Shown piece by piece: positions 1 to 64,000 of a stretch of 64,000 nucleotides of DNA. The position numbers were made by a program, and so were the translations under genes. Below the pieces are notes generated by a model, which was not told where the DNA came from, made no database searches, and was given only the letters and a program-made list of their open reading frames with translations. Origin of the DNA: Echinarachnius parma (lineage: Eukaryota; Echinodermata; Echinoidea; Clypeasteroida; Echinarachniidae); contig JBAMJV010002968.1 of NCBI GenBank assembly GCA_037951105.1, forward strand, positions 179,733 to 243,732. The letters are read 5' to 3'. Position 1 is the first letter of the stretch. Every line of letters begins with the position of its first letter.

Positions 1-1675
1 CAACAAACCAATATAGTCTTTCCTTTATCATTTTTTCCAATATCTTACTCATGCACGATATTAAAGCTATTGGTCGATAGGAAGACAATTCTTGTGATTG
101 TTTACCTTGTTTCCGTATAGGAACAATAATAGAGTGCTTCAATTGTTTAGGAATAACTTCAGAATTCCAACAAATATTCAAAACCTTCAAAAACAATAAC
201 TTACTTGTGGCAGACAAATTTTTATAGACTACATATGGAATTTTGTCCTGACCAGGGGCCGATTGCTTACAATTGTCTAAAGCTTTACTTAACTCTTGAA
301 TAGTAAAGTCTGTATCCAAAACATTAGTCAAGCCGTCATTTTGTAATGTGGGCAATATTTGTTTATTCAAAATATTTTGACTAGATGTCTGGAAATATTT
401 CCCTAAAGCATCGGCCTTTTCCTGGTCAGTTACATATTGTTTATCTTCTTGAACAAGTATTGGCAAATTTTTAGGGGAGGTAACTTTAACACCATTCAAT
501 TTTTTTATGCAAGTCCAAATCTTAGATTCTGACATAAAACGATCCATCTTTTGACAAAAACCCTTCCAATATTTTCGTTCCGCATTTCGTAACATTTTCT
601 GGGCTTGTCCTTTCTTTTTTAAATAATCATCCAAACTGTCAACAGAAATACAACGAGATAGTTTATTACAGGCTCGATTTCTTTCTTTAATAGCTTGTGT
701 GCAGTCTAAAGTCCACCAAAATACCGATTCATGTTTTTTCTTTGTTTTATTTACAGGCAAAGTCTCTTTTATTGCCTTTTTTAAATATTTCATAAACATT
801 TCATATGTCTTTTGGACGTCATTTTGTACAATTAATTCTGCACATAATATTTCCTCACATTTGCCTGCAAAAGTTGCCCAATTCATATTTTTAAAGGACC
901 AATGATCTTCATCATCTTGTCCTTTAAGACCAGAAACTGGGGGGTTGTCCAAATCAGGCCTCTCGGGTTGATCTGATTGCACATGAATTATAATACAAAA
1001 ATGGTCACTTCCAAAAGTGTTAGGAGTAACCTCCCATAAACATCTACTTCCCAAGTTTGGGGAGACAAAACTTAAATCCAAACTTGAAAGTTTTCCTGAA
1101 TTTGGGTCTATTCTAGTTCCCATTCCATCATTAAGAAGAATTAAATCATGGTCCATTACAAACTGATCTACTATTTTTCCATTACAATCATTTCTTTTAC
1201 TACCCCACAAGATATTATGAGAATTAAAATCTCCTAATATCAAACATTTTTCATTTTTGTCTATATTTACAAGCAAACGTTTCAAAATATTATCATTCAA
1301 TTTCTGGCATGGATTATAAAAATTCACTATAGATAATGATTCTCCCCCAACACGTAATCTTACGTGTTGAATTTCATAATTACCATCATCTATAGGTTGT
1401 TCATAATACAGAGAATTATGAATATAAATTGCACAACCACCTCGGGTTTGGTTTTCTCTATGTCTTGAGAAACAATCATATCCCGGGAGAATCATTTCAT
1501 TGTCAGGTTGAAACCAAGTTTCTTGTATACACAACACATGAAATAATTGATCAGTAATTTGTAAATATTGAGCAAGCTCTCTACCATGATTATTAAAACC
1601 TTGAGCGTTCCATTGGAGAATGGTCAACGCGTACATGAGTAGAGTAACTTGAAACAACATTGTTGTTTTAATCAT
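1..1675 (-). CDS. LINE ORF2, endonuclease and start of reverse transcriptase (partial, runs off left edge)
   Basis: The frame is open from the ATG at 1675 to base 1, about 558 codons with no stop. It encodes the LINE enzyme that nicks target DNA and primes reverse transcription. The N-terminal part is an APE-type endonuclease: QWNAQG near residue 21, QETW at about 51-54, GDFNSHN at about 148-154, SLDLSF near 198 and GSDH near 222. The RT region begins near residue 468 with SAPGQDKIPY and continues to SYRPIALISCMSKILEKM, then leaves the window, so palm, YADD and C-terminal parts are not seen. The ATG lies 16 bases past the ORF1 stop in another frame, the usual two-ORF LINE layout. The open frame and motifs suggest a young copy. 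The I/Jockey group is favoured by the QWN-type start and the zinc-knuckle ORF1; the exact clade is uncertain. Confidence 0.9.
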   Translation of the reverse strand, partial: MIKTTMLFQVTLLMYALTILQWNAQGFNNHGRELAQYLQITDQLFHVLCIQETWFQPDNEMILPGYDCFSRHRENQTRGGCAIYIHNSLYYEQPIDDGNYEIQHVRLRVGGESLSIVNFYNPCQKLNDNILKRLLVNIDKNEKCLILGDFNSHNILWGSKRNDCNGKIVDQFVMDHDLILLNDGMGTRIDPNSGKLSSLDLSFVSPNLGSRCLWEVTPNTFGSDHFCIIIHVQSDQPERPDLDNPPVSGLKGQDDEDHWSFKNMNWATFAGKCEEILCAELIVQNDVQKTYEMFMKYLKKAIKETLPVNKTKKKHESVFWWTLDCTQAIKERNRACNKLSRCISVDSLDDYLKKKGQAQKMLRNAERKYWKGFCQKMDRFMSESKIWTCIKKLNGVKVTSPKNLPILVQEDKQYVTDQEKADALGKYFQTSSQNILNKQILPTLQNDGLTNVLDTDFTIQELSKALDNCKQSAPGQDKIPYVVYKNLSATSKLLFLKVLNICWNSEVIPKQLKHSIIVPIRKQGKQSQELSSYRPIALISCMSKILEKMIKERLYWFV

Positions 1676-1691
1676 ATTTACACAAATATAT

Positions 1692-3089
1692 TTAAACATT
1701 AACTTGCAGAAGCCTTTCAGCGGCTGTTTTAACAAGAATAAAAATGTCCCTCTCCGCTCTTCCAACACAGAGACTTCTAATTAAATGAGCGATCGATCGA
1801 ATGAGTAGCTCGTCGCTAACAATAGCTAAAATACTACCACTTTCTAATATATCTAGAGTGTCTCTTTTAATCTGTTCTGTGTGTGATGATTCAAGGACCT
1901 TTGTTTTTGAAGTGGTGGGTGCTTGTATTTTGGTTGGTTGTGTTACATATTCTTGGGGATGTGATTGTTTGGGCACTGTGAGAGTAATCCCTTCTTTTTG
2001 ATGCGATGTGCTGGGTTGTTCTTGCGTTTTAATCAATTCTACTAATGGGGGTGTTTTGAGTACTTGTTGTGTGGTTGGTTTTGGTTGGGATTGATTGATG
2101 TTCCAGGCTTTGATTGCCTGGGCATAAGTTATCTTCTGGGTTACTTTCAGTGTTTGAATTTCTTTTGCTTTTTTTGCTTCTTTGCATCCATTGTATGCAG
2201 CTGAGTGGGGTCCACCACAATTGACACATTTTGGGTTTTCTTTTTTTGTACAATTATCAAAAGAATGTTCCTCTCCACATCTTACACAACGTTCTTTAGC
2301 TCTACATTGGGAGATTCCGTGGCCGTAATGTTGACATTTAAAACATCTAATAACTTGTGGTATGTATGTCCTCACTTTGAAAATCAAAAAACAAAAATGT
2401 ACCCTTTCTGGTAGAGTGTCTGAGTTGAATGTGATTATTACGTTCTGGGTTGGTGTCTCGACGCGGTCTTGTTTGTTGATCTTTTTCATGCGTTGGACGC
2501 CTACGACTTTCTGTGATTTTAACTCTTCCTTCAGTTCATCGTCCGTGACCTCAATTGGGACCCCAGTAATCAGCCCCTTTATCCCGAAAGTTTGTTCCCG
2601 AATTTTTACTGGGATAGTGCCAATTTTCTGCACTTGTTTTAGGGCTTGTACTTGCTTGATATTGAAACATTTGACAAGAATCCCGTCCCTAACGATCTTA
2701 ACAAAATCAATTTGGGATTGCCCTACACATTCTTTAATGGATTTAGCTATAGCTATGGGATTAACCTTTGTGAGATTTCTGCTTGGGTCTGTAGAAACGA
2801 ACAATATTTTCAAGTCAGATTGAGGTGGTTGAGTTTGCTTTGGTTTTTGATTCGAAGAGTTGTCTGAGTCTGTCATGTCTGTGGAATTATAATATGTTGT
2901 CCTTGAAATATTTTCTATGTACTGACCAGTGGTCCCTTTCCTTCTACGTTTCGCGGATTTAGGCTTACGGTTTTTAGGCCGCACCACTTGAAATGGATCA
3001 TTCTCATCATCTTCATCCTCATCCATACGTACACTATCATTCATAGTCACATCTTCTGGTACACTCAGTTCTGGCGCCGAGGCCGCCAT
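1692..3089 (-). CDS. LINE ORF1, gag-like RNA-binding protein with three zinc knuckles
   Basis: An intact 465-residue frame beginning at MAAS. The frame is open 11 codons further upstream, but only through a TTG; the ATG at 3089 has a good context (ATCATGGCG) and is preferred. The N terminus is acidic (DEDEDDEND) and then basic (KSAKRRRKG), and the middle resembles the folded domain of I/Jockey ORF1 proteins. Three CCHC knuckles follow: CFKCQHYGHGISQC at about 249-262, CVRCGEEHSFDNC at about 268-280, and CVNCGGPHSAAYNGC at about 288-302. The tail is rich in Q, T, P and S. Known members of this class bind element RNA in the ribonucleoprotein. ORF2 starts just downstream. Confidence 0.9.
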   Translation of the reverse strand: MAASAPELSVPEDVTMNDSVRMDEDEDDENDPFQVVRPKNRKPKSAKRRRKGTTGQYIENISRTTYYNSTDMTDSDNSSNQKPKQTQPPQSDLKILFVSTDPSRNLTKVNPIAIAKSIKECVGQSQIDFVKIVRDGILVKCFNIKQVQALKQVQKIGTIPVKIREQTFGIKGLITGVPIEVTDDELKEELKSQKVVGVQRMKKINKQDRVETPTQNVIITFNSDTLPERVHFCFLIFKVRTYIPQVIRCFKCQHYGHGISQCRAKERCVRCGEEHSFDNCTKKENPKCVNCGGPHSAAYNGCKEAKKAKEIQTLKVTQKITYAQAIKAWNINQSQPKPTTQQVLKTPPLVELIKTQEQPSTSHQKEGITLTVPKQSHPQEYVTQPTKIQAPTTSKTKVLESSHTEQIKRDTLDILESGSILAIVSDELLIRSIAHLIRSLCVGRAERDIFILVKTAAERLLQVNV

Positions 3090-3180
3090 GATTGGCACAC
3101 CCCAAAAAGGCGCGAAAATCAATTGTCAAAATTTACGATACAATATAATACAGTGCAGTGTGTGACGCCCACAAAGCTTA

Positions 3181-4029
3181 CCTGACCTGGATAATTCCAA
3201 ATGTCCCGAAAATCGTCCGAACCGGAAACAAACTATAAACGCATACAATATATCACTTTATCCAATATAAATACAACCACTATCCATAAATGGCACTTAA
3301 AAATAATTCCAATGAACCAAATATATGAATCTAAGAAGCGTTCGCGCATCGACCCTCCTGCGTCGACCGATGCTAACCCTAACCGATGCTAACCCTAAAA
3401 ATACACGAGTCGTGTCGTGAACATGGTAGCCTTTAGTCAAGGCTCCATATGGCTTGAAGATTCTCTATGCGATCGCGAGCTAGCTAGCTGTGAGAGAGCA
3501 CGGGGTCAGCGAGCGATACGAACTGGCTCCCATATAGACCCGCTCGATGTGTTCGCTTCGCTCACACTCCGCTCGCTCCGCTCGCGAAATTGTGCATATA
3601 GCGTGAGAGTCTTGACGAAAGACTATGAACACTCGCCGTCTTCCTCCGTCACAAACGCGGACACTCCCCTCTCGATCGGGTCTTCCAACTAGTCTTCAAT
3701 TTAAGTATAAATTGGCATCGTATGGTATAATGCATAATTTTTTACGGGGGTGTTGCTTAGTTTCTTCCATTTTCTTCGCAAATCAACCTTAATTCTCCGA
3801 AATAAATTGAAAATGGATGATTTTCACCGAAATTAGGTGCTCTTGTCTTAGTCTAGATTATCCGACGTTGCCAAAGTTCTCAGCCCCAGCTCCACCCCAT
3901 CTCGCTCGCCTTTGGTTGGCAAATAAGGGTTCTAATGAGGAGAAAGCATAGACCATGATAATATCATTCATATATCTTTATGTTATACAGGCCATGGATT
4001 TTTAAAATTTGTTTTAAAATATAAAGTGC
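3181..4029. other. No gene seen; GC-rich patch
   Basis: Contains a short run with two spaced GCTAACCCTAA words near 3370-3398, and a CpG-richer patch at 3450-3690 with TTCGCTTCGCTC and CTCCGCTCGC words. The open frame through the patch (3417-3692) matches no family I know and is probably chance. The remainder, 3700-4029, shows nothing. Confidence 0.5.
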
Positions 4030-5765
4030 ATAAGTGAACAATAGCCCTCAAGAGCATCTTAAGAGCTCATAAGGGCAAATCAACTGGTTCACAGCAGCTC
4101 AAACGAAATTAATATTTAATAAAGAATTATAAAGAATAATTAAAATAGAATAACAAATATAATCTAGTTAGACAAGAGGTATTCATGTGCACGGCCTTTG
4201 AAGGATTGGAGACCCACATTTGTAATATTGCCAACAACATGGTCAGGGAGAGAATTCCATATTCGGACAGCACAGTGGATAAAGCTTCTGTCCAAGGAGT
4301 ATGTCCTAGCTTCAGGGGTAGTGACTGCGTGGTCGGGCATGGGTGAACTTAACCGAGTCACGCGCCGTCTTTCCAACGGAGGGGGAAGCAAGTTGGCCAT
4401 ATCTTGAGGGCAGGTTGTGGTGTGCATTTTGTAAAATGCTGATACTGCTGCTATGTTTCTTCTGTGTAACAGATTGGGAATGGACAATTGAGTGTGGGCA
4501 GTAGTCTCATCAACACCTATGATTTTTAGGGCCTTCTTCTGGATATTGTCTAGTTGGCTGAGAGTGGTTGGAGATGCGTTAATCCAGCATAAACAAGCGT
4601 ACTCCATGATGCTGCGGACTTGTGCTTTGTAAACAGTGGATCTGCCTTTGTAGTCCAGCTTCCTGGCGACTCTCCTCAGAGCACCTAGTTTTTGACCAGC
4701 TCTGGAGGCAACAACTGTGATATGTTTTGACCATGTCAGCTTACTATCAAAGGTGACGCCCAGGATTGCAAGCTCATCCCTGGTGGCAAGTAGACATTCT
4801 CCAAAGTAGATGTTTGGTTTTGACGGAATTCGCTTCCTTGATAATGTCATTGACTTGCATTTACTTGGCTCAAACGTAACTTTCCATTTGTCAGCCCATG
4901 ATCTAATTCTAGCAAGATCCCTGTTGAGGCTGGCAGCTACTTCATCTGTGTCTCTTGGTGAGTGTATGGGAGCATATAGCGTAGAGTCGTCTGCATACAG
5001 GTAGAGATCGTTTTCACAACTGTCTACAAGATCGTTGATGTAGATTGAGAAAAGCAAAGGCCCAAGTATTGATCCCTGGGGAACAGAAGCGTTGATGAGT
5101 GAGGCATCTGAAGTCTGGCCTGATCGGACGACTCTGATTGTTCTTTCCGTCACGTAGCTTTGTAGCCATGTCAGCAGTTTACCATGGACACCCTTGGACC
5201 TAAGTTTGGCTAGGAGACCATTGTGCCACACCTTGTCGAACGCTCCCTTGATGTCCAAAGCTACGACACACACCTCCCCTCCTTTGTCTAGGATGTTATT
5301 CCAACTTTGTGAAAGAATGGTGAGAAGGTCTGCAGTGCTGTGGCCTGGTCTGAATCCAAACTGTCTGCTTGGTTCTGGAGCATGTAGCTTTGTAGCTGCA
5401 TGTTGACTGCTGCTTCCATAACTTTGCTCATGATGCTGAGTAGCGAGATGGGTCGGTACTTTGACGGATCAGCTTTGGAGTCCCTCTTATGAATAGGAGT
5501 TACTGTGGCAATTTTCCATTGACTTGGGAATACACCATGTGAGAAGCACAGATGGAATAGGCGACTCAGGGGACCTGCAAGCTCTGCACTTCATTCTTTG
5601 AGTACTCTTGCAGGAATTTGGTCTGGGCCTGTTGCTTTGTCTGGAGAGAGTTGCTTCAGTAGTCTGTTGATAATCTTGGGTTTGAAGATGATGTTGTGAA
5701 TGGAAGTAGCAGTACATTCCTCGAGGGATGGTGGTATTGGGGGCAATTTTAACCCTTAAATACGT
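4030..5765 (-). pseudogene. CR1-like LINE ORF2, RT through C terminus, 5'-truncated and frameshifted
   Basis: The frame 4164-5273 gives 369 residues of reverse transcriptase: DIKGAFDKVWHNGLL, then PQGSILGPLLF at about 65-75, catalytic YADD at about 93-96, LGVTFDSKLTWSKHI, and a C terminus ending in RIWNSLPDHVV, typical of CR1/Jockey-like LINEs. Upstream (5274-5760) the fingers region persists in other frames: KATGPDQIPA, then KYRPISLLSIMSKVMEAA. So there is at least one frameshift near 5380 and a stop near the KATGPDQ segment. Neither the endonuclease nor ORF1 remains upstream. The 3' UTR is AT-rich, 4030-4163. A dead copy, much younger than the LINE at 13.7 kb. Confidence 0.88.
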
Positions 5766-6214
5766 CATTAGGAAAATATATAATGATAGCCAAATAGCCT
5801 CCTGAATAAATGAGACTATTCTCTATGAACTATTTCCTCAGCACTTTTCACCACAGGAGTGCATTTATTGGGACCAGCGACAATTATCGTTACCTATAGG
5901 CAACATAATAACATTCATGTAGCGTCAGCCCCCGAGGATGTGTACATGCTAGCCTTTCAACAAGGCTTCGCTTCTGATACGAATGTCAAAGGTTCGCGAT
6001 GCGGCACCTGGATTTATCACCATGGCCGGTATATTACTTAATTTATCAAGATAAAGGAGAAGTTTCCCCACCTTCAACTTACCTTCGATTATGTTCTCTA
6101 CACATTAAAACTGAATTTCATGCATATAAATTATATACTTCCAACATTTGCCTTCTGAGCAAGGGAGGGGCACAATTCAAAGTCACTCGCAGTACGGGCT
6201 AATCTCATTTATTC
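5766..6214. other. No gene or known repeat seen
   Basis: Mixed-composition sequence. I see no family signature, inverted repeat or credible frame. Confidence 0.4.
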
Positions 6215-6395
6215 AACGACTCTGGTAGATTCAATAACGTGATTGCTTAAATCCGGTCACGCGAGCATTCATTAATTTCAACCGACTGCACATCCGTGCC
6301 GAAGTAGCACAACCATCTTGTGGAAAGAGCGCAACCACCATGCGGAAAGAGCGCAACCACCATGCCGAAAGAACAAGTGACGTCACAATGCTTGT
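6215..6395 (+). repeat. Diverged dispersed repeat, copy 1 (GTGACGTCAC end)
   Basis: Matches the reverse complement of 38325-38480: both share a stretch around AACGTGATTG, a GGTCACG/TGTCACG word, ATTAATTTCAAC, a CACRNCCGTGC word and a terminal GTGACGTCACAATGC. This copy also has a short tandem of about 22 bp built on AACCACCATGCGGAAAGAGC at 6310-6372. Class unknown. Confidence 0.6.
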
Positions 6396-6429
6396 TTAGT
6401 TAATGTAGTTGTTATTGTTTATGCACATA

Positions 6430-6690
6430 ACAAATTACTGTATAATTACTCATTTAGGTGAGTCTTCATCTTTTCCGTGTAGTGACACAATCTGTTTTTC
6501 TTTTACTGAGTCTTCTGACCCACTCATACCGAATCACTTGACTCAATATAAATCAAATGACTCCCTTTTACTGGGTCAATTGACTCAAAATAGACGAATG
6601 GCTCACTTTAGTGAGTCTTTGGAGTTGTCCGTGCAGTGAGACATTTTGCATAAATGTTGAGTCTTCTGACTCACTTGCGGTTCGTAGAGT
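6430..6690. repeat. TGACTCA/TGAGTC word cluster
   Basis: About ten copies of GAGTC or GACTC in a TGA-flanked context lie within 260 bp, in both orientations, often as TGAGTCTTCTGACTCA-like pairs. It abuts the LINE ORF1 remnant at 6690 and probably represents a degenerate MITE-like block. TGACTCA is the AP-1 consensus; whether it is bound is unknown. Confidence 0.5.
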
Positions 6691-6989
6691 TTTCGGCCAC
6701 AATTCCTTCGGGAGTATTGCTCAGCATAATTTGTGTTTCGCTTCAGTGCAGCGATTTCCTCCAGATCATGGGTTTGCTCCTTCTGCAGTGTAGACATGGT
6801 GGCTGTTTTCGCATGGACCTCATTCTCTAGATTCATAATCTTCCCGTCTGCCTGCTCTAGATGCTCAAGAAGAGCTTCCATCACTCGTCTGATGGCCTCA
6901 CTGAGAGATGTCTGGAACAGATCCCTGAAGTCCTTGCTTTTGAAGTACTTCTTCACATATTTGTGACCGAGCAGCCCGAATTTAGACAC
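6690..6989 (-). pseudogene. LINE ORF1 fragment with coiled coil
   Basis: The frame encodes a leucine- and glutamate-rich coiled coil (RRVMEALLEHLEQADGK, then KTATMSTLQKEQTHDLEEI) followed by YAEQYSRRNC. The QYSRRNC signature is shared by ORF1 and ORF1-like proteins of several vertebrate and invertebrate LINEs, where it follows the coiled coil and begins the RNA-binding domain. After RRNC the frame runs into the TGACTCA-rich block and the match ends, so the RNA-binding domain is missing. Probably a fragment; its parent LINE is not identifiable here. Confidence 0.6.
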
Positions 6990-7014
6990 GTCTTGATTTA
7001 ATCATGTTTGAGAT

Positions 7015-7720
7015 ATACCATCAAGTACGTTAAACTTGGTTAAACTACGTTGAACTACGTTATAGTACGGTGATGAACCACATAAGGGTACGGATAAGTA
7101 GGCCTACGCTAATATGGGTGCTAATATGGGTGCAGTTTGCTCACGGACAGGTACGGAGTGGTACGTCTGACTACGCTTGAGTATGGTAGACTACGGTAGC
7201 CACTACGCTAGACTACGCTAGACTACGCTAAAGAACGTCACTACGGTATATCTTTAGCAACTCCGCACCGGCTCCGCACAAAGTATGCAGCCAGCCCGCG
7301 GTGTGGTACGGCCATTGTGCGCTTGTTTTTCAAACAGAGCAGTTCTGTGAAATTCGTCTATTTTTTTGGCTGAAACATGCCTGGACCAAAGTGCTGATGC
7401 TAGTTGTGTGCACGGGAAAGTAGCCTACGTTAGAGTACGGTAGGGTACGTTTGGGTACGTTAGAAAGTACGTTAGACTACGTTCGACTACGTTAGACCTC
7501 GGTTTAGTACGTTAGTACGGCATCACGGATGCCTTTAACGTACCGCTCTCTTGAACATGTTCAAAAGTTAAATCGAAGATCACGGCTCCCCCGAGTTAAT
7601 ACAAGTTAGCATCACGGACAACTACGTTATGATACGGATGCCGGTACGTTCAACTACCTTCAATTACGTTCAACTACGTTCAACTGCGTTAGCCTCAACT
7701 ACGTCCACTACCGTAAATGT
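7015..7720. repeat. Degenerate (ACTACGTTAG)-type low-order repeat
   Basis: Two blocks, 7015-7260 and 7420-7720, are filled with TACGTT, TACGGT and TACGCT words spaced roughly 9-12 bases apart (for example ACTACGTTGAACTACGTTA). A less repetitive middle lies between them. No frame. CpG content is far above the surroundings. Confidence 0.65.
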
Positions 7721-7895
7721 GACCGGCCCTTCAAAGTTCATAGCAAGGGTAAACCAATCACAGTATAACTTCGTACAAAGTCTCTACAAACATTTATCTG
7801 ACTGTTGTAAACAAAATTGAAAAGATTGGTAGTCATGCAGAGGAATTCATAATTTGAATATACGCTTCGAGTTTGAAGTTAAACGTATAGTTTAG

Positions 7896-8676
7896 TATGA
7901 AATGAAATTGAAATGAAATGAAATGAAATTTATTTTTACCAATTGAAACAACAAAACAAAAACAAAACATTTACAATATAATACAAAGATTCCACAAAAT
8001 TAAAACTTATTGGTAAAAAAGGAACTAGTAATAGCACAAAATGCTAGTTGGTCTAGCCCTTATAAAATATGCATTAAATAAATATTGGAATTATATACAA
8101 AATACAGAAAAAATCAAGAATGCCGAACATATATATACAAATGGAAAAGAATCATTTCGAATCTAAAAAATAACCTTTCAGCAATTTACGAAAAGTGTGT
8201 CTTGACATTTTACTTTTTAAATTATTTGGAAGTTCATTCTATATTTTTGGTCCGATATATGAAATGGATTGCTTTGCTAATTCTAATTTTACTGGAACTA
8301 TTTTAAATTTATCGTCATTTTTACTTCTAGTATCATAACAATGATCAATGCGAGTACAATAAGTAACTAAGCTTTGTGAGAATTTATCGTTTATCAAATC
8401 ATACATCACTGTTCCTATGACATATCTATATAAATCAAAAATATTAAGGACAGATAATTCCATAAATAATGGAGCTGTGTGCTCCCTTGGACTCTTAAAA
8501 CATATTGCACGCATGGCTCTCTTTTGAAGCAAACATATATTCATTAAATACGACGGATAAGTTCCATCCCAGACTTCTAGGCCATATGTAATGTGTGGTT
8601 CAACAAGTGTAAAGTACAACAAGTATAATAGACCCGCTCTCCGATAGCCGCTTTTCGTGAAAAAGCGACTATTCAT
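7896..8676 (-). pseudogene. CR1-like LINE 3' end (RT C terminus, 3' UTR, GAAAT tail)
   Basis: The frame 8239-8676 encodes the post-RT region typical of CR1-like LINEs: LYFTLVEPHITYGLEVW, LLQKRAMRAICFKSPREHTAP, LFMELSVLNIFDLY and a MYDLINDKF stretch. Only the last 145 or so residues survive, so the copy is strongly 5'-truncated, the common fate of LINE insertions. The 3' UTR (about 7936-8238) leads into the short-unit tail at 7896-7930, read as (GAAAT)n on the plus strand; CR1-type elements usually end in such microsatellites instead of poly(A). The same tail style recurs near 21.7, 60.1 and 62.6 kb. Confidence 0.85.
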
Positions 8677-8752
8677 ATCGCCCGCGTGGGGTGGCGCTGG
8701 CTTGGATGATTAGATCAGAGAGCGGCCGCTTGAGTTTGTCAGTCGGTCAGGC

Positions 8753-8975
8753 CAGTGGCGTAGCGAGGGTCAACGGATTAGGGGGGGCACAACTGCGAGG
8801 GAGCGGAGCGACCAAGCCCGAGGGCGCGAAGCACGGAGGGGGGAGGGTGTGGGGGGGGGAGCTTTTGCAAATTTTCACTCGAAATAATGCAATCTGGTGC
8901 ATATATACCTAGGAAGGAAATTTGATTATTAAAGAAATCATGACTTAAATCATCTCCCTCATGATTAGACCGCTA
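8753..8975 (+). mobile_element. Fragment starting with CAGTGGCGTAGC (hAT-type end)
   Basis: CAGTGGCGTAGCGAGG at 8753 matches the terminus of the complete hAT-like element at 10320-10601. No matching right end is visible, so the extent is a guess. A GC-rich, G-run tract follows. Confidence 0.45.
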
Positions 8976-8977
8976 TA

Positions 8978-9440
8978 CAGGGTGGCCCAGAAAGGATGCA
9001 ACACCTACGATCGTTAATTTCATCAACACCATCGACCAAATGTCATTGTTTATTGTTTGATTGGGTAGATCATTCTTTTTCCAACAAAATGATACCATAA
9101 GCATTGATTTTGGGTAAGGCGTTTGGATCCTAGGGCCATTTTTCTGAGGCAATGTCGTTTCCTAAATTTGCTACTTTTTCGTCTCCAGCGATCCTCGGAA
9201 CACTGAGACATTCTCGCCCCACGGCCTGCCGTAGAATTAGCTGTACAGAAGAATGGCTCACATTGTCTTCATTATCAAAGGGAGAGCAGTCATGCGGTTC
9301 TTCTGTACAGCTAATTATATGGCAGGCCGTGGGGCGAGAATGTCTCAATGTTCAGAGGATCACTGGAGACGAAAAAGTAGCAAAAATATGGCCCTAGGTC
9401 CCAAACACCTTACCCAAAATCAATGCTCATGGTATAATTT
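8978..9440. mobile_element. Foldback MITE with CAGGGTGGCCC terminus, right end lost
   Basis: Starts CAGGGTGGCCCAGAAAGG after a TA. Arms at about 9090-9257 and 9293-9435 are inverted copies of each other (shared GACATTCTCGCCCCACGGCC, AATTAGCTGTACAGAAGAA, TTGATTTTGGGTAAGG). The expected outer right arm is absent; a partial left-arm copy (GTTTGATTGGGTAGA) appears again at 12541. The terminus matches the complete element at 44511-45358. TA targets and CAGGGTG ends suggest the Tc1/mariner superfamily. The mirrored open frames in the arms are by-products of the inverted repeat. Confidence 0.7.
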
Positions 9441-9649
9441 GGTTGGAAATTGTAATATTTATATAAATAATTGATGTACATTGATGTACATTGATGTACA
9501 CAAAGTAAACAAATACTTTTAGCAGGTTACTGTCAGCATTCACAGTCATCTTGTCTCGCAAATCCAATGTGGCCGCCGCAGGAATGTTAAAATTCAAGTA
9601 TTTCAATAAAGACGATAATATCATAATAAATTACATTCCTGTGTCAGGC

Positions 9650-9770
9650 TTATGCCGAAAGGGTGGGTAGCGTCGCGTCGCGTCGCGTTGACTGAAACGC
9701 GACCATTCGTCCAAAGCCCCCCCCCCCCCCCCGGTTTTGCCGAAAGGGTGTGTTGGGGCGTTAAGGCGCG
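9650..9770 (-). repeat. About 105-bp GC-rich unit, inverted partner of 12355-12538
   Basis: Reads GCCGAAAGGGTGGGTAGCG, a GCGTCGCGTCGC run, CGACCATTCGTCCAAAGC, a C-run and GGTTTTGCCGAAAGG. The reverse complement of 12433-12538 has the same order. Between 9441 and 9649 there is a threefold TTGATGTACA repeat near 9470-9500 and otherwise nothing. Confidence 0.7.
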
Positions 9771-10319
9771 TCAGCTCAGATAACGCTACCAAATGGCACA
9801 TACGGGGGGCTTATTCCGAATGTACGCGTTTAGAGTAGATATATGCATACAATGATGTGTACATCAAAGACGCGTCCGTAAATTGCGCCATTTCAATCTC
9901 TGAGTTTTCGTTTCGCCACCGCGACGAAACACGTGTTATACTATGAGAGACCGACTTTTCCAAAAGATGGGATTTTATAGCGCATGGTTGAACCGATGCG
10001 TAAGGCGTGCGTGCTTCGGATGTACTGTAGTCGATATAATTATGAAGCATTATTATTGCGGTTGTAAAATATTATGATGTCCGATTCCCACGCTCTATAT
10101 AGTTTACCGCGTTCCGCGCATTCCAGGAAATAGGTTTGTACAACCGCCTTGCGTTGTATAATGAAGCTCAGTTGCGAGTCATGTGTGTTCGATTGTGTAC
10201 CTGAAAGTATATAAAACTTATGAAGGGCCTCATTTTTATCAAAAGACACATTTACTAAAGATTCTACATCTAAGACTTGGAATAGTTTACCTTCGGAGTT
10301 AATTAATTTGAGTCTGATC
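9771..10319. other. No gene seen
   Basis: Mixed sequence. Two minus-strand frames here match no family I recognise. It may be interior sequence of a larger element bounded by the 9650 and 12538 inverted units. Confidence 0.35.
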
Positions 10320-10601
10320 CATAGGCGTACCAAGGGGAGGGGATTTTTTTGGGGGGAGGGCTCAACCCCCCCCCCCCCCCTTTTTGACCAAATAATGACT
10401 GTTTTGGAGGTTTGAACCCCTTCTTTACAATTTGTAGCTGGTCTCAAGACCACATTTAAGCCCTCGAAAATTGTAAATGTACTTGGTCTCGGCTTCAACA
10501 AATGTATACGGCCACGAGTCCCCCCCCCCCCCCCCTGCTTAACACAAATTTGTCAGGCGACATTCCCCCCTCCCCCTGAAAAAATCCTGGGTACGCCACT
10601 G
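10320..10601. mobile_element. hAT-type MITE, 282 bp, with 8-bp target duplication
   Basis: Ends are CATAGGCGTACC on the left and, as reverse complement, CAGTGGCGTACC on the right. Flanks are GTCTGATC (10312-10319) and GTCTGACC (10602-10609), an 8-bp duplication with one difference, as expected for hAT elements. The inside is dominated by G- and C-runs. No coding capacity. Confidence 0.8.
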
Positions 10602-10699
10602 GTCTGACCACCATCATTCACAGGTTTGTGTCATTTCCGAAGGTGAACTATTCGAAGGCTTCGATGGTTACTCTTGAGCAAATTGCGTACACAAGATAT

Positions 10700-10742
10700 G
10701 ACGTCATACAAATCTCTTTTTTTCTTCAAATTTTAACTTCAT
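10700..10742 (+). mobile_element. Left piece of a TGACGTCA foldback element, split by the palindrome
   Basis: ATGACGTCATACAAATC and TCAAATTTTAACTTCAT correspond to the arm of the 402-bp foldback elements at 26310 and 28725. The match resumes at 12229, after the palindrome, so the palindrome is an insertion into this older copy. Confidence 0.65.
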
Positions 10743-10745
10743 TAA

Positions 10746-11483
10746 AGCCCTGGTCACAACCCACCGTGCGTGTTTTTAGTCCGTACGTTTTTTGGGGAGG
10801 CCACGGCCGCTACGTTTTTCTGAAAACGTGGGGAGGGAGTGGCAAGAGCAGGGAGGGAGTACCGTCAACGCACGGTGTAAGTGCGTGGCCCGCACGCCAC
10901 GCCTGGCCGTGAGCGGTTGCGTGCATCGTACGTTGCGCACGTGGTAAGTGCGTTGTACGTGCTTACAACGTGCTTACAACGTACGGTCTCCGTGCGGCTG
11001 CCACGTTATCGTACGGAGGCCGTACTTACACGTGCTGCTCACGTACGGTGTCCTTACTCACTAAGTGCGTGCAAGTGCGAACAACCTTTTCTGCTCATAT
11101 TATACTGCAGAAATCAGTGCGCACAACGTGCGTTGTAAGTGCGGAGCACGTGCTTACTCGGTACGGTCCCCGTGAGTTCTGCGTGCTCATTGGACAGTTG
11201 AACTGGGGAAGTGCCGAGTAAGCACGGACCACGCACTTATCACGTGCGCAGCACGCACGTGCGCTCATTGGCTGTAGAACGCAGCGAAAACGCAGCGAAC
11301 GCAGCGAAAGTTCCTCGTGCACTAAAAGTGCTACGTCGTGTCTGCGTGCTCCCAAATCCGTACTGAGTCGGTACTGAGTCGGTACTCACCACGTACGGAT
11401 ACCCAAATTTTGCCCACGTTTTTGCAAGTAGACAGCACGCACGGGGCACGCACTTGCAAGTACGGCGGGTTGTGACCACCGCT
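10746..11483 (+). mobile_element. TTAA-type MITE, first of a head-to-head pair
   Basis: Flanked by TTAA at 10742-10745 and 11484-11487. The outer end is AGCCCTGGTCACAACCCACC; the inner end, reverse complemented, is AGCGGTGGTCACAACCCGCC, so the element has its own inverted termini. The interior is rich in GTACG and CGTGC words and has no convincing frame. TTAA targets are typical of piggyBac-type and some other superfamilies; without a transposase the assignment is open. Confidence 0.75.
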
Positions 11484-11487
11484 TTAA

Positions 11488-12224
11488 GCGGTGGTCACAA
11501 CCCGCCGTACTTGCAAGTGCGTGCTGTCTACTTGCAAAAACGTGGGCAAAATTTGGGTATCCGTACGTGGTGAGTACCGACTCAGTACCGACTCAGTACG
11601 GATTTGGGAGCACGCAGACACGACGTAGCACTTTTAGTGCACGAGGAACTTTCGCTGCGTTCGCTGCGTTTTCGCTGCGTTCTACAGCCAATGAGCGCAC
11701 GTGCGTACTGCGCACGTGATAAGTGCGTGGTCCGTGCTTACTCGGCACTTCCCCAGTTCAACTGTCCAATGAGCACGCAGAACACACGTGGACCGTACCG
11801 AGTAAGCACGTGCTCCGCACTTACAACGCACGTTGTGCGCACTGATTTCTGCAGTTTAATATGAGCAGAAAAGGTTGTTCGCACTTGCACGCACTTAGTG
11901 AGTAAGGACACCGTACGTGAGCAGCACGTGTAAGTACGGCCTCCGTACGAAAACGTGGCAACCGCACGGAGACCGTACGTTGTAAGCACGTTGTAAGCAT
12001 GTACAACACACTTACAACACACTTACACGTGCGCAACGTACGATGCACGCAACCGCTCACGGCCAGGCGTGGCGTGCGTGGCCACGCACTTACACCGGCG
12101 TTGACGGTACTCCCTCCCTGCTCTTGCCACTCCTTCACCACGTTTTCAGAAAAAACGTAGCGGCCGTGGCCTCCCCAAAAAACGTACGGACTAAAAACAC
12201 GCACGGTGGGTTGTGACCAGGGCT
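11488..12224 (-). mobile_element. TTAA-type MITE, second of a head-to-head pair
   Basis: The reverse complement of 10746-11483 with few differences (about five in a 200-base stretch compared by eye). Flanked by the shared central TTAA and by TTAC at 12225-12228, one base from TTAA. With the first copy it forms a palindrome of about 742-bp arms and a single-base centre at 11485. Confidence 0.75.
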
Positions 12225-12228
12225 TTAC

Positions 12229-12352
12229 CGAAAGAGTATACAAAATAATGTCCAAATACCCAAAATCAATTAAATATGTTAAGAATTGGCTGAGATATGC
12301 ATAATCGCATGATTTTTTTTGTCAATGGGAAATCAGTGCTTCCACGCACCCC
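12229..12352 (+). mobile_element. Right piece of the split TGACGTCA foldback element
   Basis: CCGAAAGAGTATACAAAATA, ATGTCCAAATACC and TTGGCTGAGATATGC follow the order seen at 26390-26460. This half continues the match that stops at 10742. Confidence 0.7.
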
Positions 12353-12354
12353 TT

Positions 12355-12538
12355 TCGGCAAAACCGGGGGAGGGGGGGGGGGGGGGGTTTGACGACATGG
12401 TCGCGTTCCAGTCAACGCGACGCGACGCGACGCCCCCAACACACACTTTCGGCAAAACCGGGGGGGGGGGGGGCTTTGGACGAATGGTCGCGTTCCAGTC
12501 AACGCGACGCGACGCTACGCTACCCACCCTTTCGGCAT
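12355..12538 (+). repeat. Two tandem copies of the GC-rich unit
   Basis: Each copy runs TTTCGGCAAAACC, a G-run, a linker, GGTCGCGTTCCAGTCAACGC, then GACGCGACGC. The single copy at 9650-9770 is in inverse orientation, so the pair brackets the whole 9.6-12.5 kb complex. Confidence 0.75.
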
Positions 12539-12540
12539 AT

Positions 12541-13690
12541 TGTTTGATTGGGTAGAACATTCTTAGTTTGTTCCAAGGATGGGTCCAAAATTTATTCTGA
12601 CATCCAAAAAATTGTTAAAATAGACACATCACACATGTTTGTACCATGATTAGTTCAAAAGTAATACAAAATATTCAAAATTTAACATTCCTGCCAACGG
12701 CCATGATGGCCGTTTGATCTTGGATTTGAGGGACTAGATGATCCTTCTACATTAAGCGCATATCCACCTAACCAGACAATGTACGCCAGAAACATCAGTT
12801 CCACCAGGAGATACACATGGCGTGAGTTTTAGTCTGTCCACGGGCGTTTGATCCCGGGGGATAGGGGATATATCCCCCACTTTTTGATGGGGGGGACTAG
12901 ATGGCCACGAAAGGTTAAAATAATAATATGCTAGATTGATCCACTGGCCTTGATAAACCCTTTATCATCTATTTCCAAAGTTATTCTCTCAAGTATCTCA
13001 ATAAAAACACCATTTTCATAGAATATCCCATTATGGAAACTAGGCCTAATTTGCATAGATACGGTGTGTCGATCTTTGAATGAATTTTCTTCTTTTGATC
13101 CAAGGAATAGGTGTGCCAAGTAAAACAATCGGACCCCAAAATGCAGTCACGGACCCCTTAAGAAGCCTACTAGTATAGAAAGTCCGTGGCACTGTACTGC
13201 AATAACGATCAGCCAATGAGCGGCGAGTGGTTACTAGGGGGCGGAGCTTCAGAGTATTTCCATACAGCTGATCGCATTCGATTCGCTCGCTCGCGAAGCA
13301 AGAGCAAATCGAACTAAGTAAATAAACATGACTTTAGAAAATTATAAATTTCATATTTAGAATTACCCTTTTGGTCTGAAATTTTCACGCATGATAGATA
13401 AAACTATAAGAAATCTTATGAGACAAAAAAAATGAAAACTCGATTTCTTTCATTTCATGACTAAATCGTCAATTTTCTCGGTTCGAGCCCCCGTGACAAG
13501 TGTAGCCAAACACGTATGACTATTTTTCATTTTTATTCCATTCGTCATATAAAAGCATGTGGTATATGAAAATGTGATGATTGCCTAGTTCCATATGAAT
13601 GTATTTCAAAATTCAAATTAAATGTGTTTGAAAGACTAGGGGGATAATACCTTTATGACATAAAAACATAAATATACAAATATTATAATC
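12541..13690. other. No gene seen; fragments only
   Basis: 12541-12570 repeats the left-arm start of the CAGGGTGGCCC MITE. A short inverted CCCGGGGGATAGGGGATAT patch occurs near 12855. Near 13200-13260 an AGCCAATGAGCG and GGGGCGGAGC pair resembles promoter boxes, but no gene follows. Confidence 0.4.
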
Positions 13691-14960
13691 ATTCAATTCA
13701 AATACATTAAAACATTAAAAAAATAAAAAAATAAATAGGTTCTGTATGGGCAAGATAACGGGATCCAGAGATACACGTATTGCCTTCTTTTGTAATTTAT
13801 ATAATCTTATAATTCATACAATAATAATTGAATTTGCCCAAACAATATTGCAATAGTTTAATTGTGATAAAAACAATGCATTTAATTTATGTAAATACCA
13901 ACTACTTTCGAGAGTTTATTACAAATTGCTTCAATATGAACGTGCCATGACAATTTACAATCAATTTGAATACCTAAAAATGTCAATGAATTGCAACACT
14001 GTATAACAATTCCATTAATTTTTACTTCAATATCATCAGTTGTAATGTTTTGGTTTGTGAAAATAATATAATTAGTTTTCTTTACATTTAAGATTAGTTT
14101 ATTAATATACAACCATTGAGAAATGTTCTGAAGCTCATTATTAAATCGTGTCACTAATCTATCTAAATCGTTATCAGACAAAAATAAACTTGAATCGTCC
14201 GCATATAAAATACATTGCAATATTTGTGAAGCCTGAGTAATATCATTCATGTATACACAAAATAATAACGGTCCCAATATCGAGCCTTGAGGCACTGCAT
14301 ATCCTATGGTTTTAAAATCAGATTAAATTTTGTTTTAAAGAACATATTGTTTTCGGTTTGTTAAATAGCTTTCAAACCATTTTAACAAAACGCCTCGTAT
14401 TCCATACTATTGTACATTCAGTCTAAAATAATTTTATGATCTAACGTATAAAATGGCTTTATACAAGATTGAGAAATATTCCTAACATAATTTGTTTATT
14501 ATCTAAAGCATTATAAACTTTAAAAACAAAATCAATTAGTACAGAGCGTGTGGAGTGACTAGCTCTAAAACCCGCATTGAATATCCGTTAATAAATTGCA
14601 TTGGTTCAAAAAAGATATCAATCTATTATAAAAACATGTTTCTAAGATTTTTGAAAATACTAGCAATACTGACATCGGCCGATAATTACTCATTGTATCG
14701 AATGATCCATTTTATATACAGGAATATCTTTGGCTATTTATAACTTTTCGGAGAAATACCTTTATTCATAGATTCATTAAAAGTACGACACAACGGATAG
14801 CATATAATGTGAACAACCATTTTAACGACGACAATATAAATTTCATCATAACCAGTACTTGATTAACTTTTCAATTCACAAACAATATCTATGAATTCTT
14901 TAGTTGTAATAGGATTTTAAAAAGGCAGTTACATCATTCTTTCTAGATATTGCATAATTA
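13690..14960 (-). pseudogene. Old CR1-like LINE fragment (RT fingers and palm)
   Basis: The frame 13882-14295 gives 137 residues of RT palm: MPQGSILGPLLFCVYMNDI, CILYADDSSLFL with the catalytic YADD, and LTFLGIQIDCKLSWHVHI. Upstream on the same strand the fingers can still be read in scattered frames (SNYRPMSVLLVFSKILE, then IMLGIFLNL, where family members carry LDLSKAF). Stops and frame changes are frequent. There is no endonuclease and no full C terminus. AT-rich 3' sequence lies at 13690-13880. The degree of decay makes this one of the older elements in the window. Confidence 0.82.
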
Positions 14961-15149
14961 TATTACTAAGCAACATCATTGTATAATTGTTATATATCAG
15001 GGTCTGAATGGATATTAACATAACAGTGTCTGATAACACAGAATAGCAACCATCACTGTGTATAATGACTATGCATTATGAAGTATGCCTGTGTGTGCAT
15101 GCAGTGCAATATGCCAATGAGAGAAAGCAACATGGAGCCATAATTAATA

Positions 15150-16072
15150 TAAGCCCAAGGGGGGGGGGGGGGGGGGGGCTCAATGAGCCCCCCCCCCCCT
15201 ACCTTACTTCCAGTCACCGCTTCCACAGTTTTTGTCCGATTTTCACAAAATTTAGGGACTTTTCTTTAAATCTTATAACAAAGATTTTGGTATACAATTT
15301 TGCTAGATTGGCCACTTCCAGTTGCAATGGTAACCATAAGCTGAAGAGCATGTTTTTCATTTTTTTGAATTTTTGTCTTTCTCTTTTAGTTAACAAGTGA
15401 AGTTTGGGTGTTTTTCTGGTCAAATTTCATGATAATCATTGGTAACAGGTTGTCATGAACTGAAATTAATTTCCTTAAGAAATCTTTTGTTTTTATTTGT
15501 TTTTAAAGACAAAATGGCGTAAAACAATGAAAATAATAATAATTATATCAAATATAGTTTTGGTGTATTTTTATGGCATTTTGTGATTAAAAATCTGCTA
15601 ATGGGGTTTCTCATGTCTACAAACATTTTGAAATTGAAAATTCAATTTGGTTCAAGTTTATAGGGTACAAATTGAAGAACTTGCATACATATACGTTATC
15701 ATGTACTGTAAAGTCGTGTGAAGGTCACCTCCACAATGACTTTGCGGACATAATGGGCCTCTAAAATCCATCAAATTCCACAGAAATGTCATGAGCTATG
15801 TTCCAGAATATGTAATATTACATAATTAGGTTAACAAGTTAAATTTGCCGACTTGATATCAGTCCATTTGGCGAAAACAGCTTTACAAATGTCTGAATTC
15901 TGAAATTGTCTATGTTTTTCATCGTATTATTGTACAAAGTTCCCTCATGTGGTGACCGTGAAAAATTGTTATGATTGCAACTTGTAGAGCTTGATCTGCT
16001 TGACATGTGTGCCAAATATGAAAGTGGTTGATTGAATGATAAAGGAATTGGAGAGGGGGGGGGGGCCTATGA

Positions 16073-16103
<31 letters not shown>

Positions 16104-16109
16104 TGGGCC
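15150..16109. mobile_element. Element bounded by inverted CCCAAGG plus G/C-run ends
   Basis: Left end GCCCAAGG then a G-run, GGCTCAATGAGCC and a C-run; right end a G-run, GGCCTATGAGCC, a long C-run and CCTTGGGC. The outer words are inverted copies. The interior of about 850 bp has no frame. No target duplication could be fixed. The paired runs could fold into G-quadruplex or hairpin structures. Confidence 0.55.
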
Positions 16110-16249
16110 TGGGAATGCCAAAATAGCTTGGGCTTGATAAGGTTAACTCTTAGTGTCTATTGTGTGATTATTCATGTGTCCATAGAACAAGAATCCATTA
16201 TAAGGACGTAACATTGTCAAAATCCACAAAACGTATTCAGACCTTAAGC

Positions 16250-16490
16250 GGTTCTCACATACTTTGTTGTATTCATATTACAAAATAAAGTCATTTTTGA
16301 CGTGTTCGGATTTGAAAGTCTCACTGCGAGAATTTCAACTGTGTATACAGATAGTGCAATGAGTTAACCAGTATCACTTTGCACTTCTGCTCGTTACTCG
16401 GTCAAACGTACGGCATTAATTCATTTGCCACGGATTTTTCACACATCCCTGAGTGGACATATAAGATAACAGAAATGCACGTTTTATCAA
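16250..16490 (+). repeat. Relic of the TTAA MITE family seen at 60785 and 61372
   Basis: Shares the order AGTGCAATGAG, TTACTCGGTCAAAC-like, GGATTTTTCACACAT and GAGTGGACATATAAGAT with 61570-61680 on the same strand. Ends are not recognisable. Confidence 0.55.
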
Positions 16491-17078
16491 CCCTATGTCA
16501 GTTTTTGCATATTTCAACACAAGTTTAGTAAATAAAATCTGTAAAAATATTCGCTTGTATCCACGAAAATGTAAAAAACTTATCTTAGCTTTGTATCTAT
16601 AGAGGAAGATAATCAATCCATCAAATACACGAAACTAGAATTATTACAACTACCAGAACAGTATAATTCATTCATGTGATCATGATGATTACCCACGGAA
16701 AGTGAATTATTAGGCGTTACCAGGCCCATATACGTTGACCCTGCTGGTTATAAAGTGTGTCATTGTCTGCGGATTCGGGTTCCAAGCGAAGTGAGGAACC
16801 CGATTCGTTACGATAATGTCAAGAGCGACACTAACAAAATCCCCCGTCGGCATGGTCGGTGTGAAAGGTAATCTGGACAATTTAACTCATAACCTGCCGT
16901 CAACACACAGCAGTCTAATTATCACTAGCAATGTACACATAAAAACCCTCTGAACGTCATCACATTCAGCATTTCGAACCTCTTATTATTTCACGATACC
17001 TTTCTTCCTTTTCTATGCGTGGAGTAAAGAAATCTGATATGATATGGAAAGACACAAGAGGGTGGCCTCTAATATAAC
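16491..17078. other. No gene seen
   Basis: AT-rich sequence, except for a short inverted patch GGGTTCCAAGCG/GAGGAACCCG near 16785. No family signature. Confidence 0.4.
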
Positions 17079-17326
17079 AAAAAATCGAAAGCGGCGCCCG
17101 AATTTCTACTCTCATAATAGCCTTAGAAATACTGATACCGTTTAGCTCATAACACAATGCGCTCATATGGTGCGACATTGGCACTGTAGGTTTAGTTAAA
17201 AGTAGAATAATTATGGTAGATTGGTTGATATATTATAACATACACCTAATAGACACAGAGAGAGGGGCAGTGTACGAAAGCTATCCCTTTGAATGCAACT
17301 GTCGACTCTAGGCATTATACTAATCG

Positions 17327-17556
17327 TGCCCCATATTCATAAAACCCCGCTAGCTTAGTTCTTGCTAAGTGTATTTTAAATGTGCAGTTTATTGAGCAAT
17401 TAACATACAGTTTTCCTAGCCCCCAACAAGGGTATTCTCACTATTAAAGTTAACCCTACTTGACAACTAAAAGATATCGTGTTTAATTCTTAGCCACGTC
17501 ATCCAAAATAGACTTAGCAAGGAACTAAGCTAGCGGGCTTTCATGAATATGGGCCC
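17327..17556. mobile_element. 230-bp MITE with GGGCCCATATTCAT ends (also 19237-19466)
   Basis: The right end, reverse complemented, reads GGGCCCATATTCATGAAAGC then CCGCTAGCTTAGTTCC; the left end GCCCCATATTCATAAAACC then CCGCTAGCTTAGTTC. Inverted ends of about 50 bp. A fragment of the same end occurs at 47500-47543. Confidence 0.75.
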
Positions 17557-17865
17557 AGGAATATTGATTTGTCCATTTGTGTCCACAAATAGATATGTGT
17601 GGAATATAACTGTACATTGTATTGGTGAGTAGACTTCATACTTAGCTGAACTTACGTTCTACTCATTGTAGATTCTAAGTCAAGTGGATTTTCATATTTT
17701 GAACATAATATATGGGGATGTGAAAATGCAGAATTCCATAAGGTGAGCTGTGCCCCCTCTGCACCTCCACCCCATGAGTCTGCTCATCGTACGCCACTGT
17801 CATAACTATAGTCATTATGAAACATTCTTATGACAACACTGTATACTAGGGGTTGAAATGGTGGG

Positions 17866-18648
17866 TGCGGTTCGTTATTCCGAAGGTTCGTTATTCCGAA
17901 GGTTCGTTATTCCGAACACGCAAATTTCCTATACCTGAGTGTTCGTTAATCCGAAAATTAAATAGGGTTCGTTAATCCGAACATTTGTTGCATTATTCCG
18001 AAGGTTCGTTATTCCGAAGCTTCGTTATTCCGAAGGTTCGTTATTCCGAAGGTTCGTTATTCCGAAGGTTCGTTATTCCGAAGGTTCGCTATTCCTAAAA
18101 TGAAATCGGGTTCGTTATTCCGAAGGTTCGTTATTCCGAAGGTCCGTTATTCCGAAGGTTCGTTATTCAGAAGGTTCGCTATTCCTAAAATGAAATCGGG
18201 TTCGTTAATCCGAAAATGAATTTGGGTTTGTTATAATGCTATAATTTCATATAAAAAGATAAAATAAACTTACATGTTTGATTGGTCTGGCCAAGGGAGG
18301 GAAAGGGGGAGGGGTATGCTTAATGCAGGCTGTAAATTAAATAAACAAAACACAAACTATAGTATTATAACAAGCCCGATTTAATTTTCGGAATAACGAA
18401 CCCGATTTTATTTTCGGATCAACGAACCTTCGGAATAACGAACCTTCGGAATAACGAACCTTCGGAATAACGAACCCGATTTTATTTTCGGATCAACGAA
18501 CCTTCGGAATAACGAACCTTCGGAATAACGAACCTTCGGAATAACGAACCTTCGGAATAACGAACCTTCGGATTAACGAACCTTCGGAATAACGAACCTT
18601 CGGAATAACTGAACCTTCGGAATAACGAACCTTCGGAATAACGGACTG
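17866..18648. mobile_element. Iterated-motif element: opposing blocks of GGTTCGTTATTCCGAA (also 19776-20558)
   Basis: About a dozen copies of the 16-bp motif lie at 17866-18225 in one orientation and a similar number at 18368-18648 in the other, some as the variant TTCGTTAATCCGAAAATTAA. About 140 bp of non-repetitive DNA separates the blocks. The right end CGGACTG, reverse complemented, gives CAGTCCGTTATTCC, found again at 38668. Open frames reading SEGSLFRRF-type repeats come from the motif and are not genes. No transposase; superfamily unknown. Confidence 0.75.
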
Positions 18649-18880
18649 TAACCGAAATGGTTGATGTTCGCATGAGAGGACTTCGGTCAAATGATTGAAA
18701 TAGGGATAAGCCAATAAAGTAAAACAAATTACCTTTAATTAGATTTAAGCGGAAAGTAAATGTCCTTCCTGATAAATCGAACCTATTATTATTTATTTTT
18801 GTAATCATATGAAATAAAATATAGGTTCTAGTAGTTGTATTCTGTGTGTTTAGTTATTATTATGTTTTTATGTCAAACTT
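18649..18880. other. No gene seen (also 20559-20790)
   Basis: AT-rich linker between the iterated-motif element and the first satellite monomer. Confidence 0.4.
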
Positions 18881-18988
18881 TGCCGTGATTCGAAGAATGA
18901 AGATCAGGATCAATCATACATAGTATCAAAACACTGAATCAATGACTGCAAGCAATGCCAGGAGGGGTGAATCATACATAGTATTAAT

Positions 18989-20898
18989 AAAAAATCGAAA
19001 GCGGCGCCCGAATTTCTACTCTCATAATAGCCTTAGAAATACTGATACCGTTTAGCTCATAACACAATGCGCTCATATGGTGCGACATTGGCACTGTAGG
19101 TTTAGTTAAAAGTAGAATAATTATGGTAGATTGGTTGATATATTATAACATACACCTAATAGACACAGAGAGAGGGGCAGTGTACGAAAGCTATCCCTTT
19201 GAATGCAACTGTCGACTCTAGGCATTATACTAATCGTGCCCCATATTCATAAAACCCCGCTAGCTTAGTTCTTGCTAAGTGTATTTTAAATGTGCAGTTT
19301 ATTGAGCAATTAACATACAGTTTTCCTAGCCCCCAACAAGGGTATTCTCACTATTAAAGTTAACCCTACTTGACAACTAAAAGATATCGTGTTTAATTCT
19401 TAGCCACGTCATCCAAAATAGACTTAGCAAGGAACTAAGCTAGCGGGCTTTCATGAATATGGGCCCAGGAATATTGATTTGTCCATTTGTGTCCACAAAT
19501 AGATATGTGTGGAATATAACTGTACATTGTATTGGTGAGTAGACTTCATACTTAGCTGAACTTACGTTCTACTCATTGTAGATTCTAAGTCAAGTGGATT
19601 TTCATATTTTGAACATAATATATGGGGATGTGAAAATGCAGAATTCCATAAGGTGAGCTGTGCCCCCTCTGCACCTCCACCCCATGAGTCTGCTCATCGT
19701 ACGCCACTGTCATAACTATAGTCATTATGAAACATTCTTATGACAACACTGTATACTAGGGGTTGAAATGGTGGGTGCGGTTCGTTATTCCGAAGGTTCG
19801 TTATTCCGAAGGTTCGTTATTCCGAACACGCAAATTTCCTATACCTGAGTGTTCGTTAATCCGAAAATTAAATAGGGTTCGTTAATCCGAACATTTGTTG
19901 CATTATTCCGAAGGTTCGTTATTCCGAAGCTTCGTTATTCCGAAGGTTCGTTATTCCGAAGGTTCGTTATTCCGAAGGTTCGTTATTCCGAAGGTTCGCT
20001 ATTCCTAAAATGAAATCGGGTTCGTTATTCCGAAGGTTCGTTATTCCGAAGGTCCGTTATTCCGAAGGTTCGTTATTCAGAAGGTTCGCTATTCCTAAAA
20101 TGAAATCGGGTTCGTTAATCCGAAAATGAATTTGGGTTTGTTATAATGCTATAATTTCATATAAAAAGATAAAATAAACTTACATGTTTGATTGGTCTGG
20201 CCAAGGGAGGGAAAGGGGGAGGGGTATGCTTAATGCAGGCTGTAAATTAAATAAACAAAACACAAACTATAGTATTATAACAAGCCCGATTTAATTTTCG
20301 GAATAACGAACCCGATTTTATTTTCGGATCAACGAACCTTCGGAATAACGAACCTTCGGAATAACGAACCTTCGGAATAACGAACCCGATTTTATTTTCG
20401 GATCAACGAACCTTCGGAATAACGAACCTTCGGAATAACGAACCTTCGGAATAACGAACCTTCGGAATAACGAACCTTCGGATTAACGAACCTTCGGAAT
20501 AACGAACCTTCGGAATAACTGAACCTTCGGAATAACGAACCTTCGGAATAACGGACTGTAACCGAAATGGTTGATGTTCGCATGAGAGGACTTCGGTCAA
20601 ATGATTGAAATAGGGATAAGCCAATAAAGTAAAACAAATTACCTTTAATTAGATTTAAGCGGAAAGTAAATGTCCTTCCTGATAAATCGAACCTATTATT
20701 ATTTATTTTTGTAATCATATGAAATAAAATATAGGTTCTAGTAGTTGTATTCTGTGTGTTTAGTTATTATTATGTTTTTATGTCAAACTTTGCCGTGATT
20801 CGAAGAATGAAGATCAGGATCAATCATACATAGTATCAAAACACTGAATCAATGACTGCAAGCAATGCCAGGAGGGGTGAATCATACATAGTATTAAT
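18989..20898 (+). repeat. 1,910-bp tandem duplication, copy 2
   Basis: Same content as 17079-18988. It diverges from copy 1 only at its end, where copy 2 continues into the satellite (GTATTAATACACTG) and copy 1 joins to AAAAATCG. The only junction homology is an A/T-rich stub. Confidence 0.9.
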
Positions 20899-21680
20899 AC
20901 ACTGAATCATTGACTACAAGCAATGATAGGAGGGGTGAATCATACATAGTATTAATACACTGAATCATTGACTGCAATCAATGGCAGGAGAGGTGAATCA
21001 TATATAGTATTAAAACAGTGAATCATTGACTGCAAGCAATGGCAGGAGGGGTGAATCATACATAGTATTAATACACTGAATCATTGACAGCAAGCAATGG
21101 CAGGAGGGGTGAATCATACATAGTATCAATACACTGAATCATTGACTGCAAGCAATGACAGGAGGGAATCAGTATAATTGACTGCAAGCAATGACAGGAT
21201 GGGTGAATCATACATAGTATTAATACACTGAATCATTGACTGCAAGCAATGACAGGAGGGTGAATCATACATAGTATTAATACACTGAATCATTGACAGC
21301 AAGCAATGACAGGAGGGGTGAATCATACATAGTATCAATACACTGAATCATTGACTGCAAGCAATGACAGGAGGGAATCAGTATAATTGACTGCAAGCAA
21401 TGACAGGATGGGTGAATCATACATAGTATTAATACACTGAATCATTGACAGCAAGCAATGACAGGAGGGTGAATCATACATAGTATCAATACACTGAATC
21501 ATTGACTGCAAGCAATGACAGGAGGGAATCAGTATAATTGACTGCAAGCAATGACATGATGGGTGAATCATACATAGTATTAATACACTGAATCATTGAC
21601 TGCAAGCCATGGCAGGAGGGTGAATCATACATAGTATTAATACACTGAATCATTGACAGCAAGCAATGACAGGAGCGAAT
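20818..21680 (+). repeat. 58-bp satellite, block 1
   Basis: The monomer begins AATCATACATAGTATTAATA, continues CACTGAATCATTGACTGCAA and ends GCAATGGCAGGAGGGGTG (58 bp; length variants of about 54-57). This block has short variants (GAGGGAATCAGTATAATTG) at 21163, 21372 and 21524 that mark local higher-order repetition. Confidence 0.95.
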
Positions 21681-21784
21681 CATACTATTATTATTAGTAT
21701 TTATTATTATTTATTATTATTTATTCGACCAAAAAGCATAATACAATGTAAAATACAACACAACTATATATGCACAAATTATGC
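21681..21784 (-). mobile_element. LINE-type 3' tail fragment at a satellite orientation switch
   Basis: A TATTATT-rich microsatellite followed by TTTATTCGACCAAAAAGC and ATAATACAATG resembles the antisense 3' end of CR1-like LINEs, as at 62650. It lies exactly between satellite blocks of opposite orientation. Confidence 0.5.
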
Positions 21785-23440
21785 AATGATTCAGTATATT
21801 AATATTCAGTATATTAATATTCAGTATATTAATACTATGTATGATGCACACTTCCTGCTATTGCTTGCAGTAAATAATTCAGTGTATTAATACTATGTAT
21901 GATTCACCTCTACTGCCATTGCTTGCAGTCAATGATTCAGTGTATTGATACTATGTATGATTCACCCTTCCTTCCATTGCTTGCAGTCAATGATTCAGTG
22001 TATTAATACTATGTATGATTCACCTCTACTGCCATTGCTTGCAGTCAATGATTCAGTGTATTGATACTATGTATGATTCACCCTTCCTTTCATTGCTTGC
22101 AGTCAATGATTCAGTGTATTGATACTATGTATGATTGACCCCTCCTGCCATTGCTTGCAGTCAATGATTCAGTGTATTAATACTATGTATGATTCACCCA
22201 TCCTGTCATTGCTTGCAGTCAATGATTCAGTATATTAATACTTTGTATGATGCACCCTTCCTGCTATTGCTTGCAGTAAATAATTCAGTGTATTAATACT
22301 ATGTATGATTCACCTCTCCTGCCATTGCTTGCAGTCAATGATTCAGTGTATTAATACTATGTATGATTCACCCCTCCTTCCATTGCTTGCAGTCAATGAT
22401 TCAGTGTATTAATACTATGTATGATTCACCCTCCTGCCATTGCTTGCAGTCAATGATTCAGTATATTAATACTATGTATGATTCACCCCTCCTTTCATTG
22501 CTTGCAGTCAATGATTCAGTGTATTAATACTATGTATGATTCACCCTCCTTTCATTGCTTGCAGTCAATGATTCAGTGTATTAATACTATGTATGATTCA
22601 CCCTCCTGCCATTGCTTGCAGTCAATGATTCAGTATATTAATACTATGTATGATTCACCCCTCCTGTCATTGCTTTATTGCAGTGTATTGTATTGCAGTG
22701 TATTAATACTATGTATGATTCACCCCTCCTATCATTGCTTGCAGTCAATGATTCAGTGTATTAATACTATGTATGATTCCCTCCTGTCATTGCTTGCAGT
22801 CAATGATTCAGTGTATTGATACTATGTATGATTCACCCCTCCTGCCATTGCTTGCAGTCAATGATTCAGTGTATTAATACTATGTATGATTCACCCATCC
22901 TGCCATTGATTGCAGTCAATGATTCAGTGTATTAATACTATGTATGATTCACCCATCCTGTCATTGCTTGCAGTCAATGATTCAGTATATTAATACTATG
23001 TATGATGCACCCTTCCTGCTATTGCTTGCAGTCAATAATTCAGTGTATTAATACTATGTATGATTCACCTCTCCTGCCATTGCTTGCAGTCAATGATTCA
23101 GTGTATTAATACTATGTATGATTCACCCCTCCTGCCATTGCTTGCAGTCAATGATTCAGTGTATTAATACTATGTATGATTCACCCCTCCTGCAATTGCT
23201 TGCAGTCAATGATTCAGTATATTAATACTATGTATGATTCACCCCTCGGGCCATTGCTTGCAGTCAATGATTAAGTGTATTAATACTATGTATGATTCAC
23301 CCATCCTGTTATTGCTTGCAGTCAATGATTCAGTATATTAATACTATGTATGATGCACCCTTCCTGCTATTGCTTGCAGTCAATAATTCAGTGTATTAAT
23401 ACTATGTATGATTCACCTCTCCTGCCATTGCTTGCAGTCT
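21785..23440 (-). repeat. 58-bp satellite, block 2, inverted
   Basis: The same monomer as the reverse complement (CAGTGTATTAATACTATG, then TATGATTCACCC). It includes the odd monomer with GCAGTGTATTGTATTGCAGT near 22680, which recurs inverted at 27630, 32720 and 33075. A 342-base stretch (22478-22819) mirrors 27510-27851, judged by identical translations. Confidence 0.95.
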
Positions 23441-23443
23441 ATA

Positions 23444-23652
23444 GAGTACAGAAGCCATGACGTCATAAAAACACTTTTTTAGAATTTTCAAATTTGGACT
23501 TCATTTTCAGAAAGAGCATAACAAATAATGTCCAAATACTGAAAATAAAAGGTATAGGTTACGTATTGGCTGAGATATGCCCATCCGAATGAATTTTACT
23601 TCAATGGGCAATCAGTGTTATAGTGCACTGGTTCATAAATTTATGAACCAGT
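23444..23652 (-). mobile_element. Half of the TGACGTCA foldback element
   Basis: GAGTACAGAAGCCATGACG onward equals the right arm of 26310-26711 reverse complemented, and stops right after the central 28-bp palindrome (23625-23652). The other arm is missing. Confidence 0.85.
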
Positions 23653-24104
23653 GCTTCAGTCTTTCAAAAATACAAGTTACAAGACAGAAGAAAATAGTTA
23701 GAAGCAGTGTGTGGGTCAGGGTTCACAAAAGTAAAGTACATTGCTGTTGCCCTAGGGCATGTGAACCCTCACACACTGGCTCCAGAAGATGCAGCATTAC
23801 GGAACATAAATAACAATAAACGTATACCTAGATCTATCAACGTCCAAATTTAGCTAAATATACTTCCACATATAATAGAGAATGCATAGATGAAATGATT
23901 ATATCAATTAATGTGGCTCATACTTATATGGATTTACGGAAAATATAAGTTATATAAAGAAAACATGCACTGTATTTCGCGGTAATAAATACATTGGACA
24001 TTGGTATTACCGCTCCATCTACTAAAGCAAATTTGCATATTAAATGATTATTACAACTTAATAACCTTGGTAGCCGAAATGAGCCTTTTTAACAGAGAAA
24101 CATT
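23653..24104. other. Unique spacer in the satellite field
   Basis: No gene. A small inverted repeat pairs GGGTTCAC (near 23719) with GTGAACCC (near 23760), flanked by CAGTGTGTGG/CACACACTGG. The rest is AT-rich. It separates inverted block 2 from direct block 3. Confidence 0.5.
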
Positions 24105-26307
24105 AATACATAGTATTAATGCACTGAATCATTGACTGCAAGCAATGACAAGAGGGAATCATACATAGTATTAATATACTGAATCATTGACTGCAAGCAA
24201 TGACAGGAGGGAATCATACATGGTATTAATATACTGAATCATTGACTGCAAGCAATGACAGGAGGGAATCATACATAGTATTAATACACTGAATCATTGA
24301 CTGCATGCAATGACAGGATGGGTGAATCATACATAGAATTAATACACTGAATCATTGACTGCAAGCAATGACAGGATGGGTGAATCATACATAGTATTAA
24401 TGCACTGAATCATTGACTGCAAGCAATGGCAGGAGGGGTGAATCATACATAGTATTAATACACTGAATCATTGACTGCAAGCAATGACAGGAGGGGTGAA
24501 TCATACATAGTATTAATATACTGAATCATTGACTGCAAGCAATGGCAGGAGGGTGAATCATACATAGTATTAATATACTGAATCATTGACTGCAAGCAAT
24601 GACAGGAGGGGTGAATCATGCATAGTATTCATATACTGAATCATTGACTGCAAGCAATGGCAGGAGGGTGAATCATACATAGAATTAATACACTGAATCA
24701 TTGACTGCAAGCAATGCCAGGAGGGGTGAATCATACATAGTATTAATACACTGAATCATTGACTGCAAGCAATGACAGGAGGGGTGAATCATACATAATA
24801 TTAATATACTGAATCATTGACTGCAAGCAATGGCAGAAGGGTGAATCATACATAGTATTAATACACTGAATCATTGACTGCAAGCAATGAAAGAAGGGGT
24901 GAATCATACATATTATTAATACACTGAATCATTGACTGCAAGCAATGACAGAAGGGTGAATCATACATAGTATTAATATACTGAATCATTGACTGCAAGC
25001 AATGGCAGGAGGGTGAATCATACATAGTATTAATACACTGAATCATTGACTGCAAGCAATGAAAGGAGGGTTGAATCATACATAGTATTAATACACTGAA
25101 TCATTGACTGCAAGCAATGACAGGAGGGGTGAATCATACATAGTATTAATATACTGAATCATTGACTGCAAGCAATGGCAGGAGGGTGAATCATACATAG
25201 TATTAATACACTGAATCATTGACTGCAAGCAATGACAGGAGGGAATCATACATAGTATTAATATACTGAATCATTGACTGCAAGCAGTGGCAGGAGAGGT
25301 GAATCATACATAGTATTAATACACTGAATTATTGACTGCAAGCAATAGCAGGAGGGGTGAATCATACATAGTATTAATACACTGAAGCATTGACTGCAAG
25401 CAATGACAGGAGGGAATCATACATTTTATTAATATACTGAATCATTGACTGCAAGCAATGACAGGAGGGAATCATACATATTATTGATACACTGAATCAT
25501 TGACTGCATGCAATGACAGGATGGGTGAATCATACATAGAATTAATACACTGAATCATTGACTGCAAGCAATGACAGGATGAGTGAATCATACATAGTAT
25601 TAATGCACTGAATCATTGACTGCAAGCAATGCCAGGAGGGGTGAATCATACATAGTATTAATACACTGAATCATTGACTGCAAGCAATGACAGGATGGGT
25701 GAATCATACATAGTATTAATATACTGAATCATTGACTGCAAGCAATGGCATGAGGGTGAATCATACATAGTATTAATACACTGAATCATTGACTGCAAGC
25801 AATGAAAGGAGGGTGAATCATACATAGTATTAATACACTGAAATCATTGACTGCAAGCAATGAAAGGAGGGGTGAATCATACATAGTATTAATATACTGA
25901 ATCATTGACTGCAAGCAATGGCAGGAGGGTGAATCATACATAGTGTTAATACACTGAATCATTGACTGCAAGCAATGACAGGAGGGTGAATCATACATAG
26001 TAGTAATACACTGAATCATTGACTGCAAGCAATGATAGGAGGGGTGAATCATACATAGTATTAATACACTGAAATCATTGACTGCAAGCAATGAAAGGAG
26101 GGGTGAATCATACATAGTATTAATATACTGAATCATTGACTGCAAGCAATGGCAGGAGGGTGAATCATACATAGTGTTAATACACTGAATCATTGACTGC
26201 AAGCAATGACAGGAGGGTGAATCATACATAGTAGTAATACACTGAATCATTGACTGCAAGCAATGGAAGGAGGGGTGAATCATACATAGTATTAATACAC
26301 TGAATCA
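24105..26307 (+). repeat. 58-bp satellite, block 3
   Basis: Direct orientation, about 38 monomers by length. Monomers differ by point changes (GGCAGG, GACAGG, GAAAGG) and by 1-4 bp length steps, in partly alternating order. Confidence 0.95.
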
Positions 26308-26309
26308 TA

Positions 26310-26711
26310 GAGTGGTGAAGTGTGATGTCATAAATGATGTCATAAACATTTTTTTTAGAATTTTCAAATTTGGACCTCATTTTCAGAAAGAGCATAACAA
26401 ATAATGTCCAAATACCGAAAATCATAGGAATAGGTTTCGTATTGGATGAGATATGCCCATCCGAATGATTTTGTTTGTCAATAGGCATCAGTGTAATAGC
26501 GCACTGGTTCATAAATTTATGAACCAGTGCACTATAACACTGATTGCCCATTGAAGTAAAATTCATTCGGATGGGCATATCTCAGCCAATACGTAACCTA
26601 TACCTTTTATTTTCAGTATTTGGACATTATTTGTTATGCTCTTTCTGAAAATGAAGTCCAAATTTGAAAATTCTAAAAAAGTGTTTTTATGACGTCATGG
26701 CTTCTGTACTC
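26310..26711. mobile_element. 402-bp foldback element, copy 1
   Basis: Near-complete inverted repeat. Left end GAGTGGTGAAGTGTGATG; right end, reverse complemented, GAGTACAGAAGCCATGACG. Arms of about 195 bp meet at a 28-bp perfect palindrome built around TTCATAAATTTATGAA. Flanked by TA inside a satellite monomer. Arms share TTTTCAGAAAGAGCATAACA and TGAGATATGCCCATCCGAAT. Non-coding; TA targets suggest a Tc1/mariner-type MITE. Related older copies lie at 10700-12352. Confidence 0.85.
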
Positions 26712-26715
26712 TATA

Positions 26716-28030
26716 GACTGCAAGCAATGGCAGGAGAGGTGAATCATACATAGTATTAATACACTGAATTATTGACTGCAAGCAATAGCAGGAAGGGTGC
26801 ATCATACATAGTATTAATATACTGAATCATTGACTGCAAGCAATAACAGGATGGGTGAATCATACATAGTATTAATACACTTAATCATTGACTGCAAGCA
26901 ATGGCCCGAGGGGTGAATCATACATAGTATTAATATACTGAATCATTGACTGCAAGCAATTGCAGGAGGGGTGAATCATACATAGTATTAATACACTGAA
27001 TCATTGACTGCAAGCAATGGCAGGAGGGGTGAATCATACATAGTATCAATACACTGAATCATTGACTGCAAGCAATGACAGGAGGGGTGAATCATATGTA
27101 GTATTAAAACACTGAATCATTGACTGCAAGCAATGGCAGGAGGGGTGAATCATATATAGTATTAATACACTGAATCATTGACTGCAAGCAATGGCAGGAG
27201 GGGTGAATCATACATAGTATCAATACACTGAATCATTAACTGCAAGCAATGGCAGGAGGGGTAAATCATACATAGTATTAATACACTGAATTATTGACTG
27301 CAAGCAATAGCAGGAAGGGTGCATCATACATAGTATTAATATACTGAATCATTGACTGCAAGCAATGACAGGATGGGTGAATCATACATAGTATTAATAC
27401 ACTGAATCATTGACTGCAATCAATGGCAGGAGGGGTGAATCATACATAGTATTAATACACTGAATCATTGACTGCAAGCAATGGCAGGAGGGGTGAATCA
27501 TACATAGTATCAATACACTGAATCATTGACTGCAAGCAATGACAGGAGGGAATCATACATAGTATTAATACACTGAATCATTGACTGCAAGCAATGATAG
27601 GAGGGGTGAATCATACATAGTATTAATACACTGCAATACAATACACTGCAATAAAGCAATGACAGGAGGGGTGAATCATACATAGTATTAATATACTGAA
27701 TCATTGACTGCAAGCAATGGCAGGAGGGTGAATCATACATAGTATTAATACACTGAATCATTGACTGCAAGCAATGAAAGGAGGGTGAATCATACATAGT
27801 ATTAATACACTGAATCATTGACTGCAAGCAATGGAAGGAGGGGTGAATCATACATAGTATTAATATACTGAATCATTGACTGCAAGCAATGGCAGGAGGG
27901 TGAATCATACATAGTATTAATACACTGAATTATTGACTGCAAGCAATGGCAGGAGAGGTGAATCATACATAGTATTAATACACTGAATCATTGACTGCAA
28001 GCAATGGAAGGAGGGGTGAATCATACATAG
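26716..28030 (+). repeat. 58-bp satellite, block 4
   Basis: Direct orientation. The first part (to about 27160) repeats base for base, as far as compared, at 29127-29341 plus 31840 onward, so this is a segmental duplicate within the satellite. Confidence 0.95.
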
Positions 28031-28700
28031 TGTAGGGATTTATTTTGTACACTTTCACCCCTTTTATTATTTGGCACTTACTATGCCACTTGCCCTTTAT
28101 CATTTGGTATCTGGTTCAAAGTTCCTTCCTATTATGTTCATGCTTGAGTTACCACCCAATCTCATCAATACATGTTACATTTCATTCATGCCTAGCTTCT
28201 AATTCTATCCTATTGTTTCTCTCTGGCATCTGACCAATTGACTCTAGATCTAAACTCTCTTTCTCTACATGTGTGGATTCCACACATGTCTTCGCTATTG
28301 TATCTGGTCACCTTTCCATACCATCTCACTGATTATCACATTCCAACCCCACCCCCATCTTTCTTATTGGTTATTTTGAATAATAGGGTTAGTCCATTTG
28401 AGTTATCTATTTTTGTGATTGGTTGTATTGGTTTCCCCCTTGGTTATATTGGTTCTTCCCTTCTGTTAATTTGCATATTGTATATTTTGTTATCTCATGA
28501 TTTTTCTTGTATATATTGGGCTGTATGCCTTGTATTAAATCAGTGCACTACCAGACTTATTCGTATCAACCCGTCTCTTCTTTTTGGTTCTACTTGTGTT
28601 CTCTATGATTCCTGTTCGTTTGATTTGCTGCTGTTTGACTGTATTATTTATCCAGTAGGCTCGTTCTACCCACGTTACCTGTTTATTTCTCTCCCCCACA
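28031..28700. mobile_element. Solo LTR-like element, 670 bp
   Basis: Starts TGTAGGG and ends CCCCCACA (TG...CA termini), with the satellite tetramer ATAG on both sides (28027-28030 and 28701-28704). The interior is pyrimidine-rich and has no coding domains. A 4-bp duplication fits Gypsy-type LTR retrotransposons, but the family is not provable from one LTR. The matching flanks and clean ends suggest a fairly recent insertion, later than the surrounding satellite expansion. Confidence 0.7.
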
Positions 28701-28724
28701 ATAGTATTAATACACTGAATCATA

Positions 28725-29126
28725 GAGTGGTGAAGTGTGATGTCATAAATGATGTCATAAACATTTTTTTTAGAATTTTCAAATTTGGACCTCATTTTCA
28801 GAAAGAGCATAACAAATAATGTCCAAATACCGAAAATCATAGGAATAGGTTTCGTATTGGATGAGATATGCCCATCCGAATGATTTTGTTTGTCAATAGG
28901 CATCAGTGTAATAGCGCACTGGTTCATAAATTTATGAACCAGTGCACTATAACACTGATTGCCCATTGAAGTAAAATTCATTCGGATGGGCATATCTCAG
29001 CCAATACGTAACCTATACCTTTTATTTTCAGTATTTGGACATTATTTGTTATGCTCTTTCTGAAAATGAAGTCCAAATTTGAAAATTCTAAAAAAGTGTT
29101 TTTATGACGTCATGGCTTCTGTACTC
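28725..29126. mobile_element. 402-bp foldback element, copy 2
   Basis: Appears identical to 26310-26711, including the flanking satellite bases, so it was copied with the satellite segment and did not insert independently. Confidence 0.85.
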
Positions 29127-29341
29127 TATAGACTGCAAGCAATGGCAGGAGAGGTGAATCATACATAGTATTAATACACTGAATTATTGACTGCAAGCAA
29201 TAGCAGGAAGGGTGCATCATACATAGTATTAATATACTGAATCATTGACTGCAAGCAATAACAGGATGGGTGAATCATACATAGTATTAATACACTTAAT
29301 CATTGACTGCAAGCAATGGCCCGAGGGGTGAATCATACATA
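29127..29341 (+). repeat. 58-bp satellite, block 5
   Basis: Four monomers matching 26712-26937 in order and variants; interrupted by the 29342 insertion. Confidence 0.95.
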
Positions 29342-31839
29342 GGGCAATTCCACGCCAAAGTGGACATTTGACCAAAAATTTTACAAGCATTTTTATGATA
29401 CAAATTTGGTATCAAATCAAAGCTTAAATTCTATATTTTTGGAATTCAATGAGAAAATTTTAGTTTTACATAATTTTAGTTTTTTTTTTATAATAACTTT
29501 ATAACCATAATTGAACCCCACAAATTTGACATTTTGGTGAAAAAGTGTTTTGATCCTGTGTTTGTTTACTATTTCCCCAGTTAAGCCTAAAAACCATTAT
29601 TCTGACTCCTGAGATATGACCATTTCGTAAAATAGTAAATTTGTATGATTTATTTGATTTGTTATGCTTCAATGACTTCTTATTTTCAGCCTATGCAAAT
29701 GTCCTTCCGTTACCGAAAAATCAATATTTTTAATTTTGTGGCTCATATAATTGTTAGAGAGCAGACCGATCTTCAGTGCAAAGCAAGTTCAAGTAGGCCT
29801 TCCCATTGCTAACAATTGTATTACTCATTGTTTCTTCGTTAATTAATAAATAACAAAAGAAAATGTCCTTCCGTTACCATACACATGGTAACAGATGGAC
29901 AAGGTACCTCATATTACATATTATGACAAAATTGATGTTAAAAAATTGGTCTCTCATATATGAAAACCCAAAATAATGAGACAATACCTGCAATGGCCAG
30001 CTATCAGTGGCGTAGCGTGGTCAGACTAGTAATTTTCTGTGTTTCAACCAATCAGATTTGTGCATTTAGAACATTTGATCTGGCCCACAATTGATTTTAT
30101 CGCTTTCTGCAACAGGGCCCTTGTACCATGATGCCATTTGTCTGGATTTCTATTGTATGGGGATTAGTAGGTCTATTTAACTGTGGTGAGCCAGGGTGTG
30201 AATAGGCTCTGATCATGACTTTGAATAGGTCTTTTTTTATACAATACACCCCTATAGAATTCTTGGACATGGGTGTAGGTCTAAAATAATTAAATTTTAC
30301 ATGAAATTTGCAAACTAAAAACAAGGCTGTAGAAAAAGCAAGAAATAATATATCTCCAATTCGTTCATATGTTGTAGAAATTATATCAAGCCAAGATTTA
30401 AGCAAAACAAATTCTCAAAATTATTTGATCCACGAGGTAAAACGGAAGGTCAAAATCTAAGGTCAAAGGTTATCGTATCCAAACTCGCTCATGCATGAAC
30501 ACAAATGGCATAAATGGATTGCACATAACATCCCCAGTCCAATGACACCTTTACAAAATAAATTGACCCAACGGTTAATGGACAATGGCCATTTGAAAAA
30601 TGGTGCCCACGCCCATTTCTTACAAAACTCCCCCATAAGAATCGACCATAGCGCCAAAACCATTGGGCGGATTGGGCTAAAACTTAAATATTTGCGCTTT
30701 TAAAGGTTGAAATATCATACATACCAAATATTAGCAAATTTGAAGGGGGCTGCGATGAAAATTTTCTATTTTTTTAAAGGTGATTTGACATGGAATGACC
30801 CTACTGTGTCATATCATACATTATAGTCCATTATGTCCTTCCGTTACCGAACATTGGTCCGCTTTGTGTGAAATAACTCAAATATCTGCGGACAAATTTT
30901 AATCAAAGAACAAGTAAATTCTTCTTAACCCTTCAGAGAATGAAATGTGTACCCTTAAAATATTTTGTATTATTTAATATCACAGAGTTTTAGTTAAAAC
31001 TGATTTGATAACAAAACCTTGTCCATTTTGGTGTCCTTCCGTTACCGACCTCAATTTTATGCATATTCAATAATGTGCGGAGATTTAAAAAAAAAAAAAT
31101 TATGGGACCTTAAAACTGTATGTTTTGGAAGTATTGTTATCAAAATAGACTGTTCTAACAACACAAGTATTTAAAAATGTCTTTCTTAAAGTTGACAATT
31201 TGTGTCTGAGTGTCCTTCCGTTACCATGGATTGACCATGAATAAGAGCCATTTTTAGCATGAAATATAGTAAGAAAAAAATAGAAATGTAAATGCTTGTG
31301 ATGTCCATATGCTATCTATGATACAAACTCATTTTAGACCACAAAAGAGATGTTTCCTTCTCATAAATGGTCTTTAAATTTCAAAATTAATTTTATTGTA
31401 CAATTCCAATAGACTTTTCAGAGGTCCTTCCGTTACCGTCCTTCCGTTACCGAACACTGGAGTAATTAATTTATCATAATTAATATACCAATGTAGATAT
31501 TTTTCTTAAAAGGTGGTGTTATACTCTGTGAACATAAGGAAATTGACTAGTAGCCAACTTAACATGATAAACCTCGTAACTTCACAGAGATTGGGTCATA
31601 ACTAAAAAACTTGAAAATCCATGTCCATTTCGGTGTCCTTCCGTTACCGGCCTCATTAGTGTCCATATCTAATTTACATAATGCGGTCAAAATTTTAGAA
31701 ATAGTGGAAATCAAAGGTGTCCCAACAAGGATCAAAGACATGACATTTAGAATAAAAAATCAAAAGCAGGATCTTGGAATTATTTGATTGAAGTTCCAAA
31801 ATTGTGTCTGAATGTCCTTCCGTTACCGTGGAATTGCCC
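29342..31839. mobile_element. 2.5-kb transposon with nine TGTCCTTCCGTTACCG motifs
   Basis: Ends are GGGCAATTCCACG and its inverse CGTGGAATTGCCC; the satellite tetramer CATA is duplicated on both sides (29338-29341 and 31840-31843). The 16-bp motif TGTCCTTCCGTTACCG, with one or two changes, starts near 29700, 29864, 30834, 31032, 31211, 31423, 31437, 31634 and 31813; the last touches the right end. The last three of these repeat the trio 30834/31032/31211 at +602 or +603 bp, with similar flanks, so the right half contains an old ~602-bp duplication. A CAGTGGCGTAGC end at 30008 suggests a nested fragment. No transposase frame; superfamily undetermined (4-bp target). Confidence 0.8.
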
Positions 31840-34800
31840 CATAGTATTAATATACTGAATCATTGACTGCAAGCAATTGCAGGAGGGGTGAATCATACAT
31901 AGTATTAATACACTGAATCATTGACTGCAAGCAATGGCAGGAGGGGTGAATCATACATAGTATCAATACACTGAATCATTGACTGCAAGCAATGACAGGA
32001 GGGGTGAATCATATGTAGTATTAAAACACTGAATCATTGACTGCAAGCAATGGCAGGAGGGGTGAATCATATATAGTATTAATACACTGAATCATTGACT
32101 GCAAGCAATGGCAGGAGGGGTGAATCATACATAGTATCAATACACTGAATCATTGACTGCAAGCAATGGCAGGAGGGGTAAATCATACATAGTATTAATA
32201 TACTGAATCATTGACTGCAAGCAATGGAAGGAGGGGTCAATCATACATAGTATTAATACACTGAATCATTGACTGCAAGCAATGGCAGGAGGGTGAATCA
32301 TACATAGTATTAATACACTGAATCATTGACTGCAAGCAATGGAAGGAGAGGTGAATCATACATAGTATTAATACACTGAATTATTGACTGCAAGCAATAG
32401 CAGGAAGGGTGCATCATACATAGTATTAATATACTGAATCATTGACTGCAAGCAATGAAAGGATGGGTGAATCATACATAGTATTAATACACTGAATCAT
32501 TGACTGCAATCAATGGCAGGAGGGGTGAATCATACATAGTATTAATACACTGAATCATTGACTGCAAGCAATGACAGGAGGGGTGAATCATACATAGTAT
32601 CAATACACTGAATCATTGACTGCAAGCAATGACAGGAGGGAATCATACATAGTATTAATACACTGAATCATTGACTGCAAGCAATCATAGGAGGGGTGAA
32701 TCATACATAGTATTAATACACTGCAATACAATACACTGCAATAAAGCAATGACAGGAGGGGTGAATCATACATAGTATTAATATACTGAATCATTGACTG
32801 CAAGCAATGGCAGGAGGGTGAATCATACATAGTATTAATACACTGAATCATTGACTGCAAGCAATGGCAGGAGGGTGAATCATACATAGTATTAATACAC
32901 TGAATCATTGACTGCAAGCAATGGAAGGAGGGGTGAATCATACATAGTATTAATACACTGAATCATTGACTGCAAGCAATGGCAGGAGAGGTGAATCATA
33001 CATAGTATTAATACACTGAATCATTGACTGCAAGCAATCATAGGAGGGGTGAATCATACATAGTATTAATACACTGCAATACAATACACTGCAATAAAGC
33101 AATGACAGGAGGGGTGAATCATACATAGTATTAATATACTGAATCATTGACTGCAAGCAATGGCAGGAGGGTGAATCATACATAGTAATAATACACTGAA
33201 TCATTGACTGCAAGCAATGGCAGGAGGGTGAATCATACATAGTATTAATACACTGAATCATTGACTGCAAGCAATGGAAGGAGGGGTGAATCATACATAG
33301 TATTAATACACTGAATCATTGACTGCAAGCAATGGCAGGAGAGGTGAATCATACATAGTATTAATACACTGAATTATTTACTGCAAGCAATAGCAGGAAG
33401 GGTGCATCATACATAGTATTAATATACTGAATCATTGACTGCAAGCAATGACAGGATGGGTGAATCATACATAGTATTAATACACTGAATCATTGACTGC
33501 AAGCAATGGCAGGAGGGGTGAATCATACATAGTATCAATACACTGAATCATTGACTGCAAGCAATGGCAGTAGAGGTGAATCATACATAGTATTAATACA
33601 CTGAATTATTTACTGCAAACAATAGCAGGAAGGGTGCATCATACATAGTATTAATATACTGAATCATTGACTGCAAGCAATGACAGGATGGGTGAATCAT
33701 ACATAGTATTAATACACTGAATCATTGACTGCAACCAATGGCAGGAGGGGTGAATCATACATAGTATCAATACACTGAATCATTGACTGCAAACAATGGC
33801 AGTAGAGGTGAATCATACATAGTATTAATACACTGAATCATTGACTGCAAGCAATAGCAGGAGGGGTGAATCATACATAGTATTAATACACTGAAGCATT
33901 GACTGCAAGCAATGACAGGAGGGAATCATACATAGTATTAATATACTGAATCATTGACTGCAGGCAATGACAGGAGGGAATCATACATATTATTAATACA
34001 CTGAATCATTGACTGCATGCAATGACAGGATGGGTGAATCATACATATGATTAATGCACTGAATCATTGACTGCAAGCAATGCCAGGAGGGGTGAATCAT
34101 ACATAGTATTAATACACTGAATCATTGACTGCAAGCAATGACAGGAGGGGTGAATCATACATAGTATTAATATACTGAATCATTGACTGCAAGCAATGGC
34201 AGGAGAGGTGAATCATACATAGTATTAATACACTGAATTATTTACTGCAAGCAATAGCAGGAAGGGTGCATCATACATAGTATTTATATACTGAATCATT
34301 GACTGCAAGCAATGACAGGATGGGTGAATCATACATAGTATTAATACACTGAATCATTGACTGCAAGCAATGGCAGGAGGGGTGAATCATACATAGTATC
34401 AATACACTGAATCATTGACTGCAATCAATGGCAGGAGAGGTGAATCATATGTAGTATTAAAACACTAAATCATTGACTGTAAGCAATGGCAGGAGGGGTG
34501 AATCATACATAGTATTAATACACTGAATCATTGACTGCAAGCAATGGCAGGAGGGGTGAATCATACATAGTATCAATACACTGAATCATTGACTGCAAGC
34601 AATGACAGGAGGGAATCAGTATCATTGACTGCAAGCAATGACAGGATGGGTGAATCATACATAGTATTAATACACTGAATCATTGACTGCAAGCAATGAC
34701 AGGAGGGTGAATCATACATAGTATTAATACACTGAATCATTGACTGCAAGCAATGGCAGGAGGGTGAATCATACATAGTATTAATACACTGAATCATTTA

Positions 34801-37740
34801 CAGCAAGCAATGGCAGGAGGTGTGAATCATACATAATATTAATACACTGGATCATTGACTGCAAGCAATGACAGGAGAGAATCATACATAGTATTAATAT
34901 ACTGAATCATTGACTGCAAGCAATGACAGGAGAGAATCATACATAGTATTAATACACTGAATCATTGACTGCAAGCAATGAAAGGAGGGGTGAATCATAC
35001 ATAGTATTAATATACTGAATCATTGACTGCAAACAATGGCAGGAGGGTGAATCATACATAGTATTAATACACTGAATCATTGACTGCAAGCAATGGAAGG
35101 AGGGGTGAATCATACATATTACTAATACACTGAATCATTGACTGCAAGCAATGGCAGGAGAGGTGAATCATACATAGTATTAATACACTGAATTATTTAC
35201 TGCAAGCAATAGCAGGAAGGGTGCATCATACATAGTATTAATATACTGAATCATTGACTGCAAGCAATGACAGGATGGGTGAATCATACATAGTATTAAT
35301 ACACTGAATCATTGATTGCAAGCAATGGCAGGAGGGGTGAATCATACATAGTATCAATACACTGAATCATTGACTGCAAGCAATGGCAGTAGAGGTGAAT
35401 CATACATAGTATTAATACACTGAATTATTTACTGCAAGCAATAGCAGGAAGGGTGCATCATACATAGTATTAATATACTGAATCATTGACTGCAAGCAAT
35501 GACAGGATGGGTGAATCATACATAGTATTAATACACTGAATCATTGACTGCAAGCAATGGCAGGAGGGGTGAATCATACATAGTATCAATACACTGAATC
35601 ATTGACTGCAAACAATGGCAGTAGAGGTGAATCATACATAGTATTAATACACTGAATCATTGACTGCAAGCAATAGCAGGAGGGGTGAATCATACATAGT
35701 ATTAATACACTGAAGCATTGACTGCAAGCAATGACAGGAGGGAATCATACATAGTATTAATATACTGAATCATTGACTGCAGGCAATGACAGGAGGGAAT
35801 CATACATATTATTAATACACTGAATCATTGACTGCATGCAATGACAGGATGGGTGAATCATACATATGATTAATGCACTGAATCATTGACTGCAAGCAAT
35901 GCCAGGAGGGGTGAATCATACATAGTATTAATACACTGAATCATTGACTGCAAGCAATGACAGGAGGGGTGAATCATACATAGTATTAATACACTGAATC
36001 ATTGACTGCAATCAATGACAGAAGGGGTGAATCATACATAGTATTAATATACTGAATCATTGACTGCAAGCAATGGCAGGAGGGTGAATCATACATAGTA
36101 TTAATACACTGAATCATTGACTGCAAGCAATGAAAGGGGGGGGTGAATCATACATAGAATTAATATACTGAATCATTGACTGCAAGCAATGGCAGGAGGG
36201 TGAATCATACATAGTATTAATACACTGAATCATTGACTGCAAGCAATGGAAGGAAGGGTGAATCATACATAGTATTAATACACTGAATCATTGACTGCAA
36301 GCAATGGCAGGAGAGGTGAATCATACATAGTATTAATACACTGAATTATTGACTGCAAGTAATGGCAGGAGGGTGAATCATACATAGTATTAATACACTG
36401 AATCATTGACTGCAAGCAATGACAGGAGGGAATCATACATAGTATTAATACACTGAATCATTGACTGCAAGCAATGATAGGAGGGGTGAATCATACATAG
36501 TATTAATACACTGAATCATTGACTGCAATCAATGGCAGGAGAGGTGAATCATATGTAGTATTAAAACACTAAATCATTGACTGTAAGCAATGGCAGGAGG
36601 GGTGAATCATACATAGTATTAATACACTGAATCATTGACTGCAAGCAATGGCAGGAGGGGTGAATCATACATAGTATCAATACACTGAATCATTGACTGC
36701 AAGCAATGACAGGAGGGAATCAGTATCATTGACTGCAAGCAATGACAGGATGGGTGAATCATACATAGTATTAGTACACTGAATCATTGACTGCAAGCAA
36801 TGACAGGAGGGTGAATCATACATAGTATTAATACACTGAATCATTGACTGCAAGCAATGGCAGGAGGGTGAATCATACATAGTATTAATACACTGAATCA
36901 TTTACAGCAAGCAGTGGCAGGAGGTGTGAATCATACATAGTATTAATACACTGGATCATTGACTGCAAGCAATGACAGGAGAGAATCATACATAGTATTA
37001 ATATACTGAATCATTGACTGCAAGCAATGACAGGAGAGAATCATACATAGTATTAATACACTGAATCATTGACTGCAAGCAATGAAAGGAGGGGTGAATC
37101 ATACATAGTATTAATATACTGAATCATTGACTGCAAGCAATGGCAGGAGGGTGAATCATACATAGTATTAATACACTGAATCATTGACTGCAAGCAATGG
37201 AAGGAGGGGTGAATCATACATATTACTAATACACTGAATCATTGACTGCAAGCAATGGCAGGAGAGGTGAATCATACATAGTATTAATACACTGAATTAT
37301 TGACTGCAAGCAATAGCAGGAGGGGTGAATCATACATAGTATTTATACACTGAATCATTGACTGCAAGCAATGGCAGGAGGGGTGAATCATACATAGTAT
37401 TAATATACTGAATCATTGACTGCAAGCAATGGCAGGAGGGGTGAATCATACATAGTATTAATACACTGAATCATTGACTGCAAGCAATGACAGGAGGGAA
37501 TCATACATAGTATTAATGCACTGAATCATTGACTGCAAGCAATGGCAGGAGGGTGAATCATACATAGTATTAATATACTGAATCATTGACTACAAGCAAT
37601 GACAGGAGGGAATCATACATACTATTAATACACTGAATCATTGACTGCAAGCAATGACAGGAGGGAATCATACATAGTATTACTGCACTGAATTTATTGA
37701 CTGCAATCAATGACAGGAGGGAATCATACATAGTATTAAT
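31840..37740 (+). repeat. 58-bp satellite, block 6 (largest)
   Basis: About 5.9 kb in direct orientation. Higher-order periods are visible: a ~350-bp period at 32600-33294, an 1819-bp offset (rare GATTAATGCACTG monomer at 34048 and 35867), and a 2104-bp offset (TATGTAGTATTAAAACACTA near 34448 and 36552). Ends at the hairpin at 37746. Confidence 0.95.
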
Positions 37741-37745
37741 ATTAT

Positions 37746-37916
37746 ACAGATAATACACGTTCTAGAGTACTTTGTGTTAATGCATCGCACTCGAGGTTTT
37801 GTTAGATTGCGCAATGCACGAGGCGTAAGCCGAGTGCGCATGCGCACGATCTGACAAAACCGAGAGTGGGTTGCATTTAACACTGACGCACGATAATTAG
37901 AACGTGTATTATCTGT
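37746..37916. mobile_element. 171-bp hairpin MITE at the satellite edge
   Basis: The left arm starts ACAGATAATACACGTTCTAG; the right arm ends TAGAACGTGTATTATCTGT. The loop side is CpG-rich (GTGCGCATGCGCAC). It forms the exact right border of the satellite. No frame. Confidence 0.7.
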
Positions 37917-38324
37917 TTTATCAAACGAGCTCAACCACGGAATTGTTTCTTTTGCTGAATTATTTGAAACAGACTTGTCACAATTAGTAACCCAGTCTAT
38001 CTACTATCTAGAGTGTGAATTTACATAATTCATCATCACTACTGCACTCACTGACTGATTTCACTCTGCAGCAAAATGCAGAGTCAAATTCACCAAATTC
38101 AGTTTGATGCGAAATCGCCGAAAATTTTTCCGTAAAAGTGAGAATTATAAAAGGTCTTTATACATTTCCATTCCCAAACTTGGTTATATCAAACCACATA
38201 CCATATAATTCGAGAAACTGCCAACATGTATCTACTACGGAACAGATTATTTACAAAACGAAGCATTTTCCATCTTTTTCACGATCACTTTCGCGAGTTT
38301 TTTCTTCTTTAGAACTATGTAAAA
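37917..38324. other. No gene seen
   Basis: AT-rich sequence with no repeat signature beyond TTCACTCTGCAGC/GCAGAGTCAAATTC near 38060. Confidence 0.4.
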
Positions 38325-38490
38325 AAGCATTGTGACGTCACAGCCGTTCCGAAGTTGTGCAACGAAAAGTGAAATTGCACGGCTGTTGCACCCTTTTCCG
38401 CACGGTCGTGCATGTTTGTTGAAATTAATAAATAGTCACGTGACAGGATTTAACAATCACGTTACTGAATTTACCGGAGCCGTTTTATAA
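38325..38490 (-). repeat. Diverged dispersed repeat, copy 2 (GTGACGTCAC end)
   Basis: The reverse complement aligns to 6215-6395 with interruptions. This copy lacks the 22-bp tandem seen in the other. Confidence 0.6.
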
Positions 38491-38597
38491 GCTGAATCAT
38501 TGGGCCGTATGCATAAAAAGTAGCAATTGATTATAAGCAAAAGCGTATAGAGAGTAATTTTGACTATTATGCGCTATATACAATATTATTATTATTA

Positions 38598-38952
38598 TTA
38601 TATATTTATTGATATGTCAGCCGTTTCTGAACCGAAGTTGATCAAATAAAGTTTATTCTGAACGATTACAGTCCGTTATTCCGAAGGTTCGTTATTGCGA
38701 AGGTTCGTTATTGCGAAGGTTCGTTATTCCGAGGGTTCGTTATTCCGAAGGTTCGCTATTCCTAAAACGAAATGGGGTTCGTTATTCCGAAGGTTCGTTT
38801 AATCCGAGAAAAAAAATCGGGTTCGTTATTCCGAAGGTTCGTTATTCCGAAGGTTCATTAGTCCGAAAATAAAATAGGGTTCGTTAATCCGAAAATTAAA
38901 TCCGGTTTGTTTAGTTTACAGCCTGCATTAAGCACCCAACTGAACTACCCCT
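38598..38952 (+). mobile_element. Relic of TTAA MITE family A, split by a GTTCG-motif fragment
   Basis: 38598-38658 matches the interior of 59255-59787 (CAGCCGTTTCTGAACCG, GATCAAATAAAGTTT). GAACTACCCCT followed by TTAA at 38942-38956 fits that family's right end. The GTTCG-motif piece (38668-38935) lies between, so it looks nested. The two-part reading is an inference. Confidence 0.5.
38668..38935 (-). mobile_element. Partial GTTCG-motif element
   Basis: Starts CAGTCCGTTATTCCGAAGG, carries several 16-bp motifs and ends with TTTACAGCCTGCATTAAGC, the inverse of 18310-18340. It corresponds to the right half of the element in the 1,910-bp duplication. Confidence 0.75.
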
Positions 38953-39159
38953 TTAAGTCTTTAATTATTTGTTAAATGTACATATAGGATTTGCATTCAT
39001 GTAAATTCCATTTTATATACACAATCATGAATATTGAGTTAAAAAATAATGCCGGTAGTATTTTTGGCAGATGTTTGTGACCCCCCCCCCCCCCCTTCCA
39101 CAAAATAAAAAATAAGATGCAATAAATTTAAACATAAATACAATAATAATAATAATATA

Positions 39160-39814
39160 GGTTTTCCCATCCAGTTTCAAACAAACGTCATTCAATTTCA
39201 TTAATTGTTAACTTCAATTTCGTCCGGAAAGTCTTTCGCCGATCGTATGTAATGTTCGATTTCGTCATTCAGCACACAATTTCGCTCTTTCGCAACCAAC
39301 TTCGTCAATGACCCGATCGTTTTAGTCAAAGCTCTGTGTATCCCAACACAGATTTGCATGGATCAATCAATCAGACTTTTGGTCAATTATTGTTTTGTGA
39401 ATTGCAATATCGAAATTAATTGTTTTGTGATCAGATTAGCGTTTTAGAAACAATTATTATTGAAGTCATTGATTTTGAAATGAATTGTATGAGCTAAAAT
39501 AGAAGAAATACATATGAACCAGAGCAACCAGATTATACATGAGGAATTTGAACGACTTTATAGTCTTGAAATCGAATGACCAATGACGAATTTGAACTTC
39601 ACATTGTGCGTTGTATAACCAGGCGGGACGAATTCCATTGCAAATTGACGAATTAGAATGAGCCAATTTTGAATTTGAATGACCATTGATCAATTAGATT
39701 GGTAAATGACTAAATCGAATGTAGCAATTGCAGTTTCCTAACTTCTCGGGACGAAATTGAAATTAGCATTGTTTGAATTTGATTGACGATAGTGTGAAAA
39801 TGGATGGGAAAACC
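39160..39814. mobile_element. 655-bp element with AATTTCGTCA-type words and inverted ends
   Basis: Left end GGTTTTCCCATCCAGTTTC; right end, reverse complemented, GGTTTTCCCATCCATTTTC. TATA flanks both sides. Words like AATTTCGTCATTC prevail in the left half and TGACGAATTTGAA in the right half, so the halves are loosely opposed. A C-run lies just outside at 39080. No credible frame. Confidence 0.7.
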
Positions 39815-39818
39815 TATA

Positions 39819-41037
39819 CAATAACAATAACAAATTAATATTAAAAATAAAAAATAAATAAAAAGCAAATTAAATAAAACAATCAAGGAAGACTGATATA
39901 CGAGCAAAATGCCTCGGTCCCCCCTTCCGCAAAAGAAACAAAGTTTGCCCTTACGTCGATGGTTATACATCATGATAATGTTGGTATCAGACACAACCAC
40001 GTTGAAAGCTCATCACCGATGGTGGCTAATGCGTATAGCGGCAAAATGCTTCAGATCTACCGGCGGTTCCGCGCATTAGTAGCATACTTTCCACATTACC
40101 CACATACTTAACTATCATATTTTTTATGGTAGAACTTTGTACGTTGTTTAAATGAAGCTGCAATCCGCCCGGCCTCATTAGGGTTAAGCAAGTATATGTG
40201 ACAGAAATATTATACAACCATAAGCCAGACTGCACATGTTCTTAATTATGTCAAAGAACAAAGCACATATTTCTAACATGATATACAGAATGTGAGCTGA
40301 CATTAGAAAGAAGTTTCATCATATGTTCACGTTATGCGTTTTCATTATATTTCTTTTGTTAGTTATAACAGTACAATCAAACAAAACATAACATCACATT
40401 ATACAAATTACAAGAAATAAATACAATACAATACTTCAGATTGTAAAATCGATACAAGATTAATATAGTATTAACAATAATTATGCAGTATGTAAGGGCA
40501 TTTTTTTTAAATAACTGGACTATAAAATATAATTAATCAAATTTCATTTTTGTTAACATATATTTGAAGTTCTTTTTGTCTAACTAATACTAATCTTTTT
40601 TTTTACAATATACTTCAAAGCATTTTATATTATGCTATGTTGAGCATGACAATACATAGTCCGGTAAACATCATGTTTTTATCGGGGCCTCTTTTTCGTT
40701 AAAAGAACTGTCACTGTCGGCACCTTCTAAACAGTCATATGCGCTCTATACATCACATAGTGTGGAACAACAACTCTACTACGCGATGAAAACCGCGAAC
40801 TCAAAGTAAAGTACCAGTCCCATACTGACGGTCTTTAAGGCGAACTGCAACGAATCACACTGAGTGACAAGAACGAATCAACTCGATTTATTATAGCCAC
40901 GGTTTAACATCGAATGTGAAAGGATAATACAGCGACGCAAATTGAATAGGCATTCTTTTTCATTGTACAGCAAGTCAGTTGGTTCATCTTTTGTCTGTAA
41001 CACTCGCGGGAGAAGAATTGTCGCAGAAAAAATGTAA
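39819..41037. other. No gene seen
   Basis: AT-rich. A stretch at 40360-40450 (AAATAAATACAATACAATAC) resembles an antisense LINE 3' tail, but this is not secure. Confidence 0.4.
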
Positions 41038-42444
41038 AGCCCAATGCCCACTATGCGATCTGGGCTTAGCGATCTAGAGCGATATTGCCCGAATAGGAGC
41101 GATCCCCTGAGATCTGTGGTTAAGTCGCCAAGTGGGCACCAATGGCCGCACCAGATCGCTGTAACTCGCGTCCGCAAGGGTGGTGTCGGTTGCGGTCGCC
41201 GGGGTTTTGACATGTTCAAAAATCTGGCGACCAGGTCGGTCTCGATCGCATTCGCGGCGAACTGGTGCGGCCATTGGTGCCCACTTTGCGACTTAACACA
41301 GATATCAGGGGATCGCTCCTATTCGGACAAGATCGCATAGTGGGCATTGGGCTAGCGACCTTGGAATCACTGATTCCATTGTGCACGCCATCTTTTTAAT
41401 TTGGCCTCCTTGGAGTCATAGCTTGGCTCTTATTTCCACCCATTGTCAAGGAATACAATAACGAGGAATTCACGCTTGTTTGATTCTGAATTTGTTGGAA
41501 TGTGTGGAATGTGTGCTCATGGCCAGTCATGGCTAGCCGTTTTAACATTTATTTCCTTTGCTTGATATCAAGAATTACCATTGCTTAACAACAACAAATC
41601 ATTTCTTGATATCAACAATTCATTTCTTGATATCAAGAAAAGAATTCCTTATTCTTGCAGGGCGCCTTTGTAGAGCAGTTTCGCATAACTGAACATTGAA
41701 TGCTTGATATCAAGAAACCACTTTCTTTTGCTAACAAATGGCAATTCCTGATTTCAAGAATTCAACTCCTGGCATCAAGAAATCGAATTCTTAATATCAA
41801 GAAATCGAACTCTGGATATCATTAATTTATTTCCTGATATCAAGAATTTAATTATTGATATATGAAAACAGAATTCCTGATATCAAGGATTGAATTCCTG
41901 ATATCAGGAAATATGACCAATTGCCCAAATGGCTTGCCATTTGTGCGATCCCGCCCGACATGCGATCGAGAACGAAATTTTTGAACATGTCCAAAACCTG
42001 GCGACCGCAACCGACACCACCCTTGCGGACGCGAGTTACAGCGATCTGGTGCGGCCATTGATGCCCACCTTGCGAATTAACCACATATCTCGGGGGATCG
42101 CTCGTATTCGGGCAAGATCGCTCTAGATCGCTAGGCGCAGATCGCAAAGTGGGCACTGGGCACTGGGTTTATAAAAAAAACTCGCAAAGCGGATTATGAT
42201 GTCTAGACAAGCAAGAGCGAACAATACCTGGCTATAATCATCAACCATGCACGCATGCGTGGAAATAGGGACAATGCATTTCTCACGGGAAGTCGCCGTA
42301 AGATCGCATAGTGGGCACCGAAAAGATCGCGTACGCAATGAGATCGGGCTGACTCGCGGCGATCTGGTGCGATTCACACCGAACCGAGATCGCTAGCAAC
42401 TCGGGCTAGATCGCAAGCTTAGATCGCATAGTGGGCACTAGGAT
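41038..42444. mobile_element. GATCG-rich element with TTCTTGATATCAAGAA array, copy 1
   Basis: The left end AGCCCAATGCCCACTATGCG and the right end's inverse (CCTAGTGCCCACTATGCG) match. Inside is a complete 316-bp foldback (41038-41353), a block at 41565-41915 with about a dozen versions of the perfect palindrome TTCTTGATATCAAGAA, and further half-copies of the foldback at 41940-42165 and 42300-42444. Frames through the GATCG parts recur in several copies but follow the inverted repeat, not a protein family. Confidence 0.7.
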
Positions 42445-42651
42445 TTAGCTGGTATTCACAAAAGGCCAATAGGCTAAATTCGCTATCGTAGTCAATGCCC
42501 GACCTAGCATGACAACCCATCTGTCTAAATTCCACAAGCATTTGGTATTCCACGACATTGTTAGTCGAAATGCGAACAATAAAAACAATAGATCTGCGGT
42601 GTGGACTTATTGCATTGAAATCTATTTATGTGGGACCTTCTGTTGGACTAA

Positions 42652-44048
42652 AGCCCGGTGCCCATCTGGCGATCTGGGCCTAGCGATCTAGAGCGATCTT
42701 GCCCGAATAGGAGCAATCCCCAAGATCTATGGTTAAGTCGCCAAGTGGGCACCAATGGCCGCATCAGATCGCTGTAACTCGCGTCCGCAAGGGTGGTGTC
42801 GGTTGCGGTCGCCGGGGTTTTGACATGTTCAAAAATCTTGCAACCAAGTCGGTCTCGATCGCATTCGCGGCGATCTGGTGCGGCCATTGGTGCCCACTTT
42901 GCGACTTAACACAGATCTCAGGGGATCGCTCCTATTCGGACAAGATCGCATAGTGGGCATTGGGCTAGCGACATTGGAATCACATCAGTTCGCAGTGAGT
43001 CAGCCTGATTCCATTGTGCACACGATCTTTTCAATTTGGCCTCATTGGGGTCATAGCTTGGCCCCTATTTCCACCCATTGTCAAGGAATACAATAACGAG
43101 GAATTCACGCTTGTTTGATTCTGAATTTGTTGGCGAGTCATGGCTAGCCGTTTTAACATTTATTTCCTTTTCTTGATATAAAAAATTACCATTGCTTAAC
43201 AACAGCAAATCATTTATTGATATCAACAATTCATTTATTGATATCAAGAAAAGAATTCTTGATTCTTGCAGGGCGCCTTGGTAGAGTAGTTTCGCATAAC
43301 TGAACATTGAATTATTGATATCAAGAAACCACTTTCTGTTGCTAATCAATGGCAATTCCTGATTTCAATATTTCATCTCCTGGCATCAAGAAATCGAATT
43401 CTTGATATCAAGAAATCGAACTCTGGATATCATTAATTTATTTCCTGATATCAAGAATTTAATTATTGATATATGAAAACAGAATTCCTGATATCAAGGA
43501 TTGAATTCCTGATATCAGGAAATATGAACAATTGCCCATATGGCTTGCCATTTGTGCGATCCCGCCCGACATGCGATCGAGAACGAAATTTTTGAACATG
43601 TCCAAAACCTGGCGACCGCAACCGACACCACCCTTGCGGACGCGAGTTACAGCGATCTGGTGCGGCCATTGGTGCCCACCTTGCGACTTAACCACATATC
43701 TCGGGGGGTCGCTCGTATTCGGGCAAGATCGCTCTAGATCGCTAGGCGCAGATCGCAAAGTGGGCACTGGGTTTATAAAAACAACTCGCAAAGCTGATTA
43801 TGATGTCTAACCAAGCAAGAGCGAACAATACCTGGCTATAATCATCAACCATGCACGCATGCGTGGAAATAGGGACAATGCATTTATCAAGGGAAGTCGC
43901 CGTGAGATCGCATAGTGGGCACCGAAAAGATCGCGTACGCAATGAGATCGGGCTGACTCGCGGCGAACTGATGCGATTCACACCGAACCGCGATTGCTAG
44001 CAACTCGGGCTAGATCGCAAGCGCAGATCGCATAGTGGGCACTAGGCT
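42652..44048. mobile_element. GATCG-rich element with TTCTTGATATCAAGAA array, copy 2
   Basis: Same order and orientation as copy 1 with small indels and several per cent divergence; foldback 42652-42966, palindrome block 43165-43525. The 207 bp between the copies (42445-42651) is not shared. Either two insertions or an old tandem duplication. Confidence 0.7.
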
Positions 44049-44510
44049 TTACAACAAAGGCGTGAAGTTGAATGACGACCTAGCACCCAGCTAAATTTTT
44101 CTTATTCACAAAAGCCAAATAGGACAAATTTGTAGCGACAACTGGACAAAAATTTAGAGGTACTCCGGTGTACCTCTAAATCGCTAGCAAGTAACAATCT
44201 GCCCGAGTGTAGTGTGTATGCGTGTGGCGCGATCGTTAACATGGCAAGGAGAATATTCGAATAAGGGATATTAGATCATTTTTTTATGATAGCGTGATGT
44301 TAGTTCAAAATAGTTCCCTAAAACATACTTTTCCGTGTTTGTCCTAGTATCCTTGTACTTCATCAATAACATCTTTTATCAGCTTAAATTACATGTTTTT
44401 ATCTGGAGAGTAATTTGCCTTTATTTGTCCTTTTGTGACATATTAGCTTACTTTTGCAGTTCGGATTGATTTTATGTGATTTCAATTATGTTTTGATGAA
44501 TCTGTCTATA
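44049..44510. other. No gene seen
   Basis: AT-rich sequence with no repeat signature except a short inverted GAGGTACTCCGGTGTACCTC at 44157. Confidence 0.4.
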
Positions 44511-45358
44511 CAGGGTGGCCCAGAAATAACGGAACGGGGCACTTCCCAAAATAAAGAAACGAAATGACTGGGTACATCGGATAGTCTTTTCAAATGAAAA
44601 TTGATACCAAGAACATTAATTTTGGTCGTGTAGTTTTTGTGTTAGAGCGCTGTGAGTGACACCATGTAAGGTTCATTTTTCTTCAATTTTGACTGACCTA
44701 TTGGCTAAAGAATTATCCGAACGGCTCGTCATAGAATTACGGTGCACTTGATGCGGACACCTTTGTTAATGTGCATTCGACTGAATAGCCAAAGCTCCGC
44801 CTTGGTCGTAAAAAAGTAGACAGTCTGGCAGTGGCGTAGCACAGATCATGCAGATAGCGTGTAGAATAAATGGGTAGTAACCCCCTAGAAAAATAACCCC
44901 AACCCGAAATCTTAGCCCGTTTCCCTTTCACCACCTTGCACAAAATACTGTTCAACGCACGATTAAATTTTCACACACGATCTGTGGAGCGACTCATATA
45001 ATGAAACCATGGTAATCATGCACCTCCTACATGTCACATCACCCTACTACGCCCCGCTCAAAGGCGGAGCTTTGGCTATTCAGTCGATTGCACATTAACA
45101 AAGGTGCCCGCATCAAGTGCACCGTAATTCTATGACGAGCCGTTCGGGTCATTCTTTAGCCAATAGGTCAGTCAAAATTGAAGAAAAATGAACCCTGACA
45201 TAGTGTCACTCACAGCGCTCTAAAACAAAAACTACTCGACCAAAATTAATGTTCTTGGTATCAATTTTCATTTGAAAAGACACACTATCCGATGGACCCA
45301 GTCATTTTGTAACTTTATTTTGGGAAGTGCCCCGTTCTGTTATTTCTGGGCCACCCTG
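44511..45358. mobile_element. 848-bp foldback MITE with CAGGGTGGCCCAGAAAT ends, TA target
   Basis: Both ends read CAGGGTGGCCCAGAAATAAC (right end: AACAGAACGG in place of AACGGAACGG next), flanked by TATA. Arms of about 300 bp (44511-44808 and 45060-45358). The loop contains a CAGTGGCGTAGC end at 44834, probably nested. Tc1/mariner-type by target. No transposase. Confidence 0.85.
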
Positions 45359-46001
45359 TATAATACTATTTAATGCAATTTCGTTCCTGTTTTCACTGCA
45401 ACTGAATAGTTTCCCTTGTCATGCTATCATATTATAAACGTGGCGGAGCTTGATCGTAATGAGGAGGGAGATGTATTTGGTTTTGCTTCATTGGGGTGGC
45501 TATAAAAACATGTGCCTACGCGTGATCCCCCCCCCCCCCCCCGCCCCGAAAAAAACATTCCTACTCACGCTCATATCTATAGTAACACCCTTACATTTAG
45601 GAATTCCCCTTCCTGTCACAATTGTTTAAGAAGCATTATCATGATTATAGCACACTTTTTGTTTTGGACACAAGTTACCGCCCCCCCCCCCCACCCCCCG
45701 TTTACCCCAGATAAGACAATTATGTTCTACTAGCCCCCCCCCCCCCCCCCCATTACTGTATCACGTTGTAGAACACATAACAAACTCAATAAGACGCTTT
45801 TATGATTGGAACAATAAGGAACAATTCGTTCATTCACACGTTCGAGTAAACTGCGCTTTTATGTGATGTCAAACAAACTTGCAACAGATGGAATGTTACC
45901 ATGACAGCCACGATGAATAAATTAGGTCATCCGAGTTGTTAGCTTGTTATCGGTATGGTTAGAAGTGCTTCTTGAATTACGATTTAGCAACCCGCTACGA
46001 A
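45359..46001. other. No gene seen; three C-runs
   Basis: C-runs at about 45527-45542, 45679-45699 and 45735-45751. No family signature otherwise. Confidence 0.4.
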
Positions 46002-47276
46002 TAGACCGGCAGCCCAGAGGTCTTTTGTGCATCGAAAAGCGTACTGATTGTTGAACATATGAATATTTAGAGGAGAATGTAACAAATCCAAAAATATGAG
46101 TCTCCCTGGGTGTATCCCTGGATAAAGGGGTCCTTTGCGCCTCCAAAAGTTGGCCCCTGGGGATTGTCCGATGCTTCTATTTTGTGCGATTGTACCGTGT
46201 TAATCGTCGCTCACGACTCAGCACGGCGGGGTAAGCGCATCGTAGACAATGGAGAAATCACTCATGCATGTTACCTTTTTCGAACATTTTACGTTGGCTG
46301 TTTTGAAAGACGAAATACACGTTGATTCATTGGGGATTGTATCCAAAACCTCTTGCAACTTAACAAATATGTCTTACAGATTACAGAATACATATTGATA
46401 GCACGTTTGCATATGCAAAGGCCATATAAATACATTTTAATGAACCCCATCACCAAAACAAGATCAAACAGGGCTGCCACTTACAAATAAATTTTAAGAC
46501 ATTACATAAACACCCGTCTCGAAAATAGCCGAATGCAGAGGAACCAATATGAGCGCATGGCATAGCGACAGGGCACACACAAACACACACACACATGCGT
46601 CAAGAGGTCGCCTCATTTTGCGTTACAAGCCGATTTGAGATCCTGTGAGAGAATGTATATTGTCCTCTACATGCAGCTATGGCGCCAATACACACATAAA
46701 ACTGACCTTTACGTCATAGGTGTGCAGCGATCGTGTCGTATGGGTTCATTTATAACATTTACGTACGGAAATACAATTTCTGAAAGTGGAAGGTCATTTT
46801 TGTAAAAACAACTTTGACGAGTCGATCTTCAACATTCAGAGGCAACTGTAGCTGGTAATTTAACGGATGGCATTTGTATCCAATATGTATTCTGTAATCT
46901 GTAAGACATATGTGTTAAGTTGCAAGAGGTTTTGGATATAATCCCCAATGAATCAACGTGTATTTCGTCTTTCAAAACAGGCAACGTAAAATGTTCGAAA
47001 AAGGTAACGTGCACGAGTGATTTCTCCATTGTCTACGATGCGCTTACCCCGCCGTGATGAGTCGTGAGCGACGATTAACACGGTACAATCGCACAAAATA
47101 GAAGCATCGGACAATCCCCAGGGGCCAACTTTTGGAGGCGCAAAGGACCCCTTTATCCACGGATACACCCAGGGAGACTCATATTTTTGGATTTGTTACA
47201 TTCTCTTCTAAATATTCATATGTTCAACAATCAGTACGCTTTTCGATGCACAAAAGACCTCTGGGCTGCCGGTCTA
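46002..47276. mobile_element. Inverted repeat with 396-bp arms and 483-bp loop
   Basis: Arms 46002-46397 and 46881-47276 start TAGACCGGCAGCCCAGAGG and are highly alike (few differences seen). The loop has a short CA run near 46575. The twin frames at 46110-46325 and 46953-47168 are mirror images of the arms and match no known protein. Ends lack a clear target duplication. Confidence 0.7.
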
Positions 47277-47499
47277 GAAGATTTCAAATGGCTATTGTAT
47301 TACAAGGCTTAGACGCTCGTTGATGGGTCGATATGGTATGGGCATAGACAGCATGCAAAATCTACACACATTACTAAAGACATACCCATGCACGTGCGTG
47401 TTGTGCACTTGGTCTGTGAAAACAAAGGTGATCACCCAAGCCAGTTACGTTTATTCGCCGCTACTTATCGTCCAACCTGGCATTTTGGCAAGGAGATAA

Positions 47500-47741
47500 G
47501 GCCTAGCTGACAGATAGGCTATCGGGCTTTTATGAATATGGCCACTGGTCGCCAGATTTTTGAACATGTCAAAACCCCGGCGACCGCAACCAACACCACC
47601 CTTGCGGACGCGAGTTACAGCGATCTGGTGCGGCCATTGGTGCCCACTTGGCGACTTAACCACATATCTCAGGGGATTGCTCCTATTCTGGCAAGATCGC
47701 TCTAGATCGCTAGGCCCAGATCGCCAGATGGGCATCGAGCT
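47500..47741. mobile_element. Fragments: MITE end (47500-47543) and half GATCG foldback
   Basis: GGGCTTTTATGAATATGGCC is the end of the 230-bp MITE family. From about 47545 the half foldback runs to GGGCATCGAGCT followed by TTAA at 47742-47745. Confidence 0.65.
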
Positions 47742-47745
47742 TTAA

Positions 47746-48129
47746 ACGAACCAGAACGGAAAGCGGCGAACTTAACAACAAAGTACGAGTACGGTACGAG
47801 TCAGAACGATTTGCAATGAAAAGTGAAATGACTTAACACGAATGTACAACGGCAACTAGTCACGAACTTGGTAAAATTGTTGGAGAGCGTTGATAGTTTT
47901 GAACAGTAAAATACGGCGGTATTATACACGATGCGCAACGAATATTTGAAAGAACAGGGGCGATCTACAACGAATCAGAAAGACCTAAGCGATTTTCTCT
48001 ACGACACGATGCCAAATCATTGCGATTCGCCGTAAAAATCGTGGGTATAGGACTGGGGTAATGTGGTATTCGAGTATTGAATTGTAATATATTCATAATA
48101 AACCTACACTAAAATTAATTCCCCCTTGA
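47746..48129. other. No gene seen
   Basis: CpG-containing then AT-rich sequence without repeats I recognise. Confidence 0.4.
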
Positions 48130-48539
48130 AGGGATAGTTTAGTTTTGGTATAGAGAGTACAGTTTTGGTCAAACTAAATTTTAGTAATCAAAACCTGCAC
48201 AATTACATTACAAACTAATAGGGTATACAAAATTACACACGACTAAGTAACAAGCCTGTTATCATTCAAAAAAGCTTTTAAAACACAGGGTTCTCTCTGA
48301 AAACACATTGTTTTAAACCATTTTTTACGACAAAAAGGGTGTGCATGTGATGTTTTGTTGAAATAATGATTAAATAGAGAGATCATCAACAAACCTCTTT
48401 TGTACAATTTTGAAAAAGTGTAAGCATTTTTTTTTTTTTTCAACGGCTGGTTCAAAGTTATTTAATCATTATGGGGCCCCACAATAATTACAAATGGTTA
48501 TATTTCAGCCGTCTCTGAACCGATTTTGATTCTGTCATT
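48130..48539 (+). mobile_element. TTAA MITE family A, interrupted by a LINE
   Basis: Begins AGGGATAGTTTAGTTTTGG after TTGA and follows 59255-59650 in order. It stops at TGTCATT (48533-48539) and resumes at 50587 with AAAACTGTATGCTCTTTCA for about 30 bases before a G-run. The true right end is lost. Confidence 0.8.
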
Positions 48540-50579
48540 GTTTGTTTCGTATGACATATATGCACATTCTATCAATTCAAGTCTAGGCTTCTTAGCCAGG
48601 TCAGAGCAGCATCTGTTGTCTGGTGAATCCCCTCAAAGCTATCAGGGAAATATCGGAGAGGGCAGTCATTTACCACATGCTGCACTTTTTGGTCTGGGTT
48701 CCCGCAGTCACATGCAGGGCTGTCTTTCATTTTCCATCGATGGAGATGGTGGGCTGACCTTGCGTGGAGTGTTCTTATCCTGTTCAGAGTCACCCATTGC
48801 TTTCTGGGGAGATTGAAGCCTGCTGGCTCTGACGTAGGATCCTGTACAAGGTCTTGATTAGGGAAGTCGGATACCGCCCAGGTTTTGCGCCATTCTCCTT
48901 TGAGGTTGAACTCCTCTAGAGACTTCGCAGAAGACCAAAAGGGTGTCCGTGATTAAAGGCGCATGTTCGGTAGGTTCCCTAGGTCCTCATGGTCTGGGTC
49001 GGTGGAGGTGCGGTGTAGTTCCTTGCGCATTATCTCCTGTCTGCGTACTCGAGGGGGAGCAATGTGGGAGAGAGCAGGTAGCCATTGAAGAGGTGTTGAC
49101 TTAAGAGTGCCAGTAATTATTCTCACTGCTGAGTTTAAGATGACATCTACCTTCTTGGTATGACAGCTCTCTGCCCATACTGGTGAGCAGTACTCTGCAA
49201 TAGAGTATACTAGTGCTATGCAGGCTGTTCGAAGCGTTTGTGTGCCTGAACCCCAGCTGTTTCGTGATGTCTTAGTAGAAGGTACCTTGGAATTGAGGAG
49301 CAGGCGTGAAGCAACAGCATTTGCTGTAACTTTAGGAGGTTGATGTTGAACCGGGGTTGCTGCTCCAAGATGTCGAAGAAGGTTCCAAGCCTTCCGACTC
49401 GAGTGTGTAAAGTTAAGATCTTCTACAGCCTCTTGCCAGCGCTTTTGTATAGCTGTGTCAAGGGAATCCAAGAGTTCTGTTGCAATATCTGGATCACCAG
49501 TGGATTCATACTGCTTGAGGAGCTCTTCTGATTCTGGCAGCCAGCAAGGTGTGTAGACGTTACGAAAGCCACGAGTGACGTGTTTTTTTGGCAGTGTCCT
49601 TGAGGATATTGCAGAAGGATGTGTAACTTTTGGGGACTGGTTCAAGATTGGTGATTTGCTCCTCCACGTCATCTGTAAAGGCTTTCCAGTCAGCTTTCCT
49701 TAAGTTCCATCGTGGTTGGGGCTTTGATTAGATAAGAAGGATCTCTACAACAATATGGATCAGAGTTGGACGATGTTGACTATGAGGGAAGAGGGAGTAT
49801 CTTGCGAAATGCATTTAGTGGACGGCCATTGTTGGTTTTGGACAAAAAGCAGAGATCCGGATTGTAATCCCTCCTCCATCTGCTTGAGTGGAAAGTTCCC
49901 GGTTGTTTGGCATCATGAAGGAGGTAGCGATCGCAGGCTTATGCCCACATCTCCAGTTGCTCTCCATTCTCGTCATCTTTGGCATAGCCTTAAGATGAGT
50001 GGTGGCTATTGAAATCTCCAGCATGGACTTCATGGTGGGCATGGGTCTGTAGCGCAGGAGAGGGCCAGTTCGTGTTTGGTGGTTTGTATATATTTGTGAT
50101 TGTTATATCTCCGACTTTCACGGTAGCCGTGAAGATGTCATTATTGGAGCATTCATCAAGGACACAAAAGTATGTCAGATCATGTCTTAGGTAGGTAGCA
50201 ACTCCATACTTGGCGTAATGCACGGCCGCAATGAGCTTGAAGCCGTAGACGCGAAGCTTAGATGCACACGTCTCATCGCGGATATGGGTTTTTTGTAGAA
50301 GGATACCGTCGATGTCAAGATCCTTTGCTGATCTAGCGAGGTAGTCACTTTTTGCACGTGACATACCTTCCGCATTAATTTGGTATATGCGGAGAGATGT
50401 CCCTATTATGCGAGGTGGTTGGCCTTAATATGGGCCATTACGGGACGTTTTGCCCTGAGAAGGGCCATTCGTAGGTTGACTTGGAGAAGTCATCGATGGT
50501 TGTTGGTTGCGCATGTCTGGTTGATGGCATTAGTAAGGAAGGTTTCCAAACAGGGTGGACCACAAGAAGGTTGCCATCT
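48540..50579 (-). mobile_element. LINE insertion lacking the RT core, with 7-bp target duplication
   Basis: Flanked by TGTCATT at 48533-48539 and 50580-50586, inside the MITE. From the 5' side: endonuclease start (RIYQINAEGMSRAKSDYL, then a QKTH box where families have QETH) around 50390-50290, KYGVATYLRHDL, IYKPPNTNWPSPA and GDFNSHHS near 50000. The frame 48953-49672 then joins the pre-RT linker (LLKQYESTGDPDIATELLD) directly to the post-RT region (TLRTACIALVYSIAEYCSPV). The end is MTLNRIRTLHARSAHHLHRW and CDCG (48572-48793). The catalytic FADD/YADD core is absent and the join is in frame. Non-autonomous; I/Jockey-like by motifs. Confidence 0.82.
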
Positions 50580-50617
50580 TGTCATTAAAACTGTATGCTC
50601 TTTCATATTCGACTGAT

Positions 50618-50789
50618 CGGGGGGGGGGGGGGGGTCACATAAATTATTTGGGCACACCTTTTCTCTTTATTTGTTAAGATATGTATGTTTTCTAATGTTT
50701 TGGCAATGTATTCAGTGCCACGTGCCCCCCGCTCCCTCATGTGATCATGTGATTGGGATCAATACAATAACGAAATTGTAATCATTTTA
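50618..50789. other. G-run then unrecognised sequence
   Basis: A run of about 17 G marks the point where the family A MITE stops. Nothing else recognised. Confidence 0.4.
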
Positions 50790-50918
50790 TAAATTGCGAC
50801 CCCCATTTCGTATTATGAATAGCGACCCTTTTCTCATATATCATGAATAGTGACCCTCATCGCGTATTATGAATAGCGACCCTATTTTCATATTATGAAT
50901 AGCAACCCTCATTACGTA
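50790..50918 (+). repeat. GAATAGCGACC array, left part
   Basis: Four to five copies of about 28-31 bp: TATTATGAATAGCGACCCT plus a short variable linker. The last unit breaks off at CATTACGTA. Confidence 0.75.
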
Positions 50919-51298
50919 CACAGTAAGAAAAATGGGTCAATCTTACACCTATATAGGTGCACACCGTTGCCACACTGGGAGCACCTATATAAGTGCAACA
51001 TGTCACCTTTTGGTAAAGGTGCAGAGTTGATCTTTCACCGTTTGCATCTTGACGGTGCAATAAAGCATCTTTATGAAACGGTGCAAAGTTGCACTTAAAA
51101 GAAGATAGGCAGATGTAAGTGTAAGTGTAAATGTAAGTGTAAGTGTAAATGTAAGTTAGGGTGCAAAGTTGCACCATTTTGGAAATGTGCAAATATGCCA
51201 TTTTATGGTGCAACATTACACCTTTGAGTTAAGTGTAAAGATGCACCAAAAATGGTAAAAAGTGGCAATTTTGGTTAAGTACCACCCTTTTTCTGCGT
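50919..51298. mobile_element. 380-bp GTGCA-rich TA MITE
   Basis: Left end CACAGTAAGAAAAATGGGT after TA; right end, reverse complemented, CACGCAGAAAAAGGGTGG before TA. The inside is a patchwork of GTGCAAAGTTGCACC-like hairpins with a (TGTAAG)n microsatellite at 51115-51155. Related right ends occur at 53133-53147 and 54795-54810. Confidence 0.75.
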
Positions 51299-52234
51299 GT
51301 ATCCTCCTAATCCTACTAACCTACGACATACATACTTTGCCCTAAGCTTATACCTATCTTTCCTATCTATCGTTCCTTGTTCACGATTAGCTTATAACCA
51401 GTGTACAACACGATGTATGTTTTGTAGTGGTTAGTAAATTAACACAGCCTTTAAACATTATTGCATTCATTAATTTCCATCCGAAAGTGGTTCACAAGAG
51501 TCCACTGATTATTAATTTTACTAATTTAATTTAAAAATGCATTTTGATAATTATTTCACAAAATAACGGGATTATGAACAGATTCAATGTCATTTTGAAA
51601 AAGCACAAACTAGCTCATGAATATTCGTGAACCTGTTACAAATTACTTCAAATTGTGTGGTTTAACGGTATATTCGTATTTAATAATGTCTACAAGAAAT
51701 TAGGGTTGTTTGCCTGGTTTATTTTCTTCACAGACCAGGGTAATAAAAGAAACAACCTAGTTCAACAGGATTGTTTCTGTTTCATAAAATAAATTGTCGT
51801 TGTTTGACAGGAACATTGTCGCCAGAACCAGAACCATGCGTACATACAGGGAAAGTTGTAGGTAGTACGAAAAACCGTTTGTTAACACTTATGAATGTAG
51901 ATAATTGTAAATAAAACGCATTTTTCACTAACTAACAACATTTCTGTTATTTTACAGAATAAGTTCTGTAAAATTGATAAAAACGGTGAAAATTTTTAAT
52001 TAAAGGGCAAAAAGCCTTATAATTATACAGTTAATTTTGACAGTGTAGCTGATGGCCCAACATGTGTGTATATACGACATCACATTATAGTTAAATAATC
52101 TAACCATTGCAACACAAATCAGCTGTTGCTATGTCGGACAAACCCCTGTAAAGCTTTTCAACTTGCCATGAGCAACCATTGATGATAGGCTACGCATGAG
52201 CTGGTCTTTAGAGCATCGAATTAATGACGTCGCA
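51299..52234. other. No gene seen
   Basis: AT-rich. No frame or repeat signature identified. Confidence 0.4.
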
Positions 52235-53148
52235 TTAGCGTGCGATAGCCTATCAAGCAAATGGCCAATCATAGGGGCTGTAACGAAACTATGTGTTAAT
52301 TAGACATATTTTCATAGTACTTTATTTCCGATTTCTCTATTTCTCAAATCCCTTCATGCATAATGAGCTAATAACAAAAGAAAACATAGAGTAGTGATGG
52401 AAATCAACATTTTGCATTAAAACACGAAATGCATATTTTGTCTCTCTGAGAGTGAATTATTTCTCTTGGACCCTGTAATTGGAGGACGGCTTTGCTGTGG
52501 CCGTAGTTGTCATCAATATACATTTCCAGACCAGCGAAAAAATTAATATTTTTATTTCGGGGGCTCCATTTTCGGGGGCTACTTTTCCAACTTTCGGGGG
52601 CTACAAATATCCGGGCTCTTTTTCGAATTTCAAGGGCTACTAATAAGCTATAATGCTGTAAGTGATCATTTTATAAGCATTTGATCACAATCCAAACAGA
52701 AAATCCCACAAAAAATCCCAAAAATCCAACAACAACAAAAAAAAAAAAAAAAAAAAAAATTCGGGGGCGAATTCGCCCGCCGCCCCCGTGTATTTTTTCG
52801 CTGTTCCAGACCCATTTGAATAATACCAAGTTAATATAAAAAGACAGTTGGTACATTTTTATTATAAAACCATAAACATATTAACTCATTATGTTGCACG
52901 ATAATGCTGATGTTGGCATAGAGTTTATGAATGGTATATTAAAGGAGGATCGCAGCAAACCACGTGTGCAGTAGGACCGTGGTATAGGAATAAGACTAAG
53001 AATGGTGGGATTGTGCTCTTTAGCAAAAAATCACCTAACTAGGTGCATAAAATGGTACAATGTTACTCCTTTGCCGAGTCTGCACCTTTCGCCGTTATTT
53101 GCACCTTATTTCAACTTTTTTTTTTCTTAGTGTGTATTTATTATCTTT
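52235..53148 (+). mobile_element. GTGCA-family 3' portion, copy 1
   Basis: Order: TATCAAGCAAATGGCCAATC, TTTATTTCCGATTTCTCT, TTGGACCCTGTAATTGG, CTGTGGCCGTAGT, a GTGCA-rich stretch and the terminal TTTCTTAGTGTG before TA. The same order recurs at 53165-54810. Interrupted by the hAT element at 52532. Confidence 0.65.
52532..52803. mobile_element. hAT-type MITE, 272 bp, perfect 8-bp target duplication
   Basis: Ends CAGCGAAAAAAT and ATTTTTTCGCTG; TTCCAGAC on both sides (52524-52531 and 52804-52811). The inside has CGGGGGCTAC words, an A-run and a GGGCGAATTCGCCC palindrome. Non-coding. The empty site is visible in the paralogous copy near 54490 (ACAGACCCATTTAATTAAT). Confidence 0.88.
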
Positions 53149-53164
53149 GTTTGATTCTCGCTTG

Positions 53165-54810
53165 GTAGCTTATCAAGCAAATGACCAATCAGAGGGGCTG
53201 TAACGAATCTACGCTTGAAGGAGAACAATTTGGTCATGTGTCATCAACTCGCCTCCAAATATAGGGTGGCGCCGTTACATTTTGAGTTTTGTTGCTATCA
53301 TTTTCTTAATTTTTTTCAAAACCTGAAAACCTTTCTTAACAAATTTGGCATCATTTAAAGAGCTTTCAGAATGCTATCTATCTGCAAAGTTTGAAAGATA
53401 TACTATTTGAAGGTTGGAGCAAGAGGGTGGCGCAGGAAGCGGCGCCCCTGTATACAAAGTCTATGGGAAAATGCCTCTCAAAGTGCTATTTTTCTTAAAA
53501 CGTTAATAACTTTGTCAAAAGCAACAATGTTGGTATAAAATGAAAGCTAAAACATTAAACTTTAATGTCAAATGATTGAAAAGCGTTTTTGCCACATCAA
53601 ATTTGTATTAAATCAACACACACATAGAAAATTGGGGGCTTCCTGTACAGACTCTATGGGGGCACAATCGTGACCGGTACATTTTGTGAATGCTTGGTAA
53701 AAACGTTAATATCTTCAAAAAGAAAAGGTTTAAGATTACAAATTTGGTATCAAATTAAAGCTTACTTATCAAACTGTATTATGGCTCATCATATTCAGGT
53801 AAAACTCTATATTCCATTCATCTAGTGACTCCTACTTAGTGAAAATTATTGATTATTTAAACAACAAAATTCTAGTATGAATGACATGAATGACAAAATC
53901 TCCCGCAAAATAATAATTTACCACATACAATATTATATTGCTATAAAGGTCTACGTCTGCTCTGCATGAAAAAATGTTCTTGTCTAGAGCTACTTTAGAC
54001 AAAGTTATCAGGAAAATATTGACCTCTAAAACTGTAAACAAAATTTTATGTTTTGGTTAATATGAACAATTAACTGTACACCTAGTGTTATTTCTGAGTG
54101 CATATTTGGGTTCCGTGGGAAATTTCCTTTCAGAAAATGTATAGTTTTGATAAGGTAGGGGGTCTTCCTCAGAAAATATTTGCTCTCAACTGTAACATTG
54201 TCCCGCTGAAGCCCAAAACGGCATGTAACGCAAAAGGAGGCAACCTCACGAGTGGGAACCTCACGACGCATTACCATTTTCATATCACTTTATTTCCAAT
54301 GTCTCTGTTTTTTCCAATCCCTGCATTGCATAATGAGCTATTATTTCACAAAAGAAGTCATAAAGCAGTGATGTAATGAACAATTTTGAATTTAAACACT
54401 AATATGTTTGTTTTCTCTCTGTGAGTGAATTGTTTGTCTTGGACCCTGTAATTGGTTGATATTATTGCTGTGGCCGTAGTGTGATTTACAGACCCATTTA
54501 ATTAATTTCAATATCATATGAAAATACAATTGACACATATTCATTTAAAGCCACATAATATTATACACTCATAATAGTGTGAGATACATTTGATGATTGA
54601 CATAGAGTTTACGAATCGTGTATTAATAGAGGAGTACATAAAAACACGCGTGCAGATAGGACCATGTTATAGGAACAAGTCTAAAAAGGTGCGACTTTGC
54701 ACTTTAGCAAAAATGCACCTTTATATGTGCATACTATGGTGCAACTTTAATTCAAGTCTGCACCCTTTTTCGTTACTTTGCACCATTTATCAATTTGTTT
54801 TCCTACTGTG
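53165..54810 (+). mobile_element. GTGCA-family 3' portion, copy 2, with about 1 kb extra
   Basis: 53165-53215 repeats TATCAAGCAAATGACCAATC and GGGGCTGTAACGAA; 54270-54810 repeats the rest, ending CCTACTGTG before TA. The 53220-54265 stretch is absent from copy 1 and carries CTATGGGAAAATG and CTATGGGGGCAC words but no gene. Confidence 0.6.
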
Positions 54811-54984
54811 TATTATGAATAGCGGTCCCAATGTGAATTATGAATAGTGACCCTCATGTCACATTCATTATGAATAATGGTCCTTATGCGTTTATGAATA
54901 GTGATCCCTTTTGCGTTTTATGAATAGCGGTCCTTCATGTATAGGAAGTTACACATTATGAATAGTGGTCCTTATGAATAACGA
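54811..54984 (+). repeat. GAATAGCGACC array, right part
   Basis: Six units such as TATTATGAATAGCGGTCCC in the same orientation as 50790-50918. The left unit ending CATTACG plus TATTATGAATAG here rebuilds a normal unit across the 50919-54810 stretch. Confidence 0.75.
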
Positions 54985-55045
54985 GGTTACCCCCCAAACA
55001 AACAATTTTGTGCAGCGCCCTCTATACCAAAACTCAACTATCCCT
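54985..55045 (-). mobile_element. End fragment of TTAA MITE family A
   Basis: GTGCAGCGCCCTCTATACC, AAAACTCAACTATCCCT, then TTAA. Only this end is present. Confidence 0.75.
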
Positions 55046-55419
55046 TTAAATAGCTTTAAACAGATTTTATCGTGACAAAATATTATTACGGTAGTTAAGT
55101 ACATTATGTGCAAAGATCAGAGGTAACCATTACTTCAAGGTTGATTGAGCACAAATTAAAGAAAAATTGCCATGTTTCAACATTTACAAAAGTAATACCA
55201 AATACTGCAGTCTTTTGAGAATTCGGAAAATTCAAATTGCAATATTTGACAATCACAAATAATGCACATAACATGTGCCTTAATTTCACAAGCCAACAAT
55301 ATGACCACGTGTGCTGTCTCACAACATGCATGCACAACTTGTTATTGTGATTTTTACCATTTGGTTACATCATTATAGTCTGTTTTCAGTCAGCCGATCT
55401 GTATTTTTCACACGAAGTG
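55046..55419. other. No gene seen
   Basis: AT-rich with no recognised repeat. Confidence 0.4.
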
Positions 55420-55882
55420 TACATTTGATTTGATTTTATATCCACAATTCATTCTAAAAAGTATTACAATTGGCAAAGTATACAGAATGACATATAAAGT
55501 AACATAGTATAACAATCATAAAACTCACAAACGTATCAAAATGAATAAATGGAGGAATCGAAACAAGTTCTGAAGAAAAAAACTTATACAATTGATCCCT
55601 AAAAAAACACGACGTTATACACCCGGACTATAGTCGTGGATAGCAAAATACGACAGCAGCAACAAAATACATAAATACTTATCTAAAACATCTTCGTACA
55701 ACACATAACCTGTAAAATGTTTTATAATACATGTGCCGTGATCCACAGAGACTTCAACAAGTAATATTTAAGTTTAATTTTAAATGTGTTAATAGTTTTG
55801 CTTTCTTTTATTTCAGCAGGTAATAATTCCATAAGATTGATCCGATATAAGTGATAAAGGCGGAATTAAACAAAAAATATTG
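55420..55882 (-). pseudogene. CR1-like LINE 3' end
   Basis: The reverse complement of 55740-55870 reads LMELLPAEIKESKTINTFKI then KLKYYLL, the usual last residues of CR1/Rex-like ORF2. The 3' UTR extends to about 55420, ending in an ATTTGATTTGATTTTAT-type tail. The element is cut by the TTAA MITE at 55887; a possible upstream continuation (SPRRTSNPNSF) lies beyond 56434. Confidence 0.7.
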
Positions 55883-55886
55883 TTAA

Positions 55887-56430
55887 AGGGATAGTTGAGT
55901 TTTGGTATAGAGGGCACTTCACAAAAAAAAAATGTTTGTGAGATAATGAAAAACTGACTGTCAAATTTGAAAGAACATACAAATGTAATGGTAGAGTAAA
56001 TTTTATTTGATCAAAATCGGTTCAGAAACGGCTGAAATATCCAAAAACATATTTTTATTCAAAAGTCTCCCGGCCAGCTAGGGGACATTTGGACTTTTTA
56101 GAAAAATTTAAAAAAATGTTTATAGACTACTTTGAAAACAAATCTAAATAGGTTTTTAAAAAGTTGTTGATGATATCTCTATTGAATCATTATTTTAACA
56201 AAACATCAAATGCACAATTTTGTTTGAAAAATGACTCAAACCAATGCGTTTTTTAGAGAGCGCCCTCTTGAGTTGTAATGGCTCTTTTTGAATGATAACA
56301 GGGGTTTTACTTAGTTGTTTGTAATTGTGTATACTTTTCGAGCATGGTGGAGTTATAACTATTAGTTTGTACCGTAATGGTGCAGGTTTTGGTTACTAAA
56401 GTTAAGTTGGACCAATACTCAACTATCCCT
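55887..56430 (-). mobile_element. TTAA MITE family A, complete, 544 bp
   Basis: TTAA at 55883-55886 and 56431-56434. Ends AGGGATAGTTGAGTTTTGG and, inverse, AGGGATAGTTGAGTATTGG. The reverse complement of 59255-59787 throughout. No coding capacity. Confidence 0.88.
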
Positions 56431-56434
56431 TTAA

Positions 56435-57655
56435 ATGAATTCGGATTACTTGTTCTACGTGGACTTACTGTGTGTGTAAAGGGTTTATTTCATATTTTGC
56501 CTCAATGCTGCATATTCATAAATACACTATTATTTTGTTGAGATGACAGGGCTAGTCATGTATCAAGAGATTATTTTAGTTGCCAGGGGGGGGGGGGGGG
56601 TGCCTTGGGAGCACAACTAAACCAGTGGTCTCGGTCTCGACAAATTTTGGCGACAGACACCCCCCCCCCCCCCCCCCCCCCCCCCCAACCCGCTTTAGTA
56701 CACGTCTTATCCAGTGGTCCCGGTCTCGTCCACGATCGATCCCGTTTTTGTAAATTACGCACTACCTTTGAAAATCCTCGCTATATTATGTACCGGTAGG
56801 GTTATTTAGTATGTAAGAAATGCTTTAACTGATACCCAGCTAACATTAGTTACTAAGAAAACCTTGTATTGCTTATGTAGCCCTATCATGAATACAGTTA
56901 TTATACAAATGAGGTTTAAAGAACAGGAGCCCTGGTCATCGTATGAAGATAAGGATTGTTATTGAACCCATAGTTTTTAAACTTTTACATGAATATGGAC
57001 CCTGGTCATCTGACATGTCTGACAGGGAACGTGTTTGAATTTCAATGTTGTTACTGAACACAAGCATTTTAACAGGAATTTAATTATTTTCAGTTAAAAT
57101 TTGTCATTTTCGGCGCTATTTTACCAGAGAAAAGTTCGAATTAGCCTGCATCTACACTTATCTTGCTCAAGGGTCGAAGTGGACGCATCCTTAGAATTGA
57201 ATGAGGTCGAACGACTTATTTCACAACAAAATCTGGATAGATGATCGATCAACTGAGCAGCCTTTAAAATGACACCCGATATTGGTGACACATTTTGTTT
57301 GATTTATTTTTTTATTGTTTGCATATTGTGTTTTGGGGGATAATTTCCAGGCCTGCCTACACATAAATAATAGCACTCCAAACTTATTTCGCATTAAAAG
57401 TTATACAATCTGTGACAATTTTATATTTTGGCGAAAATGTTGTGGTTCCGAGAGCCAGCTCGCTCCGAGCACCCGGCTATTATATTAGTGTATATTGCTG
57501 TGTGAACGCAGGGATAGACAGGTCAAACTCCATTCGTAACTTGACCCCGACATTCACCTCGTCATAATCTCAGGTATGTCACGTATGTCGTGTATGGCAT
57601 GTATGTGTGTTCAACATGTGTCATCTCGGCGTTCATAAAACGTGATACATGTATA
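56435..57655. other. No gene seen; G- and C-run patch
   Basis: A G-run at 56587-56601 and a C-run at about 56660-56687, with CCAGTGGTCTCGGTCTCG and CCAGTGGTCCCGGTCTCG words near 56622 and 56712. The rest is unrecognised. Confidence 0.4.
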
Positions 57656-59959
57656 CTCCGCAAAAAAAGAAACAGGACACTTGTTTAAGTTTAAATATTT
57701 CATATTTATGTGGGCCATTCTTGGTCACGTGTGTGACCCAAAACATGACAAATTTTGAAATGGGATGCTTATATTTCAGTAAGTATGAGACTATAATGAT
57801 TTTTACTTCATATGTGACTTGAATATGTTGTAGTCTTTCAAACTTAACACAAAAGATTTTATAAGGATTACGTAACTCAATGTCAGAGGTCAAATGGCAT
57901 GGGTCACGTGTGTGACTTCGCACGGAGCGCTTTTTTCATAACTAAATTTCATTTGGAAAATTCTTTAAAATATGAATAGCTATAATGTTCATCTTATTAC
58001 CAGAGAAGTACTATACATTTGTAAGTACAACAATAGCAATGAATGAGAATTATATCAAACCGTTGTTTTTTATAGTACTTAATTATGTGGCAACGTCTGG
58101 TCACGTGTGTGACATTTTGGGGTGGTCACGTGTGTGACATGTACAATATGAATGGAAAAATGGGAATTTTATAATATCAGGTTTAGAAAAGAATGAAAGG
58201 TTGAATTTTTACAAAGTTGGTATCAACCTGTACAGGAAAGTGAGAAGAATGAGCTTACTAATTATCCTTTTGATATCTTGATTATTTTCTGAATTATGAT
58301 TATTAGAAACATATTGAAATATGTAAATTTATGCAAATGAGTAAAAAAGTTTCATTTTAAACTTCAAATCATGTATTTCATGAAACTTTACACATGGATC
58401 ATTCCAAAAATGGAACAAAACTACAGAAAAATAAAACTTCAATTTTTCCGAAAAAGTTTCACTTTTTAAAGAATGGGCCATGTACGATAAAGTGTACATT
58501 ATCATATATCAAATTAAAGGAAATGTAGTCCTCTACAGGTATGGAAAAATGATAAGGTGTAATCGTTCATGCATGAACTGCCATGGTCAATTAACAATAG
58601 CAAGGTCTGTTTTCAAAAATAGCAAAAACAATGGATGACCACACCATTCGACTGAAATGATAGTAAGCGTTTCGCTAAAAACAAGATGTGCGGGGAGAGT
58701 AAATTATGACATTACTTAACCTTATTGTTATGAACATACTCTGAAATACACAATTTCCAATAAAACCGGTCCAGGTTATGAGAACATCAACATACTGGTC
58801 TATCTTTGAGGCATGAAGCTTGTCTGTTTCATGTGTCCCCTGCAATTTTAACCATAGTTACCTAGAGAAATTAATGTTAGAGACTACCCAACTGGTTGAC
58901 GAAGGGTGACATCAGGTTTTAAAGATCTTTGGACGACAGTAGAATCCTTGAAAAGAATTTATACCAAGTTTCATACTGAAATAATGGCACAAACTGTGGT
59001 TTCGACGAATAAACCATTGTCATGGAAGTTCCAATTTCCTTTCATTTGCATGGATCAAAATAAAACATATAACGTTCGCAATTTGTCTTCATTTATACTT
59101 TTTAATTGAGATGAAAATAAAAAAAGATCACATTTGCAGTTAAAAAGTATGCCATGTTATGAATATAGCGTTTTAGATATGCTTATCCACATTTATATGG
59201 CTGAGTTGAAGTTCCATATTCACTATTTTTGAAAACAGACCTTGCTGTGGTTAAAGGGGTAGTTTAGTTTTGGTAAGGCTGAACTTAAGTAGCTAAAACC
59301 TGCACAGTAACATTATAAACTAATAGTTATAACTCCACCATGCTCGAAAGGTATACAAAATTACAAACGACTAAGTAAAAAGCCTGTTTTCATTCAAAAA
59401 GAGCCATTCAAACACAAGAGGGCGCTTTTTTAAAAGGCATTGGTTTCAACCATTTTTCATACAAAATTATGCATGTGATGTTTTATTGATATAATGATTA
59501 AATAGCGAGATCATCAACAACTATTTAAAAACGCTTTTGAACATTTTTGAAAAAGTGCAAGCATTTAAAACAAATTTTCTAAAAATCATCTAATTATTTG
59601 GGCCCCAAATAATTATAAGATCAGATATATTTATTGATATTTCAGCCGTTTCTGGGTCGATTTTGATCAAATAAAGTTTTCTGCCATTAAAATTGCATGT
59701 TCTCTCAAATTCGACATTCAGTTTTTCATTACCTCACAAAAAAATTGTGATGTGCAGCGCCCTCTCTACCAAAACTAAACTACCCCTTTAATTGACCGTG
59801 ACAAGTCATGCATGAATGATTTCATCTGAATTGTATGCCAATATTGAAGAGGGTCATTTTATTTTATCTTTAATTTGATATACAATATCATCTATGTTAT
59901 CGTAAATAAATATGAAATATTTTGTCTTGAATAAGTATCCTGTTTCTTTTTTTGCAGAG
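57656..59959. mobile_element. 2.3-kb TA transposon with GGTCACGTGTGTGAC motifs
   Basis: Left end CTCCGCAAAAAAAGAAACAG, right end inverse CTCTGCAAAAAAAGAAACAG; similarity extends about 60 bp. TA on both sides (57654-57655 and 59960-59961). GGTCACGTGTGTGAC occurs four times (about 57723, 57902, 58099, 58123). A second inverted pair (58495-58660 against 59210-59250 plus 59792-59895) lies further in. A family A MITE sits inside. Tc1/mariner-type by target; no transposase frame. Confidence 0.8.
59255..59787 (+). mobile_element. TTAA MITE family A, complete, 533 bp, nested
   Basis: TTAA at 59251-59254 and 59788-59791; ends AGGGGTAGTTTAGTTTTGG and inverse AGGGGTAGTTTAGTTTTGG. It splits the inverted arm of the 57656 transposon (CAGACCTTGCTGTGG on the left, TTGACCGTGACAAGTCATG on the right), so it is the younger insertion. 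Confidence 0.9.
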
Positions 59960-60044
59960 TAAATTTCCCGTCGCCGGCCTTCTCTGTTACACAAAATACA
60001 TGCCTATTTCCTTTCATTAAAAAATAATATGTACACCCCAACTC

Positions 60045-60046
60045 AC

Positions 60047-60087
<41 letters not shown>

Positions 60088-60097
60088 CACACATACT
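60045..60097. repeat. (CA)n microsatellite
   Basis: An uninterrupted CA run with two CG steps. A second, weaker CA-rich run lies at 60570-60615. Confidence 0.95.
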
Positions 60098-60137
60098 TAC
60101 ATGGGCATACTTGTGGGAACCCGACTTGTGAGGTACT

Positions 60138-60235
60138 TGTTCAGTTCAGTTCAGTTTATTTGGCAAAATAATACAATATCAAATTAACAATCAAATTTAC
60201 ACTTTATAAATAATAGCCGGGACCTCGGAGAAACA
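60138..60235 (-). mobile_element. CR1-like LINE 3' tail fragment
   Basis: (TTCAG)n followed by TTTATTTGGCAAAATAATAC is the antisense 3' terminus style of CR1-like elements. No coding part remains. Confidence 0.55.
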
Positions 60236-60784
60236 GCATGTGTTTGTATGTGAGGCCCCATACAATTGTGCTACTACACGCTGGAGGAGTGCTACTGGCG
60301 CTATTCACAAAAGCTTTGCGACGAAAAAGTGCAACCTTTCGAGTGTATGGGAGTGTAGGGGTGTGTCTAGATACAAACAAAAAATCTCCTGAAGTATCAC
60401 TCCTGGGGTACAGTCACAGGATTTTGTCACATGGCTTTATAAAGCTAAATACGCCGATTTAAGGTTATTCCTTGTTGGGGTCCATGATTTATTCCCCACA
60501 AGAAAAAAAAATACCCCACATGGTTATAATTGTACCCACATGAGACCCCACAAGAATGCCGGCGTGAGAACACACACACAAACACGCACACACAAAACAC
60601 ACACACACACACGCTCTTTTGTGATGCATTATTTTCCTATTTTCTATTTTGTATTGTCTATAGGAACTTGTTGGGATTGCATAATCCAGTAGCGAACAGG
60701 TTAATGAGAGGAAATCTCTTTTCATCGACCGGAATAAAAGGAAAACGTTTAAACCCAATGAAGGCTCGGGTGTCACCCCCTTAA

Positions 60785-61106
60785 AGGGATCTAGTAACTT
60801 TGTTTACATGTGCAAAAAGTGATGTGTGGTTGATACAATGTATATTGTTGTTATCTGATATGTCCACTAGGTGTTGTGTGAAAATGTCCAGTTAAATGGA
60901 CGTTATATGGCCGAGTAATGAGCAAAAATGCAAAGTGATATTCACTATTTCATTGCACTTATTTTGTACACGGTTTTGACGATCCGTTGGATTTTTTAAC
61001 ATCTGAAATCTTCAATCGTAAATATCTTTTAACGAAACAGAAATTTGAGGGAACCGCTAGAATTCCAATTAGATTTTGAGGATTTGGACAATGTTACTAA
61101 GTCCCT
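60785..61106 (+). mobile_element. TTAA MITE family B, 322 bp
   Basis: TTAA at 60781-60784 and 61107-61110. Ends AGGGATCTAGTAACTTTG and inverse AGGGACTTAGTAACATTG. Inverse partner of 61372-61728. Confidence 0.82.
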
Positions 61107-61371
61107 TTAAGCTGTGATATGTTTAGTTTAATAGCCTACGCTAAGCACACGTGCGCACACCGTGTTTCCTTGTCGTGTACTATATAAACTCTTCGAGTTA
61201 TGTATATCACCAAAGAAAATAATGAATTACTTAGTAATGATATGAAATAACATTTAAAATGATTTGTAAATATTATCTATACAATCGATGATTATGTATA
61301 GTAATGTACGGTCATTCAGGACATTTTTAAAAGAAAATAATTGATGCGAGTACATTCAGAGCAGACTTTAA

Positions 61372-61728
61372 AGAGATCTAGTAACATTGTCCAAAACCAA
61401 AAATCTTAATTAGAACTTAAGTGGTCTATTCGGCAAACCTTGTTCTTTGTATTACCAATAAAAACATGGAACGGGTTTCCGTTTTTCTAATTTCCATTTC
61501 GTTAAAAAGATATTTACGATTCGGCTTTTTAAATTTTCACTGGAAAGTTATAACTGTGTAATTTAAAGTCAGTGCAATGAGGAAGCAAATATTAATATGC
61601 ATTTCCGCTTATTACTTGGTCATATAATATCCATTTACCGTGAATTTTTCACACATTAATCAGTGGACATATCAGATCACAACAACACACAGTCTTGTTG
61701 GACATGTCAACACAGTTACTAGATCCCT
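61372..61728 (-). mobile_element. TTAA MITE family B, 357 bp
   Basis: TTAA at 61368-61371 and 61729-61732. Ends AGAGATCTAGTAACATTG and inverse AGGGATCTAGTAACTGTG. Interior words (AAAGATATTTACGATT, GAATTTTTCACACAT) mirror the copy at 60785. Confidence 0.82.
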
Positions 61729-61732
61729 TTAA

Positions 61733-62114
61733 GTGAGGCTGGATGGAGCAAGGTGAGTTCCGCTCATCTCTAATTGCCATGTATAGCAAATGACGTCATG
61801 ATGACATCATACATTCATCGTCAATGACGAAATCAACTACAGGCTTCGGAGAATATATCCGTCCTTTATACGCGTACTTGCCAGTGCTACTATATATAAA
61901 CATTAACAAAAGAATTTCAACTCCCACGCATTCATTGCCAACTTGTATTTATTACAACATGTTCCCTACTATATTTTGCAATCCCCAGAGAGTTATTAAT
62001 GTCGTCCGAACCCAACAGTAACTATGACAATTTTCATTCCAACCTGTTATGCACAGCTACCGGTGGGGAGGGGGGGGGGGGGGGGGCACTCGAATTAGCA
62101 AACGGCGTAACCAA
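61733..62114. other. No gene seen; one G-run
   Basis: A G-run at about 62068-62085. The 65-codon frame at 61824 matches nothing known. Confidence 0.4.
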
Positions 62115-62385
62115 TTCTGGTGCGGTTCGTTATTCCGAAGGTTCGTTTTTCCAAACACATATTTCGTAGGGTTCGTTAATCTGAAAATAAAATAGGGTTC
62201 GTTTATCCGAACATTTGTTGATTAATTCGATGGTTCGTTATTCAAAGGTTCGTTTTTCCGAAAATGAAATAGGGTTCGATATTCCTAAGGTTCGTTTATC
62301 CGAAAATGAAATAGGGTCCGATATTTCGAAGGTTCGTTAATCCGTAAATGAAATGGGGTTCGTGAATCCGAAAATGAAATAACAA
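62115..62385 (+). mobile_element. GTTCG-motif element fragment
   Basis: Starts TGGTGCGGTTCGTTATTCCG, like the left end at 17860, then about nine degenerate motif copies with AAAATGAAAT spacers. Older-looking than the 17.9 kb copy. Confidence 0.7.
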
Positions 62386-62389
62386 AAAT

Positions 62390-62480
62390 GTAATATATTC
62401 GATTTATATAGCACTTAATATCAAATTTTCTCTAGGCGCTTTAGAAAATTATACAGAACTTGATCAACTTAAATACATCT
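62390..62480 (-). mobile_element. L2-type LINE 3' terminus
   Basis: TTTATATAGCACTTAATATC followed by CTAGGCGCTTTAGAAA is the terminal pattern common in L2-like LINEs. It may belong to the LINE whose ORF2 ends at 63248, with another LINE tail lying between. From 62481 to 62640 nothing is recognised. Confidence 0.5.
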
Positions 62481-62639
62481 TAATTTGTTTATAGTTACAC
62501 TTTGCAATGATTATCCTTTTCTAAAGTTAAATAGCAATTTACAAAAAGCGAAGACAATTAACTACATAGGCGTAATTCATTAAAACAAAAACCTAATAAC
62601 AAATCAATTCAACACTGTCGTCTACCGATTACATAATTT

Positions 62640-63225
62640 ACATATTCAATTAAATTAAATTAACATTTATTCGGCATCATAAAATATAATACATATACAG
62701 TAATGGTGAGTCATACAAATATACATGTACATAAATATGCCGGGGTAGCTATAAAGTAGAAACTTGTATATCAGCAGCCCCTTAAACTAAAAACTAAAAC
62801 AATACAAACTAAAAACTAAAAACTAAAACAATACTTTGAATAACTTACATTCTGACTTAAATAGCTAATCTATATTGTGTCTATCTAGATACACTTAAAA
62901 AGGGACATCATTTTAATTAATATATAATTATTATTTTTACAAGAATGCTAATTTTGTGAATTCAATAAGTCTCGAGTATCGCTTATTTATGTCCATTTTT
63001 AAAAAGGTTGTAGCTCTTTTCACCCTTTAATACATCATTTAGTGAGTTCCAAATTACAGGTCCCTGAAATCTAAGTGATTTATGTTGCATAAACGAAGAA
63101 CGGAATCTCGGTAAGTAAAAATTATCTCTATTCCGGGTATTCAATAAATGTACATCAGAATTTAAACAAAAGTGATAATTAGAGATGGGTGGTAACATAG
63201 CATACTCAGACTTATACATAAATAA
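62640..63225 (-). pseudogene. CR1-like LINE 3' end, second type
   Basis: The frame 62983-63219 encodes DVHLLNTRNRDNFYLPRFRS and SLRFQGPVIWNSLND, standard near the C terminus of CR1-like ORF2. The 3' UTR runs to the antisense tail at 62640-62670 (ATTAAATTAACATTTATTCG). Strongly 5'-truncated at about 63225. Confidence 0.8.
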
Positions 63226-63247
63226 ATAAAAGATATTTAATAAATAT

Positions 63248-64000
63248 TTAATAAATATTAAAGAGATGAGTTTTCAGTGCACTTTTATATAATTTAAAGG
63301 AGGTCATCGTGGTCATGGATCGAATGTGATGGGGGAGATTGTTCCAGAGAGTGGGTGCGGTGACGCTGAATGACCAGTTTCCGTAGTGCTGCGTGTTGAA
63401 TGTTGGTTTATTTTGTGAGCGAAGAGCGCGGATAGGAGTGTAGATGTGTAGGAGTTCGGTGATGTACATGTGTGCAGCGCCGTGTAGTGCCTTGAATGTT
63501 GGTAGAAGTATTTTGAATTGAATGCGTCTGTCAACAGGTAACCAGTGAAGTGAGGATAGGATGGGTGTGATGTGCTTGTTTCGGTGTGCTTTCTTGGTTA
63601 TTCTGGCTGTTTTTTTTATATTTCTGTATTCGTTGAAGTTTCTTGATGTCTTCGTCCGGAAGGTTGGTAAGTAGCGCGCATTGTTTGAGTCCAGTCCAGA
63701 AGTTACAAATGCATGTACAAGTGTAGATGTGGTTCTTTCGTCTAAGCAGTCACGGATCTGCCCTATCTTTCGGACGGCGGTCATTGCAGAGCGACATGTG
63801 ATGTTGACATGGGCCTTAAGAGATGAATGTTCGTCCATAACTGCACCGAGATTTCTGGCTTCCGTTGAAGGATTAACCTGAAAATCTCCAACCGTGATCG
63901 AAATGGCTGGGTGTGGCTGTGGCGAAAATCTCGAAGTGAAAAGGGGAACCTCTGTTTTACTGGAGTTGAGCATCATCTTGTTTGTAGTAGTCCATTGGTG
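63248..64000 (-). pseudogene. CR1/L2-like LINE ORF2 C-terminal part (continues past right edge)
   Basis: An open frame of 242 residues (63248-63976): MMLNSSKTEVPLF, RNLGAVMDEHSSLKAHVN, GQIRDCLDERTTSTLVHAFV, LHWLPVDRRIQFKILLPTFK, and APTLWNNLPHHIRS before SALKTHLFNIY and the stop. These are the post-palm and C-terminal blocks of L2-like LINEs. Near GLDSNNARYLPTF the usual LLYGLP and VQNTAARL blocks are replaced, so a small internal loss is likely. The YADD core would lie beyond 64000. Confidence 0.85.

Follow-up and report, generated by a model that had tools for sequence, protein, structure and literature searches.

Do unrelated transposable elements of Echinarachnius parma share one design, in which a short, family-specific word is repeated many times? 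This question was raised by a stretch of 64,000 nucleotides (the window), part of a 1.2-Gb assembly, and family copies were collected by searching that assembly. The original prediction held that the families are unrelated and arrived at the same layout repeatedly, through selection for multivalent binding or a shared mechanism of array formation. The answer obtained here is a different one. Two of the families, B and D', look related, and A, C and G carry tandem-repeat arrays.

For the window copies of A, B, C and E and for the stretch 57656-59962, k-mers were counted on both strands and compared with 60 dinucleotide shuffles. The expected abundance of many-copy short words was strongly confirmed in A (a 10-mer found 24 times; shuffle maximum 4), B (a 12-mer found nine times; maximum 3) and C (GATATCA found 16 times; maximum 6). 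In the whole of 57656-59962 a 12-mer occurs four times against a shuffle maximum of 3, as had been proposed for this place, and its carrier turned out to be a nested element, D' (57712-58479). Within D' alone the top 7-mer and 8-mer are unexceptional (reached by 81 and 12 of 100 shuffles), and the top 9-mer and 10-mer are exceptional (2 and 0 of 100). Two further places had been named with a "perhaps". At the first, E, the window copy alone has no word excess, and a modest excess is found in a fuller copy, L090 (2-3 of 100 shuffles reach it). At the second, F, the top 7-, 8-, 9- and 10-mers are reached by 1, 0, 0 and 11 of 100 shuffles, so that the word excess of this short sequence is only partly exceptional.

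Excess alone does not separate one kind of array from another, and the diversity of word columns was therefore compared with that of spacers as a ratio, with significance taken from rotations. Element A (17863..18653, with a copy at 19773-20563) is a foldback element. It has the ends GGGTGCGG and GGACTGTAACC and inverted arms of 180 nt, 94% complementary, built from a 16-bp tandem unit, and the window copy is flanked by the 8-bp duplication GAAATGGT. TU elements have an 8-bp target duplication, and A shows both this and the long inverted arms of a short tandem repeat that mark Foldback/TU-like elements. Out of 1987 candidates 40 places were scored, 38 of them in addition to the two window copies (L001 and L002). 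In a sample of seven (the window copy and L003-L008) the 8-bp duplication is exact in three, has one mismatch in two and lies out of that register in two. The word-to-spacer ratio of A, 0.28, leans towards conserved words and is not significant (139/746 rotations). Sea urchin and Drosophila are among the sources of earlier reports of foldback elements (as cited by PMC4079207).

Element C (41038..42450, with a second copy from about 42650) carries GATATC words in a degenerate tandem repeat of ~21 bp (68% matches), and its flanking 3-mers are equal in 4/14 copies. With its word defined as the 10-bp palindrome the ratio is 0.97, with the exact 8-mer 0.86 and with the 21-mer 1.17 (15 fetched copies and the window). 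Element G (7023..7729), a dense array beyond the families first named, has TACGTT words of ~10 bp whose conservation does not exceed that of the flanks (ratios of 0.97 and 1.00 for two word definitions; 20 fetched copies and the window) and equal flanking 4-mers in 2/14. With a tandem period and no extra word conservation, C and G are arrays of the minisatellite type. The expectation that words be more conserved than flanks thus fails in C and G, whereas it holds in B, where the ratio is 0.26. A, C and G stand apart from B and D': their arrays are tandem repeats in which no significant constraint on the word was seen. Element E (39160..39814) has a weak word array, TATA flanks in 9/9 copies with ends found, and a ratio of 0.27 that again leans towards conserved words without significance (66/655 rotations). 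F (6430..6690) carries GAGTC/GACTC words and no family was shown for it: in the genome search that covered it, 40 places were scored and the 39 others match G only. The flagged families other than B and D' are thus foldback or minisatellite-like repeats, or have a word array too weak to judge.

Element B (29342..31839, minus strand when read from its word-bearing end) is 2498 bp long, with the ends GGGCAATTCCAC and the target duplication CATA. Its word, GGTAACGGAAGGAC, occurs nine times, always exact and in a single orientation, on the minus strand. Word 1 (31814..31827) adjoins the terminal repeat at offset 13 from the word-bearing end. Word 2 (31635..31648) follows at offset 192, word 3 (31438..31451) at 389, and word 4 (31424..31437), in tandem with word 3, at 403. 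Three more words, at offsets 615, 794 and 992, belong to an old duplicate of the word-bearing end (30835..31225, minus strand) that lies 602 bp in, and the remaining two are at offsets 1962 (29865..29878) and 2126 (29701..29714). B also contains half an element of another family, H (30032..30801, 90% identical to the H copy L104). The 30 copies of B that were used, the window copy included, are the best among 40 places scored out of 2568 candidates and are therefore a young sample. Matching flanking 4-mers were found in 29 of the 30 (1.7 expected), L011 and L012 having identical flanks.

Element D' (57712..58479, plus strand) is 768 bp long, with the ends GGGCCATTCTT and the target duplication ATGT. 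Its word, GGTCACGTGTGTGAC, is found four times on the plus strand: at 57723..57737 (offset 12, adjoining the terminal repeat), 57902..57916 (offset 191), 58099..58113 (offset 388) and 58124..58138 (offset 413). An identical 4-mer stands on both sides in 14 of 15 fetched copies (3.1 expected by shuffling). D' is nested in a larger element of 2.3 kb (57654..59961) with 56-nt terminal inverted repeats and TA at both outer edges, itself without words. Among 40 scored places this larger element is matched at full length in the window only; the other 39 match about 57708-58483, some with short further pieces.

Further members were sought in several ways. Neither an autonomous copy of B or D' nor a transposase was found, and a search for a third family by the pattern GGGTCATTCNNNGGTNACG returned 0 places. 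When 360,330 bases were scanned for paired ends whose 4-mers match, the hits were B, D' and H, plus a single pair of mixed B-H type. Family H, which has the ends GGGTCATTCC and 621 places matching its pattern, was considered as a third word-bearing family and rejected, as it has no array. Its copy L104 (2357 bp, with inverted arms of 1014 nt that are 95% alike) has no excess of 7-, 8- or 9-mers (45, 40 and 21 of 100 shuffles reach the counts), the figure for 10-mers being 3/100. The longer H copies L105, L106 and L107 contain 3, 8 and 4 open reading frames of at least 90 aa, among which no transposase was seen by eye.

Both B and D' have a repeated short word near one end, beyond the terminal repeat, as do elements with subterminal transposase-binding repeats. 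In B the words are also more conserved than the spacers. Word columns have a diversity of 0.0049, about four times below the 0.0191 of spacers (29 distinct rows), and only 5/2497 rotations are as low. In a second comparison, 10000 samples of run-free 14-mers matched for GC never gave so low a value (mean 0.0174). A relative, L108, matches the B end at 54/56 word bases and 264/336 spacer bases (p 0.0007), gap columns (3 within words and 17 within spacers) not being counted and one L108 word having a 3-base insertion. The internal duplicate of B likewise retains three exact words at intervals of 179 and 198, and its spacer similarity is at or near noise (z 1.2 and 3.5). When changes shared between B copies were set against those found in a single copy, the contrast was not significant (p 0.69), single-copy changes being fewer in words too. 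D' agrees, with 0 variants in 60 word columns, and is underpowered alone (198/770 rotations as low). The word constraint that multivalent binding would predict is thus supported for B and its relatives, and not as a layout that unrelated families evolved repeatedly.

The ends of B and D' both read GGGC(A/C)ATTC, and both elements have a 4-bp target duplication and a word adjoining one terminal repeat. Counted from the word-bearing end, words start at 13/192/389/403 in B and at 12/191/388/413 in D'. The two words differ and can be aligned, as GGTAACGGAAG-GAC and GGTCACGTGTGTGAC, with GGTNACG and the final GAC in common. Among 10^6 random placements of the D' words, two gave both inner intervals exactly as in B and 25 gave them to within 1 bp; if any B offsets are allowed, the figures rise to 25 and 170. 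This test was framed after the match had been seen, and its figures are a guide only. The 450-bp ends, words included, align with a score of 37 (shuffle mean 11.5, sd 5.3, maximum 32). These likenesses suggest that B and D' belong to a single lineage, probably by common descent.

If so, the equal spacing might simply be that of deep homologues, inherited passively with few insertions or deletions and itself unselected. The similar ends and words and the alignment score speak for this, as do the spacers when compared in matched order, which score 20 and 17 where mismatched ones score 8 and 9 (z -1.2 and -1.1). Against it, the spacers by themselves score no better than shuffles (55/500 and 202/500 reach the score; z 1.4 and 0.2), and diverged sequence under no constraint would be expected to gather insertions and deletions, yet two intervals are equal to the base. 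Passive inheritance would also suit the altered intervals tolerated by L108 and some D' copies. We regard it as possible, if on the doubtful side.

Spacing was also surveyed genome-wide. The D' word occurs 5977 times in the assembly and the B word 8347 times, and the reversed patterns 1 and 5 times. The first 100 matches for each word were grouped by distance and strand, single-word groups (three for D', one for B) being left out. Among these matches the first interval is 179-181 in 24/26 D' groups and 12/15 B groups, groups within one family not being independent. Later D' intervals among the same matches are 143, 197, 202, 208 and 209, with 221 where one word seems lost. In L108, whose first word was read by eye, the intervals are 169, 198 and 14. 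Since later D' intervals vary and the first interval of L108 is 169, conservation of the spacing is strong without being rigid.

The arrays themselves also change. In L108 the word-bearing end is present twice in tandem, the copies lying 202 bp apart, which recalls the old duplicate within B. Three relatives of D' were found and one, L109, was read: here the D' end and word 1 run directly into the stretch beyond D' word 3, a deletion between words. Growth by duplication of ends has likewise been proposed for Tetris repeats (PMC4079207).

Taken together, we give slightly better than even chances to B and D' being non-autonomous members of one DNA-transposon lineage, with one-sided subterminal arrays of putative sites at which their mobilising protein docks. 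This protein might be a transposase, acting through its DNA-binding domain, or a helper encoded by an element. One site would adjoin the terminal repeat, the next would lie 179 bp and the following one 376 bp further in, so that sites would stand about one nucleosome repeat apart. By binding several sites together, the protein could tell a working end from lone chance sites. As its specificity drifts, the words of an element would change together and their positions would stay, and arrays would grow when the word-bearing end is duplicated and shrink when deletions remove what lies between words. A bolder form of the idea takes the spacing, and not the sequence, as the inherited signal. Sites at 0, +179 and +376 from the first word would then be a selected ruler of nucleosome length, the end would be recognised as a chromatin-sized assembly, and the word would be replaced in concert as transposase and sites co-evolve. 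This form is speculative and, in our estimation, rather unlikely. Several observations were counted against the docking-site model: family H has similar ends without an array, the first interval of L108 is 169 and later D' intervals range from 143 to 209, the search yielded no autonomous copy or transposase, the contrast of shared and single-copy changes in B gave p 0.69, and D' alone cannot show word conservation.

Alternatively, the words could bind a host factor and serve transcription or a favoured chromatin state. The original prediction had pointed to textbook factor sites, and the D' word does contain the E-box CACGTG, presumably a bHLH site; the B word has a GGAA core (within CGGAAG), which we take to be ETS-type. 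The conservation of the B words would fit such binding too. On the other hand, words at corresponding places would then bind two unrelated factors, and their single orientation, with the first word adjoining the terminal repeat, suits end recognition better. Because the E-box is absent from the corresponding B word, and the two words share GGTNACG and GAC instead, it may be incidental in D'. A host factor is quite unlikely in our view. Slippage and unequal recombination could also have left such arrays behind, as they do minisatellites. This fits A, C and G (tandem periods of 16, ~21 and 10 bp, no significant extra word conservation) and the deletion in L109, but is very improbable for B and D', whose words are for the most part scattered at distances of 150-210 bp and separated by spacers that are not repeated, the words of B being more conserved than GC-matched sequence and, by the L108 contrast, than their spacers.

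For the docking-site model, the remaining question is which known system the lineage resembles. hAT elements make 8-bp target duplications, and piggyBac and Kolobok insert at TTAA. The duplications observed in B and D' speak against both assignments, being of 4 bp and varied (CATA, TATA, ATGT and others). The 4-bp length (29/30 copies of B, 14/15 of D') and the varied targets resemble Sola2, which has terminal repeats of 12-21 bp and AT-rich 4-bp duplications (PMC3627910). The Sola2 passages compared carry no mention of word arrays, and since no transposase was found for B and D' they are not filed under this superfamily.

For the array itself the nearest working models are the subterminal sites of CACTA, Galileo and Hermes elements, of which the CACTA and Galileo sites speak for the docking-site reading. 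CACTA elements (En/Spm, Tgm) also combine short terminal repeats with asymmetric word arrays, and even in one species the word differs from family to family, the ends remaining alike (PMC2613891). There, TNPA recognises the subterminal repeats, and the motif differs between families with the ends kept (PMC2613891). Unlike B and D', CACTA elements have ends starting with CACTA and 3-bp target duplications, and their repeats are dense (in Tgmt*, 4 in 159 bp and 24 in 732 bp) compared with the 179-197 bp between words here (PMC2613891). Galileo repeats family-specific binding sites far inside its end, at about 70, 561-577 and 701-718 bp (PMC3688188). Galileo and foldback elements share with B and D' arrays that arise by duplication of end sequence, and with A the inverted arms of tandem repeats (PMC3688188; PMC4079207). 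The Galileo sites are THAP sites, and two of its four repeats lack one (PMC3688188). Galileo, a member of the P superfamily, has long inverted repeats, whereas the terminal repeats of B and D' are short, their duplications 4 bp long and their arrays confined to one end. Hermes, a hAT element, has several subterminal sites that differ between its two ends, and about 220 terminal bp are required for its mobility in cells (PMC10368747). Its BED site is a 4-base motif, unlike the words of B and D', and a section heading of the same paper describes it as unlikely that auxiliary transposases bind inside the ends (PMC10368747). This heading and the Galileo repeats that lack a site also count against the docking-site model.

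What sets B and D' apart from the published passages compared is a spacing that is long and equal in both after turnover of words and spacers. Among the papers listed in a literature search, none was recognised by title as bearing on such end sequences, nor any by title and abstract start as bearing on such site spacing and nucleosomes; it is on this limited search only that we call the spacing unreported.

Subterminal site arrays are known, and they can reach hundreds of bases inward. B and D', two families with equal positions, different sites and spacers that cannot be aligned, make this reach testable, by asking whether an end is read partly by spacing. The same pair makes it testable whether arrays of sites change their word in concert. 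The case also suggests caution with repeats that are listed as carriers of transcription-factor sites, since they may carry the sites of their own mobilising protein instead.

Element B (29342-31839, minus strand), which carries an array of its own word at one end, was found to be inserted within an array of a 58-bp satellite (AATCATACATAGTATTAATACACTGAATCATTGACTGCAAGCAATGGCAGG...). Arrays of this satellite are long and contain the unit in either orientation, occupying 20822-23439, 24106-28031, 29131-29342 and 31840-37741 of the window. The two copies of the foldback element A (17863-18653 and 19773-20563) each lie within a tandemly repeated stretch of ~1.9 kb, and the two copies of this stretch are identical over the parts compared. 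Additional inverted-repeat elements are found at 28766-29095 and at 59251-59791, the latter starting with TTAAAGGGGTAGTTTAG and nested inside the element at 57654.

The ends of family H resemble those of both B and D', a 768-bp element with words near one end (57712-58479, plus strand). Inspection by eye of L104, a copy of family H, showed that each arm contains, ~350 bp in from its end, a single word resembling that of B (GGTAAAACGGAAGG); this word was also seen at ~30442 on the minus strand of the window. A further repeated word, TTATGAATAGCGACCC/TTATGAATAGTGGTCC, recurs with a period of 26 bp in two places (50787-50918 and 54868-54990). At the other end of D' (58330-58479), three copies of AAAGTTTCA were observed by eye, two direct and one inverted, and these perhaps constitute a second word set.
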